Origin: Blastomussa wellsi
Taxonomy: Eukaryota; Cnidaria; Anthozoa; Scleractinia; Plerogyridae
Assembly (NCBI GenBank): GCA_947652115.1
Contig: OX393566.1
Span: 11,797,374-11,861,373, forward strand
DNA length: 64,000 nucleotides
Direction: 5' to 3'
Shown here: one piece after another, positions 1 to 64,000 of the stretch
How the letters are laid out: every line of letters begins with the position of its first letter
Numbering within the stretch: position 1 is the stretch's first letter
The notes under the pieces: model-generated
Database searches by the model: none
What the model was told of the DNA's origin: nothing
What the model saw: only the letters and a program-made list of their open reading frames with translations
Made by a program: the position numbers and the translations under genes

Positions 1-3000
1 TTATGGACGAGAACATCGTAATTTCAACGTTTCGCGGCACCCGCAATTTTTTAGCAAAAAATGAAATTTTTCGGAAGGCCAAAAAGTGATTTTTTGGAAC
101 TTGGTCCGAATCGGCTGAAATTAAAGCGCAAATGTGCGCGCAGTGTTCTTATGACGAGAACATCGTAATTTCAACGTTTCGCGGCACCCGCAATTTTTTA
201 GCAAAAAATGAAATTTTTCGGAAGGCCAAAAAGTGATTTTTTGGAACTTGGTCCGAATCGGCTGAAATTAAAGCGCAAATGTGCGCGCAGTGTTCTTATG
301 ACGAGAACATCGTAATTTCAACGTTTCGCGGCACCCGCAATTTTTTAGCAAAAATGAAATTTTTCGGAAGGCCAAAAAGTGATTTTTTGGAACTTCGCCC
401 GAATCGGCTGAAATTAAAGCGCAAATGTGCGCGCAGTGTTCTTATGACGAGAACATCGTAATTTCAACGTTTCGCGGCACCCGCAATTTTTAGCAAAAAA
501 TGAAATTTTTCGGAAGGCCAAAAAGTGATTTTTTGGAACTTCGTCCGAATCGGCTGAAATTAAAGCGCAAATGTGCGCGCAGTGTTCTTATGACGAGAAC
601 ATCGTAATTTCAACGTTTCGCGGCACCCGCAATTTTTTAGCAAAAAATGAAATTTTTCGGAAGGCCAAAAAGTGATTTTTTGGAACTTCGCCCGAATCGG
701 CTGAAATTAAAGCGCAAATGTGCGCGCAGTGTTCTTATGACGAGAACATCGTAATTTCAACGTTTCGCGGCACCCGCAATTTTTTAGCAAAAAATGAAGT
801 TTTTCGGAAGGCCAAAAAGTGATTTTTTGGAACTTCGTCCGAATCGGCTGAAATTAAAGCGCAAATGTGCGCGCAGTGTTCTTATGACGAGAACATCGTA
901 ATTTCAACGTTTCGCGGCACCCGCAATTTTTTAGCAAAAAATGAAATTTTTCGGAAGGCCAAAAAGTGATTTTTTGAACTTCGTCCGAATCGGCTGAAAT
1001 TAAAGCGCAAATGTGCGCGCAGTGTTTCTATGACGAGAACATCGTAATTTCAACGTTTCGCGGCACCCGCAATTTTTTAGCAAAAAATGAATTTTTCGGA
1101 AGGCCAAAAAGTGATTTTTTGGAACTTCGTCCGAATCGGCTGAAATTAAAGCGCAAATGTGCGCGCAGTGTTCTTATGACGAGAACATCGTAATTTCAAC
1201 GTTTCGCGGCACCCGCAATTTTTAGCAAAAAATGAAATTTTTCGGAAGGCCAAAAAGTGATTTTTTGAACTTCGTCCGAATCGGCTGAAATTAAAGCGCA
1301 AATGTGCGCGCAGTGTTCTTATGACGAGAACATCGTAATTTCAACGTTTCGCGGCACCCGCAATTTTTTATCAAAAAATGAAATTTTTCGGAAGGCCAAA
1401 AAGTGATTTTTTGGAACTTGGTCCGAATCGGCTGAAATTAAAGCGCAAATGTGCGCGCAGTGTTTCTATGACGAGAACATCGTAATTTCAACGTTTCGCG
1501 GCACCCGCAAGTTTTTTAGCAAAAAATGAAATTTTTCGGAAGGCCAAAAAGTGATTTTTTGGAACTTCGTCCGAATCGGCTGAAATTAAAGCGCAAATGT
1601 GCGCGCAGTGTTCTTATGACGAGAACATCGTAATTTCAACGTTTCGCGGCACCCGCAATTTTTTAGCAAAAAATGAAATTTTTCGGAGGCCAAAAAGTGA
1701 TTTTTTGGAACTTCGTCCGAATCGGCTGAAATTAAAGCGCAAATGTGCGCGCAGTGTTCTTATGACGAGAACATCGTAATTTCAACGTTTCGCGGCACCC
1801 GCAATTTTTAACAAAAACTGAAATTTTTCGGAAGGCCAAAAAGTGATTTTTTGGAACTTCGTCCGAATCGGCTGAAATTAAAGCGCAAATGTGCGCGCAG
1901 TGTTCTTATGACGAGAACATCGTAATTTCAACGTTTCGCGGCACCCGCAATTTTTTAGCAAAAAATGAAATTTTTCGGAAGGCCAAAAAGTGATTTTTTG
2001 GAACTTGGTCCAAATCGGCTGAAATTAAAGCGCAAATGTGCGCGCAGTGTTCTTATGAGGAGAACATCGTAATTTCAACGTTTCGCGGCACCCGCAATTT
2101 TTTAGCAAAAAATGAAATTTTTCGGAAGGCCAAAAAGTGATTTTTTGGAACTTCGCCCGAATCGGCTGAAATTAAAGCGCAAATGTGCGCGCAGTGTTCT
2201 TATGACGAGAACATCGTAATTTCAACGTTTCGCGGCACCCGCAATTTTTTAGCAAAAAATGAAGTTTTCGGAAGGCCAAAAAGTGATTTTTTGGAACTTC
2301 GTCCGAATCGGCTGAAATTAAAGCGCAAATGTGCGCGCAGTGTTCTTATGACGAGAACATCGTAATTTCAACGTTTCGCGGCACCCGCAATTTTTTAGCA
2401 AAAAATGAAATTTTTCGGAGGCCAAAAAGTGATTTTTTGGAACTTCGTCCGAATCGGCTGAAATTAAAGCGCAAATGTGCGCGCAGTGTTCTTATGAGGA
2501 GAACATCGTAATTTCAACGTTTCGCGGCACCCGCAATTTTTTAGCAAAAAATGAAATTTTTCGGAAGGCCAAAAAGTGATTTTTTGGAACTTCGTCCGAA
2601 TCGGCTGAAATTAAAGCGCAAATGTGCGCGCAGTGTTCTTATGAGGAGAACATCGTAATTTCAACGTTTCGCGGCACCCGCAATTTTTAGCAAAAAATGA
2701 AATTTTTCGGAGGCCAAAAGTGATTTTTTGGAACTTCGTCCGAATCGGCTGAAATTAAAGCGCAAATGTGCGCGCAGTGTTTCTATGACGAGAACATCGT
2801 AATTTCAACGTTTCGCGGCACCCGCAATTTTTAGCAAAAATGAAATTTTTCGGAAGGCCAAAAAGTGATTTTTTGAACTTCGTCCGAATCGGCTGAAATT
2901 AAAGCGCAAATGTGCGCGCAGTGTTCTTATGACGAGAACATCGTAATTTCAACGTTTCGCGGCACCCGCAATTTTTTAGCAAAAAATGAAATTTTTCGGA

Positions 3001-4820
3001 AGGCCAAAAAGTGATTTTTTGGAACTTCGTCCGAATCGGCTGAAATTAAAGCGCAAATGTGCGCGCAGTGTTCTTATGACGAGAACATCGTAATTTCAAC
3101 GTTTCGCGGCACCCGCAATTTTTTAGCAAAAAATGAAATTTTTCGGAAGGCCAAAAAGTGATTTTTTGGAACTTCGTCCGAATCGGCTGAAATTAAAGCG
3201 CAAATGTGCCGCGCAGTGTTCTTATGACGAGAACATCGTAATTTCAACGTTTCGCGGCACCCGCAATTTTTAGCAAAAAATGAAATTTTTCGGAAGGCCA
3301 AAAAGTGATTTTTTGGAACTTGGTCCGAATCGGCTGAAATTAAAGCGCAAATGTGCGCGCAGTGTTCTTATGACGAGAACATCGTAATTTCAACGTTTCG
3401 CGGCACCCGCAATTTTTTAGCAAAAAATGAAATTTTTCGGAAGGCCAAAAAGTGATTTTTTGGAACTTGGTCCGAATCGGCTGAAATTAAAGCGCAAATG
3501 TGCGCGCAGTGTTCTTATGACGAGAACATCGTAATTTCAACGTTTCGCGGCACCCGCAATTTTTTAGCAAAAAATGAAATTTTTCGGAAGGCCAAAAAGT
3601 GATTTTTTGGAACTTCGCCCGAATCGGCTGAAATTAAAGCGCAAATGTGCGCGCAGTGTTCTTATGACGAGAACATCGTAATTTCAACGTTTCGCGGCAC
3701 CCGCAATTTTTTAGCAAAAAATGAAATTTTTCGGAAGGCCAAAAAGTGATTTTTTGGAACTTCGTCCGAATCGGCTGAAATTAAAGCGCAAATGTGCGCG
3801 CAGTGTTCTTATGACGAGAACATCGTAATTTCAACGTTTCGCGGCACCCGCAATTTTTTAGCAAAAAATGAAATTTTTCGGAAGGCCAAAAAGTGATTTT
3901 TTGGAACTTCGCCCGAATCGGCTGAAATTAAAGCGCAAATGTGCGCGCAGTGTTCTTATGACGAGAACATCGTAATTTCAACGTTTCGCGGCACCCGCAA
4001 TTTTTTAGCAAAAAATGAAGTTTTTAGGAAGGCCAAAAAGTGATTTTTTGGAACTTCGTCCGAATCGGCTGAAATTAAAGCGCAAATGTGCGCGCAGTGT
4101 TCTTATGACGAGAACATCGTAATTTCAACGTTTCGCGGCACCCGCAATTTTTTAGCAAAAAATGAAATTTTTCGGAAGGCCAAAAAGTGATTTTTTGGAA
4201 CTTCGTCCGAATCGGCTGAAATTAAAGCGCAAATGTGCGCGCAGTGTTTCTATGACGAGAACATCGTAATTTCAACGTTTCGCGGCATCCGCAATTTTTT
4301 AGCAAAAAATGAAATTTTTCGGAAGGCCAAAAAGTGATTTTTTGGAACTTCGTCCGAATCGGCTGAAATTAAAGCGCAAATGTGCGCGCAGTGTTCTTAT
4401 GACGAGAACATCGTAATTTCAACGTTTCGCGGCACCCGCAATTTTTTAGCAAAAAATGAAATTTTTCGGAAGGCCAAAAAGTGATTTTTTGGAACTTCGT
4501 CCGAATCGGCTGAAATTAAAGCGCAAATGTGCGCGCAGTGTTCTTATGACGAGAACATCGTAATTTCAACGTTTCGCGGCACCCGCAATTTTTTATCAAA
4601 AAATGAAATTTTTCGGAAGGCCAAAAAGTGATTTTTTGGAACTTGGTCCGAATCGGCTGAAATTAAAGCGCAAATGTGCGCGCAGTGTTTCTATGACGAG
4701 AACATCGTAATTTCAACGTTTCGCGGCACCCGCAAGTTTTTTAGCAAAAAATGAAATTTTTCGGAAGGCCAAAAAGTGATTTTTTGGAACTTCGTCCGAA
4801 TCGGCTGAAATTAAAGCGCA
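1..4820. repeat. 22-monomer higher-order duplication within the satellite
   Basis: Rare monomer variants recur in the same order about 3.22 kb apart. The GGTCCG, GGTCCG, CGCCCG, CGTCCG, CGCCCG, CGTCCG series near 104-832 is repeated near 3318-4056. A GAAGTTTTT variant at about 797 recurs at about 4017. A TTTTTATCAAAA variant at 1371 and a CGCAAGTTTTTTAGC variant near 1508 recur 3225 bases later, at 4596 and 4733. Bases 1 to about 1600 and about 3220 to 4820 are therefore copies of each other, 22 monomers apart. Confidence 0.8.
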
Positions 4821-7089
4821 AATGTGCGCGCAGTGTTCTTATGAGGAGAACATCGTAATTTCAACGTTTCGCGGCACCCGCAATTTTTTAGCAAAAAATG
4901 AAATTTTTCGGAAGGCCAAAAAGTGATTTTTTGGAACTTCGTCCGAATCGGCTGAAATTAAAGCGCAAATGTGCGCGCAGTGTTCTTATGAGGAGAACAT
5001 CGTAATTTCAACGTTTCGCGGCACCCGCAATTTTTTAGCAAAAAATGAAATTTTTCGGAAGGCCAAAAAGTTATTTTTTGGAACTTGGTCCGAATCGGCT
5101 GAAATTAAAGCGCAAATGTGCGCGCAGTGTTCTTATGACGTGAACATCGTAATTTCAACGTTTCGCGGCACCCGCAATTTTTTAGCAAAAAATGAAATTT
5201 TTCGGAAGGCCAAAAAGTGATTTGTTTGGAACTTCGTCCGAATCGGCTGAAATTAAAGCGCAAATGTGCGCGCAGTGTTCTTATGACGAGAACATCGTAA
5301 TTTCAACGTTTCGCGGCACCCGCAATTTTTTAGCAAAAAATGAAATTTTTCGGAAGGCCAAAAAGTGATTTTTTGGAACTTCGTCCGAATCGGCTGAAAT
5401 TAAAGCGCAAATGTGCGCGCAGTGTTCTTATGACGAGAACATCGTAATTTCAACGATTCGCGGCACCCGCAATTTTTTAGCAAAAAATGAAATTTTTCGG
5501 AAGGCCAAAAAGTGATTTTTTTGAACTTCGTCCGAATCGGCTGAAATTAAAGCGCAAATGTGCGCGCAGTGTTCTTATGACGAGAACATCGTAATTTCAA
5601 CGTTTCGCGGCACCCGCAATTTTTTAGCAAAAAATGAAATTTTTCGGAAGGCCAAAAAGTGATTTTTTGGAACTTCGTCCGAATCGGCTGAAATTAAAGC
5701 GCAAATGTGCGCGCAGTGTTCTTATGACGAGAACATCGTAATTTCAACGATTCGCGGCACCCGCAATTTTTTAGCAAAAAATGAAATTTTTCGGAAGGCC
5801 AAAAAGTGATTTTTTGGAACTTCGTCCGAATCGGCTGAAATTAAAGCGCAAATGTGCGCGCAGTGTTCTTATGACGAGAACATCGTAATTTCAACGATTC
5901 GCGGCACCCGCAATTTTTTAGCAAAAAATGAAATTTTTCGGAAGGCCAAAAAGTGATTTTTTGGAACTTCGTCCGAATCGGCTGAAATTAAAGCGCAAAT
6001 GTGCGCGCAGTGTTCTTATGAGGAGAACATCGTAATTTCAACGTTTCGCGGCACCCGCAATTTTTTAGCAAAAAATGAAATTTTTCGGAAGGCCAAAAAG
6101 TGATTTTTTGGAACTTCGTCCGAATCGGCTGAAATTAAAGCGCAAATGTGCGCGCAGTGTTCTTATGACGAGAACATCGTAATTTCAACGTTTCGCGGCA
6201 CCCGCAATTTTTTAGCAAAAAATGAAATTTTTCGGAAGGCCAAAAAGTGATTTTTTGGAACTTCGTCCGAATCGGCTGAAATTAAAGCGCAAATGTACGC
6301 GCAGTGTTCTTATGACGAGAACATCGTAATTTCAACGTTTCGCGGCACCCGCAATTTTTTAGCAAAAAATGAAATTTTTCGGAAGGCCAAAAAGTGATTT
6401 TTTGGAACTTCGTCCGAATCGGCTGAAATTAAAGCGCAAATGTGCGCGCAGTGTTCTTTATGACGAGAACATCGTAATTTCAACGTTTCGCGGCACCCGC
6501 AATTTTTTAGCAAAAAATGAAATTTTTTGGAAGGCCAAAAAGTGATTTTTTTGGAACTTCGTCCGAATCGGCTGAAATTAAAGCGCAAATGTGCGCGCAG
6601 TGTTCTTGTGACGAGAACATCGTAATTTCAACGTTTCGCGGCACCCGCAATTTTTTAGCAAAAAACGAAATTTTTCGGAAGGCCAAAAAGTGATTTTTTG
6701 GAACTTCGTCCGAATCGGCTGAAATTAAAGCGCAAATGTGCGCGCAGTGTTCTTATGACGAGAACATCGTAATTTCAACGTTTCGCGGCACCCGCAATTT
6801 TTTAGCAAAAAATGAAATTTTTCGGAAGGCCAAAAAGTGATTTTTTGGAACTTGGTCCGAATCGGCTGAAATTAAAGCGCAAATGTGCGCGCAGTGTTCT
6901 TATGACGAGAACATCGTAATTTCAACGATTCGCGGCACCCGCAATTTTTTAGCAAAAAATGAAATTTTTCGGAAGGCCAAAAAGTGATTTTTTGGAACTT
7001 CGTCCGAATCGGCTGAAATTAAAGCGCAAATGTGCGCGCAGTGTTCTTATGACGAGAACATCGTAATTTCAACGTTTCGCGGCACCCGC

Positions 7090-7616
7090 AATTTTCTAGC
7101 AAAAAAGCAAAAAATGAAATTTTTCGGAAGGCCAAAAAGTGATTTTTTGGAACTCTGACCGAATCGGCTGAAATTAAAGCGCAAATTTGCGTGCAGTGCC
7201 GTTATGACGATAACATCGTAATTTCAACGTTTCGCGGCACCCGCAAATTTTTAGCAAAAAATGAAATTTTTCGGAAGGCCAAAAAGTGATTTTTTGGAAG
7301 GCTGGGCAAATCGGGCGAAATTCAAGCGGTAATCTGCGCGCAGTTCCCTTATCACGAGAACATCGCAATTTTACCGTTTCGCGGCACCCCCAATTTTTTA
7401 GGAAAAAATGAAATTTCTCGGAAGGCGAAAAAGTGATTTTTTCGAAGGTTGGCCAAATCGGCTGAAAGTAAAGCGCTAAGGTTCGTGTAGTGCCCTTATC
7501 ACGAGAACATCGTAATTTTACCGTTTCGCATCACCCGATATTTTTTAGCAAAAAATGAAGTTTTTCGGAGGGCCAAAAACTGATTTTTTTGAAGTTTAGC
7601 CGAATCGGCTGAAATT
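7090..7616. repeat. Diverged edge monomers of the satellite
   Basis: The last three to four monomers carry many more substitutions than the core array, plus a small insertion that duplicates AGCAAAAA near 7100. The period is still recognisable up to about 7616. Higher divergence at an array edge is what is expected where homogenisation by unequal exchange is weakest. Confidence 0.85.
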
Positions 7617-8278
7617 TTTGTGAGGTCGTTCTACTCTTGATGCTGATTGGTTATATTTTTTACATCTGAAGAAAGCTATACGCGAAGCTGATTGGACGTA
7701 TGGCTTTTCTCACATGTGAAAATATAGCAGATATAGATTTCTATCTGTAAGGTTTATTACCTAAAATTATCGCTATATATATAATAAATAATTATACATG
7801 TAGGCTCTTTGCAGCTGGGGTAACATAACCACAATTTACCTGTCATTAAAGAGCAGTTTTATTGAACACTTTGAAATTTTAGAAAATAGAAATGATTTCT
7901 ATGGAAAATGTTGGAGGGCAACTATCCTTATAAGAGACTTCAGTTGTTTACATGGAGAAACCGGTTGGTTGACCATTTGTGCAAATGGAAAGCAAAAATC
8001 CCCAATGGAAATTTCCGTTTCGAATTGGTGTGTACCATTTTGCACAACAGATCCAACTTACTGATAGAGACTTGTACGAGTTACACATATTGGCATAGGG
8101 CCTGGAACTCGTTGCTAACTGCAAATGGTAAGCACTATTTCCGTTCGGATATTTTGGACTACCTTTCGAGATGTTCTGTTTATTTTGGAACATTTCCATG
8201 TGGGCAAACCAAAACAGTCTTGCCATTTATATCCCAACCGGAATTTTTCAGCAAATGGTAGACAAGCTTTGTTTCATC
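7617..8278. other. AT-rich intergenic DNA, no gene recognised
   Basis: No protein signal is visible. Overlapping frames of 92-117 codons occur on both strands (7908-8261, 7948-8226) and look like chance frames or a dispersed repeat. Bases 7900-8260 contain several partly self-complementary motifs built on GGAAATTTCC, which may be a degenerate transposon remnant, but no clear termini were found. A TATA-rich tract lies near 7770-7800. Confidence 0.6.
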
Positions 8279-8403
8279 TATATATATGTTAACCTGGTTC
8301 TGCGACAATTTTTTAATTTCCGCACACGAAGCTCGCTCGATCACTCGCTCACTTCGTGTGCGGAATTAAAAAATTTTCGCAGAACCAGGTTAACATATAT
8401 ATG
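8279..8403. repeat. 125-bp foldback hairpin (MITE-like) touching the Polinton terminus
   Basis: Two arms of about 51 bases (8281-8331 and 8352-8403) are reverse complements with one mismatch and one 1-base indel, separated by about 20 bases. The arms begin with TATATATGTTAACCTGGTTC and end with its complement. This is the shape of a foldback or MITE element. The last bases of the right arm (ATAT) are also the first bases of the Polinton inverted repeat, so the two structures are fused at 8399-8403. Confidence 0.85.
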
Positions 8404-8711
8404 TGTTTGGAGAGCGCATTTTTTTTCGGCACCCAAGGCAATCAAATTAGGAGAGCGCATTTTTTTTCGGCAACCAAATTTCCCAGTTGAAGAAACGCAT
8501 GCACTTGAATATTGTGTCGCATAATTATTTTCCATTTGAAGAAGTATTCCGCACAAGAATATACGAAAACATGGCAACCAAATTTCCCAGTTGAAGAAAT
8601 GCATGCACTTGAATATTGTGTCGCATAATTATTTTCCATTTGAAGAAATATTCCGCACAAGAATATACGAAAACATGGCAGCAGCAAATATAGGAGCGGA
8701 TGTTCTGCAAG
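8399..8711 (+). repeat. Left terminal inverted repeat of element A
   Basis: The sequence from ATATGTGTTTGG at 8399 to GTTCTGCAAG ending at 8711 is the reverse complement of 24691-25005 with few differences. It holds a 41-bp motif twice (GGAGAGCGCATTTTTTTTCG at 8409 and 8450) and a 105-bp motif twice (starting GGCAACCAAATTTCCC at 8469 and 8574). Its inner end contains the ATG and first 12 codons of the polymerase gene. Confidence 0.92.
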
Positions 8712-11700
8712 AGTTTTATGGACCAATCCCACGAGAACAAAACATAAACCAACGAAAACCATTGCAACCAGAATTGGTTGTAATATATGACGAGTTCCAA
8801 GTATCACAAACAAAATTTTCAGGGTTGGACACGTGTTTGGAACATGGTAATATCCGAAGGAAATCCAAACAACAAAGACATTTTTAAGTTCGCAACAGAA
8901 AATGAAGCAAAGTTTACTGATATGGTTGAAAATGAAATCCAAAAGTTGGGAAACGTAAAAGTAAGTTTTGGGTTACAAGTAAAGTTTTCAAGAGAAATAA
9001 ACGGACAAACGGAATATATGGAACATTAGTTTCATGAAGAATCGAATGTAATCCACAGACACGAAAAAGAAATGATAAAAGAACGATACTGGCTATTCAT
9101 TGAAGAAATTATGGAACAAATAGGACAATGGTCTGAGGAGGGCTCAGGATGGTACATTGAAAGAACAAGTAGAGCATACGTAAATGTCGCACGCTATGAA
9201 CCAATTGGCGGAGGAACATATTTGCCACTTCCAACCAAACTGGCAAGCAAGAAAGCGATAATCAACGTAAAAAACAGAGATAATGAATGTTTGAAGTGGG
9301 CACTGAGAGCTGCATTATTCCCAGCACCGAAAAATAAGAACCAAAGTAGACAAAGCACTTATCCGGAAAACGACGGAATAAATTACGAAGGCATCGATTT
9401 CCCAAGACCGGTTTCGCAGCTTGACAAGCTTGAAAAGCAGAACCCACACCCGGCAATAAACATCTTTGGCTGGGAAGATGAAAGAGCAATTGTGCACAGG
9501 ATAAGCAAAAAAGAAAAGAGTTTGCCGCGAATAAGCCTGATGTTGATTGAGACAGGGGAAAAACAGCACTACTGTTATGTAAAAAAGGTCTCAGCTTTGC
9601 TGTTTGATAAAAATATGAATAACAAAACTTTCTACTGCATGATGTGCTTAACACGTTTCACAAGAGCGGATTTGCTCGAGGACCATGAAAAATATTGCAA
9701 CGGAGTAAGCGGCAGGCCGACAAGGATCGAGATGCCGGAAGAAGGGAAAAACAGCCTTTCATTCCAATATCACCAAAAACAGATGAAGGCACCTTTCGTG
9801 ATATACGCAGACTTTGAAGCTTTGGTCAAAAAGATTCCAGGCTGTACACGCGGGACAGAGCAAAAAAGCGATACGAATAAGACAGAATGGCACGAAGCAT
9901 GTGTTTTTTCATACATGGTTGTGAGAAGCGATGGCAAAGTACCAGCACAAAAAGTTTATAGAGGCGAAAATGCTGTGGGAACGTTCGTCCAAGACATTTT
10001 GCAGGAAGAGACAAAAATAAGAGAAAGTTTGACCACACCCAAGCCAGTTGTGATGGAAGCAGAAGACTGGAGGAAATTCAAAAACGCAAAAGATTGCCAT
10101 ATTTGTAACAAAAGTTTGATCCGGGAACAATTCCTTGACTCATTGCCAGTTTGGAACAATGCAACAGACAGGTATTGCGGACAAAGCCATAAAAAATGCT
10201 TTTACGAAGCGCAGAAAGCTCTCCTGAGGCAAGAAAAACAAACAGACAAAAAAGACAAAATCGAGAAATGGATATAAAAAAATCAGGAAACGTGCCTGTT
10301 ATGCGCAGAAGAATTAAATCTTTTCGACTCATGGCCAGTTTGGAACAATGCAACAGGCAAGTATTGTGGACAAATTCACGAAAACTGTTTTTGCGAAGCA
10401 CAGAAAACATTTTATCTATTGAGACTAGAAACAACAAAAAACATCCAAGACAAAAACGACCAATGGATAGCGAGAAATCAGGAAACGTGTTTGTTCTGCG
10501 CAGAACCACTGCTTCAGAAGAACTTCAAAGATGCGGTAAAAGACCACTGCCACATCACAGGCAAGTTCCGCGGCGCTGTGCACAACGCCTGTAATTTAAA
10601 ACTGCGAATAATACCCTTAAGCATCCCAATACCTGTTGTATTTCACAACCTTCAGGGCTACGACGCGCACCACCTTATGCAAGCGATGTCGCAGCAGCAG
10701 AAAGAAGTCCGGTGCATCGCCAAAAACATGGAAAAGTACATCACATTTTCAGTTGGGGAACTGCAATTCATAGACAGCTTGAACTTTCTGCAAGGAAGCC
10801 TCGATGCACTTGTCTCCGCAACCCCCAGGGAGAGTTTGAAAATAACAAAAAGCATTTCAAGCGGCAGCGAACTGCTTTACAAAAAGGGAATCTATCCTTA
10901 CGAATACATGGATGGATGGGAAATATTCAGTGAGACAAAACTCCCGGACAAAGACAGGTTTTACAGCAAACTGAATGATGAGCACATAACCGACGAAGAG
11001 TACGCACACGCGCAGAGTGTCTGGGAGGCTTTCGGATGCACATCACTCGGCGACTGTCATGATTTATATGTCCAGACGGACGTCGCTCTTCTGGCCGATG
11101 TTTTTGAGAACTTCCGAAACCTCTGCCAAGAGCAGTATGGCTTGGATCCGGCGCATTATTACACGTCACCAGGCCTGAGCTGGGGACGCGCTCTTAAAAA
11201 AGACGGGAGTCGAGCTGGAGCTGTTCACAGACCTCGAAATGCATCTCTTCATGGAAAGGGGACTGCGAGGCGGAATCTCGATGGCAAGCAAGAGGTACGC
11301 CAAGGCAAACAACCCGTTGTTGACAGACTACGACCCCGCAAAACCAAAAAAATATATCATGTATCTCGATGCAAACGATCTTGATGGATGGGCAATGTGC
11401 AAGCCCCTTCCCATAAGAGATTTCAAATGGAAACGCGTTATGCCTTCAGAGGAAGAGATACAAAAGAAAAAAGAATACGCAAAAAATGGTTGGATTCTCG
11501 AGGTTGATCTGGAATATCCCGCAGAACTGCATTCCGCGCATAACAGCTATCCACTGGCACCGGAGAAAAAAGTTGTGAAAAAGGAATTGATGTCGGACTA
11601 TCAGAAAGGTTTGATGAACGACTTGGAAATGAAAATGCCACAAGGCAGCAAAAAGCTGCTGCTAACACTCGAACACAAAAAGAAGTACGTCGTCCATCTG

Positions 11701-12725
11701 AGAAACCTTCAGTTTTATCTGAAACAGGGCATGAAACTGAAAAAAGTTCACAGAGTGCTCGAGTTCGAGCAAGAACGTTGGATGGAGCCATATATCCAAA
11801 TGAACACCGAGTTCCGTAAAAAAGCAAAGAGCGACTTTCAAAAGAACTTTTACAAGTTCAACAATGAACAACTCGGTTTTCGGCAAAACCATGGAAAACC
11901 TGCGCAAGCGTACTGACATAAGAATCGTGCGCAGCGCAGAAGAAAATAAAATAAGGAAGCTGATCTCAAGTCCTTTGTACTCAAGGTTTGCCGAATTCAC
12001 AAACGACATGGCTGGAATCCACATGCACAAAAGCCGCTTGCTTCTGAACAAACCAGTTTACACGGGAATGACGATCCTCGACAACAGCAAGATTCTTATG
12101 TAGCATTTTTTATAACAAGCTTCGCAAGCAATACGGCGAAAAGTGCGAGCTCTTGTACACAGACACCGACAGCCTTCTTCTTGAGATTGAAACGGACGCT
12201 GTTTACAAAGACATCGAAAATAACAAATTCCATTATGACACGAGCGATTACCCGAAAGATCATCCACTTCACTCAAACGAGAACAAAAAGGTTTTGGGCA
12301 AGATGAAGGATGAATGCGCCGGAACGCCGATTTCAGAGTGTGTGTGCCTGAGGTAAAAAATGTACTCGATTCTGAAAGCGGACGAAAAAAATATCAAAAA
12401 AGCAAAGGGCGTAAAAAAGTGCGTGATCAAGAAACAAATAAAACATTCGCAGTACAAGGAAACGCTTTTAGGCGCGAAGCAGATGTGGCACGGACAAAAC
12501 ATTCTTCGAAGCGAGGGTCATCAAATCTACGGAATGCACGTCAACAAGATTTCGCTGTCCGCGTTTGATTCAAAACGCTGGATAGCGGATGACGGGATCC
12601 ATACAAAAGCTTATGGGTTCGCAGAAGCTGAACTTGATTTGGCAGATGTTGATTTGGCTGAATTCGAAGAGATGTTTGCAGCAGTTTTGGCAGATGTTGA
12701 TTTGTCAGAATTTGGGTTTGAATGA
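8675..12725 (+). pseudogene. Protein-primed family B DNA polymerase (POLB) of Polinton A, broken
   Basis: This would copy the element from protein-primed ends. The start at 8675 gives MAAANIGADVLQ, shared with the right-terminal gene. Recognisable parts are an N-terminal Polinton-specific region, an exonuclease-type motif (YADFEAL near 9800), zinc-binding modules with CxxC pairs at about 10100-10220, 10290-10410 and 10490-10610, motif A at about 11365 (DANDLDGWAM, altered), motif B at about 11864 (NNSVFGK) and motif C (YTDTDSL) at about 12155. Damage: frameshift near 8815; in-frame stops at 9027-9029 (TAG), 10275-10277 (TAA) and 12354-12356 (TAA); frameshifts near 11200 and 11858; and a stop plus frameshift near 12101. 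The C-terminus ends in an acidic repetitive tail. No function is expected. Confidence 0.92.
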
Positions 12726-12928
12726 ACCCCAAGGACTCGGACAACATCGCGCGGATCCAAACCGCGCAAAAAGTCAATCAAATGATCGGCAAAAAAGGTT
12801 TCTTTTTCCCGAAACGCTGTTGAGTCACAGTCCAAAAATTTTTGATCGCATTTTTTTACATTTGCCTTTGAAACACACCGTTGCGTCCACTTCCCATTTT
12901 TCAAAATCTATTTCTTCAAAAGACACCG
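12726..12928. other. Short spacer between convergent polymerase and integrase genes
   Basis: About 200 bases separate the ends of the two convergent genes. No gene is seen. The stretch probably holds the 3' ends of both transcripts, but no clear polyadenylation signal stands out. Confidence 0.5.
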
Positions 12929-13925
12929 TTAGAGGTTTGCCGGCGGGAGAACGGTGTTTGGTGGAACAACCAGCAGCTCTTCACGCACAAAGCCGCGCTC
13001 TGGCACGTCATGTAAATAGTAAAGAACAGGTTGATTCGGTTTGGAAAAAGACCTTTCAATGTTAAACACTTTCAAGGACCAGATTAGATCTGTGGCTCTC
13101 TTCTTTCCCCCGCCTTCTAACTATCCAGGAAAGTAAAGATAGCGAACTTGTACAAGGGGTGGGAGCTTTGTTTCCTTTTCCTCAACAGGTCTTTTATAAG
13201 GCGTTGACGGTTTGGAATAAATAGCATTTTCTTTGATAGCTTCTGCGGGCTTCTTGTCGATAAGGCTGGTCTTCTCGTTGTTCAAAGCAGGAAATACCGC
13301 AGGAAACCTTTTCATCCACTCGGTGGACCGCTGACCCGAAGGAAGATTCATTTCCTTGGCGTACTGGTAGCCGAACAGCCTTTCATATAAAGTGCGGTTG
13401 AAACGTTCGACAATGGCCTGGTCGCGGTGAATCTCGACGCGTCCGCGGCGGATGTATGTTTTGTGCTTTTCCATTTCTTTCGACACGGCACCCATGAACT
13501 CGCGCCAAGGGTCAACTTGCAGCATCTCTGGCCACAAGAGAGGACTGCGTAGGTAAATTTTCTGAAAGGCTCGGGCAGCCTCATCAGAATTTTTCGAAGT
13601 CAACGGTTCAGCCTCTTTGAAGCGGCTGGCCACGTCGACAACGGTCAGCGCGAATTTGTAAACTTTGCGGCCGCGGGGCAGTTTGTCGTGCGGCAAAAAA
13701 AGAAGGTCCGCCTGGTGAACTTTGTTGGGAACTGAAACGTCGAACTTTGGCCGAGGAATGCGCCTCGGAGCGGGCAGATAAATCTGCCATAGAGCTTGTT
13801 TGACAAGCCACTTTTTTGCAACGTCTTCCGACACCTTGGCGGCCTCGGATAATTTTTTTAACAGCGGCAAGACCTTTCCAATAGCCACCAGGGCCGTAGT
13901 ATATCTTTGCGAGTTTGTCTTCCAT
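12929..13925 (-). pseudogene. Retroviral-type DDE integrase (INT) of Polinton A, broken
   Basis: This enzyme would insert the element into host DNA. From the start at 13925 (MEDKLAKIYY) the N-terminal helical region is followed by a frameshift near 13855 in a run of seven T. The catalytic core is readable: first Asp in HQADLLFLP, second in VDPWREF (families usually have Gly for Trp), and the Glu in AIVERFNRTL. A stop at 13121-13123 interrupts the C-terminal part, after which the same frame continues with a typical C-terminal DNA-binding segment (LIWSLKVF, FVREELLVVPP) to a natural stop at 12929-12931. It converges on the polymerase gene. Two breaks make it inactive. Confidence 0.9.
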
Positions 13926-13946
13926 ATAGAAGAGACAAAAAAAAGT

Positions 13947-14372
13947 TCAAAAGAACCGGAATGCTGCATAGCCCAGAGCGAGAGCCCCGGCGCCAACGAA
14001 CGCGAGTTCAGCATTTTTCTGCTGCTGGCTCGGCTGATAAAAATCAGAAAACTTGGGTTCTTTGGGAGGCTTCATCCGTTCTTCGGGGTGTGCCTGGTTG
14101 TATAGTTTAAATGCATAGTCAGTGTTGGTAAAGTTTTGCTTTGCTTCTCCCTTGATCTGTGCATTTGTTGCAATCCAGTAAAGAAGTTTCGTGCGGTCTC
14201 GCGCGTATTTTGCGTACGTAGCTTGGTACGCCTGCAGAGCTTTATCATGGCGAACTTTTTCTTCAAGTGCAGCTTTGTCGCCGCCGCCAAAAGCTCTCGC
14301 GAGATACTTTCCGCCGATGAAAGCCGCTGCATTCAACACAGCTCCGCCAACCATAATCGCGATACTTGCCAT
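13947..14372 (-). CDS. Polinton accessory protein with two hydrophobic ends, 141 aa
   Basis: The frame is complete. The first 30 residues are hydrophobic and small-residue rich (MASIAIMVGGAVLNAAAF), the middle is charged and helical with a YAKYARDR segment, and the last 18 residues form a second hydrophobic stretch (LAFVGAGALALGYAAF). It is probably a small membrane or capsid-associated protein of the element. It lies between the integrase and the next small gene on the same strand, 21 bases upstream of the integrase start. Similar proteins are, as far as I recall, common in coral Polintons; the function is unknown. Confidence 0.75.
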   Translation of the reverse strand: MASIAIMVGGAVLNAAAFIGGKYLARAFGGGDKAALEEKVRHDKALQAYQATYAKYARDRTKLLYWIATNAQIKGEAKQNFTNTDYAFKLYNQAHPEERMKPPKEPKFSDFYQPSQQQKNAELAFVGAGALALGYAAFRFF

Positions 14373-14415
14373 TTTTAATTTTTTTATTTTTTCAAAATGT
14401 TGGTCGAAAGGATTT

Positions 14416-14637
14416 TCAGGCGTTGGTCGGAAGGATTTTTTGGTCCTCCAGATATTTTTTGAGCGCGATGCTCCCCGCCATCACAACTGTGAACAATCCA
14501 TAGTTTTCGAAGGAATTTGAAGGGTCAGCTGTAAAACTTTTCTTGAACGTTTTTTTGGCCACCCATCCAATGCCCGCAGAGAGGCCGACGAGGGTTGCGG
14601 AATCCATGACGATTTTGACGAGCTTGTTGTCAGACAT
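14416..14637 (-). CDS. Small membrane protein, 73 aa
   Basis: The frame is intact from MSDNKLVKIV. Two hydrophobic stretches (about residues 12-27 and 47-60) flank a basic KKTFKKSF segment, suggesting a small two-pass membrane protein. It sits 43 bases from the 141-aa gene on the same strand. Function is unknown; the position in the structural half of the element suggests a virion or assembly role. Confidence 0.65.
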   Translation of the reverse strand: MSDNKLVKIVMDSATLVGLSAGIGWVAKKTFKKSFTADPSNSFENYGLFTVVMAGSIALKKYLEDQKILPTNA

Positions 14638-14663
14638 GTTGGTTATTGAAAGAGAGAAAATAT

Positions 14664-14978
14664 TTAATTGGAAATTTTAATCACTTTCCCAAGTAACTCA
14701 AACTTTTCTTCTTGACTGAGCTCTTTCACATTTTCCAATTTCCGAATTAGCTCTTCCTTTTCTTCCACACTTTGCACTTCCTCATTTTCCACAAATATTT
14801 TTAACACTCTGCAAATTGACTCTTCCACTTCTTGAACACTTTGCTCTTCCACAGTGAGATCAGGATTTTTGACAAGCCAAACGACTGTCTTAAAGCAACA
14901 CTTTGTGCAATACCACCAAAATAGGCCAACGCCTGCTGCTGCTGCGGTGGTTATCGCGAACGGGGTGATTTTCGGCAT
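14664..14978 (-). CDS. Small membrane-anchored acidic protein, 104 aa
   Basis: The frame is intact. A hydrophobic N-terminal segment (residues about 5-25, ending FWWYC) is followed by CTKCC and then a long acidic, Glu-rich helix likely to form a coiled coil. It is probably a type II or signal-anchored protein. An AT-rich leader with TATATT lies just upstream of the start (14980-15000). The family is not recognised. Confidence 0.6.
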   Translation of the reverse strand: MPKITPFAITTAAAAGVGLFWWYCTKCCFKTVVWLVKNPDLTVEEQSVQEVEESICRVLKIFVENEEVQSVEEKEELIRKLENVKELSQEEKFELLGKVIKISN

Positions 14979-15013
14979 TTTATATTCTGCAAAATATATT
15001 CAAATGGATTTTT

Positions 15014-15472
15014 TTAATCCATATGGCGAAGACCTTTTTTGGGTTGCGGTAGGGATTCTTGAATCACCTGTTGCGCAGGTGCTGGCGGAGGTGAAGGCGC
15101 AGTTGGCCGAAAAAAGGCTTTGATGTCTTCACGCTTGACATAAGTCGTAACAATCAATGTGCCAATTCCAAAGATAGAGATCCATTGGGTTGTGCTGAAC
15201 CATTCTCTGCTTTTGGAATCATCTGCAGCGGGCTCTGACGGCGCAGGCGCAGGCGCAGGAGGATCGGGTGCAGACTTTTTTTCGTTGGCCATTTTCTGGA
15301 GAGCTTTTTTCTGCGCTTCGCGGGCCAACCGAGCTCTTTGAGCAACCAGTCTACCAGCGGCCACTCGCTTGGGATTTTTGGGTGTCTTTGTGGCAGCGCT
15401 CGGAGTTTGTGAAGTAACTTGGCTTTCCATTGGAAGAGCGCTTGCTTTCGCGGACGTTTGTTCTTCAGCCAT
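15014..15472 (-). CDS. Ala/Pro-rich protein with one membrane segment, 152 aa
   Basis: The start at 15472 (MAEEQTSAK) is preferred over an upstream ATG at 15496, because the matching gene of element B also opens with a short acidic and Ala/Pro-rich leader. Order: Lys/Ala-rich basic helix, Pro/Ala linker, the motif STTQWISI leading into one hydrophobic segment (IFGIGTLIVT), a basic stop-transfer region and a C-terminus ending KKGLRHMD. The STTQWISI motif recurs in element B at 28680-28711, exactly where B is truncated. It is likely a structural membrane-associated protein; the function is unknown. Confidence 0.7.
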   Translation of the reverse strand: MAEEQTSAKASALPMESQVTSQTPSAATKTPKNPKRVAAGRLVAQRARLAREAQKKALQKMANEKKSAPDPPAPAPAPSEPAADDSKSREWFSTTQWISIFGIGTLIVTTYVKREDIKAFFRPTAPSPPPAPAQQVIQESLPQPKKGLRHMD

Positions 15473-15526
15473 TGTAATTTGGAAACAAATTTTCAAAAGA
15501 ATTTTTTTTTCGGAATTTCTGAGTAA

Positions 15527-15595
15527 TTATTCAGCGGTTGGTGAGGAAAGCTCAGCGGTTGGTGAGAAAAGCTCAGCTGTTTGTGAGGAATCTTA
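15527..15595 (-). repeat. Three short tandem repeats after the stop of the 15593-16101 gene
   Basis: A 19-20-bp motif (CTCAGCGGTTGGTGAGGAAA on the plus strand) is repeated about three times. Read on the minus strand past the stop at 15593-15595, the same frame gives a repeated seven-residue unit TAEL(F/S)SP and ends at a TAA at 15527-15529. This suggests the upstream gene once had a repetitive tail. Confidence 0.6.
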
Positions 15596-16101
15596 CGATT
15601 TTTCCCAATCAATGTTTTTTATTATGATCAGGGCCGCGTCGGCTGTTGAGAGAAAATGTCCGCACGTGAGTGCAATGCGGCCAGCAAGTTTTGTGAGATC
15701 TTTCTTGATCAAATAGGAGTTTCTGAGTTCTTTTTGATAAACTTCGTTGTCTTTGACTTTGGCGACCATTCCAACCACTTTGGACACAAGAAAAATGAAG
15801 CCATCGATCAATCTATCAGATGTCTTTAAGCCCTCAAAGGCTTCCAAACGTTTGATGTATTTCTCAACATCTTTGTCGGAGAGGCGCTTGACCTGATCGT
15901 GCGACAGTTGCACGCTTTGGCTTTTCCTGCCGAAACCAGCACGGCCAAAGGCTCGCGAAGAGCGGGGACATCAGGCTGCAATGAAGAGACATCGCCGGGC
16001 GCGCTGGCTGGGTGGGCGTCAAGCAAGTTTAAAACGTCGGTCATCACAACGTCGCCGTCGAAATCAACATCGGCCATGTGGACGTCTTCGAAAGCACTCA
16101 T
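15593..16101 (-). pseudogene. Polinton accessory protein, one frameshift
   Basis: The N-terminal part (start 16101, MSAFEDVHMADVDFDGD) is acidic and carries a CNCR motif. At about 15905 the frame shifts, and the second part (LSHDQVKRLSDKDVEKY) is a mostly helical domain with hydrophobic stretches near KVVGMV and ALIIIK. Together they make one gene of about 170 codons. It lies just downstream of the ATPase on the same strand. Function unknown. Homologues in coral Polintons, as I recall, carry both parts in one frame. Confidence 0.65.
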
Positions 16102-16122
16102 TTTTGTCTATAGTTTCTTGTT

Positions 16123-16728
16123 TTAATAATTGAGAACAAATTTTATTCCGAAAGGGTGCCGAAGTGCGAACACAAGGAAGGAAAACCTATTTTTTTTCAA
16201 CATCGAAACACATTCTTTAAACTCATCTCGATAAAGTTTGCCAGCGTAATCTTCAAAAACAGCCTGCAAAGTCTTCCACGAGGGCGTGTAGAAAAGCACA
16301 AGCGCAGCCACGTTTTCGCGGAAAGAAGCTGTGATGCTGGTCATCTTCTGCGTAAGCACCCAAACACTGATGCCAATATGTCGGGCAGAAAAAGCAAGAT
16401 TTACCAGCGGCCCTGAGCGCTTTTTCACATCTTTCGTGGCTGCACAGTCATCGAGGATTATGAGAGCGTTGGAGCCCTCCAAAAACATGCATGCCATCTT
16501 CAGCCAGGGTTCCATTTGGTGTTGTTCGCAAATGACTACATAAAAACGCGGGTCCGCCAAAGCGAAACGATGAAAAGTTTTGTTATGCGCGAATGTCGGG
16601 CAGATGAGCACGATCTGGTCGAACTTGCCGCGGAAAGGGCCGAGGAGCTGATCAACCACAAACTGCGATTTGCCTGAATTTGTCGGGCCCACGATGAGGG
16701 CGTTGAACGGCACGTTGTTTGGATCCAT
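16123..16728 (-). CDS. A32/FtsK-HerA-type packaging ATPase, 201 aa, intact
   Basis: This enzyme is expected to pump the element's DNA into capsids. The start at 16728 (MDPNNVPFNAL) is chosen because the element B homologue starts at the same residue. Walker A is GPTNSGKS at residues 14-21, Walker B is ALIILDDC at 88-95, and LTQ near residue 128 fits the sensor motif. The gene start lies 8 bases from the stop of the capsid candidate, a compact arrangement typical of viral operons. This is the only uninterrupted A-type ATPase in the window: units 2-4 keep only its first 149 codons. The DDC in place of the usual DE leaves the general base uncertain. Confidence 0.88.
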   Translation of the reverse strand: MDPNNVPFNALIVGPTNSGKSQFVVDQLLGPFRGKFDQIVLICPTFAHNKTFHRFALADPRFYVVICEQHQMEPWLKMACMFLEGSNALIILDDCAATKDVKKRSGPLVNLAFSARHIGISVWVLTQKMTSITASFRENVAALVLFYTPSWKTLQAVFEDYAGKLYRDEFKECVSMLKKNRFSFLVFALRHPFGIKFVLNY

Positions 16729-16735
16729 TCTTCTT

Positions 16736-17945
16736 CTAGTATTCCACAGACTCAAATTGCTGCCCCAAAATATTCATTTGCGAGTCTCTGATGACGAAAA
16801 TGTGGCAGCTCATTTTGCCTCCTCCGCTCGCCTTCCTCTCGAGCTCGAGCAGAACCCCGTTTTGCGTGTTCACAGGCCGTGTGCCGCTGCCGTGCAGCCA
16901 CGGATCTGTCATGGAGCGCAGATCGACCAGAAGCCCGAACTTGTCTTCGCTCCAGAACTTTGTCTTGTTCATGTGGGGCGAAGCGGCGGACCATCTCCCA
17001 CATGTCCCTCTTTGTGATGCCGGTGTTGAAGAGCCTGTTGGGCTTGTCTTTCACCGTGACGTTGACTTTCGTCAAGCCGGGGTTGATGAACTTTTCTGAA
17101 TCTCTGGCCCCCGCGGCGTAAGGCTCGACGAACAGGAGAAGGATCGCTTTCAAGGACCGGCTCTGGGGGTTGATGCTGAGGTTGATCTTTTCATCGCTTT
17201 TGAGGAAGGTGTGCGTTTTCAGCAGATGGATGTCATCGAAGGCGAAGGTCTTCCCCTTGTGGTAAACACTGCGCGCCTCGTGCGCCAGCGGCTTGCTGCT
17301 CATCATTTCGTACTCGATCCTGATGTTCGTCAGCCTGTATTTCAGTTTTTCCGGGTCTGAGCCTTTGACAACCTGCGAGGCCTGGGCGAGGATCAGCTGA
17401 AACATGAGTTCTTGGAAGAGCGCTTGGGGATAAAAGACACCGTGGTCGGTGAAAATTTGGTGGTCCAGCCGGATCCGATATTCGGCGAGCGCGTTTTCCG
17501 CGTCAACGCCCGAGGTTTTCTTATCCTCACTGTTCGAGCGGACCTTGCAGAGATCCTCGCTTTTAATCCCGTCGAGCTGCATGTTGTCTCGCTCCTCCTG
17601 CGAGAGAAAAAGGTCCTCCCAGGTCTTCCAAATGTCATAACCGCCGATGTTCTGCAGATCTGCGACCCCGAACTTCACAATCAGCCTGTAGACCAGAGCG
17701 CGCCCGACGTTTTGTACGAGGAAGTTGTTGGGGTCACCTCCTGAAAGATCTATGTTAAAAATCAGCGCGAGCGAGCCGGGCACGAGGACCTCGTTTTCAC
17801 CCAGCTTGGGCACCCAGACATTCAGGGTATCGCCGGGGCTGGCCTCGCTCGGATTGAAGGTGAAGCGCTGCGTTGAACGCTCGAATTTATCCGCCTTGAG
17901 AAATTTTTCTGTGTGTGTTGGTCGAAGGTTTGCTTGCACCGCCAT
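16736..17945 (-). pseudogene. Candidate major capsid protein, unit 1, frameshifted
   Basis: It matches the intact 408-codon gene of unit 4 (53212-54438). The protein looks beta-rich: NPSEASPGDTLNVWVPKL near the N-terminus, then LVPGSLALIF, DHGVFYPQALFQEL, RLTNIRIEYE and LLLFVEPYAAG. Its length, beta-strand pattern and place beside the packaging ATPase fit a double-jelly-roll Polinton capsid protein, but this is by context and recall. A deletion of about 19 bases near 16977 removes the FFPQKMTPH region and shifts the last quarter; the normal end (ESVEY) remains in another frame at 16736-16972. Start 17945, divergent from the coiled-coil gene. Confidence 0.7.
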
Positions 17946-17978
17946 ACAAACAGAAAAAAAAATTTTATTTAATACACA
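17946..17978. promoter_or_regulatory. 33-bp divergent promoter between capsid candidate and coiled-coil gene
   Basis: Only 33 bases separate the two start codons. The stretch is a run of A followed by TTTTATTTAATACACA, which could serve as a TATA-like core. The same short AT-rich gap is kept in every unit of both element types. Confidence 0.45.
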
Positions 17979-19354
17979 ATGGCGGAAGGTGGCGATTCAC
18001 ATCCCCTTGGACACGAAGACCCTGACCTTGACGTTGCAATCGACAACGATGGCGATGACGATGAACAAGAGGTTAGCCGCACCGGCCCTTTTGTGCCGGG
18101 CACCGCTTCCACACCCTATCATGGCGGCGAAGAAATTGAAATGGAGACAAGGCAACACGACCCGAGCGCCCTGCCTGACGAATCCTATGTTGAAACTCCT
18201 TTGTTTGGTGATTTTGTGAATGTTGACAAACCAACAATTCTTGAAAGAGCAAGGGGCTTTATCAAAAGTAGATTCCCAAAGGTGGACTTCGGAAAATAAG
18301 GGCCAATTGGTTTCTCCAAAAAGGCTGGAAATGAGAGAACAATTGTTTCCTTTGGGCCAAAAGGTGGTGAGGCTGAAATTTTCAGAAAAGATGGACGAAG
18401 TCTTCTCTCAAAATTCACAGACAAGTTCAAAAAAGCCCTTGGACCAGAAGCTGAATATCTGATTGCTCAAGAAAAAAAGAGCGAAAGAGAACAACAACAG
18501 GAATTGAGAGAGGCCGAACAACAATTAAGAGAGGGTGAAAAAATTGATGCAGAAAAAACCAAAACAACACAAGGGGTTCGAAATCTGAGAATCAGACTTG
18601 AGCACACTCAGGCAGAAATTGGTGCACTTCAGGATGAACATGGTTCAAATGTTGAAAGTGAGGCGGAACTGCGCAGACTTAAGCAACTGGAAAAAATCTT
18701 CAAACTGATCTCGAAAACGAAAAGAAAGAGGTTGCTTCACTCGAAAAACTTGCAAAAAATAAAGCGAAAGCACAACAAAAGGTTGACAAAATCAGAGCAG
18801 GCCTTGCTGAGACACAAAAAAGAAGAAACGGTCTTCAACAAAATCTGAACGAAACGAGAACGCTTGATGAATTAAATGAACAGGAGGCCGAGCTCCAGCG
18901 CCAAAATGAAGAAGACAGGGCGGTCATCGACGATGAGAACGCTTCACCCTCTGAAAAGCAAGCCGCGGAAGCCCGAGTTGCAGAAAGAACCGAGGAGCTC
19001 ACACGTCTGCAAACGCAGATTGCGGAAAGAGAAAGAACCATGCCGCTTCGAGAACGCGTAAAAGAGATCTTCAAGAAATACGGCGTGACCGTCACGGCTG
19101 TTCTTCTTGCTGCTGGTGTCACGATCGGCGCCGTCGTCGGCATTATAAACAACTCGCTGAAAGCCACCGCAAAAGGGTTGGGGAATGGTTTGAAAGAGAT
19201 TGGAAAAAAACTTGCAGGCATTCTCCCCGGGCTGATCGGCTCGACTGTTTCTTTCCTTTTCAAAGCGGCTGGGGAGGTCGTCTCTTTTCTGGCGGAGCAC
19301 GTCTGGCTTTTGATTTTGGGTGTGGTCGCGTTTCTGGTCGAGCAGCGCCGTTAA
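17979..19354 (+). pseudogene. Acidic coiled-coil membrane protein, unit 1, broken
   Basis: The acidic leader (MAEGGDSHPLGHEDPDLD) with GTASTPYHGGE is followed by FPKVDFGK and a TAA at 18297-18299. The same frame continues with a long Glu/Lys/Gln-rich coiled coil. A frameshift near 18690 moves the rest to another frame, which ends with a basic EIFKKYGVTVTA and three hydrophobic segments (about 19085-19150, 19215-19260, 19300-19340). Intact length would be about 455 codons. The TAA is present in all four units, so it predates amplification. Its stop overlaps that of the next gene on the other strand. A virion membrane or scaffold role is possible but unproven. Confidence 0.75.
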
Positions 19355-20934
19355 CGCAATGCAAAGAAAAGCAACCCCGCAACCCCAACCACGCCAACAG
19401 CGACAGCTTTTTCGTTGTTTTGATGGCTGTCTGAGCCAGCCGCGGGTGTTGGTTCTTCTGTTTGCACTGCAGGCTTTGGATCTTTTTTGCTTTCAGCTGT
19501 GACTGTGACTGCCTTGTGAACAGGGCTGTTTGGCGGGTTCGGTCTCCCGCCATCCACCTTTTGAAGGCCCACTTTTTTCGCGCTCGTGTTAACGTTGTTT
19601 ATCCCCAGCTTCATACCTTGCACCGCTTGTTTGAGATAGTTGTTATAACCGATTGTGCTTTCTGTGTTGATCTCCATGTTCCCCGGCATCAGCCACGCGC
19701 CGGGGCAAACAGCAAGGTTAAGCCAAACATTGGCCTCGTCAACGGCAAGTTCGTATCTTTGAACTGACTTGGCCAGGTCTGGCTGCCGGACTGCGTCTTC
19801 CACCAAGACGAGGAACTCGCTCTGGGCTTCTTTTGCTCTGCCTCCCGCCACCAAAATGCTGCTGCGGACGTTTACTTGCGCGCCCAAGACGCAATAAACG
19901 AACGCCTCTATCGACTGGTTAATTCGCGACAAATCGGCCTGGGTCAACCCTGCCGACGTTTTGGGTGCAAACCAGTTGAATTGCTCTTCCGCGGCATCGT
20001 TTCTAATGAAACACACTGAAATTCCTTTTTCAGAAGCCCTTGGGTCCTCGTCATCAAATTTTGCTTTTGCTGATGGATAGGGAACGTCCAAAACAAAAGG
20101 ATCGTGGCAATAAATATATACGCTGCCTAGTCCATGATTCGGGCCGTTCGAAAAGCGGAAATCCGTCGAGGGGTCAATTTCCAACTCTGCACATATTCTT
20201 TTCCACGAGGCTTCGTCGAAATGATTCTCGAACTGACTCCATGTCGGGTCCCCCGGCAATGCGCTGACGCTTTGGATGCCTCCGAGTTGGAATAGTATGC
20301 ACCGAACCGTGAAATAGACGTGGAAAATATAAAACGCCCGCACTTGCGGCGGCAGCATTGTGCTGTCGAATACTTCTAGTGAGATTCCGCAGCCTGTCGT
20401 CGCACACCACACCGCAAAATTCAGCTGCTGGTCCCAAAAAGACAGATTGGGGCCCGACAGCCATTTTCTCGCGGGCTTTGACGTTTCGAACTTCAGGTGC
20501 TCCTTTTGGAAGACCTCTCTGAACTTTGTTGTAAAATACTTTTCAGGGGTGACATAAATTTTGATTTCTTTGTTTAAAGTTTTTTTCAAACTCGCCGCCG
20601 CTTCTTCGAATGGAACTGCTGGAACAGCTAGCGGTCTTTTTTCTGTTCGGGGCGTCAGTTGCAGAGGGAAGCCCTCAAAGTCATCGTCAATCAAACCCAA
20701 CGCTTTTTTCATTCCTGCGCTCCAATATTCTGGATCTGAACCGAAGACGCTTTGCAGACTCCCTGGTCCTTCTTTCCAGAATATTTCGGCTGTTGCTGTG
20801 TTGTCCGGCGCAAAAAACACCTGTGCTTCGAATTGACTTTTGTCTGCCCTTGGAAATCGTGCTGACAAAGCTGTCCACGCATTGTTTTGTGCGAGCTTCG
20901 CATTCACGGCCTGTGCTACTTTCCCGAGAAACAT
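19351..20934 (-). CDS. Large Polinton protein with C-terminal membrane anchor, 527 aa, intact
   Basis: The frame is fully open. The start at 20934 (MFLGKVAQAVNAKLA) is preferred over the upstream ATG at 21108, which would overlap the divergent gene at 20992. The first 490 residues look globular (FWKEGPGSLQSVFG, WLSGPNLSFWDQQL, GPNHGLGSVYIYCHD). A Pro/Thr/Glu-rich linker follows and a final hydrophobic segment (AVAVGVVGVAGLLFFAL) suggests tail anchoring. Gene B's homologue is the site where A's terminus is joined. Probably a structural, particle-surface or entry-type protein by context; the family is not characterised. The stop overlaps the coiled-coil gene stop in TTAA. Confidence 0.82.
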   Translation of the reverse strand: MFLGKVAQAVNAKLAQNNAWTALSARFPRADKSQFEAQVFFAPDNTATAEIFWKEGPGSLQSVFGSDPEYWSAGMKKALGLIDDDFEGFPLQLTPRTEKRPLAVPAVPFEEAAASLKKTLNKEIKIYVTPEKYFTTKFREVFQKEHLKFETSKPARKWLSGPNLSFWDQQLNFAVWCATTGCGISLEVFDSTMLPPQVRAFYIFHVYFTVRCILFQLGGIQSVSALPGDPTWSQFENHFDEASWKRICAELEIDPSTDFRFSNGPNHGLGSVYIYCHDPFVLDVPYPSAKAKFDDEDPRASEKGISVCFIRNDAAEEQFNWFAPKTSAGLTQADLSRINQSIEAFVYCVLGAQVNVRSSILVAGGRAKEAQSEFLVLVEDAVRQPDLAKSVQRYELAVDEANVWLNLAVCPGAWLMPGNMEINTESTIGYNNYLKQAVQGMKLGINNVNTSAKKVGLQKVDGGRPNPPNSPVHKAVTVTAESKKDPKPAVQTEEPTPAAGSDSHQNNEKAVAVGVVGVAGLLFFALR

Positions 20935-20991
20935 TGCGTTTATATATTTCAAGTTTTTTTCAATTGAAAATTTGTTCGGAACAAAATAAAA
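20935..20991. promoter_or_regulatory. 57-bp divergent promoter with TATATA
   Basis: It lies between the starts of the membrane-anchored protein (-) and the minor capsid candidate (+). TATATATTTC at 20941-20950, read on the minus strand, sits 7-13 bases before the left start; AAAATAAAA precedes the right start. The sequence is the same in units 2-4. Confidence 0.45.
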
Positions 20992-21660
20992 ATGGTTGTG
21001 CTTACCGTTTCTACGTCTTCCAATCCTTGCACCGTCTATTTCGATAACCCGATTCCAAAGGCTGATTACGTCTGCCTGTTGTCTTGTTCGCTTCCAAATT
21101 CGTGGCATAATTTGAAAAAAGATGGTGTCATTGCAATGTCTGATCTTGATGGTAAAAATGCTGTTCCTATTACTTTACTCAGAGGGTATTACACTCTTGA
21201 AACCATGGCTCAAAATATTGAACACGCTTTCGCTTCATTCGATGTAAAACTTCCCACTCAAATCAATACACCTGTTGGTGGAATGGTCATTGCCAACTAG
21301 GAGAATAAAAAAATCACTCTTGACAAAGACTTGTCCAATTTTCTTGGCATTTCCCGCGTTTTGATGTTTAGAACTTTCGTCAAACGGCTCCAGATTCCGT
21401 CAAGTTTCTTTATCCATTGCGACTTGGTTGACCCCAATCGAAATTTGTTCAACGGCAAAGCTTCGTCCCTTCTTGCTAAGTTTGACATCCGTGGGGATGC
21501 TTTCCAAAAAGTCCACTATCAAGCGGGCACACAGCCGACCTTTCGTGACGCTGCTTCGTTTCATGATGTCAACAGCGTCACGCTTTCTGTCAAAGACGTG
21601 GATGGCGAACTTTTTGACTTTCACGATCACCCACTTGAATTCGACTTGCAAATCATTTAA
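20992..21660 (+). pseudogene. Candidate minor capsid (penton-like) protein, unit 1, one internal stop
   Basis: Two open halves (20992-21297 and 21301-21660) lie in the same frame, split by a single TAG at 21298-21300. The first half begins MVVLTVSTSSNPCTVYF. The second has a beta-rich pattern (IHCDLVDPNRNLFNGKAS, VNSVTLSVKD, LFDFHDHPLEFDL). Total 222 codons. Size, beta pattern and location suggest a single-jelly-roll minor capsid protein, by analogy with other Polintons. The TAG is in all four units. Confidence 0.6.
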
Positions 21661-21684
21661 AAAAATATATTCTGCTGGTATACC

Positions 21685-22320
21685 ATGTCTTCATCAAATG
21701 TCTTGCCGAGTGCTCCTCCCATTTATCCTGAGCTTCCCCCGCTGGAAAGAGCTGAAAATTTCCGTCTTGGTGAGATCTCCAAAACTGAAAAAGAAATCGC
21801 CGGAGAAGTTGAACACCGGAGGCTTGTTTTGAAAAAATACACGAAAGCCCGCAAAGTGATTCACTATTCCGCGGTGTCTCTCGGCGTTGGAAGTGCCTTT
21901 CTGTCTTCCGGTGCCGTTGCTTCTTCTTTGACTGGCGTTGGAATCGTTGTAGGTGCGCCTGTTGCCGGAATTGCCGCCCTCCTTGGGTTTGCTTCGTCTG
22001 GCCTTGCTGCTGTTAACAGGAAGCTTGAGAGGAAAGTCAAAAAACACACGAAAATTCAAGCTCTGGCTCTTGCAAAGCACGACTCGATTAAAGAATATGT
22101 TTCTTAAGCTCTGGACGATGGAAATGTTTCCGACGCTGAATTCAAAATGATCTCTCGTGAAATGGAAAAATTTCGCGAACTCAGAGATAGATTGCGGGAA
22201 AACTTCGCGGAAAAACCGGTCGATTCTCCAGATGTTGAAACGATAAAAAAACAGGTTCGCCTCGAGCTTCGGAAAGAGTTTCTGAAAAAAATGTCGGCGT
22301 CCAACGCAAATTTGAACTAA
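21685..22320 (+). pseudogene. Membrane protein with central glycine-rich hydrophobic hairpin, unit 1, one internal stop
   Basis: It starts MSSSNVLPSAPPIYPEL, then a basic helical region, then two hydrophobic segments rich in Gly, Ala and Ser (about residues 55-80 and 85-102), then a basic helix. A TAA at 22105-22107 interrupts it, and the same frame continues for about 70 codons of charged coiled coil (KMISREMEKFREL) to 22320. PPIYPELPP is a late-domain-like proline motif. It is separated from the previous gene by 24 bases and lies in the same frame. Function unknown. Confidence 0.65.
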
Positions 22321-22438
22321 ACTTTGAATCTAAAGGAAGAAAAACCTATCTCTCTTTCAAGACCTCTGGTTAATCTGCGAAAAAAAGTTCCAACGTTTGA
22401 AGATTGGCAGAACTTTGGAAAATGCTTCTGCTTTTCCA

Positions 22439-23247
22439 ATCAATCAATCAATCAATAACTTTATTCATGTGTCAATTGTAAAAAATAGCAGTAATAAAAC
22501 CACTAAGTAAGGACACAACAAAATAATTTAAATAAAATAATAAATAACCATAATATTAATATACGAATAATTTGCATGTAAGATATGTACAGATTCTATC
22601 TCCAAACTTGCTCGCTCTCTCTACCTCTCTCTAATAAATAACTAAATATTAATACAAGAATAATATACATATAAAATATGTACAAATTCTACACTAACTC
22701 TCTCTCTAAAACCAACTCACTCTCTCTTCCTACACACTCACAATTATAATTCATCCATTTGCAATATATATAATAAATTAAATTATATGTATAATTAAAT
22801 AAAACTGAAATTTGCGGTCAGCAGAGTTAGGCCAAGGCACCTTGATTTCCAGACGATAAAAGCCTAACACATAAATAAGAATCATGCGCTGCAAACCAAG
22901 CAGTCCACACAGCCACCATCGTCCATTAGCATTTCCAAATCCAGTCCTCTAACTGCCCTCTTAAAACCCGCTAGTGAATGCAGAGTCCTAATACGGGAAG
23001 GTAGCTTAGCCCATAACACAGGTCCTAGATACCTAAGAGAATGCTTGCCATAATGAATAGATTTAAATCTTGGAATAGCAAATTCTTTAATTCTTAAGTT
23101 ATACACTATATGATTTGTTGAAAATAAATCTTGTATATAACTTGGTGCTAGCTTACATTTTACTTTATACATGATGGTCACTATATCTTGCAATCTACGG
23201 TTCATTAAGGTGGGCAAATTAGCCCATTCTAGCAACGCTTTTCTGTA
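22439..23247 (-). mobile_element. 5'-truncated LINE retrotransposon insertion in unit 1
   Basis: Units 3 and 4 lack this roughly 810-bp block, with the flanks joined as TTTTCCACACGCTTTTCTGC. On the minus strand it ends in an AATAAAG-like signal and a (TGAT)n tail at 22439-22460, and begins within the C-terminal part of a reverse-transcriptase polyprotein. A low-complexity AT- and CTCT-rich 3' untranslated region fills 22450-22860. No clear target-site duplication is visible. The clade is unresolved. Confidence 0.88.
22882..23247 (-). pseudogene. C-terminal fragment of a LINE ORF2 reverse transcriptase
   Basis: About 120 codons read LEWANLPTLMNRRLQD, IMYKVKCKLAPSYIQDLF, FKSIHYGKHSLRYLGP and LWAKLPSRIRTL, ending in a Cys-containing tail. 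This arrangement follows the reverse-transcriptase domain of LINEs common in cnidarian genomes. The 5' truncation at about 23247 removes everything upstream. Confidence 0.85.
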
Positions 23248-23416
23248 CACGCTTTTCTGCATTTTCGAAGAACTTTCAACGCCCGTTTGCAGAGCGAGGT
23301 CAGACGGATTACTCAACAAGTTGTTGAGGTAATGTCAGAGCTGGGTTCTGTTCGAGTTTGCGTGGTCGGTCACCGCTCTCCTGTCACGCGTATTTTATAA
23401 AGGTTTCGCTGTCATA

Positions 23417-23641
23417 TTATAACCCCTGGAAGGATTCAAGGCGGTGCTTTTGTCCATTTTTTAAACACGCGGCACATAAACCGGTTTTTCCGCAAACGCT
23501 GCATTTGCGACAATAGATTATTTTTGTAATCCGCCCTCGTTTTTCACAAAAAGGGGCCTCTGACAGTTCCTCGTGCACCTCGTCCCAACCCGTTTCTTTT
23601 CTCTTCGTCTGCTGCGTCTGCATCGTCACTTGCTCTGCCAT
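23417..23641 (-). CDS. Small zinc-binding protein, 74 aa
   Basis: The start at 23641 (MAEQVTMQTQQ) is preferred to an upstream ATG at 23716. A basic TKRKETGWDEVHEELSEAP leads to CRKCSVCG and LCAACLKNGQKH, four closely spaced CxxC-type pairs that fit a zinc ribbon or zinc knuckle. It may be a DNA- or RNA-binding regulator of the element. The family is not recognised. It is open in units 1-3 and frameshifted in unit 4. Confidence 0.6.
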   Translation of the reverse strand: MAEQVTMQTQQTKRKETGWDEVHEELSEAPFCEKRGRITKIIYCRKCSVCGKTGLCAACLKNGQKHRLESFQGL

Positions 23642-23762
23642 TTTGTTTTGGTGCTTTTCTCTAATTGGGGCTTTCTCTTGGGGCTTTCTCTGCCTCAGCC
23701 CGCGCATCAAGCGCAAATTTGAACTAAACTTTGAATCGAAAAATGAAAAATCTTTCTGAGTG

Positions 23763-24349
23763 TTATTTGCGCGTGACGTTGTGTGATGTTGTCACGCGTG
23801 ACGTTGTGTGATTGTCACGCGGCACATTGCGTGACAGGTCACACACAGGGACAAAACCCTTGTCGGGGGTGCTCGGTGGCTGTTTGTTGCCTGGCCTCCG
23901 CCAGGACTTTCGCTGACAAAGCGGCTGTCCCCATTTGAAATCCCTCGGGATCTCGGGTTGGATCCCGAGGGATTTCTGAGCACCCCCTGTTACCAGTAGG
24001 GCCCAGGCGGGTTCACCCGAGGAGACTTGTCCCACTGGAAGGACTTCCCCTATACCTGGTGGTTCACCATCCGCACAAGCCTTTAGCAGGATTCAGAAAG
24101 TGGCCAACTTTCACCTCCCAGAGCTTCACCAGAATATGTGAACTTACTTGTTTTTTTTCAGTTCGCTTATTTATTGTGTCCAGTCTGGCGTTTACTTCCA
24201 TTGTGGTGGCCTTTCTTTGTCCCTTGCAAAGAAAATCCCCTTACGCATGCGATTTCCGGTGATGATGAAATTTTCACCCCAGAGCCCTTTCGTTTGAATT
24301 CGGAGAGAGCCTGGTGAAGACTTCCTGTTTTTCTGAGAAACCAGTCATC
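23763..24349. promoter_or_regulatory. Conserved non-coding region of element A with GTGAC repeats
   Basis: No convincing gene lies here; a 90-codon minus-strand frame is composed of the repeats below. At 23773-23845 the motif GCGTGACGTTGTGTGAT is repeated and alternates with GTCACGCG, giving several inverted GTGAC/GTCAC pairs and two TGACGT half sites. A hairpin (separate entry) follows. The region lies between two minus-strand genes and is kept in all four units, apart from a roughly 60-base deletion of 24290-24350 in unit 4. It may be a promoter or replication control region. Confidence 0.4.
23938..23975. promoter_or_regulatory. Perfect 15-bp stem, 8-base loop hairpin
   Basis: AAATCCCTCGGGATC (23938-23952) and its exact reverse complement (23961-23975) flank the loop TCGGGTTG. 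It is unchanged in all four units. It could be a transcript-end or processing hairpin, or a protein-binding palindrome. Confidence 0.7.
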
Positions 24350-24727
24350 TCATAAATAGTCAAATCGGTAATCCGGAAATTCTTCTAGTTCATAATCGAA
24401 GTAACGTGGATGGCTTAAAAAGTGAATCTTTCTGTTTTTGAAACACAGTCTACAAAGTTCATTTGTCTCGTCTGTGTAATTATTTTTTCGAAGCAAAACT
24501 TTTGTGACTTGTTGTTTCTCTGTGCAAAATGGCGCCGATTGAATTTGGAGGTGAATTATGTCGAAGCCGAGGTCCAACTTTTCTTTGATCTTCAAGGTAA
24601 GATATTCTTTGTTTATTTTCTCACAAAGTTCGGCTGGAAGGTTTTGAGGTGCCTCTGTAATCATGCCGCAGAACGGATTTGCTTCGCCGACTTGCAGAAC
24701 ATCCGCTCCTATATTTGCTGCTGCCAT
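24350..24727 (-). CDS. Right-terminal gene of Polinton A, 125 aa
   Basis: It starts inside the right inverted repeat at 24727 with MAAANIGADVLQ, the same 12 residues as the polymerase start at the other end, then diverges at the repeat's inner edge (VGEANPFCG). It has a helical middle and a Cys/His cluster (LCRLCFKNRKIHFLSHPRY) that could bind zinc, ending DYELEEFPDYRFDYL. The frame is open in all four units. Function unknown; a terminal-gene position suggests early expression. Confidence 0.65.
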   Translation of the reverse strand: MAAANIGADVLQVGEANPFCGMITEAPQNLPAELCEKINKEYLTLKIKEKLDLGFDIIHLQIQSAPFCTEKQQVTKVLLRKNNYTDETNELCRLCFKNRKIHFLSHPRYFDYELEEFPDYRFDYL

Positions 24728-25005
24728 GTTTTCGTATATTCTTGTGCGGAATATTTCTTCAAATGGAAAATAATTATGCGACACAATATTCAAGTACATG
24801 CATTTCTTCAACTGGGAAATTTGGTTGCCATGTTTTCGTATATTCTTGTGTGGAATACTTCTTCAAATGGAAAATAATCATGCGACACAATATTCAAGTG
24901 CATGCGTTTCTTCAACTGGGAAATTTGGTTGCCGAAAAAAAAATGCGCTCTCCTAATTTGGTTGCCTTGGCTGCCGAAAAAAAAATGCGCTCTCCAAACA
25001 CATAT
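24691..25005 (-). repeat. Right terminal inverted repeat of element A, unit 1
   Basis: It is the reverse complement of 8399-8711, with the same internal 105-bp and 41-bp duplications. It ends at CCAAACACATAT and directly abuts the B-type gene. Confidence 0.92.
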
Positions 25006-25819
25006 TTCTGCTTCACGTACGGTGCAAACCACGGGCTGGGAAGCGTTTACATTTATTGCCACGACGTGCCCTATCCATCGGCAAAAGCAAAATTCGACGA
25101 CGAGGACCCTAAGGCGTCAGAAAAGGGAATTTCAGTATGCTTCATAAGAAACGACGCCGCGGAAGAGCAATTCCAATGGTTCGAGCCCAAAACCTCGGCA
25201 GGTTTGACCCAGGCGGGTTTGTTGCGAATAAACCAGTCGATAGAGGCGTTCGTTTACTGTGTCCTCGGCGCGCAAGTTAACGTGAGAAGCAGCATCCTGG
25301 GCAATGGGGGACGCGCAAACGAGGCGCAAAGTGAGTTCCTTGTCTTGGTGGAAGATGCGATAAGGCAAACGGATCTGGCTAGGTCAGTTCAAATATACCA
25401 ACTTGCCGTAGACGAGGTAAAGGTGAGGCTCAACCTTGCTGTGTGCCCGGGGGCCTGGCTGATTCCCAGAGAACACGGTTGGCTAAAACAACCAGCCCAA
25501 ACAAGCTACGCCAGGTATGAAGCTGGGGGTCAACGACGGGGTAAATAAAAGCCCAGAAAAAGCAGCGCTTTAGCTAATGGATGGTGGGAAATCAAAAATT
25601 AACCCGCCAAACAGGCATCATTCAAATCCGAAGACAGCAGAAAAACAGCAAGCGCCTCTGATCCAAACAGCTGCAGAAGAGCAAACTCCAACGGAGCAAA
25701 CGGAATCTGAACCAATGACAACGGTTGACTCCGGCAGTGGGTCACATGATGTGAACAAAATAGCTGTCGCTGTTGGCGCGGTTGCAGTTGCGGGTTGGGC
25801 ATTCTTGTCAATTCGTTAG
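25006..25819 (+). pseudogene. B-type membrane-anchored protein, C-terminal remnant, unit 1
   Basis: This is homologous to the second half of the 527-aa protein of A (GANHGLGSVYIYCHDV, AGLTQAGLLRINQSIEA). It reads in one frame to about 25520, then shifts into the frame of MKLGVNDGVNKSPEK, with a TAG near 25571. The tail (VNKIAVAVGAVAVAGWAF) keeps the hydrophobic anchor. Everything upstream of the GANHGLG region is absent, replaced by A's inverted repeat. Confidence 0.85.
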
Positions 25820-26742
25820 CACTGCTTCCTCGTTTTGTCGTTGAAGGTCGGATTCTTGCTCACGCAGTTCATCCAACCTTTTTGTTTCGTTGAGCCTTTT
25901 TTCCATGCTGTTTCTTTCGCTCTCTTTGGCCGCGAGGCCATGAGTTGGTCGATCCGGGTTTGTTCTTTGCCTTTACGTTTTGCTTGTTCTCCAAGAGCTA
26001 CCACCTTTATTTTTGCATTTTCAAAACCTGTCTTAAGATTTTTTATCAGTTGCTGCTGTCTCCGCAGTTCTGCCTCACTTTTAACATTCGAACCATATTC
26101 ATCTTTTAACCCATCAATCCTTGTTTGAGTTTGCTCAATTCTGTTTCTCAGATTTTGAACCTCTTGAGTAGCTTTTTCATTTTCTGCGGCAATTTTTCCA
26201 GCATCTCTTAATTGTTGTTCGGTGTCTCTCAATCTCTGACGTTGTTCTCTTATGCTCTCATTATCTTAAGCGATAATTTCTTGTGCCATCGTCCCAATTT
26301 TTTCTATGATTTCTTTTGTAAGATTTGGAGTTAGCCTTTCTTTTCCTGTTGACCTTTCTTTGGTGAAAAGGTCATATATTCTTTTGCCGGCTCCAGCCAT
26401 TTTTACTTGTAATTTCCCCTTTAGGCTTTAAGAGGCTTCAAGATTTGTCGCCGAGCTTTCTTAAAATATTCCCTTGAGACTATTCCACGCTTTTTCTCTC
26501 ATTGATTGCGCACTGCTGTCCACCAAAGGAGATTCCTCGGTGTAAGACTTGTCAGGCATCCCGCTCTGTTGGTGCAGCGTTGTTTGTATTTCATAGTGTT
26601 CGCCACTATGGAAGGGTGTCGATGCAGAGCCAGGCTGAAATGGACGGGTTGTATTGACCTCTTGTTCATCTTCATGGTCATCGTGGTCAATAGCATGGTC
26701 AAGTTCGGGGTCGTCGTAACCAAAGTGTCCACCTTCTGCCAT
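25816..26742 (-). pseudogene. B-type acidic coiled-coil protein, shortened, unit 1
   Basis: It starts MAEGGHFGYDDPELDHAIDH, clearly related to A's coiled-coil protein, and stops at 26461. A coiled-coil stretch resumes at 26232 (RDTEQQLRDAGKIAAE). The whole C-terminal membrane part is missing: the coil breaks off after RQNEE and runs straight into the tail of the neighbouring gene. Confidence 0.8.
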
Positions 26743-26778
26743 TGTATATTAAACAAAAATATTTTTTTGTTGATATAG
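26743..26778. promoter_or_regulatory. 36-bp divergent promoter of element B
   Basis: It sits between the B coiled-coil (-) and B capsid candidate (+) starts. It is AT-rich with AATATTTTTTTGTTGATATAG, matching the position and base composition of the gap at 17946-17978. Confidence 0.4.
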
Positions 26779-27919
26779 ATGGTGGCGGTCCAAGCAAACC
26801 TTCGGTCAACGCACAACGAGAAAAAGCTCGGCACGATGAAAGCCGAGCGTGCAGTAAAACGTATCACCTTTGATCATAGCGACGCCAGCCCCAGCGAGAC
26901 CCTGTATGTTTCGGTGCCCAAGCTGAATGAGAATGAGGTCCTCCTGCCCGGCTCGCTCGCACTGCTCTTCTACACCGACTTGTCTGGAGGGCACGCCAAC
27001 AACTTCCTCGTTCAAAACGTCGCGCGCACTCTCGTCGACAAGCTGGTTGTGAAGTACGTGGGCACCATACTGCAGGACTCGGTGGGGTATGACATCTTCA
27101 AGATCTGGGAGGACCTTTTCCTCTCGCAGGAGGAGCGGAACAACATGCTGCTGGACGACATTCACAGTGAGGACGTTTGCAAGATCTGCTCAAACGCTGG
27201 GAATAAGAAAACCTGGGTATTGGCACGGAAAAAGCGCTGAACAATGTTTTCGGAACGAAATACCAAATCAGACTGGACCACCAGATTCTGACCGACCACG
27301 GAGTCTTTTACCCCCAAGCTCTTTACAACGACCTCGTGTTTGAGTTGACACTTGCGCCGGCCTCACAGGCTGTCAAAGGCTCTGACCCAACAAAACTGAA
27401 ATACACGCTGACCAACATCCAGCTCGAGTACGAAATGATCAGAAGCCAGACTCTGGCGGACAACGCACACAGTGTCTACTCCGCTGGCAAGGAATTCATC
27501 TACGATCACGTGATGCAGGCTGAGGTGGTCACCTTCGCAAAAGGCACGGAAACAAGGATTAACCTCAGAGTCAACCCCCAGAGAAGGTCCCTTAAAGGCA
27601 TCCTTCTCCTCTTTGTTGAGCCATATGTCGCTGGCACCAGGGATTCAGAAAAGTACCTCAACCCTGGCCTGACGAAAGTCAGCGTTATGGTGAACGGCTC
27701 ACCCAACATGCTGTACAACAACGGAGTCGAAGGCAAAGACATTTGGGAGGAAGCCAGCCGCTTCTTTGTCAAGACAAAAACGCCGCACGTGAATCTGACG
27801 AAGTTCTACACCGATGACAAGTTCGGGCTTTTGATCGATTTGCGCTCAATGGCAGATGACTCGCAGGTGACGCGCAGATGAACTTATTGGGGCAGCAATT
27901 AGAATCTTTGCAATACTGA
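26779..27919 (+). pseudogene. B-type candidate major capsid protein, unit 1, broken
   Basis: It is homologous to the A capsid candidate along its length (LLPGSLALLFYTDLSGGHAN, LTDHGVFYPQALYNDL read in the shifted frame). A 1-base frameshift lies near 27210. Near 27865 about 40 codons are deleted; the conserved end (LLGQQLESLQY) survives in another frame and stops at 27917-27919. Confidence 0.8.
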
Positions 27920-27926
27920 TATATAG

Positions 27927-28495
27927 ATGGACCCCAAAAACATACCGTTTAACGCTCTTGTTGTTGGCCCGACTAATTCAGGCAAATCAAGGTTTGTTGT
28001 GGACCAGCTCTGTGGCCCTTTCCGTGGCAAGTTCGACTACATGGGGCTCATCTGCCCGACATTCGCGTATAACAAGACTTTTCATCGCTTCGCTGAGGCA
28101 GACCCTCGATTTTTTGTTATCATTTGCGAACAGAATGAGGTTAAACCATGGTTGAAGCTTGTTTGCTTGTTTTTGGAGGGCACCAACGCACTCATAATCC
28201 TCGATGACTGCCCAGCCTCGAAAGATGTAAAAAAGCGCACAGGCCAGCTGGTCAATCTCGCATTCAGCGCTCGCCACACAGGACTAAGCGTGTGGCTGCT
28301 CACCCAAAAGATGACCAGCATCACAGCTTCTTTCCGCGAAAACGTAGCTGCAATTGTGCTTTATATACTCCCTCATGCAAGACTTTGAAAGCGGTTTTTG
28401 AATATTACGCCGGCGAACTTTCTCAAGATGAGTACAAAGAATATATTTCGATGTTGAAAAAATTCCTTCCTTGTGTTCTCACTTCGGCACAATAA
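27927..28495 (+). pseudogene. B-type packaging ATPase, unit 1, frameshifted near the C-terminus
   Basis: It starts MDPKNIPFNALVVGPTNSGKS with Walker A intact and Walker B as ALIILDDC. After VAAIVLY the frame shifts near 28365 and the C-terminal helix (KTLKAVFEYYAGEL) continues in another frame, ending abnormally at 28495. It starts 7 bases after the capsid gene stop. Confidence 0.87.
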
Positions 28496-28533
28496 AATTA
28501 AATCTCAATTAAAAAATTAATAACATATAAAAA

Positions 28534-28712
28534 ATGACGACCCCATCAACGAGCGCACACTGGGTAGCAACCGAAGACTCCATTATGACTGACAGTTTGG
28601 CCTCGCTCGAAGCTGCCCCTGAGCCGGTTCCAGAGACCTCGCCAGAGCCCGCTGCAGCTGATTCCAAAGTTTCAAATGGTCTCAGCACAACCCAATGGAT
28701 CTCTATCACTAA
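28534..28712 (+). pseudogene. B-type Ala/Pro-rich membrane protein, truncated at the array junction, unit 1
   Basis: It opens MTTPSTSAHWVATEDS, runs through a Pro/Glu-rich linker and ends with STTQWISI, the motif before the membrane segment of the A gene at 15014-15472. The next bases (28705-28712) lead into A's ATPase on the other strand, so the membrane segment is lost. Confidence 0.8.
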
Positions 28713-29160
28713 AGGGCGTGTAGAAAAGCACAAGCGCAGCCACGTTTTCGCGGAAAGAAGCTGTGATGCTGGTCATCTTCTGCGTAAGCACCCAAACACT
28801 GATGCCAATATGTCGGGCAGAAAAAGCAAGATTTACCAGCGGCCCTGAGCGCTTTTTCACATCTTTCGTGGCTGCACAGTCATCGAGGATTATGAGAGCG
28901 TTAGAGCCCTCCAAAAACATGCATGCCATCTTCAGCCAGGGTTCCATTTGGTGTTGTTCGCAAATGACTACATAAAAACGCGGGTCCGCCAAAACGAAAC
29001 GATGAAAAGTTTTGTTATGCGCGAATGTCGGGCAGATGAGCACGATCTGGTCGAACTTGCCGCGGAAAGGGCCGAGGAGCTGATCAACCACAAACTGCGA
29101 TTTGCCTGAATTTGTCGGGCCCACGATGAGGGCGTTGAACGGCACGTTGTTTGGATCCAT
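28713..29160 (-). pseudogene. A-type packaging ATPase, 5' fragment, unit 2
   Basis: The first 149 codons (MDPNNVPFNAL through SFRENVAALVLFYTP) are open, then the gene is cut by the unit junction. Walker A and B remain; the C-terminal 50 residues are missing. Confidence 0.9.
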
Positions 29161-29167
29161 TCTTCTT

Positions 29168-30395
29168 CTAGTATTCCACAGACTCAAATTGCTGCCCCAA
29201 CATATTCATTTACGAGTCTCTGATGACGAAAATGTGGCAGCTCATTTTGCCTCCTCAGCTCGCCTTCCTCTCGAGCTCGAGCAGAACCCCGTTTTGCGTG
29301 TTCACAGGCCGTGTGCCGCTGCCGTGCAGCCACGGATCTGTCATGGAGCGCAGATCTGACCAGAAGCCCGAACTTGTCTTCGCTCCAGAACTTTGTCTTG
29401 TTCATGTGGGGCGTCATTTTCTGCGGAAAGAAGCGGCGGATCATCTCCCACATGTCCCTCTTTGTGATGCCGGTGTTGTAGAGCCTTTTGGGCTTGCCTT
29501 TCACCGTGACGTTGACTTTCGTCAAGCCGGGGTTGATGAACTTTTCTGAATCTCTGGCCCCCGCGGCGTAAGGCTCGACGAACAGGAGAAGGATCGCTTT
29601 CAAGGACCGGCTCTGAGGGTTGATGCTGTGGTTGATCTTTTCATCGCTTTTGAGGAAGGTGTGCGTTTTCAGCAGATGGATGTCATTGAAGGCGAAGGTC
29701 TTCCCCTTGTGGTAAACACTGCGCGCCTCGTGCGCCAGCGGCTTGCTGCTCATCATTTCGTACTCGATCCTGATGTTCGTCAGCCTGTATTTCAGTTTTT
29801 CCGGGTCTGAGCCTTTGACAACCTGCGAGGCCTGGGCGAGGATCAGCTGAAACATGAGTTCTTGGAAGAGCGCTTGGGGATAAAAGACACCGTGGTCGGT
29901 GAAAATTTGGTGGTCCAGCCGGATCCGATATTCGGCGAGCGCGTTTTCCGCGTCAACGCCCGAGGTTTTCTTATCCTCACTGTTCGAGCGGACCTTGCAG
30001 AGATCCTCGCTTTTAATCCCGTCGAGCTGCCTGTTGTCTCGCTCCTCCTGCGAGAGAAAAAGGTCCTCCCAGGTCTTCCAAATGTCATAACCGCCGATGT
30101 TCTGCAGATCTGCGACCCCGAACTTCACAATCAGCCTGTAGACCAGAGCGCGCCCGACGTTTTGTACGAGGAAGTTGTTGGGGTCACCTCCTGAAAGATC
30201 TATGTTGAAAATCAGCGCGAGCGAGCCGGGCACGAGGACCTCGTTCTCACCCAGCTTGGGCACCCAGACATTCAGGGTATCGCCGGGGCTGGCCTCGCTC
30301 GGATTGAAGGTGAAGCGCTGCGTTGAACGCTCGAATTTATCCGCCTTGAGAAATTTTTCTGTGTGTGTTGGTCGAAGGTTTGCTTGCACCGCCAT
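29168..30395 (-). pseudogene. Candidate major capsid protein, unit 2, frameshifted
   Basis: It keeps the FFPQKMTPHMNK region that unit 1 lost, but has one extra T near 29356 (CAGATCTGACC against CAGATCGACC), which shifts the last 75 codons. Confidence 0.82.
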
Positions 30396-30427
30396 ATAAA
30401 CAGAAAAAAAAAATTATTTAATACACA

Positions 30428-31790
30428 ATGGCGGAAGGTGGCGATTCACATCCCCTTGGACACGAAGACCCTGACCTTGACGTTGCAATCGACAACGATG
30501 GCGATGACGATGAACAAGGGGTTAACCGCACCGGCCCTTTTGTGCCGGGCACCGCTTCGACACCCTATCATGGCGGCGAAGAAATTGAAATGGAGACAAG
30601 GCAACACGAACCGACGAATCCTATGTTGAAACTCCTTTGTTGGGTGATTTTGTGAATGTTGACAAACCAACAATTCTTGAAAGAGCAAGGGGCTTTATCA
30701 AAAGTAGATTCCCAAAGGTGGACTTCGGAAAATAAGGGCCAATTGGTTTCTCCAAAAAGGCTGGAAATGAAAGAACAATTGTTTCCTTTGGGCCAAAAGG
30801 TGGTGAGGCTGAAATTTTCAGAAAAGATGGACGAAGTCTTCTCTCAAAATTCACAGACAAGTTCAAAAAAGCCCTTGGACCAGAAGCTGAATATCTGATT
30901 GCTCGAGAAAAAAGAGCGAAAGAGAACAACAACAGGAATTGAGAGAGGCCGAACAACAATTAAGAGAGGGTGAAAAAATTGATGCAGAAAAAAACCAAAA
31001 CAACACAAGGGGTTCGAAATCTGAGAATCAGACTTGAGCACACTCAGGCAGAAATTGATGCACTTCAGGATGAACATGGTTCAAATGTTGAAAGTGAGGC
31101 GGAACTGCGCAGACTTAAGCAACTGGAAAAAATCTTCAAACTGATCTCGAAAACGAAAAGAAAGAGGTTGCTTCACTCGAAAAACTTGCAAAAAATAAAG
31201 CGAAAGCACAACAAAAGGTTGACAAAATCAGAGCAGGCCTTGCTGAGACACAAAAAAGAAGAAACGGTCTTCAACAAAATCTGAACGAAACGAGAACGCT
31301 TGATGAATTGAATGAACAGGAGGCCGAGCTCCAGCGCCAAAATGAAGAAGACAGGGCGGTCATCGACGATGAGAACGCTTCACCCTCTGAAAAGCAAGCC
31401 GCGGAAGCCCGAGTTGCAGAAAGAACCGAGGAGCTCACACGTCTGCAAACGCAGATTGCGGAAAGAGAAAGAACCATGCCGCTTCGAGAACGCGTAAAAG
31501 AGATCTTCAAGAAATACGGCGTGACCGTCACGGCTGTTCTTCTTGCTGCTGGTGTCACGATCGGCGCCGTCGTCGGCGTTATAAACAACTCGCTGAAAGC
31601 CACCGCAAAAGGGTTGGGGAATGGTTTGAAAGAGATTGGAAAAAAACTTGCAGGCATTCTCCCCGGGCTGATCGGCTCGACTGTTTCTTTCCTTTTCAAA
31701 GCGGCTGGGGAGGTCGTCTCTTTTCTGGCGGAGCACGTCTGGCTTTTGATTTTGGGTGTGGTCGCGTTTCTGGTCGAGCAGCGCCGTTAA
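30428..31790 (+). pseudogene. Acidic coiled-coil membrane protein, unit 2, broken
   Basis: A 13-base deletion near 30611 shifts the frame, TAA at 30733-30735 is the shared ancestral stop, and A-run length changes occur near 30908 and 30990. The C-terminal 160 codons (31308-31790), including the hydrophobic segments, are open. Confidence 0.8.
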
Positions 31791-33370
31791 CGCAATGCAA
31801 AGAAAAGCAACCCCGCAACCCCAACCACGCCAACAGCGACAGCTATTTTGTTGTTTTGATGGCTGTCTGAGCCAGCCGCGGGTGTTGGTTCTTCTGTTTG
31901 CACTGCAAGCTTTGGATCTTTTTTGCTTTCAGCTGTGACTGTGACTGCCTTGTGAACAGGGCTGTTTGGCGGGTTCGGTCTCCCGCCATCCATCTTTTGA
32001 AGGCCCACTTTTTTCGCGCTCGTGTTAACGTTGTTTATCCCCAGCTTTATACCTTGCACCGCTTGTTTGAGATGGTTGTTATAACCGATTGTGCTTTCTG
32101 TGTTTATCTCCATGTTCCCCGGCATCAGCCACGCGCCGGGGCAAACAGCAAGGTTAAGCCGAACATTGGCCTCGTCAACGGCAAGTTCGTATCTTTGAAC
32201 TGACTTGGCCAGGTCTGGCTGCCGGACTGCGTCTTCCACCAAGACGAGGAACTCGCTCTGAGCTTCTTTTGCTCTGCCTCCCGCCACCAAAATGCTGCTG
32301 GGGACGTTTACTTGCGCGCCCAAGACGCAATAAACGAACGCCTCTATCGACTGGTTAATTCGCGACAAATCGGCCTGGGTCAACCCTGCCGACGTTTTGG
32401 GTGCAAACCAGTTGAATTGCTCTTCCGCGGCATCGTTTCTAATGAAACACACTGAAATTCCTTTTTCAGAAGCCCTTGGGTCCTCGTCATCAAATTTTGC
32501 TTTTGCTGATGGATAGGGAACGTCCAAAACAAAAGGATCGTGGCAATAAATATATACGCTGCCTAGTCCATGATTCGGGCCGTTCGAAAAGCGGAAATCC
32601 GTCGAGGGGTCAATTTCCAACTCTGCACATATTCGTTTCCACGAGGCTTCGTCGAAATGATTCTCGAACTGACTCCATGTCGGGTCCCCCGGCAATGCGC
32701 TGACGCTTTGGATGCCTCCGAGTTGGAATAGTATGCACCGAACCGTGAAATAGACGTGAAAAATATAAAACGCCCGCACTTGCGGCGGCAGCATTGTGCT
32801 GTCGAATACTTCTAGTGAGATTCCGCAGCCTGTCGTCGCACACCACACCGCAATATTCAGCTGCTGGTCCCAAAAAGACAGATTGGGGCCCGACAGCCAT
32901 TTTCTCACGGGCTTTGACGTTTCGAACTTCAGGTGCTCCTTTTGGAAGACCTCTCTGAACTTTGTTGTAAAATACTTTTCAGGGGTGACATAAATTTTGA
33001 TTTCTTTGTTTAAATTTTTTTTCAAACTCGCCGCCGCTTCTTCGAATGGAACTGCTGGAACAGCTAGCGGTCTTTTTTCTGTTCGGGGCGTCAGTTGCAG
33101 AGGGAAGCCCTCAAAGTCATCGTCAATCAAACCCAACGCTTTTTTCATTCCTGCGCTCCAATATTCTGGATCTGAACCGAAGACGCTTTGCAGACTCCCT
33201 GGTCCTTCTTTCCAGAATATTTCGGCTGTTGCTGTGTTGTCCGGCGCAAAAAACACCTGTGCTTCGAATTGACTTTTGTCTGCCCTTGGAAATCGTGCTG
33301 ACAAAGCTGTCCACGCATTGTTTTGTGCGAGCTTCGCATTCACGGCCTGTGCTACTTTCCCGAGAAACAT
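31787..33370 (-). CDS. Large Polinton protein with C-terminal membrane anchor, unit 2, 527 aa, intact
   Basis: The frame is complete with the same start (MFLGKVAQAVN). Differences from unit 1 are scattered substitutions, for example VPSSILV for VRSSILV. The C-terminal part resembles units 3-4, while the N-terminal part (VPAVPFEEAAAS) resembles unit 1. Confidence 0.82.
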   Translation of the reverse strand: MFLGKVAQAVNAKLAQNNAWTALSARFPRADKSQFEAQVFFAPDNTATAEIFWKEGPGSLQSVFGSDPEYWSAGMKKALGLIDDDFEGFPLQLTPRTEKRPLAVPAVPFEEAAASLKKNLNKEIKIYVTPEKYFTTKFREVFQKEHLKFETSKPVRKWLSGPNLSFWDQQLNIAVWCATTGCGISLEVFDSTMLPPQVRAFYIFHVYFTVRCILFQLGGIQSVSALPGDPTWSQFENHFDEASWKRICAELEIDPSTDFRFSNGPNHGLGSVYIYCHDPFVLDVPYPSAKAKFDDEDPRASEKGISVCFIRNDAAEEQFNWFAPKTSAGLTQADLSRINQSIEAFVYCVLGAQVNVPSSILVAGGRAKEAQSEFLVLVEDAVRQPDLAKSVQRYELAVDEANVRLNLAVCPGAWLMPGNMEINTESTIGYNNHLKQAVQGIKLGINNVNTSAKKVGLQKMDGGRPNPPNSPVHKAVTVTAESKKDPKLAVQTEEPTPAAGSDSHQNNKIAVAVGVVGVAGLLFFALR

Positions 33371-33427
33371 TGCGTTTATATATTTCAAGTTTTTTTCAAT
33401 TGAAAATTTGTTCGGAACAAAATAAAA
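33371..33427. promoter_or_regulatory. Divergent promoter with TATATA, unit 2
   Basis: The sequence is identical to 20935-20991 of unit 1, including TATATATTTC. Confidence 0.4.
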
Positions 33428-34096
33428 ATGGTTGTGCTTACCGTTTCTACGTCTTCCAATCCTTGCACCGTCTATTTCGATAACCCGATTCCAAAGGCTG
33501 ATTACGTCTGCCTGTTGTCTTGTTCGCTTCCAAATTCGTGGCATAATTTGAAAAAAGATGGTGTCATTGCAATGTCTGATCTTGATGGTAAAAATGCTGT
33601 TCCCATTACTTTACTCAGAGGGTATTACACTCTTGAAACCATGGCTCAAAATATTGAACACGCTTTCGCTTCATTCGATGTAAAACTTCCCACTCAAATC
33701 AATACACCTGTTGGTGGAATGGTCATTGCCAACTAGGAGAATAAAAAAATCACTCTTGACAAAGACTTGTCCAATTTTCTTGGCATTTCCCGCGTTTTGA
33801 TGTTTAGAACTTTCGTCAAACGGCTCCAGATTCCGTCAAGTTTCTTTATCCATTGCGACTTGGTTGACCCCAATCGAAATTTGTTCAACGGCAAAGCTTC
33901 GTCCCTTCTTGCTAAGTTTGACATCCGTGGGGATGCTTTCCAAAAAGTCCACTATCAAGCGGGCACACAGCCGACCTTTCGTGACGCTGCTTCGTTTCAT
34001 GATGTCAACAGCGTCACGCTTTCTGTCAAAGACGTGGATGGCGAACTTTTTGACTTTCACGATCACCCACTTGAATTCGACTTGCAAATCATTTAA
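33428..34096 (+). pseudogene. Candidate minor capsid protein, unit 2, internal TAG
   Basis: Same as unit 1, with the stop at 33734-33736 between two open halves. Confidence 0.6.
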
Positions 34097-34120
34097 AAAA
34101 ATATATTCTGCTGGTATACC

Positions 34121-34756
34121 ATGTCTTCATCAAATGTCTTGCCGAGTGCTCCTCCCATTTATCCTGAGCTTCCCCCGCTGGAAAGAGCTGAAAATTTCCG
34201 TCTTGGTGAGATCTCCAAAACTGAAAAAGAAATCGCCGGAGAAGTTGAACACCGGAGGCTTGTTTTGAAAAAATACACGAAAGCCCGCAAAGTGATTCAC
34301 TATTCCGCGGTGTCTCTCGGCGTTGGAAGTGCCTTTCTGTCTTCCGGTGCCGTTGCTTCTTCTTTGACTGGCGTTGGAATCGTTGTAGGTGCGCCTGTTG
34401 CCGGAATTGCCGCCCTCCTTGGGTTTGCTTCGTCTGGCCTTGCTGCTGTTAACAGGAAGCTTGAGAGGAAAGTCAAAAAACACACGAAAATTCAAGCTCT
34501 GGCTCTTGCAAAGCACGACTCGATTAAAGAATATGTTTCTTAAGCTCTGGACGATGGAAATGTTTCCGACGCTGAATTCAAAATGATCTCTCGTGAAATG
34601 GAAAAATTTCGCGAACTCAGAGATAGATTGCGGGAAAACTTCGCGGAAAAACCGGTCGATTCTCCAGATGTTGAAACGATAAAAAAACAGGTTCGCCTCG
34701 AGCTTCGGAAAGAGTTTCTGAAAAAAATGTCGGCGTCCAACGCAAATTTGAACTAA
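34121..34756 (+). pseudogene. Glycine-rich hairpin membrane protein, unit 2, internal TAA
   Basis: Same as unit 1, with the stop at 34541-34543 and the frame continuing to 34756. Confidence 0.62.
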
Positions 34757-34874
34757 ACTTTGAATCTAAAGGAAGAAAAACCTATCTCTCTTTCAAGACC
34801 TCTGGTTAATCTGCGAAAAAAAGTTCCAACGTTTGAAGATTGGCAGAACTTTGGAAAATGCTTCTGCTTTTCCA

Positions 34875-35683
34875 ATCAATCAATCAATCAATAACTTTAT
34901 TCATGTGTCAATTGTAAAAAATAGCAGTAATAAAACCACTAAGTAAGGACACAACAAAATAATTTAAATAAAATAATAAATAACCATAATATTAATATAC
35001 GAATAATTTGCATGTAAGATATGTACAGATTCTATCTCCAAACTTGCTCGCTCTCTCTACCTCTCTCTAATAAATAACTAAATATTAATACAAGAATAAT
35101 ATACATATAAAATATGTACAAATTCTACACTAACTCTCTCTCTAAAACCAACTCACTCTCTCTTCCTACACACTCACAATTATAATTCATCCATTTGCAA
35201 TATATATAATAAATTAAATTATATGTATAATTAAATAAAACTGAAATTTGCGGTCAGCAGAGTTAGGCCAAGGCACCTTGATTTCCAGACGATAAAAGCC
35301 TAACACATAAATAAGAATCATGCGCTGCAAACCAAGCAGTCCACACAGCCACCATCGTCCATTAGCATTTCCAAATCCAGTCCTCTAACTGCCCTCTTAA
35401 AACCCGCTAGTGAATGCAGAGTCCTAATACGGGAAGGTAGCTTAGCCCATAACACAGGTCCTAGATACCTAAGAGAATGCTTGCCATAATGAATAGATTT
35501 AAATCTTGGAATAGCAAATTCTTTAATTCTTAAGTTATACACTATATGATTTGTTGAAAATAAATCTTGTATATAACTTGGTGCTAGCTTACATTTTACT
35601 TTATACATGATGGTCACTATATCTTGCAATCTACGGTTCATTAAGGTGGGCAAATTAGCCCATTCTAGCAACGCTTTTCTGTA
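34875..35683 (-). mobile_element. 5'-truncated LINE insertion, unit 2 copy
   Basis: Same position within the unit and same length as the LINE in unit 1, including the (TGAT)n tail. It was therefore duplicated with the unit rather than inserted twice. The ORF2 tail is at 35318-35683. Confidence 0.88.
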
Positions 35684-35852
35684 CACGCTTTTCTGCATTT
35701 TCGAAGAACTTTCAACGCCCGTTTGCAGAGCGAGGTCAGACGGATTACTCAACAAGTTGTTGAGGTAATGTCAGAGCTGGGTTCTGTTCGAGTTTGCGTG
35801 GTCGGTCACCGCTCTCCTGTCACGCGTATTTTATAAAGGTTTCGCTGTCATA

Positions 35853-36077
35853 TTATAACCCCTGGAAGGATTCAAGGCGGTGCTTTTGTCCATTTTTTAA
35901 ACACGCGGCACATAAACCGGTTTTTCCGCAAACGCTGCATTTGCGACAATAGATTATTTTTGTAATCCGCCCTCGTTTTTCACAAAAAGGGGCCTCTGAC
36001 AGTTCCTCGTGCACCTCGTCCCAACCCGTTTCTTTTCTCTTCGTCTGCTGCGTCTGCATCGTCACTTGCTCTGCCAT
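35853..36077 (-). CDS. Small zinc-binding protein, unit 2, 74 aa
   Basis: Frame open and protein identical to unit 1 (CRKCSVCG, LCAACLKNG). Confidence 0.6.
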   Translation of the reverse strand: MAEQVTMQTQQTKRKETGWDEVHEELSEAPFCEKRGRITKIIYCRKCSVCGKTGLCAACLKNGQKHRLESFQGL

Positions 36078-36198
36078 TTTGTTTTGGTGCTTTTCTCTAA
36101 TTGGGGCTTTCTCTTGGGGCTTTCTCTGCCTCAGCCCGCGCATCAAGCGCAAATTTGAACTAAACTTTGAATCGAAAAATGAAAAATCTTTCTGAGTG

Positions 36199-36785
36199 TT
36201 ATTTGCGCGTGACGTTGTGTGATGTTGTCACGCGTGACGTTGTGTGATTGTCACGCGGCACATTGCGTGACAGGTCACACACAGGGACAAAACCCTTGTC
36301 GGGGGTGCTCGGTGGCTGTTTGTTGCCTGGCCTCCGCCAGGACTTTCGCTGACAAAGCGGCTGTCCCCATTTGAAATCCCTCGGGATCTCGGGTTGGATC
36401 CCGAGGGATTTCTGAGCACCCCCTGTTACCAGTAGGGCCCAGGCGGGTTCACCCGAGGAGACTTGTCCCACTGGAAGGACTTCCCCTATACCTGGTGGTT
36501 CACCATCCGCACAAGCCTTTAGCAGGATTCAGAAAGTGGCCAACTTTCACCTCCCAGAGCTTCACCAGAATATGTGAACTTACTTGTTTTTTTTCAGTTC
36601 GCTTATTTATTGTGTCCAGTCTGGCGTTTACTTCCATTGTGGTGGCCTTTCTTTGTCCCTTGCAAAAAAAATCCCCTTACGCATGCGATTTCCGGTGATG
36701 ATGAAATTTTCACCCCAGAGCCCTTTCGTTTGAATTCGGAGAGAGCCTGGTGAAGACTTCCTGTTTTTCTGAGAAACCAGTCATC
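36199..36785. promoter_or_regulatory. Conserved non-coding region with GTGAC repeats and hairpin, unit 2
   Basis: GTGAC/GTCAC repeats at 36209-36281 and the perfect 15-bp hairpin at 36374-36411 are both unchanged from unit 1. No gene seen. Confidence 0.45.
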
Positions 36786-37163
36786 TCATAAATAGTCAAA
36801 TCGGTAATCCGGAAATTCTTCTAGTTCATAATCGAAGTAACGTGGATGGCTTAAAAAGTGAATCTTTCTGTTTTTGAAACACAGTCTACAAAGTTCATTT
36901 GTCTCGTCTGTGTAATTATTTTTTCGAAGCAAAACTTTTGTGACTTGTTGTTTCTCTGTGCAAAATGGCGCCGATTGAATTTGGAGGTGAATTATGTCGA
37001 AGCCGAGGTCCAACTTTTCTTTGATCTTCAAGGTAAGATATTCTTTGTTTATTTTCTCACAAAGTTCGGCTGGAAGGTTTTGAGTTGCCTCTGTAATCAT
37101 GCCGCAGAACGGATTTGCTTCGCCGACTTGCAGAACATCCGCTCCTATATTTGCTGCTGCCAT
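36786..37163 (-). CDS. Right-terminal gene of element A, unit 2, 125 aa
   Basis: Frame open; starts in the inverted repeat with MAAANIGADVLQ and has the LCRLCFKNRK cluster. One substitution from unit 1 (EATQN for EAPQN). Confidence 0.65.
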   Translation of the reverse strand: MAAANIGADVLQVGEANPFCGMITEATQNLPAELCEKINKEYLTLKIKEKLDLGFDIIHLQIQSAPFCTEKQQVTKVLLRKNNYTDETNELCRLCFKNRKIHFLSHPRYFDYELEEFPDYRFDYL

Positions 37164-37442
37164 GTTTTCGTATATTCTTGTGCGGAATATTTCTTCAAAT
37201 GGAAAATAATTATGCGACACAATATTCAAGTACATGCATTTCTTCAACTGGGAAATTTGGTTGCCATGTTTTCGTATATTCTTGTGTGGAATACTTCTTC
37301 AAATGGAAAATAATCATGCGACACAATATTCAAGTGCATGCGTTTCTTCAACTGGGAAATTTGGTTGCCGAAAAAAAAATGCGCTCTCCTAATTTGGTTG
37401 CCTTGGCTGCCGAAAAAAAAAATGCGCTCTCCAAACACATAT
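37127..37442 (-). repeat. Right terminal inverted repeat of element A, unit 2
   Basis: Copy of 24691-25005. It has no left partner within this unit, because the left end of A is not part of the amplified segment. Confidence 0.9.
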
Positions 37443-38256
37443 TTCTGCTTCACGTACGGTGCAAACCACGGGCTGGGAAGCGTTTACATTTATTGCCACG
37501 ACGTGCCCTATCCATCGGCAAAAGCAAAATTCGACGACGAGGACCCTAAGGCGTCAGAAAAGGGAATTTCAGTATGCTTCATAAGAAACGACGCCGCGGA
37601 AGAGCAATTCCAATGGTTCGAGCCCAAAACCTCGGCAGGTTTGACCCAGGCGGGTTTGTTGCGAATAAACCAGTCGATAGAGGCGTTCGTTTACTGTGTC
37701 CTCGGCGCGCAAGTTAACGTGAGAAGCAGCATCCTGGGCAATGGGGGACGCGCAAACGAGGCGCAAAGTGAGTTCCTTGTCTTGGTGGAAGATGCGATAA
37801 GGCAAACGGATCTGGCTAGGTCAGTTCAAATATACCAACTTGCCGTAGACGAGGTAAAGGTGAGGCTCAACCTTGCTGTGTGCCCGGGGGCCTGGCTGAT
37901 TCCCAGAGAACACGGTTGGCTAAAACAACCAGCCCAAACAAGCTACGCCAGGTATGAAGCTGGGGGTCAACGACGGGGTAAATAAAAGCCCAGAAAAAGC
38001 AGCGCTTTAGCTAATGGATGGTGGGAAATCAAAAATTAACCCGCCAAACAGGCATCATTCAAATCCGAAGACAGCAGAAAAACAGCAAGCGCCTCTGATC
38101 CAAACAGCTGCAGAAGAGCAAACTCCAACGGAGCAAACGGAATCTGAACCAATGACAACGGTTGACTCCGGCAGTGGGTCACATTATGTGAACAAAATAG
38201 CTGTCGCTGTTGGCGCGGTTGCAGTTGCGGGTTGGGCATTCTTGTCAATTCGTTAG
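37443..38256 (+). pseudogene. B-type membrane-anchored protein remnant, unit 2
   Basis: Same structure as 25006-25819: headless at A's terminus, frameshift near 37957, TAG near 38008, open anchor region to 38256. Confidence 0.83.
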
Positions 38257-39179
38257 CACTGCTTCCTCGTTTTGTCGTTGAAGGTCGGATTCTTGCTCAC
38301 GCAGTTCATCCAACCTTTTTGTTTCGTTGAGCCTTTTTTCCATGCTGTTTCTTTCGCTCTCTTTGGCCGCGAGGCCATGAGTTGGTCGATCCGGGTTTGT
38401 TCTTTGCCTTTACTTTTTGCTTGTTCTCCAAGAGCTACCACCTTTATTTTTGCATTTTCAAAACCTGTCTTAAGATTTTTTATCAGTTGCTGCTGTCTCC
38501 GCAGTTCTGCCTCACTTTTAACATTCGAACCATATTCATCTTTTAACCCATCAATCCTTGTTTGAGTTTGCTCAATTCTGTTTCTCAGATTTTGAACCTC
38601 TTGAGTAGCTTTTTCATTTTCTGCGGCAATTTTTCCAGCATCTCTTAATTGTTGTTCGGTGTCTCTCAATCTCTGACGTTGTTCTCTTATGCTCTCATTA
38701 TCTTAAGCGATAATTTCTTGTGCCATCGTCCCAATTTTTTCTATGATTTCTTTTGTAAGATTTGGAGTTAGCCTTTCTTTTTCTGTTGACCTTTCTTTGG
38801 TGAAAAGGTCATATATTCTTTTGCCGGCTCCAGCCATTTTTACTTGTAATTTCCCCTTTAGGCTTTAAGAGGCTTCAAGATTTGTCGCCGAGCTTTCTTA
38901 AAATATTCCCTTGAGACTATTCCACGCTTTTTCTCTCATTGATTGCGCACTGCTGTCCACCAAAGGAGATTCCTCGGTGTAAGACTTGTCAGGCATCCCG
39001 CTCTGTTGGTGCAGCGTTGTTTGTATTTCATAGTGTTCGCCACTATGGAAGGGTGTCGATGCAGAGCCAGGCTGAAATGGACGGGTTGTATTGACCTCTT
39101 GTTCATCTTCATGGTCATCGTGGTCAATAGCATGGTCAAGTTCGGGGTCGTCGTAACCAAAGTGTCCACCTTCTGCCAT
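38253..39179 (-). pseudogene. B-type coiled-coil protein, shortened, unit 2
   Basis: Same as 25816-26742: stop after SLKGIF at 38898, coil resumed to 38253, no membrane part. One KSKG for KRKG change. Confidence 0.78.
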
Positions 39180-39215
39180 TGTATGTTAAACAAAAATATT
39201 TTTTTGTTGATATAG

Positions 39216-40356
39216 ATGGTGGCGGTCCAAGCAAACCTTCGGTCAACGCACAACGAGAAAAAGCTCGGCACGATGAAAGCCGAGCGTGCAGTAAAACGTA
39301 TCACCTTTGATCATAGCGACGCCAGCCCCAGCGAGACCCTGTATGTTTCGGTGCCCAAGCTGAATGAGAATGAGGTCCTCGTGCCCGGCTCGCTCGCACT
39401 GCTCTTCTACACCGACTTGTCTGGAGGGCACGCCAACAACTTCCTCGTTCAAAACGTCGCGCGCACTCTCGTCGACAAGCTGGTTGTGAAGTACGTGGGC
39501 ACCATACTGCAGGACTCGGTGGGGTATGACATCTTCAAGATCTGGGAGGACCTTTTCCTCTCGCAGGAGGAGCGGAACAACATGCTGCTGGACGACATTC
39601 ACAGTGAGGACGTTTGCAAGATCTGCTCAAACGCTGGGAATAAGAAAACCTGGGTATTGGCACGGAAAAAGCGCTGAACAATGTTTTCGGAACGAAATAC
39701 CAAATCAGACTGGACCACCAGATTCTGACCGACCACGGAGTCTTTTACCCCCAAGCTCTTTACAACGACCTCGTGTTTGAGTTGACACTTGCGCCGGCCT
39801 CACAGGCTGTCAAAGGCTCTGACCCAACAAAACTGAAATACACGCTGACCAACATCCAGCTCGAGTACGAAATGATCAGAAGCCAGACTCTGGCGGACAA
39901 CGCACACAGTGTCTACTCCGCTGGCAAGGAATTCATCTACGATCACGTGATGCAGGCTGAGGTGGTCACCTTCGCAAAAGGCACGGAAACAAGGATTAAC
40001 CTCAGAGTCAACCCCCAGAGAAGGTCCCTTAAAGGCATCCTTCTCCTCTTTGTTGAGCCATATGTCGCTGGCACCAGGGATTCAGAAAAGTACCTCAACC
40101 CTGGCCTGACGAAAGTCAGCGTTATGGTGAACGGCTCACCCAACATGCTGTACAACAACGGAGTCGAAGGCAAAGACATTTGGGAGGAAGCCAGCCGCTT
40201 CTTTGTCAAGACAAAAACGCCGCACGTGAATCTGACGAAGTTCTACACCGATGACAAGTTCGGGCTTTTGATCGATTTGCGCTCAATGGCAGATGACTCG
40301 CAGGTGACGCGCAGATGAACTTATTGGGGCAGCAATTAGAATCTTTGCAATACTGA
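39216..40356 (+). pseudogene. B-type candidate major capsid protein, unit 2, broken
   Basis: Same frameshift (near 39647) and C-terminal deletion as unit 1. Carries VPGSL where units 1 and 4 have LPGSL. Confidence 0.78.
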
Positions 40357-40363
40357 TATATAG

Positions 40364-40932
40364 ATGGACCCCAAAAACATACCGTTTAACGCTCTTGTTG
40401 TTGGCCCGACTAATTCAGGCAAATCAAGGTTTGTTGTGGACCAGCTCTGTGGCCCTTTCCGTGGCAAGTTCGACTACATGGGGCTCATCTGCCCGACATT
40501 CGCGTATAACAAGACTTTTCATCGCTTCGCTGAGGCAGACCCTCGATTTTTTGTTATCATTTGCGAACAGAATGAGGTTAAACCATGGTTGAAGCTTGTT
40601 TGCTTGTTTTTGGAGGGCACCAACGCACTCATAATCCTCGATGACTGCCCAGCCTCGAAAGATGTAAAAAAGCGCACAGGCCAGCTGGTCAATCTCGCAT
40701 TCAGCGCTCGCCACACAGGACTAAGCGTGTGGCTGCTCACCCAAAAGATGACCAGCATCACAGCTTCTTTCCGCGAAAACGTAGCTGCAATTGTGCTTTA
40801 TATACTCCCTCATGCAAGACTTTGAAAGCGGTTTTTGAATATTACGCCGGCGAACTTTCTCAAGATGAGTACAAAGAATATATTTCGATGTTGAAAAAAT
40901 TCCTTCCTTGTGTTCTCACTTCGGCACAATAA
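40364..40932 (+). pseudogene. B-type packaging ATPase, unit 2, frameshifted
   Basis: Same as 27927-28495, Walker motifs intact, frameshift near 40802. Confidence 0.85.
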
Positions 40933-40970
40933 AATTAAATCTCAATTAAAAAATTAATAACATATAAAAA

Positions 40971-41149
40971 ATGACGACCCCATCAACGAGCGCACACTGG
41001 GTAGCAACCGAAGACTCCATTATGACTGACAGTTTGGCCTCGCTCGAAGCTGCCCCTGAGCCGGTTCCAGAGACCTCGCCAGAGCCCGCTGCAGCTGATT
41101 CCAAAGTTTCAAATGGTCTCAGCACAACCCAATGGATCTCTATCACTAA
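40971..41149 (+). pseudogene. B-type Ala/Pro-rich protein truncated at junction, unit 2
   Basis: Same as 28534-28712; cut after STTQWISI by the join to A's ATPase in unit 3. Confidence 0.78.
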
Positions 41150-41597
41150 AGGGCGTGTAGAAAAGCACAAGCGCAGCCACGTTTTCGCGGAAAGAAGCTG
41201 TGATGCTGGTCATCTTCTGCGTAAGCACCCAAACACTGATGCCAATATGTCGGGCAGAAAAAGCAAGATTTACCAGCGGCCCTGAGCGCTTTTTCACATC
41301 TTTCGTGGCTGCACAGTCATCGAGGATTATGAGAGCGTTAGAGCCCTCCAAAAACATGCATGCCATCTTCAGCCAGGGTTCCATTTGGTGTTGTTCGCAA
41401 ATGACTACATAAAAACGCGGGTCCGCCAAAACGAAACGATGAAAAGTTTTGTTATGCGCGAATGTCGGGCAGATGAGCACGATCTGGTCGAACTTGCCGC
41501 GGAAAGGGCCGAGGAGCTGATCAACCACAAACTGCGATTTGCCTGAATTTGTCGGGCCCACGATGAGGGCGTTGAACGGCACGTTGTTTGGATCCAT
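41150..41597 (-). pseudogene. A-type packaging ATPase, 5' fragment, unit 3
   Basis: First 149 codons open with Walker A and B; cut by the unit junction. Shares the FVLADPR variant with unit 2. Confidence 0.9.
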
Positions 41598-41604
41598 TCT
41601 TCTT

Positions 41605-42832
41605 CTAGTATTCCACAGACTCAAATTGCTGCCCCAACATATTCATTTGCGAGTCTCTGATGACGAAAATGTGGCAGCTCATTTTGCCTCCTCAGCTCGC
41701 CTTCCTCTCGAGCTCGAGCAGAACCCCGTTTTGCGTGTTCACAGGCCGTGTGCCGCTGCCGTGCAGCCACGGATCTGTCATGGAGCGCAGATCTGACCAG
41801 AAGCCCGAACTTGTCTTCGCTCCAGAACTTTGTCTTGTTCATGTGGGGCGTCATTTTCTGCGGAAAGAAGCGGCGGATCATCTCCCACATGTCCCTCTTT
41901 GTGATGCCGGTGTTGTAGAGCCTTTTGGGCTTGCCTTTCACCGTGACGTTGACTTTCGTCAAGCCGGGGTTGATGAACTTTTCTGAATCTCTGGCCCCCG
42001 CGGCGTAAGGCTCGACGAACAGGAGAAGGATCGCTTTCAAGGACCGGCTCTGAGGGTTGATGCTGTGGTTGATCTTTTCATCGCTTTTGAGGAAGGTGTG
42101 CGTTTTCAGCAGATGGATGTCATTGAAGGCGAAGGTCTTCCCCTTGTGGTAAACACTGCGCGCCTCGTGCGCCAGCGGCTTGCTGCTCATCATTTCGTAC
42201 TCGATCCTGATGTTCGTCAGCCTGTATTTCAGTTTTTCCGGGTCTGAGCCTTTGACAACCTGCGAGGCCTGGGCGAGGATCAGCTGAAACATGAGTTCTT
42301 GGAAGAGCGCTTGGGGATAAAAGACACCGTGGTCGGTGAAAATTTGGTGGTCCAGCCGGATCCGATATTCGGCGAGCGCGTTTTCCGCGTCAACGCCCGA
42401 GGTTTTCTTATCCTCACTGTTCGAGCGGACCTTGCAGAGATCCTCGCTTTTAATCCCGTCGAGCTGCCTGTTGTCTCGCTCCTCCTGCGAGAGAAAAAGG
42501 TCCTCCCAGGTCTTCCAAATGTCATAACCGCCGATGTTCTGCAGATCTGCGACCCCGAACTTCACAATCAGCCTGTAGACCAGAGCGCGCCCGACGTTTT
42601 GTACGAGGAAGTTGTTGGGGTCACCTCCTGAAAGATCTATGTTGAAAATCAGCGCGAGCGAGCCGGGCACGAGGACCTCGTTCTCACCCAGCTTGGGCAC
42701 CCAGACATTCAGGGTATCGCCGGGGCTGGCCTCGCTCGGATTGAAGGTGAAGCGCTGCGTTGAACGCTCGAATTTATCCGCCTTGAGAATTTTTTCTGTG
42801 TGTGTTGGTCGAAGGTTTGCTTGCACCGCCAT
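41605..42832 (-). pseudogene. Candidate major capsid protein, unit 3, frameshifted
   Basis: Same extra T as unit 2 (near 41793), shifting the last quarter. N-terminus has TEKILKADK, as in unit 4. Confidence 0.82.
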
Positions 42833-42864
42833 ATAAACAGAAAAAAAAAATTATTTAATACACA

Positions 42865-44227
42865 ATGGCGGAAGGTGGCGATTCACATCCCCTTGGACAC
42901 GAAGACCCTGACCTTGACGTTGCAATCGACAACGATGGCGATGACGATGAACAAGGGGTTAACCGCACCGGCCCTTTTGTGCCGGGCACCGCTTCGACAC
43001 CCTATCATGGCGGCGAAGAAATTGAAATGGAGACAAGGCAACACGAACCGACGAATCCTATGTTGAAACTCCTTTGTTGGGTGATTTTGTGAATGTTGAC
43101 AAACCAACAATTCTTGAAAGAGCAAGGGGCTTTATCAAAAGTAGATTCCCAAAGGTGGACTTCGGAAAATAAGGGCCAATTGGTTTCTCCAAAAAGGCTG
43201 GAAATGAAAGAACAATTGTTTCCTTTGGGCCAAAAGGTGGTGAGGCTGAAATTTTCAGAAAAGATGGACGAAGTCTTCTCTCAAAATTCACAGACAAGTT
43301 CAAAAAAGCCCTTGGACCAGAAGCTGAATATCTGATTGCTCGAGAAAAAAGAGCGAAAGAGAACAACAACAGGAATTGAGAGAGGCCGAACAACAATTAA
43401 GAGAGGGTGAAAAAATTGATGCAGAAAAAAACCAAAACAACACAAGGGGTTCGAAATCTGAGAATCAGACTTGAGCACACTCAGGCAGAAATTGATGCAC
43501 TTCAGGATGAACATGGTTCAAATGTTGAAAGTGAGGCGGAACTGCGCAGACTTAAGCAACTGGAAAAAATCTTCAAACTGATCTCGAAAACGAAAAGAAA
43601 GAGGTTGCTTCACTCGAAAAACTTGCAAAAAATAAAGCGAAAGCACAACAAAAGGTTGACAAAATCAGAGCAGGCCTTGCTGAGACACAAAAAAGAAGAA
43701 ACGGTCTTCAACAAAATCTGAACGAAACGAGAACGCTTGATGAATTGAATGAACAGGAGGCCGAGCTCCAGCGCCAAAATGAAGAAGACAGGGCGGTCAT
43801 CGACGATGAGAACGCTTCACCCTCTGAAAAGCAAGCCGCGGAAGCCCGAGTTGCAGAAAGAACCGAGGAGCTCACACGTCTGCAAACGCAGATTGCGGAA
43901 AGAGAAAGAACCATGCCGCTTCGAGAACGCGTAAAAGAGATCTTCAAGAAATACGGCGTGACCGTCACGGCTGTTCTTCTTGCTGCTGGTGTCACGATCG
44001 GCGCCGTCGTCGGCGTTATAAACAACTCGCTGAAAGCCACCGCAAAAGGGTTGGGGAATGGTTTGAAAGAGATTGGAAAAAAACTTGCAGGCATTCTCCC
44101 CGGGCTGATCGGCTCGACTGTTTCTTTCCTTTTCAAAGCGGCTGGGGAGGTCGTCTCTTTTCTGGCGGAGCACGTCTGGCTTTTGATTTTGGGTGTGGTC
44201 GCGTTTCTGGTCGAGCAGCGCCGTTAA
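42865..44227 (+). pseudogene. Acidic coiled-coil membrane protein, unit 3, broken
   Basis: Same 13-base deletion (near 43048) and TAA as unit 2. C-terminal 160 codons (43745-44227) open. Confidence 0.8.
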
Positions 44228-45798
44228 CGCAATGCAAAGAAAAGCAACCCCGCAACCCCAACCACGCCAACAGCGACAGCTATTTTGTTGTTTTGATGGC
44301 TGTCTGAGCCAGCCGCGGGTGTTGGTTCTTCTGTTTGCACTGCAAGCTTTGGATCTTTTTTGCTTTCAGCTGTGACTGTGACTGCCTTGTGAACAGGGCT
44401 GTTTGGCGGGTTCGGTCTCCCGCCATCCATCTTTTGAAGGCCCACTTTTTTCGCGCTCGTGTTAACGTTGTTTATCCCCAGCTTTATACCTTGCACCGCT
44501 TGTTTGAGATGGTTGTTATAACCGATTGTGCTTTCTGTGTTTATCTCCATGTTCCCCGGCATCAGCCACGCGCCGGGGCAAACAGCAAGGTTAAGCCGAA
44601 CATTGGCCTCGTCAACGGCAAGTTCGTATCTTTGAACTGACTTGGCCAGGTCTGGCTGCCGGACTGCGTCTTCCACCAAGACGAGGAACTCGTTCTGAGC
44701 TTCTTTTGCTCTGCCTCCCGCCACCAAAATGCTGCTGGGGACGTTTACTTGCGCGCCCAAGACGCAATAAACGAACGCCTCTATCGACTGGTTAATTCGC
44801 GACAAATCGGCCTGGGTCAACCCTGCCGACGTTTTGGGTGCAAACCAGTTGAATTGCTCTTCCGCGGCATCGTTTCTAATGAAACACACTGAAATTCCTT
44901 TTTCAGAAGCCCTTGGGTCCTCGTCATCAAATTTTGCTTTTGCTGATGGATAGGGAACGTCCAAAACAAAAGGATCGTGGCAATAAATATATACGCTGCC
45001 TAGTCCATGATTCGGGCCGTTCGAAAAGCGGAAATCCGTCGAGGGGTCAATTTCCAACTCTGCACATATTCGTTTCCACGAGGCTTCGTCGAAATGATTC
45101 TCGAACTGACTCCATGTCGGGTCCCCCGGCAATGCGCTGACGCTTTGGATGCCTCCGAGTTGGAATAGTATGCACCGAACCGTGAAATAGACGTGAAAAA
45201 TATAAAACGCCCGCACTTGCGGCGGCAGCATTGTGCTGTCGAATACTTCTAGTGAGATTCCGCAGCCTGTCGTCGCACACCACACCGCGATATTCAGCTG
45301 CTGGTCCCAAAAAGACAGATTGGGGCCCGACAGCCATTTTCTCGCGGGCTTTGACGTTTCGAACTTCAGCTGCTCCTTTTGGAAGACCTCTCTGAACTTT
45401 GTTGTAAAATACTTTTCAGGGGTGACATAAATTTTGATTTCTTTGTTTAAAATTTTTTTCAAACTCGCCGCCGCTTCTTCGAATGGTACAGCCAGCGGTC
45501 TTTTTTCTGTTCGGGGCGTCAGTTGCAGAGGGAAGCCCTCAACGTCATCGTCAACCAAACCCAACGCTTTTTTCATTTCTGCGCTCCAATATTCTGGATC
45601 TGAACCGAAGACGCTTTGCAGACTCCCTGGTCCTTCTTTCCAGAATATTTCGGCTGTTGCTGTGTTGTCCAGCGCAAAAAACACCTGTGCTTCGAATTGA
45701 CTTTTGTCTGCCCTTGGAAATCGTGCTGAAAAAGCTGTCCACGCATTGTTTTGTGCGAGCTTCGCATTCACGGCCTGTGCTACTTTCCCGAGAAACAT
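44224..45798 (-). CDS. Large Polinton protein with C-terminal membrane anchor, unit 3, 524 aa, intact
   Basis: Frame complete from MFLGKVAQAVN. Three residues shorter than units 1-2 through a 9-base in-frame difference near 45486 (AVPFEEA region), shared with unit 4. The C-terminal part matches unit 2. Confidence 0.82.
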   Translation of the reverse strand: MFLGKVAQAVNAKLAQNNAWTAFSARFPRADKSQFEAQVFFALDNTATAEIFWKEGPGSLQSVFGSDPEYWSAEMKKALGLVDDDVEGFPLQLTPRTEKRPLAVPFEEAAASLKKILNKEIKIYVTPEKYFTTKFREVFQKEQLKFETSKPARKWLSGPNLSFWDQQLNIAVWCATTGCGISLEVFDSTMLPPQVRAFYIFHVYFTVRCILFQLGGIQSVSALPGDPTWSQFENHFDEASWKRICAELEIDPSTDFRFSNGPNHGLGSVYIYCHDPFVLDVPYPSAKAKFDDEDPRASEKGISVCFIRNDAAEEQFNWFAPKTSAGLTQADLSRINQSIEAFVYCVLGAQVNVPSSILVAGGRAKEAQNEFLVLVEDAVRQPDLAKSVQRYELAVDEANVRLNLAVCPGAWLMPGNMEINTESTIGYNNHLKQAVQGIKLGINNVNTSAKKVGLQKMDGGRPNPPNSPVHKAVTVTAESKKDPKLAVQTEEPTPAAGSDSHQNNKIAVAVGVVGVAGLLFFALR

Positions 45799-45855
45799 TG
45801 CGTTTATATATTTCAAGTTTTTTTCAATTGAAAATTTGTTCGGAACAAAATAAAA
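45799..45855. promoter_or_regulatory. Divergent promoter with TATATA, unit 3
   Basis: Sequence identical to 20935-20991. Confidence 0.4.
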
Positions 45856-46524
45856 ATGGTTGTGCTTACCGTTTCTACGTCTTCCAATCCTTGCACCGTC
45901 TATTTCGATAACCCGATTCCAAAGGCTGATTACGTCTGCCTGTTGTCTTGTTCGCTTCCAAATTCGTGGCATAATTTGAAAAAAGATGGTGTCATTGCAA
46001 TGTCTGATCTTGATGGTAAAAATGCTGTTCCCATTACTTTACTCAGAGGGTATTACACTCTTGAAACCATGGCTCAAAATATTGAACACGCTTTCGCTTC
46101 ATTCGATGTAAAACTTCCCACTCAAATCAATACACCTGTTGGTGGAATGGTCATTGCCAACTAGGAGAATAAAAAAATCACTCTTGACAAAGACTTGTCC
46201 AATTTTCTTGGCATTTCCCGCGTTTTGATGTTTAGAACTTTCGTCAAACGGCTCCAGATTCCGTCAAGTTTCTTTATCCATTTCGACTTGGTTGACCCCA
46301 ATCGAAATTTGTTCAACGGCAAAGCTTCGTCCCTTCTTGCTAAGTTTGACATCCATGGGGATGCTTTCCAAAAAGTCCACTATCAAGCGGGCACACAGCC
46401 GACCTTTCGTGACGCTGCTTCGTTTCATGATGTCAACAGCGTCACGCTTTCTGTCAAAGACGTGGATGGCGAACTTTTTGACTTTCACGATCACCCACTT
46501 GAATTCGACTTGCAAATCATTTAA
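45856..46524 (+). pseudogene. Candidate minor capsid protein, unit 3, internal TAG
   Basis: Same as unit 1 with the stop at 46162-46164; carries IHFDLVD and FDIHGD substitutions. Confidence 0.6.
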
Positions 46525-46548
46525 AAAAATATATTCTGCTGGTATACC

Positions 46549-47238
46549 ATGTCTTCATCAAATGTCTTGCCGAGTGCTCCTCCCATTTATCCTGAGCTTC
46601 CCCCGCTGGAAAGAGCTGAAAATTTCCGTCTTGGTGAGATCTCCAAAACTGAAAAAGAAATCGCCGGAGAAGTTGAACACCGGAGGCTTGTTTTGAAAAA
46701 ATACACGAAAGCCCGCAAAGTGATTCACTATTCCGCGGTGTCTCTCGGCGTTGGAAGTGCCTTTCTGTCTTCCGGTGCCGTTGCTTCTTCTTTGACTGGC
46801 GTTGGAATCGTTGTAGGTGCGCCTGTTGCCGGAATTGCCGCCCTCCTTGGGTTTGCTTCGTCTGGCCTTGCTGCTGTTAACAGGAAGCTTGAGAGGAAAG
46901 TCAAAAAACACACGAAAATTCAAGCTCTGGCTCTTGCAAAGCACGACTCGATTAAAGAATATGTTTCTTAAGCTCTGGACGATGGAAATGTTTCCGACGC
47001 TGAATTCAAAATGATCTCTCGTGAAATGGAAAAATTTCGCGAACTCAGAGATAGATTGCGGGAAAACTTCGCGGAAAAACCGGTCGATTCTCCAGATGTT
47101 GAAACGATAAAAAAACAGGTTCGCCTCGAGCTTCGGAAAGAGTTTCTGAAAAAAAATGTCGGCGTCCAACGCAAATTTGAACTAAACTTTGAATCTAAAA
47201 GAAGAAAAACCTATCTCTCTTTCAAGACCTCTGGTTAA
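46549..47238 (+). pseudogene. Glycine-rich hairpin membrane protein, unit 3, internal TAA and altered tail
   Basis: Shared TAA at 46969-46971. One extra A in the run near 47150 changes the frame after FLKK, giving a different basic tail (NVGVQRKFELNFESK) that ends at 47238. Which tail is ancestral is unclear. Confidence 0.6.
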
Positions 47239-47261
47239 TCTGCGAAAAAAAGTTCCAACGT

Positions 47262-47474
47262 TTGAAGATTGGCAGAACTTTGGAAAATGCTTCTGCTTTT
47301 CCACACGCTTTTCTGCATTTTCGAGGAACTTTCAACGCCCGTTTGGCAGAGCGAGGTCAGACGGATTACAAGTTGTTGAGGCAATGTCAGAGGTGGGTTC
47401 TGTTCGAGTTTGCGTGGTCGGTCACCGCTCTCCTGTCACGCGTATTTTATAAAGGTTTCGCTGTCATATTATAA
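47262..47474 (+). pseudogene. Possible coding remnant at the LINE-free site, unit 3
   Basis: An open frame reads TLENASAFPHAFLHFRG, RLAERGQTDYKLL and WVLFEFAWSV and ends overlapping the stop of the zinc-protein gene on the other strand. In units 1 and 2 the LINE splits it. It could be a small gene or chance; no family is recognised. Confidence 0.25.
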
Positions 47475-47693
47475 CCCCTGGAAGGATTCAAGGCGGTGCT
47501 TTTGTCCATTTTTTAAACACGCGGCATATAAACCAGTTTTTCCGCAAACGCTGCATTTGCGACAATAGATTATTTTTGTAATCCGCCCTCGTTTTTCACA
47601 AAAAGGGGCCTCTGACAGTTCCTCGTGCACCTCGTCCCAACCCGTTACTTTTCTCTTCGTCTGCTGCGTCTGCGTCGTCACTTGCTCTTCCAT
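47469..47693 (-). CDS. Small zinc-binding protein, unit 3, 74 aa
   Basis: Frame open. The LCAAC motif of units 1-2 is LYAAC here, losing one of the candidate zinc ligands. Confidence 0.55.
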   Translation of the reverse strand: MEEQVTTQTQQTKRKVTGWDEVHEELSEAPFCEKRGRITKIIYCRKCSVCGKTGLYAACLKNGQKHRLESFQGL

Positions 47694-47815
47694 TTTGTTT
47701 TGGTGCTTTTCTCTAATTGGGGCTTTCTCTTGGGGCTTTCTCTGCCTCAGCCCGCGCATCAAGCGCAAATTTGAACTAAACTTTGAATCGAAAAAAAGAA
47801 AAATCTTTCTGAGTG

Positions 47816-48402
47816 TTATTTGCGCGTGACGTTGTGTGATGTTGTCACGCGTGACGTTGTGTGATTGTCACGCGGCACATTGCGTGACAGGTCACACACA
47901 GGGACAAAACCCTTGTCGGGGGTGCTCGGTGGCTGTTTGTTGCCTGGCCCCTGCCAGGACTTTCTCTGACAAAGCGGCTGTCCCCATTTGAAATCCCTCG
48001 GGATCTCGGGTTGGATCCCGAGGGATTTCTGAGCACCCCCTGTTACCAGTAGGGCCCAGGCGGGTTCACCCGAGGAGACTTGTCCCACTGGAAGGACTTC
48101 CCTTATACCTGGTGGTTCACCATCCGCACAAGCCTTTAGCAGGATTCAGAAAGTGGCCAACTTTCACCTCCCAGAGCTTCACCAGAATAATTGAACTTAC
48201 TTGTTTTTTTACAGTTCGCTTATTTATTGTGTCCAGTCTGGCGTTTACTTCAATTGTGGTGGCCTTTCTTTGTCCCTTGCAAAAAAAATCCCCTTACGCA
48301 TGCGATTTCCGGTGATGATGAAATTTTCACCCCAGAGCCCTTTCGTTTGAATTCGGAGAGAGCCTGGTGAACACTTCCTGTTTTTCTGAGAAACCAGTCA
48401 TC
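47816..48402. promoter_or_regulatory. Conserved non-coding region with GTGAC repeats and hairpin, unit 3
   Basis: GTGAC/GTCAC repeats at about 47826-47898 and the perfect hairpin at 47991-48028 are unchanged. No gene seen. Confidence 0.45.
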
Positions 48403-48780
48403 TCATAAATAGTCAAATCGGTAATCCGGAAATTCTTCTAGTTCATAATCGAAGTAACGTGGATGGCTTAAAAAGTGAATCTTTCTGTTTTTGAAACACA
48501 GTCTACAAAGTTCATTTGTCTCGGCTGTGTAATTATTTTTTCGAAGCAAAACTTTTGTGACTTGTTGTTTCTCTGTGCAAAATGGCGCCGATTGAATTTG
48601 GAGGTGAATTATGTCGAAGCCGAGGTCCAACTTTTCTTTGATCTTCAAGGTAAGATATTCTTTGTTTATTTTCTCACAAAGTTCGGCTGGAAGGTTTTGA
48701 GTTGCCTCTGTAATCATGCCGCAGAACGGATTTGCTTCGCCGACTTGCAGAACATCCGCTCCTATATTTGCTGCTGCCAT
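48403..48780 (-). CDS. Right-terminal gene of element A, unit 3, 125 aa
   Basis: Frame open; NNYTAETN replaces NNYTDETN. Starts in the inverted repeat. Confidence 0.65.
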   Translation of the reverse strand: MAAANIGADVLQVGEANPFCGMITEATQNLPAELCEKINKEYLTLKIKEKLDLGFDIIHLQIQSAPFCTEKQQVTKVLLRKNNYTAETNELCRLCFKNRKIHFLSHPRYFDYELEEFPDYRFDYL

Positions 48781-49059
48781 GTTTTCGTATATTCTTGTGC
48801 GGAATATTTCTTCAAATGGAAAATAATTATGCGACACAATATTCAAGTACATGCATTTCTTCAACTGGGAAATTTGGTTGCCATGTTTTCGTATATTCTT
48901 GTGTGGAATACTTCTTCAAATGGAAAATAATCATGCGACACAATATTCAAGTGCATGCGTTTCTTCAACTGGGAAATTTGGTTGCCGAAAAAAAAATGCG
49001 CTCTCCTAATTTGGTTGCCTTGGCTGCCGAAAAAAAAAATGCGCTCTCCAAACACATAT
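48744..49059 (-). repeat. Right terminal inverted repeat of element A, unit 3
   Basis: Copy of 24691-25005, joined to the B gene at the same base. Confidence 0.9.
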
Positions 49060-49873
49060 TTCCGCTTCACGTACGGTGCAAACCACGGGCTGGGAAGCGT
49101 TTACATTTATTGCCACGACGTGCCCTATCCATCGGCAAAAGCAAAATTCGACGACGAGGACCCTAAGGCGTCAGAAAAGGGAATTTCAGTATGCTTCATA
49201 AGAAACGACGCCGCGGAAGAGCAATTCCAATGGTTCGAGCCCAAAACCTCGGCAGGTTTGACCCAGGCGGGTTTGTTGCGAATAAACCAGTCGATAGAGG
49301 CGTTCGTTTACTGTGTCCTCGGCGCGCAAGTTAACGTGAGAAGCAGCATCCTGGGAAATGGGGGACGCGCAAACGAGGCGCAAAGTGAGTTCCTTGTCTT
49401 GGTGGAAGATGCGATAAGGCAAACGGATCTGTTTAGGTCAGTTCAAATATACCAACTTGCCGTAGACGAGGCAAAGGTGAGGCTCAACCTTGCTGTGTGC
49501 CCGGGGGCCTGGCTGATGCCCAGAGAACACGGTTGGCTAAAACAACCAGCCCAAACAAGCTACGCCAGGTATGAAGCTGGGGGTCAACGACGGGGTAAAT
49601 AAAAGCCCAGAAAAAGCAGCGCTTCAGCTAATGGATGGCGGGAAATGTAAAATTAACCCGCCAAACAGGCATCATTCAAATCCGAAGACAGCAGAAAAAC
49701 AGCAAGCGCCTCTGATCCAAACAGCTGCAGAAGAGCAAACTCCAACGGAGCAAACGGAATCTGAACCAATGACAACGGTTGACTCCGGCAGTGGGTCACA
49801 TGATGTGAACAAAATAGCTGTCGCTGTTGGCGCGGTTGCAGTTGCGGGTTGGGCATTCTTGTCAATTCGTTAG
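49060..49873 (+). pseudogene. B-type membrane-anchored protein remnant, unit 3
   Basis: Same headless structure. The TAG of units 1-2 is CAG here, so 49571-49873 is open from MKLGVNDGVNKS to the anchor; the frameshift upstream remains. Confidence 0.82.
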
Positions 49874-50796
49874 CGCTGCTTCCTCGTTTTGTCGTTGAAG
49901 GTCGGATTCTTGCTCACTCAGTTCATCCAACCTTTTTGTTTCGTTGAGCCTTTTTTCCATGCTGTTTCTTTCGCTCTCTTTGGCCGCGAGGCCATGAGTT
50001 GGTCGATCCGGGTTTGTTCTTTGCCTTTACTTTTTGCTTGTTCTCCAAGAGCTACCACCTTTATTTTTGCATTTTCAAAACCTGTCTTAAGATTTTTTAT
50101 CAGTTGCTGCTGTCTCCGCAGTTTTGCCTCACTTTTAACATTCGAACCATATTCATCTTTTAACCCATCAATCCTTGTTTGAGTTTGCTCAATTCTGTTT
50201 CTCAGATTTTGAACCTCTTGAGTAGCTTTTTCATTTTCTGCGGCAATTTTTCCAGCATCTCTTAATTGTTGTTCGGTCTCTCTCAATCTCTGACGTTGTT
50301 CTCTTATGCTCTCATTATCTTAAGCGATAATTTCTTGTGCCATCGTCCCAATTTTTTCTATGATTTCTTTTGTAAGATTTGGAGTTAGCCTTTCTTTTCC
50401 TGTTGACCTTTCTTTGGTGAAAAGGGCATATATTCTTTTGCCGGCTCCAGCCATTTTTACTTGTAATTTCCCCTTTAGGCTGTAAGAGGCTTCAAGATTT
50501 GTCGCCGAGCTTTCTTAAAATATTCCCTTGAGACTATTCCACGCTTTTTCTCTCATTGATTGCGCACTGCTGTCCACCAAAGGAGATTCCTCGGTGTAAG
50601 ACTTGTCAGGCATCCCGCTCTGTTGGTGCAGCGTTGTTTGTATTTCATAGTGTTCGCCACTATGGAAGGGTGTCGATGCAGAGCCAGGCTGAAATGGACG
50701 GGTTGTATTGACCTCTTGTTCATCTTCATGGTCATCGTGGTCAATAGCATGGTCAAGTTCGGGGTCGTCGTAACCAAAGTGTCCACCTTCTGCCAT
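49870..50796 (-). pseudogene. B-type coiled-coil protein, shortened, unit 3
   Basis: Same as unit 1 plus a further stop at 49918 (CTCAGTTC for CGCAGTTC). Confidence 0.78.
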
Positions 50797-50832
50797 TGTA
50801 TGTTAAACAAAAATATTTTTTTGTTGATATAG

Positions 50833-51963
50833 ATGGTGGCGGTCCAAGCAAACCTTCGGTCAACGCACAACGAGAAAAAGCTCGGCACGATGAAAGCCGA
50901 GCGTGCAGTAAAACGTATCACCTTTGATCATAGCGACGCCAGACCCAGCGAGACCCTGTATGTTTCGGTGCCCAAGCTGAATAAGAATGAGGTCCTCGTG
51001 CCCGGCTCGCTCGCACTGCTCTTCTACACCGACTTGTCTGGAGGGCACGCCAACAACTTCCTCGTTCAAAACGTCGCGCGCACTCTGGTCGACAAGCTGG
51101 TTGTGAAGTACGTGGGCACCATACTGCAGGACTCGGTGGGGTATGACATCTTCAAGATCTGGGAGGACCTTTTCCTCTCGCAGGAGGAGCGGAACAACAT
51201 GCTGCTGGACGTGAGGACGTTTGCAAGATCTGCTCAAACGCTGGGAATAAGAAAACCTGGGTATTGGCACGGAAAAAGCGCTGAACAATGTTTTCGGAAC
51301 GAAATACCAAATCAGACTGGACCACCAGATTCTGACCGACCACGGAGTCTTTTACCCCCAAGCTCTTTACAACGACCTCGTGTTTGAGTTGACACTTGCG
51401 CCGGCCTCACAGGCTGTCAAAGGCTCTGACCCAACAAAACTGAAATACACGCTGACCAACATCCAGCTCGAGTACGAAATGATCAGAAGCCAGACTCTGG
51501 CGGACAACGCACACAGTGTCTACTCCGCTGGCAAGGAATTCATCTACGATCACGTGATGCAGGCTGAGGTGGTCACCTTCGCAAAAGGCACGGAAACAAG
51601 GATTAACCTCAGAGTCATCCCCCAGAGAAGGTCCCTTAAAGGCATCCTTCTCCTCTTTGTTGAGCCATATGTCGCTGGCACCAGGGATTCAGAAAAGTAC
51701 CTCAACCATGGCCTGACGAAAGTCAGCGTTATGGTGAACGGCTCACCCAACATGCTGTACAACAACGGAGTCGAAGGCAAAGACATTTGGGAGGAAGCCA
51801 GCCGCTTCTTTGTCAAGACAAAAACGCCGCACGTGAATCTGACGAAGTTCTACACCGATGACAAGTTCGGGCTTTTGATCGATTTGCGCTCAATGGCAGA
51901 TGACTCGCAGGTGACGCGCAGATGAACTTATTGGGGCAGCAATTAGAATCTTTGCAATACTGA
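50833..51963 (+). pseudogene. B-type candidate major capsid protein, unit 3, broken
   Basis: Has a private 10-base deletion near 51211 (after LLLD) that shifts the frame earlier than in the other units, plus the shared C-terminal deletion. Confidence 0.78.
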
Positions 51964-51970
51964 TATATAG

Positions 51971-52539
51971 ATGGACCCCAAAAACATACCGTTTAACGCT
52001 CTTGTTGTTGGCCCGACTAATTCAGGCAAATCAAGGTTTGTTGTGGACCAGCTCTGTGGCCCTTTCCGTGGCAAGTTCGACTACATGGGGCTCATCTGCC
52101 CGACATTCGCGTATAACAAGACTTTTCATCGCTTCGCTGAGGCAGACCCTCGATTTTTTGTTATCATTTGCGAACAGAATGAGGTTAAACCATGGTTGAA
52201 GCTTGTTTGCTGGTTTTTGGAGGGCACCAACGCACTCATAATCCTCGATGACTGCCCAGCCTCGAAAGATGTAAAAAACCGCACAGGCCAGCTGGTCAAT
52301 CTCGCATTCAGCGCTCGCCACACAGGACTAAGCGTGTGGCTGCTCACCCAAAAGATGACCAGCATCACAGCTTCTTTCCGCGAAAACGTAGCTGCAATTG
52401 TGCTTTATACACTCCCTCATGCAAGACTTTGAAAGCGGTTTTTGAATATTACGCCAGCGAACTTTCTCAAGATGAGTACAAAGAATATATTTCGATGTTG
52501 AAAAAATTCCTTCCTTGTGTTCTCACTTCGGCACAATAA
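51971..52539 (+). pseudogene. B-type packaging ATPase, unit 3, frameshifted
   Basis: Same as 27927-28495; VCWFLEG and KNRTG substitutions; frameshift near 52409. Confidence 0.85.
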
Positions 52540-52577
52540 AATTAAATCTCAATTAAAAAATTAATAACATATAAAAA

Positions 52578-52756
52578 ATGACGACCCCATCAACGAGCGC
52601 ACACTGGGTAGCAACCGAAGACTCCATTATGACTGACAGTTTGGCCTCGCTCGAAGCTGCCCCTGAGCCGGTTCCAGAGACCTCGCCAGAGCCCGCTGCA
52701 GCTGATTCCAAAGTTTCAAATGGTCTCAGCACAACCCAATGGATCTCTATCACTAA
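52578..52756 (+). pseudogene. B-type Ala/Pro-rich protein truncated at junction, unit 3
   Basis: Same as 28534-28712, cut after STTQWISI. Confidence 0.78.
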
Positions 52757-53204
52757 AGGGCGTGTAGAAAAGCACAAGCGCAGCCACGTTTTCGCGGAAA
52801 GAAGCTGTGATGCTTGTCATCTTCTGCGTAAGCACCCAAACACTGATGCCAATATGTCGGGCAGAAAAAGCAAGATTTACCAGCGGCCCTGAGCGCTTTT
52901 ACACATCTTTCGTGGCTGCACAGTCATCGAGGATTATGAGAGCGTTGGAGCCCTCCAAAAACATGGAAGCCATCTTCAGCCAGGGTTCCATTTGGTGTTG
53001 TTCGCAAATGACTACATAAAAACGCGGGTCCGCCAAAGCGAAACGATGAAAAGTTTTGTTATGCGCGAATGTCGGGCAGATGAGCACGATCTGGTCGAAC
53101 TTGCCGCGGAAAGGGCCGAGGAGCTGATCAACCACAAACTGCGATTTGCCTGAATTTGTCGGGCCCACGATGAGGGCGTTGAACGGCACGTTGTTTGGAT
53201 CCAT
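52757..53204 (-). pseudogene. A-type packaging ATPase, 5' fragment, unit 4, extra stop
   Basis: As in units 2-3, but TTTTTCACATC has become TTTTACACATC, giving a stop at 52899-52901 right after the Walker B region (DDCAATKDV). Confidence 0.9.
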
Positions 53205-53211
53205 TCTTCTT

Positions 53212-54438
53212 CTAGTATTCCACAGACTCAAATTGCTGCCCCAAAATATTCATTTGCGAGTCTCTGATGACGAAAATGTGGCAGCTCATTTTGCCTCCTC
53301 CGCTCGCCTTCCTCTCGAGCTCGAGCAGAACCCCGTTTTGCGTGTTCACAGGCCGTGTGCCGCTGCCGTGCAGCCACGGATCTGTCATGGAGCGCAGATC
53401 GACCGGAAGCCCGAACTTGTCTTCGCTCCAGAACTTTGTCTTGTTCATGTGGGGCGTCATTTTCTGCGGAAAGAAGCGGCGGACCATCTCCCACATGTCC
53501 CTCTTTGTGATGCCGGTTTTGTAGAGCCTGTTGGGCTTGCCTTTCACCGTGACGTTGACTTTCGTCAAGCCGGGGTTGATGAACTTTTCTGAATCTCTGG
53601 CCCCCGCGGCGTAAGGCTCGACGAACAGGAGAAGGATCGCTTTCAAGGACCGGCTCTGGGGGTTGATGCTGAGGTTGATCTTTTCATCGCTTTTGAGGAA
53701 GGTGTGCGTTTTCAGCAGATGGATGTCATCGAAGGCGAAGGTCTTCCCCTTGTGGTAAACACTGCGCGCCTCGTGCGCCAGCGGCTTGCTGCTCATCATT
53801 TCGTACTCGATCCTGATGTTCGTCAGCCTGTATTTCAGTTTTTCCGGGTCTGAGCCTTTGACAACCTGCGAGGCCTGGGCGAGGATCAGCTGAAACATGA
53901 GTTCTTGGAAGAGCGCTTGGGGATAAAAGACACCGTGGTCGGTGAAAATTTGGTGGTCCAGCCGGATCCGATATTCGGCGAGCGCGTTTTCCGCGTCAAC
54001 GCCCGAGGTTTTCTTATCCTCACTGTTCGAGCGGACCTTGCAGAGATCCTCGCTTTTAATCCCGTCGAGCTGCCTGTTGTCTCGCTCCTCCTGCGAGAGA
54101 AAAAGGTCCTCCCAGGTCTTCCAAATGTCATAACCGCCGATGTTCTGCAGATCTGCGACCCCGAACTTCACAATCAGCCTGTAGACCAGAGCGCGCCCGA
54201 CGTTTTGTACGAGGAAGTTGTTGGGGTCACCTCCTGAAAGATCTATGTTGAAAATCAGCGCGAGCGAGCCGGGCACGAGGACCTCGTTCTCACCCAGCTT
54301 GGGCACCCAGACATTCAGGGTATCGCCGGGGCTGGCCTCGCTCGGATTGAAGGTGAAGCGCTGCGTTGAACGCTCGAATTTATCCGCCTTGAGAATTTTT
54401 TCTGTGTGTGTTGGTCGAAGGTTTGCTTGCACCGCCAT
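53212..54438 (-). CDS. Candidate major capsid protein, unit 4, intact, 408 aa
   Basis: This is the only complete copy. It starts MAVQANLRPTHTEK and ends ILGQQFESVEY. The beta-rich pattern (GDTLNVWVPKLGENEVLVPG, DHGVFYPQALFQEL, RLTNIRIEYEM, LLLFVEPYAAG, MSCHIFVIRDSQ) and its place next to the packaging ATPase suggest a double-jelly-roll capsid protein. It differs from the better known F54H12.2-like Polinton capsid in opening motif, so the call rests on context and length. It is 33 bases from the divergent coiled-coil gene. Confidence 0.62.
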   Translation of the reverse strand: MAVQANLRPTHTEKILKADKFERSTQRFTFNPSEASPGDTLNVWVPKLGENEVLVPGSLALIFNIDLSGGDPNNFLVQNVGRALVYRLIVKFGVADLQNIGGYDIWKTWEDLFLSQEERDNRQLDGIKSEDLCKVRSNSEDKKTSGVDAENALAEYRIRLDHQIFTDHGVFYPQALFQELMFQLILAQASQVVKGSDPEKLKYRLTNIRIEYEMMSSKPLAHEARSVYHKGKTFAFDDIHLLKTHTFLKSDEKINLSINPQSRSLKAILLLFVEPYAAGARDSEKFINPGLTKVNVTVKGKPNRLYKTGITKRDMWEMVRRFFPQKMTPHMNKTKFWSEDKFGLPVDLRSMTDPWLHGSGTRPVNTQNGVLLELERKASGGGKMSCHIFVIRDSQMNILGQQFESVEY

Positions 54439-54471
54439 ATAAACAGAAAAAAAAAATTTATTTAATACACA

Positions 54472-55844
54472 ATGGCGGAAGGTGGCGATTCACATCCCCT
54501 TGGACACGAAGACCCTGACCTTGACGTTGCAATCGACAACGATGGCGATGACGATGAACAAGAGGTTAACCGCACCGGCCCTTTTGTGCCGGGCACCGCT
54601 TCGACACCCTATCATGGCGGCGAAGAAATTGAAATGGAGACAAGGCAACACGAACCGAGCGGCCTGCCTGACGAATCCTATGTTGAAACTCCTTTGTTGG
54701 GTGATTTTGTGAATGTTGACAAACCAACAATTCTTGAAAGAGCAAGGGGCTTTATCAAAAGTAGATTCCCAAAGGTGGACTTCGGAAAATAAGGGCCAAT
54801 TGGTTTCTCCAAAAAGGCTGGAAATGAGAGAACAATTGTTTCCTTTGGGCCAAAAGGTGGTGAGGCTGAAATTTTCAGAAAAGATGGACGAAGTCTTCTC
54901 TCAAAATTCACAGACAAGTTCAAAAAGCCCTTGGACCAGAAGCTGAATATCTGATTGCTCGAGAAAAAAGAGCGAAAGAGAACAACAACAGGAATTGAGA
55001 GAGGCCGAACAACAATTAAGAGAGGGTGAAAAAATTGATGCAGAAAAAACCAAAACAACACAAGGGGTTCGAAATCTGAGAATCAGACTTGAGCACACTC
55101 AGGCAGAAATTGATGCACTTAGGATGAACATGGTTCAAATGTTGAAAGTGAGGCGGAACTGCGCAGACTTAAGCAACTGGAAAAAATCTTCAAACTGATC
55201 TCGAAAACGAAAAGAAAGAGGTTGCTTCACTCGAAAAACTTGCAAAAAATAAAGCGAAAGCACAACAAAAGGTTGACAAAATCAGAGCAGGCCTTGCTGA
55301 GACACAAAAAAGAAGAAACGGTCTTCAACAAAATCTGAACGAAACGAGAACGCTTGATGAATTGAATGAACAGGAGGCCGAGCTCCAGCGCCAAAATGAA
55401 GAAGACAGGGCGGTCATCGACGATGAGAACGCTTCACCCTCTGAAAAGCAAGCCGCGGAAGCCCGAGTTGCAGAAAGAACCGAGGAGCTCACACGTCTGC
55501 AAACGCAGATTGCGGAAAGAGAAAGAACCATGCCGCTTCGAGAACGCGTAAAAGAGATCTTCAAGAAATACGGCGTGACCGTCACGGCTGTTCTTCTTGC
55601 TGCTGGTGTCACGATCGGCGCCGTCGTCGGCGTTATAAACAACTCGCTGAAAGCCACCGCAAAAGGGTTGGGGAATGGTTTGAAAGAGATTGGAAAAAAA
55701 CTTGCAGGCATTCTCCCCGGGCTGATCGGCTCGACTGTTTCTTTCCTTTTCAAAGCGGCTGGGGAGGTCGTCTCTTTTCTGGCGGAGCACGTCTGGCTTT
55801 TGATTTTGGGTGTGGTCGCGTTTCTGGTCGAGCAGCGCCGTTAA
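54472..55844 (+). pseudogene. Acidic coiled-coil membrane protein, unit 4, broken
   Basis: No 13-base deletion, so the first 106 codons are open as in unit 1; shared TAA at 54790-54792; A-run change near 54926; one base lost near 55120 (CACTTAGGATG). C-terminal 160 codons (55362-55844) open. Confidence 0.8.
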
Positions 55845-57415
55845 CGCAATGCAAAGAAAAGCAACCCCGCAACCCCAACCACGCCAACAGCGACAGCTAT
55901 TTTGTTGTTTTGATGGCTGTCTGAGCCAGCCGCGGGTGTTGGTTCTTCTGTTTGCACTGCAAGCTTTGGATCTTTTTTGCTTTCAGCTGTGACTGTGACT
56001 GCCTTGTGAACAGGGCTGTTTGGCGGGTTCGGTCTCCCGCCATCCATCTTTTGAAGGCCTACTTTTTTCGCGCTCGTGTTAACGTTGTTTATCCCCAGCT
56101 TCATACCTTGCACCGTTTGTTTGAGATGGTTGTTATAACCGATTGTGCTTTCTGTGTTTATCTCCATGTTCCCCGGCATCAGCCACGCGCCGGGGCAAAC
56201 AGCAAGGTTAAGCCGAACATTGGCCTCGTCAACGGCAAGTTCGTATCTTTGAACTGACTTGGCCAGGTCTGGCTGCCGGACTGCGTCTTCCACCAAGACG
56301 AGGAACTCGTTCTGAGCTTCTTTTGCTCTGCCTCCCGCCACCAAAATGCTGCTGGGGACGTTTACTTGCGCGCCCAAGACGCAATAAACGAACGCCTCTA
56401 TCGACTGGTTAATTCGCGACAAATCGGCCTGGGTCAACCCTGCCGACGTTTTGGGTGCAAACCAGTTGAATTGCTCTTCCGCGGCATCGTTTCTAATGAA
56501 ACACACTGAAATTCCTTTTTCAGAAGCCCTTGGGTCCTCGTCATCAAATTTTGCTTTTGCTGATGGATAGGGAACGTCCAAAACAAAAGGATCGTGGCAA
56601 TAAATATATACGCTGCCTAGTCCATGATTCGGGCCGTTCGAAAAGCGGAAATCCGTCGAGGGGTCAATTTCCAACTCTGCACATATTCGTTTCCACGAGG
56701 CTTCGTCGAAATGATTCTCGAACTGACTCCATGTCGGGTCCCCCGGCAATGCGCTGACGCTTTGGATGCCTCCGAGTTGGAATAGTATGCACCGAACCGT
56801 GAAATAGACGTGAAAAATATAAAACGCCCGCACTTGCGGCGGCAGCATTGTGCTGTCGAATACTTCTAGTGAGATTCCGCAGCCTGTCGTCGCACACCAC
56901 ACCGCAATATTCAGCTGCTGGTCCCAAAAAGACAGATTGGGGCCCGACAGCCATTTTCTCGCGGGCTTTGACGTTTCGAACTTCAGCTGCTCCTTTTGGA
57001 AGACCTCTCTGAACATTGTTGTAAAATACTTTTCAGGGGTGACATAAATTTTGATTTCTTTGTTTAAAATTTTTTTCAAACTCGCCGCCGCTTCTTCGAA
57101 TGGTACAGCCAGCGGTCTTTTTTCTGTTCGGGGCGTCAGTTGCAGAGGGAAGCCCTCAACGTCATCGTCAACCAAACCCAACGCTTTTTTCATTTCTGCG
57201 CTCCAATATTCTGGATCTGAACCGAAGACGCTTTGCAGACTCCATGGTCCTTCTTTCCAGAATATTTCGGCTGTTGCTGTGTTGTCCAGCGCAAAAAACA
57301 CCTGTGCTTCGAATTGACTTTTGTCTGCCCTTGGAAATCGTGCTGAAAAAGCTGTCCACGCATTGTTTTGTGCGAGCTTCGCATTCACGGCCTGTGCTAC
57401 TTTCCCGAGAAACAT
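55841..57415 (-). CDS. Large Polinton protein with C-terminal membrane anchor, unit 4, 524 aa, intact
   Basis: Frame complete from MFLGKVAQAVN to the anchor. A few substitutions from unit 3, for example EGPWSLQS and LKQTVQGMKLG. Confidence 0.82.
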   Translation of the reverse strand: MFLGKVAQAVNAKLAQNNAWTAFSARFPRADKSQFEAQVFFALDNTATAEIFWKEGPWSLQSVFGSDPEYWSAEMKKALGLVDDDVEGFPLQLTPRTEKRPLAVPFEEAAASLKKILNKEIKIYVTPEKYFTTMFREVFQKEQLKFETSKPARKWLSGPNLSFWDQQLNIAVWCATTGCGISLEVFDSTMLPPQVRAFYIFHVYFTVRCILFQLGGIQSVSALPGDPTWSQFENHFDEASWKRICAELEIDPSTDFRFSNGPNHGLGSVYIYCHDPFVLDVPYPSAKAKFDDEDPRASEKGISVCFIRNDAAEEQFNWFAPKTSAGLTQADLSRINQSIEAFVYCVLGAQVNVPSSILVAGGRAKEAQNEFLVLVEDAVRQPDLAKSVQRYELAVDEANVRLNLAVCPGAWLMPGNMEINTESTIGYNNHLKQTVQGMKLGINNVNTSAKKVGLQKMDGGRPNPPNSPVHKAVTVTAESKKDPKLAVQTEEPTPAAGSDSHQNNKIAVAVGVVGVAGLLFFALR

Positions 57416-57472
57416 TGCGTTTATATATTTCAAGTTTTTTTCAATTGAAAATTTGTTCGGAACAAAATAAAA
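57416..57472. promoter_or_regulatory. Divergent promoter with TATATA, unit 4
   Basis: Sequence identical to 20935-20991. Confidence 0.4.
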
Positions 57473-58138
57473 ATGGTTGTGCTTACCGTTTCTACGTCTT
57501 CCAATCCTTGCACCGTCTATTTCGATAACCCGATTCCAAAGGCTGATTACGTCTGCCTGTTGTCTTGTTCGCTTCCAAATTCGTGGCATAATTTGAAAAA
57601 AGATGGTGTCATTGCAATGTCTGATCTTGATGGTAAAAATGCTGTTCCCATTACTTTACTCAGAGGGTATTACACTCTTGAAACCATGGCTCAAAATATT
57701 GAACACGCTTTCGCTTCATTCGATGTAAAACTTCCCACTCAAATCAATACACCTGTTGGTGGAATGGTCATTGCCAACTAGGAGAATAAAAAAATCACTC
57801 TTGACAAAGACTTGTCCAATTTTCTTGGCATTTCCCGCGTTTTGATGTTTAGAACTTTCGTCAAACGGCTCCAGATTCCGTCAAGTTTCTTTATCCATTG
57901 CGACTTGGTTGACCCCAATCGAAATTTGTTCAACGGCAAAGCTTCGTCCCTTCTTGCTAAGTTTGACATCCATGGGGATGCTTTCCAAAAAGTCCACTAT
58001 CAAGCGGGCACACAGCCGACCTTTCGTGACGCTGCTTCGTTTCATGATTTCAACAGCGTCACGCTTTCTGTCAAAGAAGTGGATGGCGAACTTTTTGACT
58101 TTCACGATCACCCACTTGAATTCGACTGCTGGTATACC
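57473..58138 (+). pseudogene. Candidate minor capsid protein, unit 4, internal TAG, fused downstream
   Basis: Shared TAG at 57779-57781. A 27-base deletion near 58128 removes the natural stop, so the frame runs on into the next gene. Substitutions HDFNSV and KEVDGEL are private. Confidence 0.62.
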
Positions 58139-58774
58139 ATGTCTTCATCAAATGTCTTGCCGAGTGCTCCTCCCATTTATCCTGAGCTTCCCCCGCTGGA
58201 AAGAGCTGAAAATTTCCGTCTTGGTGAGATCTCCAAAACTGAAAAAGAAATCGCCGGAGAAGTTGAACACCGGAGGCTTGTTTTGAAAAAATACACGAAA
58301 GCCCGCAAAGTGATTCACTATTCCGCGGTGTCTCTCGGCGTTGGAAGTGCCTTTCTGTCTTCCGGTGCCGTTGCTTCTTCTTTGACTGGCGTTGGAATCG
58401 TTGTAGGTGCGCCTGTTGCCGAAATTGCCGCCCTCCTTGGGTTTGCTTCGTCTGGCCTTGCTGCTGTTAACAGGAAGCTTGAGAGGAAAGTCAAAAAACA
58501 CACGAAAATTCAAGCTCTGGCTCTTGCAAAGCACGACTCGATTAAAGAATATGTTTCTTAAGCTCTGGACGATGGAAATGTTTCCGACGCTGAATTCAAA
58601 ATGATCTCTCGTGAAATGGAAAAATTTCGCGAACTCAGAGATAGATTGCGGGAAAACTTCGCGGAAAAACCGGTCGATTCTCCAGATGTTGAAACGATAA
58701 AAAAACAGGTTCGCCTCGAGCTTCGGAAGGAGTTTCTGAAAAAAATGTCGGCGTCCAACGCAAATTTGAACTAA
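58139..58774 (+). pseudogene. Glycine-rich hairpin membrane protein, unit 4, fused to the previous gene
   Basis: Starts MSSSNVLPSAPPIYPEL at 58139, in frame with the upstream gene after the 27-base deletion; the joint open frame is 57812-58561. Shared TAA at 58559-58561. One Gly to Glu change (VAEIAALLG) falls in a hydrophobic segment. Confidence 0.62.
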
Positions 58775-58777
58775 ACT

Positions 58778-59062
58778 TTGAATCTAAAAGAAGAAAAACC
58801 TATCTCTCTTTCAAGACCTCTGGTTAATCTGCGAAAAAAAGTTCCAACGTTTGAAGATTGGAAAACTTTGGAAAATGCTTCTGCTTTTCCACACGCTTTT
58901 CTGCATTTTCGAGGAACTTTCAACGCCCGTTTGGCAGAGCGAGGTCAGACGGATTACAAGTTGTTGAGGCAATGTCAGAGGTGGGTTCTGTTCGAGTTTG
59001 CGTGGTCGGTCACCGCTCTCCTGTCACGCGTATTTTATAAAGGTTTCGCTGTCATATTATAA
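58778..59062 (+). pseudogene. Possible coding remnant at the LINE-free site, unit 4
   Basis: An open frame of 94 codons (LVNLRKKVPTFEDWKTL, FPHAFLHFRGTFNARL, DYKLLRQCQRWVLFEF) follows in the same frame as the previous gene, just after its stop. It may be the lost tail of that protein or a separate small gene. No family recognised. Confidence 0.3.
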
Positions 59063-59280
59063 CCCCTGGAAGGATTCAAGGCGGTGCTTTTGTCCATTTT
59101 TTAAACACGCGGCACATAAACCGGTTTTTCCGCAAACGCTGCATTTGCGACAATAGATTATTTTTGTAATCCGCCCTCGTTTTTCACAAAAGGGGCCTGT
59201 GACAGTTCCTCGTGCACCTCGTCCCAACCCGTTACTTTTCTCTTCGCCTGCTGCGTCTGCGTCGTCACTTGCTCTTCCAT
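59057..59280 (-). pseudogene. Small zinc-binding protein, unit 4, frameshifted
   Basis: One A is missing near 59190 (CACAAAAGGGG against CACAAAAAGGGG), so the Cys-rich half is out of frame. Confidence 0.65.
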
Positions 59281-59402
59281 TTTGTTTTGGTGCTTTTCTC
59301 TAATTGGGGCTTTCTCTTGGGGCTTTCTCTGCCTCAGCCCGCGCATCAAGCGCAAATTTGAACTAAACTTTGAATCGAAAAAAAGAAAAATCTTTCTGAG
59401 TG

Positions 59403-59934
59403 TTATTTGCGCGTGACGTTGTGTGATGTTGTCACGCGTGACGTTGTGTGATTGTCACGCGGCACATTGCGTGACAGGTCACACACAGGGACAAAACCCT
59501 TGTCGGGGGTGCTCGGTGGCTGTTTGTTGCCTGGCCCCCGCCAGGACTTTCTCTGACAAAGCGGCTGTCCCCATTTGAAATCCCTCGGGATCTCGGGTTG
59601 GATCCCGAGGGATTTCTGAGCACCCCCTGTTACCAGTAGGGCCCAGGCGGGTTCACCCGAGGAGACTTGTCCCACTGGAAGGACTTCCCCTATACCTGGT
59701 GGTTCACCATCCGCACAAGCCTTTAGCAGGATTCAGAAAGTGGCCAACTTTCACCTCCCAGAGCTTCACCAGAATATGTGAACTTACTTGTTTTTTTACA
59801 GTTCGCTTATTTATTGTGTCCAGTCTGGCGTTTACTTCAATTGTGATGGCCTTTCTTTGTCCCTTGCAAAAAAAATCCCCTTACGCATGCGATTTCCGGT
59901 GATGATGAAATTTTCACCCCAGAGCCCTTTCATC
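59403..59934. promoter_or_regulatory. Conserved non-coding region with GTGAC repeats and hairpin, unit 4
   Basis: GTGAC/GTCAC repeats at 59413-59485 and the perfect hairpin at 59578-59615 are unchanged. A deletion of about 56 bases at 59931 removes sequence just after the stop of the terminal gene. Confidence 0.45.
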
Positions 59935-60312
59935 TCATAAATAGTCAAATCGGTAATCCGGAAATTCTTCTAGTTCATAATCGAAGTAACGTGGATGGCT
60001 TAAAAAGTGAATCTTTCTGTTTTTGAAACACAGTCTACAAAGTTCATTTGTCTCGTCTGTGTAATTATTTTTTCGAAGCAAAACTTTTGTGACTTGTTGT
60101 TTCTCTGTGCAAAATGGCGCCGATTGAATTTGGAGGTGAATTATGTCGAAGCCGAGGTCCAACTTTTCTTTGATCTTCAAGGTAAGATATTCTTTGTTTA
60201 TTTTCTCACAAAGTTCGGCTGGAAGGTTTTGAGTTGCCTCTGTAATCATGCCGCAGAACGGATTTGCTTCGCCGACTTGCAGAACATCCGCTCCTATATT
60301 TGCTGCTGCCAT
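59935..60312 (-). CDS. Right-terminal gene of element A, unit 4, 125 aa
   Basis: Frame open, same protein as unit 2. Starts in the inverted repeat with MAAANIGADVLQ. Confidence 0.65.
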   Translation of the reverse strand: MAAANIGADVLQVGEANPFCGMITEATQNLPAELCEKINKEYLTLKIKEKLDLGFDIIHLQIQSAPFCTEKQQVTKVLLRKNNYTDETNELCRLCFKNRKIHFLSHPRYFDYELEEFPDYRFDYL

Positions 60313-60592
60313 GTTTTCGTATATTCTTGTGCGGAATATTTCTTCAAATGGAAAATAATTATGCGACACAATATTCAAGTACATGCATTTCTTCAACTGG
60401 GAAATTTGGTTGCCATGTTTTCGTATATTCTTGTGTGGAATACTTCTTCAAATGGAAAATAATCATGCGACACAATATTCAAGTGCATGCGTTTCTTCAA
60501 CTGGGAAATTTGGTTGCCGAAAAAAAAAATGCGCTCTCCTAATTTGGTTGCCTTGGCTGCCGAAAAAAAAAATGCGCTCTCCAAACACATAT
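60276..60592 (-). repeat. Right terminal inverted repeat of element A, unit 4
   Basis: Copy of 24691-25005, again joined to the B gene at CCAAACACATAT. Confidence 0.9.
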
Positions 60593-61406
60593 TTCCGCTT
60601 CACGTACGGTGCAAACCACGGGCTGGGAAGCGTTTACATTTATTGCCACGACGTGCCCTATCCATCGGCAAAAGCAAAATTCGACGACGAGGACCCTAAG
60701 GCGTCAGAAAAGGGAATTTCAGTATGCTTCATAAGAAACGACGCCGCGGAAGAGCAATTCCAATGGTTCGAGCCCAAAACCTCGGCAGGTTTGACCCAGG
60801 CGGGTTTGTTGCGAATAAACCAGTCGATAGAGGCGTTCGTTTACTGTGTCCTCGGCGCGCAAGTTAACGTGAGAAGCAGCATCCTGGGAAATGGGGGACG
60901 CGCAAACGAGGCGCAAAGTGAGTTCCTTGTCTTGGTGGAAGATGCGATAAGGCAAACGGATCTGTTTAGGTCAGTTCAAATATACCAACTTGCCGTAGAC
61001 GAGGCAAAGGTGAGGCTCAACCTTGCTGTGTGCCCGGGGGCCTGGCTGATTCCCAGAGAACACGGTTGGCTAAAACAACCAGCCCAAACAAGCTACGCCA
61101 GGTATGAAGCTGGGGGTCAACGACGGGGTAAATAAAAGCCCAGAAAAAGCAGCGCTTCAGCTAATGGATGGCGGGAAATCAAAAATTAACCCGCAAAACA
61201 GTCATCATTCAAATCCGAAGACAGCAGAAAAACAGCAAGCGCCTCTGATCCAAACAGCTGCAGAAGAGCAAACTCCAACGGAGCAAACGGAATCTGAACC
61301 AATGACAACGGTTGACTCCGGCAGTGGGTCACATGATGTGAACAAAATAGCTGTCGCTGTTGGCGCGGTTGCAGTTGCGGGTTGGGCATTCTTGTCAATT
61401 CGTTAG
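60593..61406 (+). pseudogene. B-type membrane-anchored protein remnant, unit 4
   Basis: Same headless structure and frameshift; CAG in place of the TAG, as in unit 3, so 61104-61406 is open to the anchor. Confidence 0.82.
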
Positions 61407-62329
61407 CGCTGCTTCCTCGTTTTGTCGTTGAAGGTCGGATTCTTGCTCACGCAGTTCATCCAACCTTTTTGTTTCGTTGAGCCTTTTTTCCATGCTGTTT
61501 CTTTCGCTCTCTTTGGCCGCGAGGCCATGAGTTGGTCGATCCGGGTTTGTTCTTTGCCTTTACTTTTTGCTTGTTCTCCAAGAGCTAACACCTTTATTTT
61601 TGCATTTTCAAAACCTGTCTTAAGATTTTTTATCAGTTGCTGCTGTCTCCGCAGTTCTTCCTCACTTTTAACATTCGAACCATATTCATCTTTTAACCCA
61701 TCAATCCTTGTTTGAGTTTGCTCAATTCTGTTTCTCAGATTTTGAACCTCTTGAGTAGCTTTTTCATTTTCTGCGGCAATTTTTCCAGCATCTCTTAATT
61801 GTTGTTCGGTCTCTCTCAATCTCTGACGTTGTTCTCTTATGCTCTCATTATCTTAAGCGATAATTTCTTGTGCCATCGTCCCAATTTTTTCTATGATTTC
61901 TTTTGTAAGATTTGGAGTTAGCCTTTCTTTTCCTGTTGACCTTTCTTTGGTGAAAAGGGCATATATTCTTTTGCCGGCTCCAGCCATTTTTACTTGTAAT
62001 TTCCCCTTTAGGCTGTAAGAGGCTTCAAGATTTGTCGCCGAGCTTTCTTAAAATATTCCCTTGAGACTATTCCACGCTTTTTCTCTCATTGATTGCGCAC
62101 TGCTGTCCACCAAAGGAGATTCCTCGGTGTAAGACTTGTCAGGCATCCCGCTCTGTTGGTGCAGCGTTGTTTGTATTTCATAGTGTTCGCCACTATGGAA
62201 GGGTGTCGATGCAGAGCCAAGCTGAAATGGACGGGTTGTATTGACCTCTTGTTCATCTTCATGGTCATCGTGGTCAATAGCATGGTCAAGTTCGGGGTCG
62301 TCGTAACCAAAGTGTCCACCTTCTGCCAT
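61403..62329 (-). pseudogene. B-type coiled-coil protein, shortened, unit 4
   Basis: Same as unit 1: stop after SLKGIF at 62048, coil to 61403, no membrane part; MRETEQQ start of the coil as in unit 3. Confidence 0.78.
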
Positions 62330-62365
62330 TGTATGTTAAACAAAAATATTTTTTTGTTGATATAG

Positions 62366-63506
62366 ATGGTGGCGGTCCAAGCAAACCTTCGGTCAACGCA
62401 CAACGAGAAAAAGCTCGGCACGATGAAAGCCGAGCGTGCAGTAAAACGTATCACCTTTGATCATAGCGACGCCAGCCCCAGCGAGACCCTGTATGTTTCG
62501 GTGCCCAAGCTGAATGAGAATGAGGTCCTCCTGCCCGGCTCGCTCGCACTGCTCTTCTACACCGACTTGTCTGGAGGGCACGCCAACAACTTCCTCGTTC
62601 AAAACGTCGCGCGCACTCTCGTCGACAAGCTGGTTGTGAAGTACGTGGGCACCATACTGCAGGACTCGGTGGGGTATGACATCTTCAAGATCTGGGAGGA
62701 CCTTTTCCTCTCGCAGGAGGAGCGGAACAACATGCTGCTGGACGACATTCACAGTGAGGACGTTTGCAAGATCTGCTCAAACGCTGGGAATAAGAAAACC
62801 TGGGTATTGGCACGGAAAAAGCGCTGAACAATGTTTTCGGAACGAAATACCAAATCAGACTGGACCACCAGATTCTGACCGACCACGGAGTCTTTTACCC
62901 CCAAGCTCTTTACAACGACCTCGTGTTTGAGTTGACACTTGCGCCGGCCTCACAGGCTGTCAAAGGCTCTGACCCAACAAAACTGAAATACACGCTGACC
63001 AACATCCAGCTCGAGTACGAAATGATCAGAAGCCAGACTCTGGCGGACAACGCACACAGTGTCTACTCCGCTGGCAAGGAATTCATCTACGATCACGTGA
63101 TGCAGGCTGAGGTGGTCACCTTCGCAAAAGGCACGGAAACAAGGATTAACCTCAGAGTCAACCCCCAGAGAAGGTCCCTTAAAGGCATCCTTCTCCTCTT
63201 TGTTGAGCCATATGTCGCTGGCACCAGGGATTCAGAAAAGTACCTCAACCATGGCCTGACGAAAGTCAGCGTTATGGTGAACGGCTCACCCAACATGCTG
63301 TACAACAACGGAGTCGAAGGCAAAGACATTTGGGAGGAAGCCAGCCGCTTCTTTGTCAAGACAAAAACGCCGCACGTGAATCTGACGAAGTTCTACACCG
63401 ATGACAAGTTCGGGCTTTTGATCGATTTGCGCTCAATGGCAGATGACTCGCAGGTGACGCGCAGATGAACTTATTGGGGCAGCAATTAGAATCTTTGCAA
63501 TACTGA
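62366..63506 (+). pseudogene. B-type candidate major capsid protein, unit 4, broken
   Basis: Same frameshift (near 62797) and C-terminal deletion as unit 1; LPGSL variant as in unit 1. Confidence 0.78.
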
Positions 63507-63513
63507 TATATAG

Positions 63514-64000
63514 ATGGACCCCAAAAACATACCGTTTAACGCTCTTGTTGTTGGCCCGACTAATTCAGGCAAATCAAGGTTTGTTGTGGACCAGCTCTGT
63601 GGCCCTTTCCGTGGCAAGTTCGACTACATGGGGCTCATCTGCCCGACATTCGCGTATAACAAGACTTTTCATCGCTTCGCTGAGGCAGACCCTCGATTTT
63701 TTGTTATCATTTGCGAACAGAATGAGGTTAAACCATGGTTGAAGCTTGTTTGCTGGTTTTTGGAGGGCACCAACGCACTCATAATCCTCGATGACTGCCC
63801 AGCCTCGAAAGATGTAAAAAAGCGCACAGGCCAGCTGGTCAATCTCGCATTCAGCGCTCGCCACACAGGACTAAGCGTGTGGCTGCTCACCCAAAAGATG
63901 ACCAGCATCACAGCTTCTTTCCGCGAAAACGTAGCTGCAATTGTGCTTTATACACTCCCTCATGCAAGACTTTGAAAGCGGTTTTTGAATATTACGCCGG
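63514..64000 (+). pseudogene. B-type packaging ATPase, unit 4, cut by window end
   Basis: Opens MDPKNIPFNALVVGPTNSGKS, Walker B ALIILDDC, frameshift near 63952, and continues beyond the window. Confidence 0.85.

What the first reader, a model, noticed from the sequence alone, without database searches (positions are those of the whole stretch)
16281..64000. Four tandem 11.6-12.4 kb copies of a chimeric two-Polinton segment
The block from A's ATPase interior to B's truncated small gene recurs with identical junctions at 28713, 41150 and 52757. Polintons are normally dispersed single insertions; a head-to-tail array of a segment made of two opposed elements is unusual. Copies carry distinct indels and substitutions, which argues against a simple assembly duplication.
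Basis: seen in the sequence. Interest (0 to 1): 0.85.

Follow-up and report, generated by a model that had tools for sequence, protein, structure and literature searches.

The report
Tandem array of Polinton virus fragments
Beside satellite DNA, half of one old integrated virus fused to a fragment of a second has been copied head to tail at least four times, most likely by faulty DNA repair and misaligned recombination rather than because it is useful.

Summary
A 12.4-kb segment repeats head to tail at 16281-28712, 28713-41149, 41150-52756 and 52757-64000 (the last cut by the window end). One identical junction occurs three times. Copies are 99.08-99.59% identical.

Anatomy: element A is a Polinton bounded by 98%-identical inverted repeats (8399-25005), with polymerase, integrase and packaging-ATPase matches and an ORF that models as a double-jelly-roll capsid protein. 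B is an opposed 3.7-kb Polinton fragment abutting A's right repeat. Each unit is A's right half plus B.

Mechanism (inferred): one illegitimate joining made the first duplication; misaligned homologous exchange enlarged it. Copies 1 and 2 differ by 48 events before one point in the unit and 9 after; copies 2 and 3 by 7 and 63, the footprint of a one-unit unequal exchange. Coding changes show no detectable purifying selection, and capsid and ATPase copies are mostly damaged, so the units look like passengers.

Tandem arrays grown from transposons are known. Seven library searches listed no paper on a Polinton array. Reads and the right end were unavailable: the genome search did not complete. 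Real in sequence, ordinary in kind.

The parts
8399..25005 (+). Element A, Polinton-type, 16,607 bp between its inverted repeats
   Evidence: Inverted repeats 308/315 identical; DNA_pol_B_2, rve (below cut-off) and Pox_A32 matches inside
8399..8711 (+). A left terminal inverted repeat
   Evidence: holds two 104-bp tandem copies
24691..25005 (-). A right terminal inverted repeat, inside every unit (also near 37127, 48744, 60276)
25006..28712 (+). B, opposed Polinton fragment, truncated at both ends; first copy
   Evidence: 71-87% identical to A's minus strand in 6 matched stretches
16281..28712 (.). Unit copy 1, 12,432 bp
28713..41149 (.). Unit copy 2, 12,437 bp
41150..52756 (.). Unit copy 3, 11,607 bp
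52757..64000 (.). Unit copy 4, cut by the window end
28700..28729 (+). B|A junction, identical at 41137 and 52744
20471..20611 (.). Exchange breakpoint zone in copy 1 (32907-33047 in copy 2)
22439..23246 (.). Block in copies 1 and 2 only (34875-35682 in copy 2), one edge (AATC)n, probably a retroposon insertion
   Evidence: LINE-like tail is recalled knowledge
16752..17945 (-). A capsid ORF, copy 1 (copies: 29184-30395, 41621-42832, 53212-54438); only the copy-4 ORF ends like its family
   Evidence: double-jelly-roll model of the copy-4 ORF
19351..21108 (-). Conserved 585-aa ORF of unknown function (copies 31787-33544, 44224-45972, 55841-57589)
   Evidence: open in 4 of 4 copies; 1796 relatives at E<=0.001; no Pfam match
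16123..16755 (-). A packaging ATPase, whole only upstream of copy 2; the unit border at 16281 cuts it in copies 2-4
   Evidence: Pox_A32 E 4.7e-10; unit border
10419..11384 (+). Part of A polymerase: DNA_pol_B_2 and Endonuclease_7 in one ORF; the surrounding ORFs lie in other frames
13121..14014 (-). A integrase ORF
   Evidence: rve E 0.0075, 16.9 bits, below the cut-off of 32.6; the 120 listed relatives are 65-81% identical and nearly all carry PF00665
27927..28388 (+). B packaging-ATPase piece
   Evidence: Pox_A32 E 5.6e-7
1..7616 (.). 147-bp satellite array beside the element (surroundings)
   Evidence: 51.8 copies, 97% matches

Best explanation
It is a young tandem repeat built in the host chromosome from two decaying Polintons. 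Shown: A abuts B in opposite orientation; one B|A junction recurs three times; the copies are a mosaic. Inferred: (1) A and B came together by insertion or rearrangement. (2) A break-repair or replication error joined the inside of B's small gene to the inside of A's ATPase gene without homology and so made the first duplication. (3) Misaligned homologous exchange (or a long conversion) between the 12-kb units added units; the latest had its breakpoint near 20.5 kb (33.0 kb in copy 2) and duplicated one unit. (4) The units now drift as passengers and collect insertions, small indels and coding damage.
For: Identical junction in 3 of 3 places. No shared base on the A side of the junction, and B's likeness to A stops at 28707. 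Copies 1-2 differ by 48 events before and 9 after column 4340, copies 2-3 by 7 and 63. Thirteen differences between the two one-unit stretches shifted across the breakpoint. The about 809-bp block is shared by copies 1 and 2 alone. Substitutions fit neutrality in the 585-aa ORF in 6 of 6 pairs. Precedent for the route: maize CRM tandem repeats.
Against: No reads were seen and the right end lies outside the window. One tract of gene conversion would leave a similar mosaic, and variants shared by copies 1 and 4 (14 sites, 12 within the first 2.1 kb) need a second event. The 585-aa ORF is still open in 4 of 4 copies. Microhomology on the B side of the junction cannot be tested without intact B.
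Confidence: 0.72

Rival explanations
1. Assembly artefact: fewer units exist, and haplotypes or misplaced reads were strung together.
For: The stretches on either side of the breakpoint differ at only 13 places in about 12 kb, close to what alleles or uncorrected reads can show. I could not reach reads or the rest of the genome (genome search busy in 15 of 15 tries).
Against: The junction joins sequences without shared bases on the testable side, so overlap alone should not create it. Other pairs differ by 0.5-0.9% plus unit-specific indels.
Confidence: 0.12
2. Circle route: the segment was excised as an extrachromosomal circle whose closing point is the B|A junction, amplified, and reinserted as an array.
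For: The same sequence facts as for the best explanation: one recurrent non-homologous junction. PMC3648361 names rolling-circle products as a possible contributor to such arrays (Discussion).
Against: Copy 1 runs without a break into A's single-copy left half, which fits growth in place; reinsertion by homology at A would be needed. The copies diverged unequally, so growth was stepwise.
Confidence: 0.1
3. Selected dosage: the host or a virus keeps extra copies of capsid-module genes for use.
For: The unit holds mostly late genes (capsid, ATPase part, 585-aa ORF), and the 585-aa ORF is open in 4 of 4 copies, its one length change in frame.
Against: Substitutions fit neutrality (few changes, low power). 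The ATPase is cut in copies 2-4 and copy 4's piece has a stop. The capsid C-terminal end matches the family in 1 of 4 copies.
Confidence: 0.03
4. Viral concatemer: the array is an integrated chain of replicating viral genomes.
For: Head-to-tail units of a virus-like element.
Against: The unit lacks A's left inverted repeat, polymerase and integrase, and includes a piece of a second element.
Confidence: 0.01

Closest known systems
CRM1TR and CRM4TR, tandem repeats derived from maize centromeric retrotransposons (PMC3648361; abstract and Discussion read)
   Same: Head-to-tail repeats made of part of a transposable element, a constant non-homologous junction, possible origin from nested related elements, growth by conversion or unequal exchange
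   Different: Those come from LTR retrotransposons at maize centromeres; here the source is two Polintons, the unit is 12 kb and at least four copies are seen
Tandem repeats and adjacent transposable elements in rye heterochromatin (PMC4857426; abstract read)
   Same: Transposable elements beside satellite arrays, with illegitimate recombination inferred
   Different: Plant subtelomeres and other element types; no Polinton unit
Terminons of rotifers (PMC6431247; passages read)
   Same: Large mobile elements that can lie in head-to-tail arrays
   Different: Retroelements that attach to telomeric repeats; nothing like that is seen here
Polintons of stony corals (relatives named Oculina patagonica and Orbicella faveolata)
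   Same: Closest named relatives of the 585-aa, integrase and capsid proteins (about 57-79% identity for the named rows)
   Different: Only protein rows were seen there; no array was examined

Membership tests
[quoted passage not shown]
   DNA_pol_B_2 E 4e-8, above cut-off, in ORF 10419-11384. Fragmentary: neighbouring ORFs lie in other frames and gave no polymerase match; protein priming not tested
Polinton/Maverick (element A) | RVE-type integrase | tested here: met
   rve E 0.0075, below Pfam's cut-off; relatives at 65-81% identity in the 120 rows listed, nearly all with PF00665
Polinton/Maverick (element A) | FtsK/A32-type packaging ATPase | tested here: met
   Pox_A32 E 4.7e-10, above cut-off
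[quoted passage not shown]
Polinton/Maverick (element A) | Single-jelly-roll minor capsid (penton) protein | not tested
   The conserved stretch 18462-18914 is a candidate by position only
Polinton/Maverick (element A) | Adenovirus/Ulp1-like cysteine protease | tested here: inconclusive
   No protease among Pfam matches of the ORFs given; not every ORF was given
Polinton/Maverick (element A) | Terminal inverted repeats and length of 15-20 kb | tested here: met
   308/315 identical; 16,607 bp; size range from PMC4028283
Polinton/Maverick (element A) | Target-site duplication at both ends (6 bp, recalled) | tested here: inconclusive
   None seen by eye; a hairpin abuts the left end and the two flanks may have been rearranged
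TE-derived tandem repeat | Head-to-tail copies of part of one or more elements with a constant junction | tested here: met
TE-derived tandem repeat | Exchange or conversion between units | tested here: met
   Mosaic of copies 1-2-3; exchange and conversion cannot be told apart
TE-derived tandem repeat | Presence on the chromosome in that copy number | not testable with these tools
   No reads; the genome search busy in 15 of 15 tries

The most novel reading that the evidence does not exclude
The array is a newborn macrosatellite made from endogenous viruses that serves the host as a small-RNA source against Polintons. Each unit carries capsid-module genes of two Polintons in opposite orientation, with 4 runs of at least 21 nt of perfect inverted identity between A's late region and B, beside satellite DNA, so transcripts could pair or feed a piRNA-like pathway. 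Nothing here tests transcription.
Probability: 0.05. Interest if true: 0.65.

Novelty: new member of a known kind. Interest (0 to 1): 0.3.

Why it matters
It catches an integrated virus turning into a large tandem repeat, with the founding junction and the latest exchange still readable in sequence. It also warns that counts of Polinton copies in such genomes may include tandem passengers that never transposed.

Tried and rejected
Rejected: viral-genome concatemer, because units lack the polymerase, integrase and left inverted repeat. Not supported: simple insertion of A into B's 585-aa-type gene, because the flank left of A gave no hit with the 120 proteins listed. My first label for the 585-aa ORF, major capsid protein, was wrong or at least unsupported: its model was poor (pLDDT 44.7), its profile found only one weak unrelated PDB chain, and the shorter neighbouring ORF proved to be the double-jelly-roll protein. 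In script and in my notebook entry 'MCP' therefore means the 585-aa ORF, and 'mCP_A' is the real capsid gene; its ratios there are spoiled by frame differences and were replaced. One search gave MCP (585-aa) ratios of 0.57-0.92.

The length difference: an insertion in copies 1 and 2 is likelier than a deletion in 3 and 4, because the edges do not give a clean deletion product (read by eye), but direction is not proven. Breakpoint scan: the null drew positions uniformly over the whole alignment, including columns missing from copies 3 and 4, and the statistic is inflated near the ends, so its counts are rough.

Led nowhere: junction scan of viral contigs, 0 matches; two viral-contig scans for relatives of the 585-aa protein, none confirmed; capsid profile against PDB sequences, 0 hits. 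Seven paper searches pairing Polinton (two of them with Maverick) with tandem, satellite DNA, tandem array, unequal crossing, segmental duplication, head-to-tail and tandem duplication showed no title or abstract start about a Polinton tandem array; one search listed 25 of 108 papers and 16 of 17. Papers opened: passages of PMC12220804, PMC12721341, PMC10120064, PMC6431247 and PMC11071308, abstracts of PMC4857426, PMC3648361 and PMC4028283, and the Discussion of PMC3648361 and the first part of the Findings of PMC4028283.

Full report
Observation. Self-comparison finds the segment 16281-28712 repeated head to tail at 28713-41149, 41150-52756 and from 52757 to the window end. Alignment of the four units gives identities of 99.59 (1-2), 99.08 (1-3), 99.16 (1-4), 99.44 (2-3), 99.30 (2-4) and 99.49% (3-4). 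The 30 bases across the junction are the same in 3 of 3 places and absent from 100 shuffles. The left part of A (8715-16280) has no second copy in the window, apart from the A/B relatedness near 15.2 and 16.1-16.3 kb and an internal repeat.

B begins where A's right repeat ends. It shows the C-terminal part of a 585-aa-type gene with a frame change, the capsid gene in separate ORFs, an ATPase piece and the start of the next gene. B is opposed to A and 71-87% identical to it in six matched stretches. A cnidarian or other marine invertebrate host is a guess, not a result.

Junction. B's likeness to A ends at 28707 and A's sequence starts at 28713. The base before 16281 in A differs from the base before 28713, so nothing is shared on that side; the other side cannot be tested without intact B. 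This fits end joining or a replication error for the founding step and does not look like homologous recombination. The mechanism is inferred.

Mosaic. Counting substitutions and indels, copies 1 and 2 differ by 48 events before and 9 after alignment column 4340, and copies 2 and 3 by 7 and 63. A breakpoint scan of the substitutions was equalled in 2 of 2000 (pair 1-2) and 20 of 2000 (2-3) uniform draws; pairs 1-3, 1-4, 2-4 and 3-4 gave 466, 129, 40 and 10 of 2000. The last two point to another change near column 945. Copies 1 and 4 share variants against 2 and 3 at 14 sites, 12 of them in the first 2.1 kb. So exchange or conversion happened more than once. Shifted by one unit across the breakpoint, two successive stretches differ at 13 places (9 in the tail part, 4 in the head part).

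Length difference. About 809 bp are present in copies 1 and 2 and absent from 3 and 4. One edge starts with (AATC)n, like the tails of some LINE elements (recalled), and no long inverted ends were found. An insertion before the last duplication would explain why both copies have it.

Function. In the 585-aa ORF, synonymous and nonsynonymous differences fit the neutral ratio in 6 of 6 pairs (p 0.46-1.0). The first 290 capsid codons and the ATPase piece give p 0.08-1.0 on very few changes; one ATPase pair had none. Power is low. The unit border cuts the ATPase in copies 2-4 and copy 4's piece has a stop. Only the copy-4 capsid ORF ends like its family. The copies therefore look like passengers. 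Against that, the 585-aa ORF is open in 4 of 4, which recent origin also explains.

Setting. A 147-bp satellite fills 1-7616, and the window does not show where it begins. Its closeness suggests heterochromatin but proves nothing.

Comparison. Tandem repeats grown from parts of transposable elements, begun by illegitimate joining and enlarged by conversion or unequal exchange, are described for maize CRM elements, with nested insertions proposed as a source (PMC3648361, abstract and Discussion). Rye gives a related case (PMC4857426, abstract). Seven searches of the held library listed no paper about a Polinton array by title or abstract start; subscription papers and most full texts were not seen. 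Hence: a new member of a known kind, with interest in its freshness and its source rather than in a new principle.

Noticed in passing
1-7616: A 147-bp satellite, 51.8 copies. In its first 3 kb the best self-match is at shifts of 1904, 586 and 1318 bases rather than 147, hinting at higher-order repeats.
   Followed up: partly
8279-8403: A near-perfect hairpin (predicted -77 kcal/mol) abuts or overlaps A's left end; it looks like a small inverted-repeat transposon.
   Followed up: partly
10419-11384: Endonuclease_7 and DNA_pol_B_2 matches lie in one ORF, a possible nuclease-polymerase fusion.
   Followed up: no
19351-21108: A strongly conserved 585-aa protein: 1796 relatives at E<=0.001 among 7992 scored, no Pfam match, poor fold prediction. 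Its function is unknown.
   Followed up: partly
10137-10505: A 189-bp in-place duplication, 78% identical, inside the polymerase region.
   Followed up: no
8469-8680 and 24722-24933: Each inverted repeat of A contains two 104-bp tandem copies; the same pair recurs in units 2-4.
   Followed up: no
22439-23246: Block of about 809 bp with 32% GC and an (AATC)n edge in copies 1 and 2 only, probably a retroposon of unknown family.
   Followed up: partly
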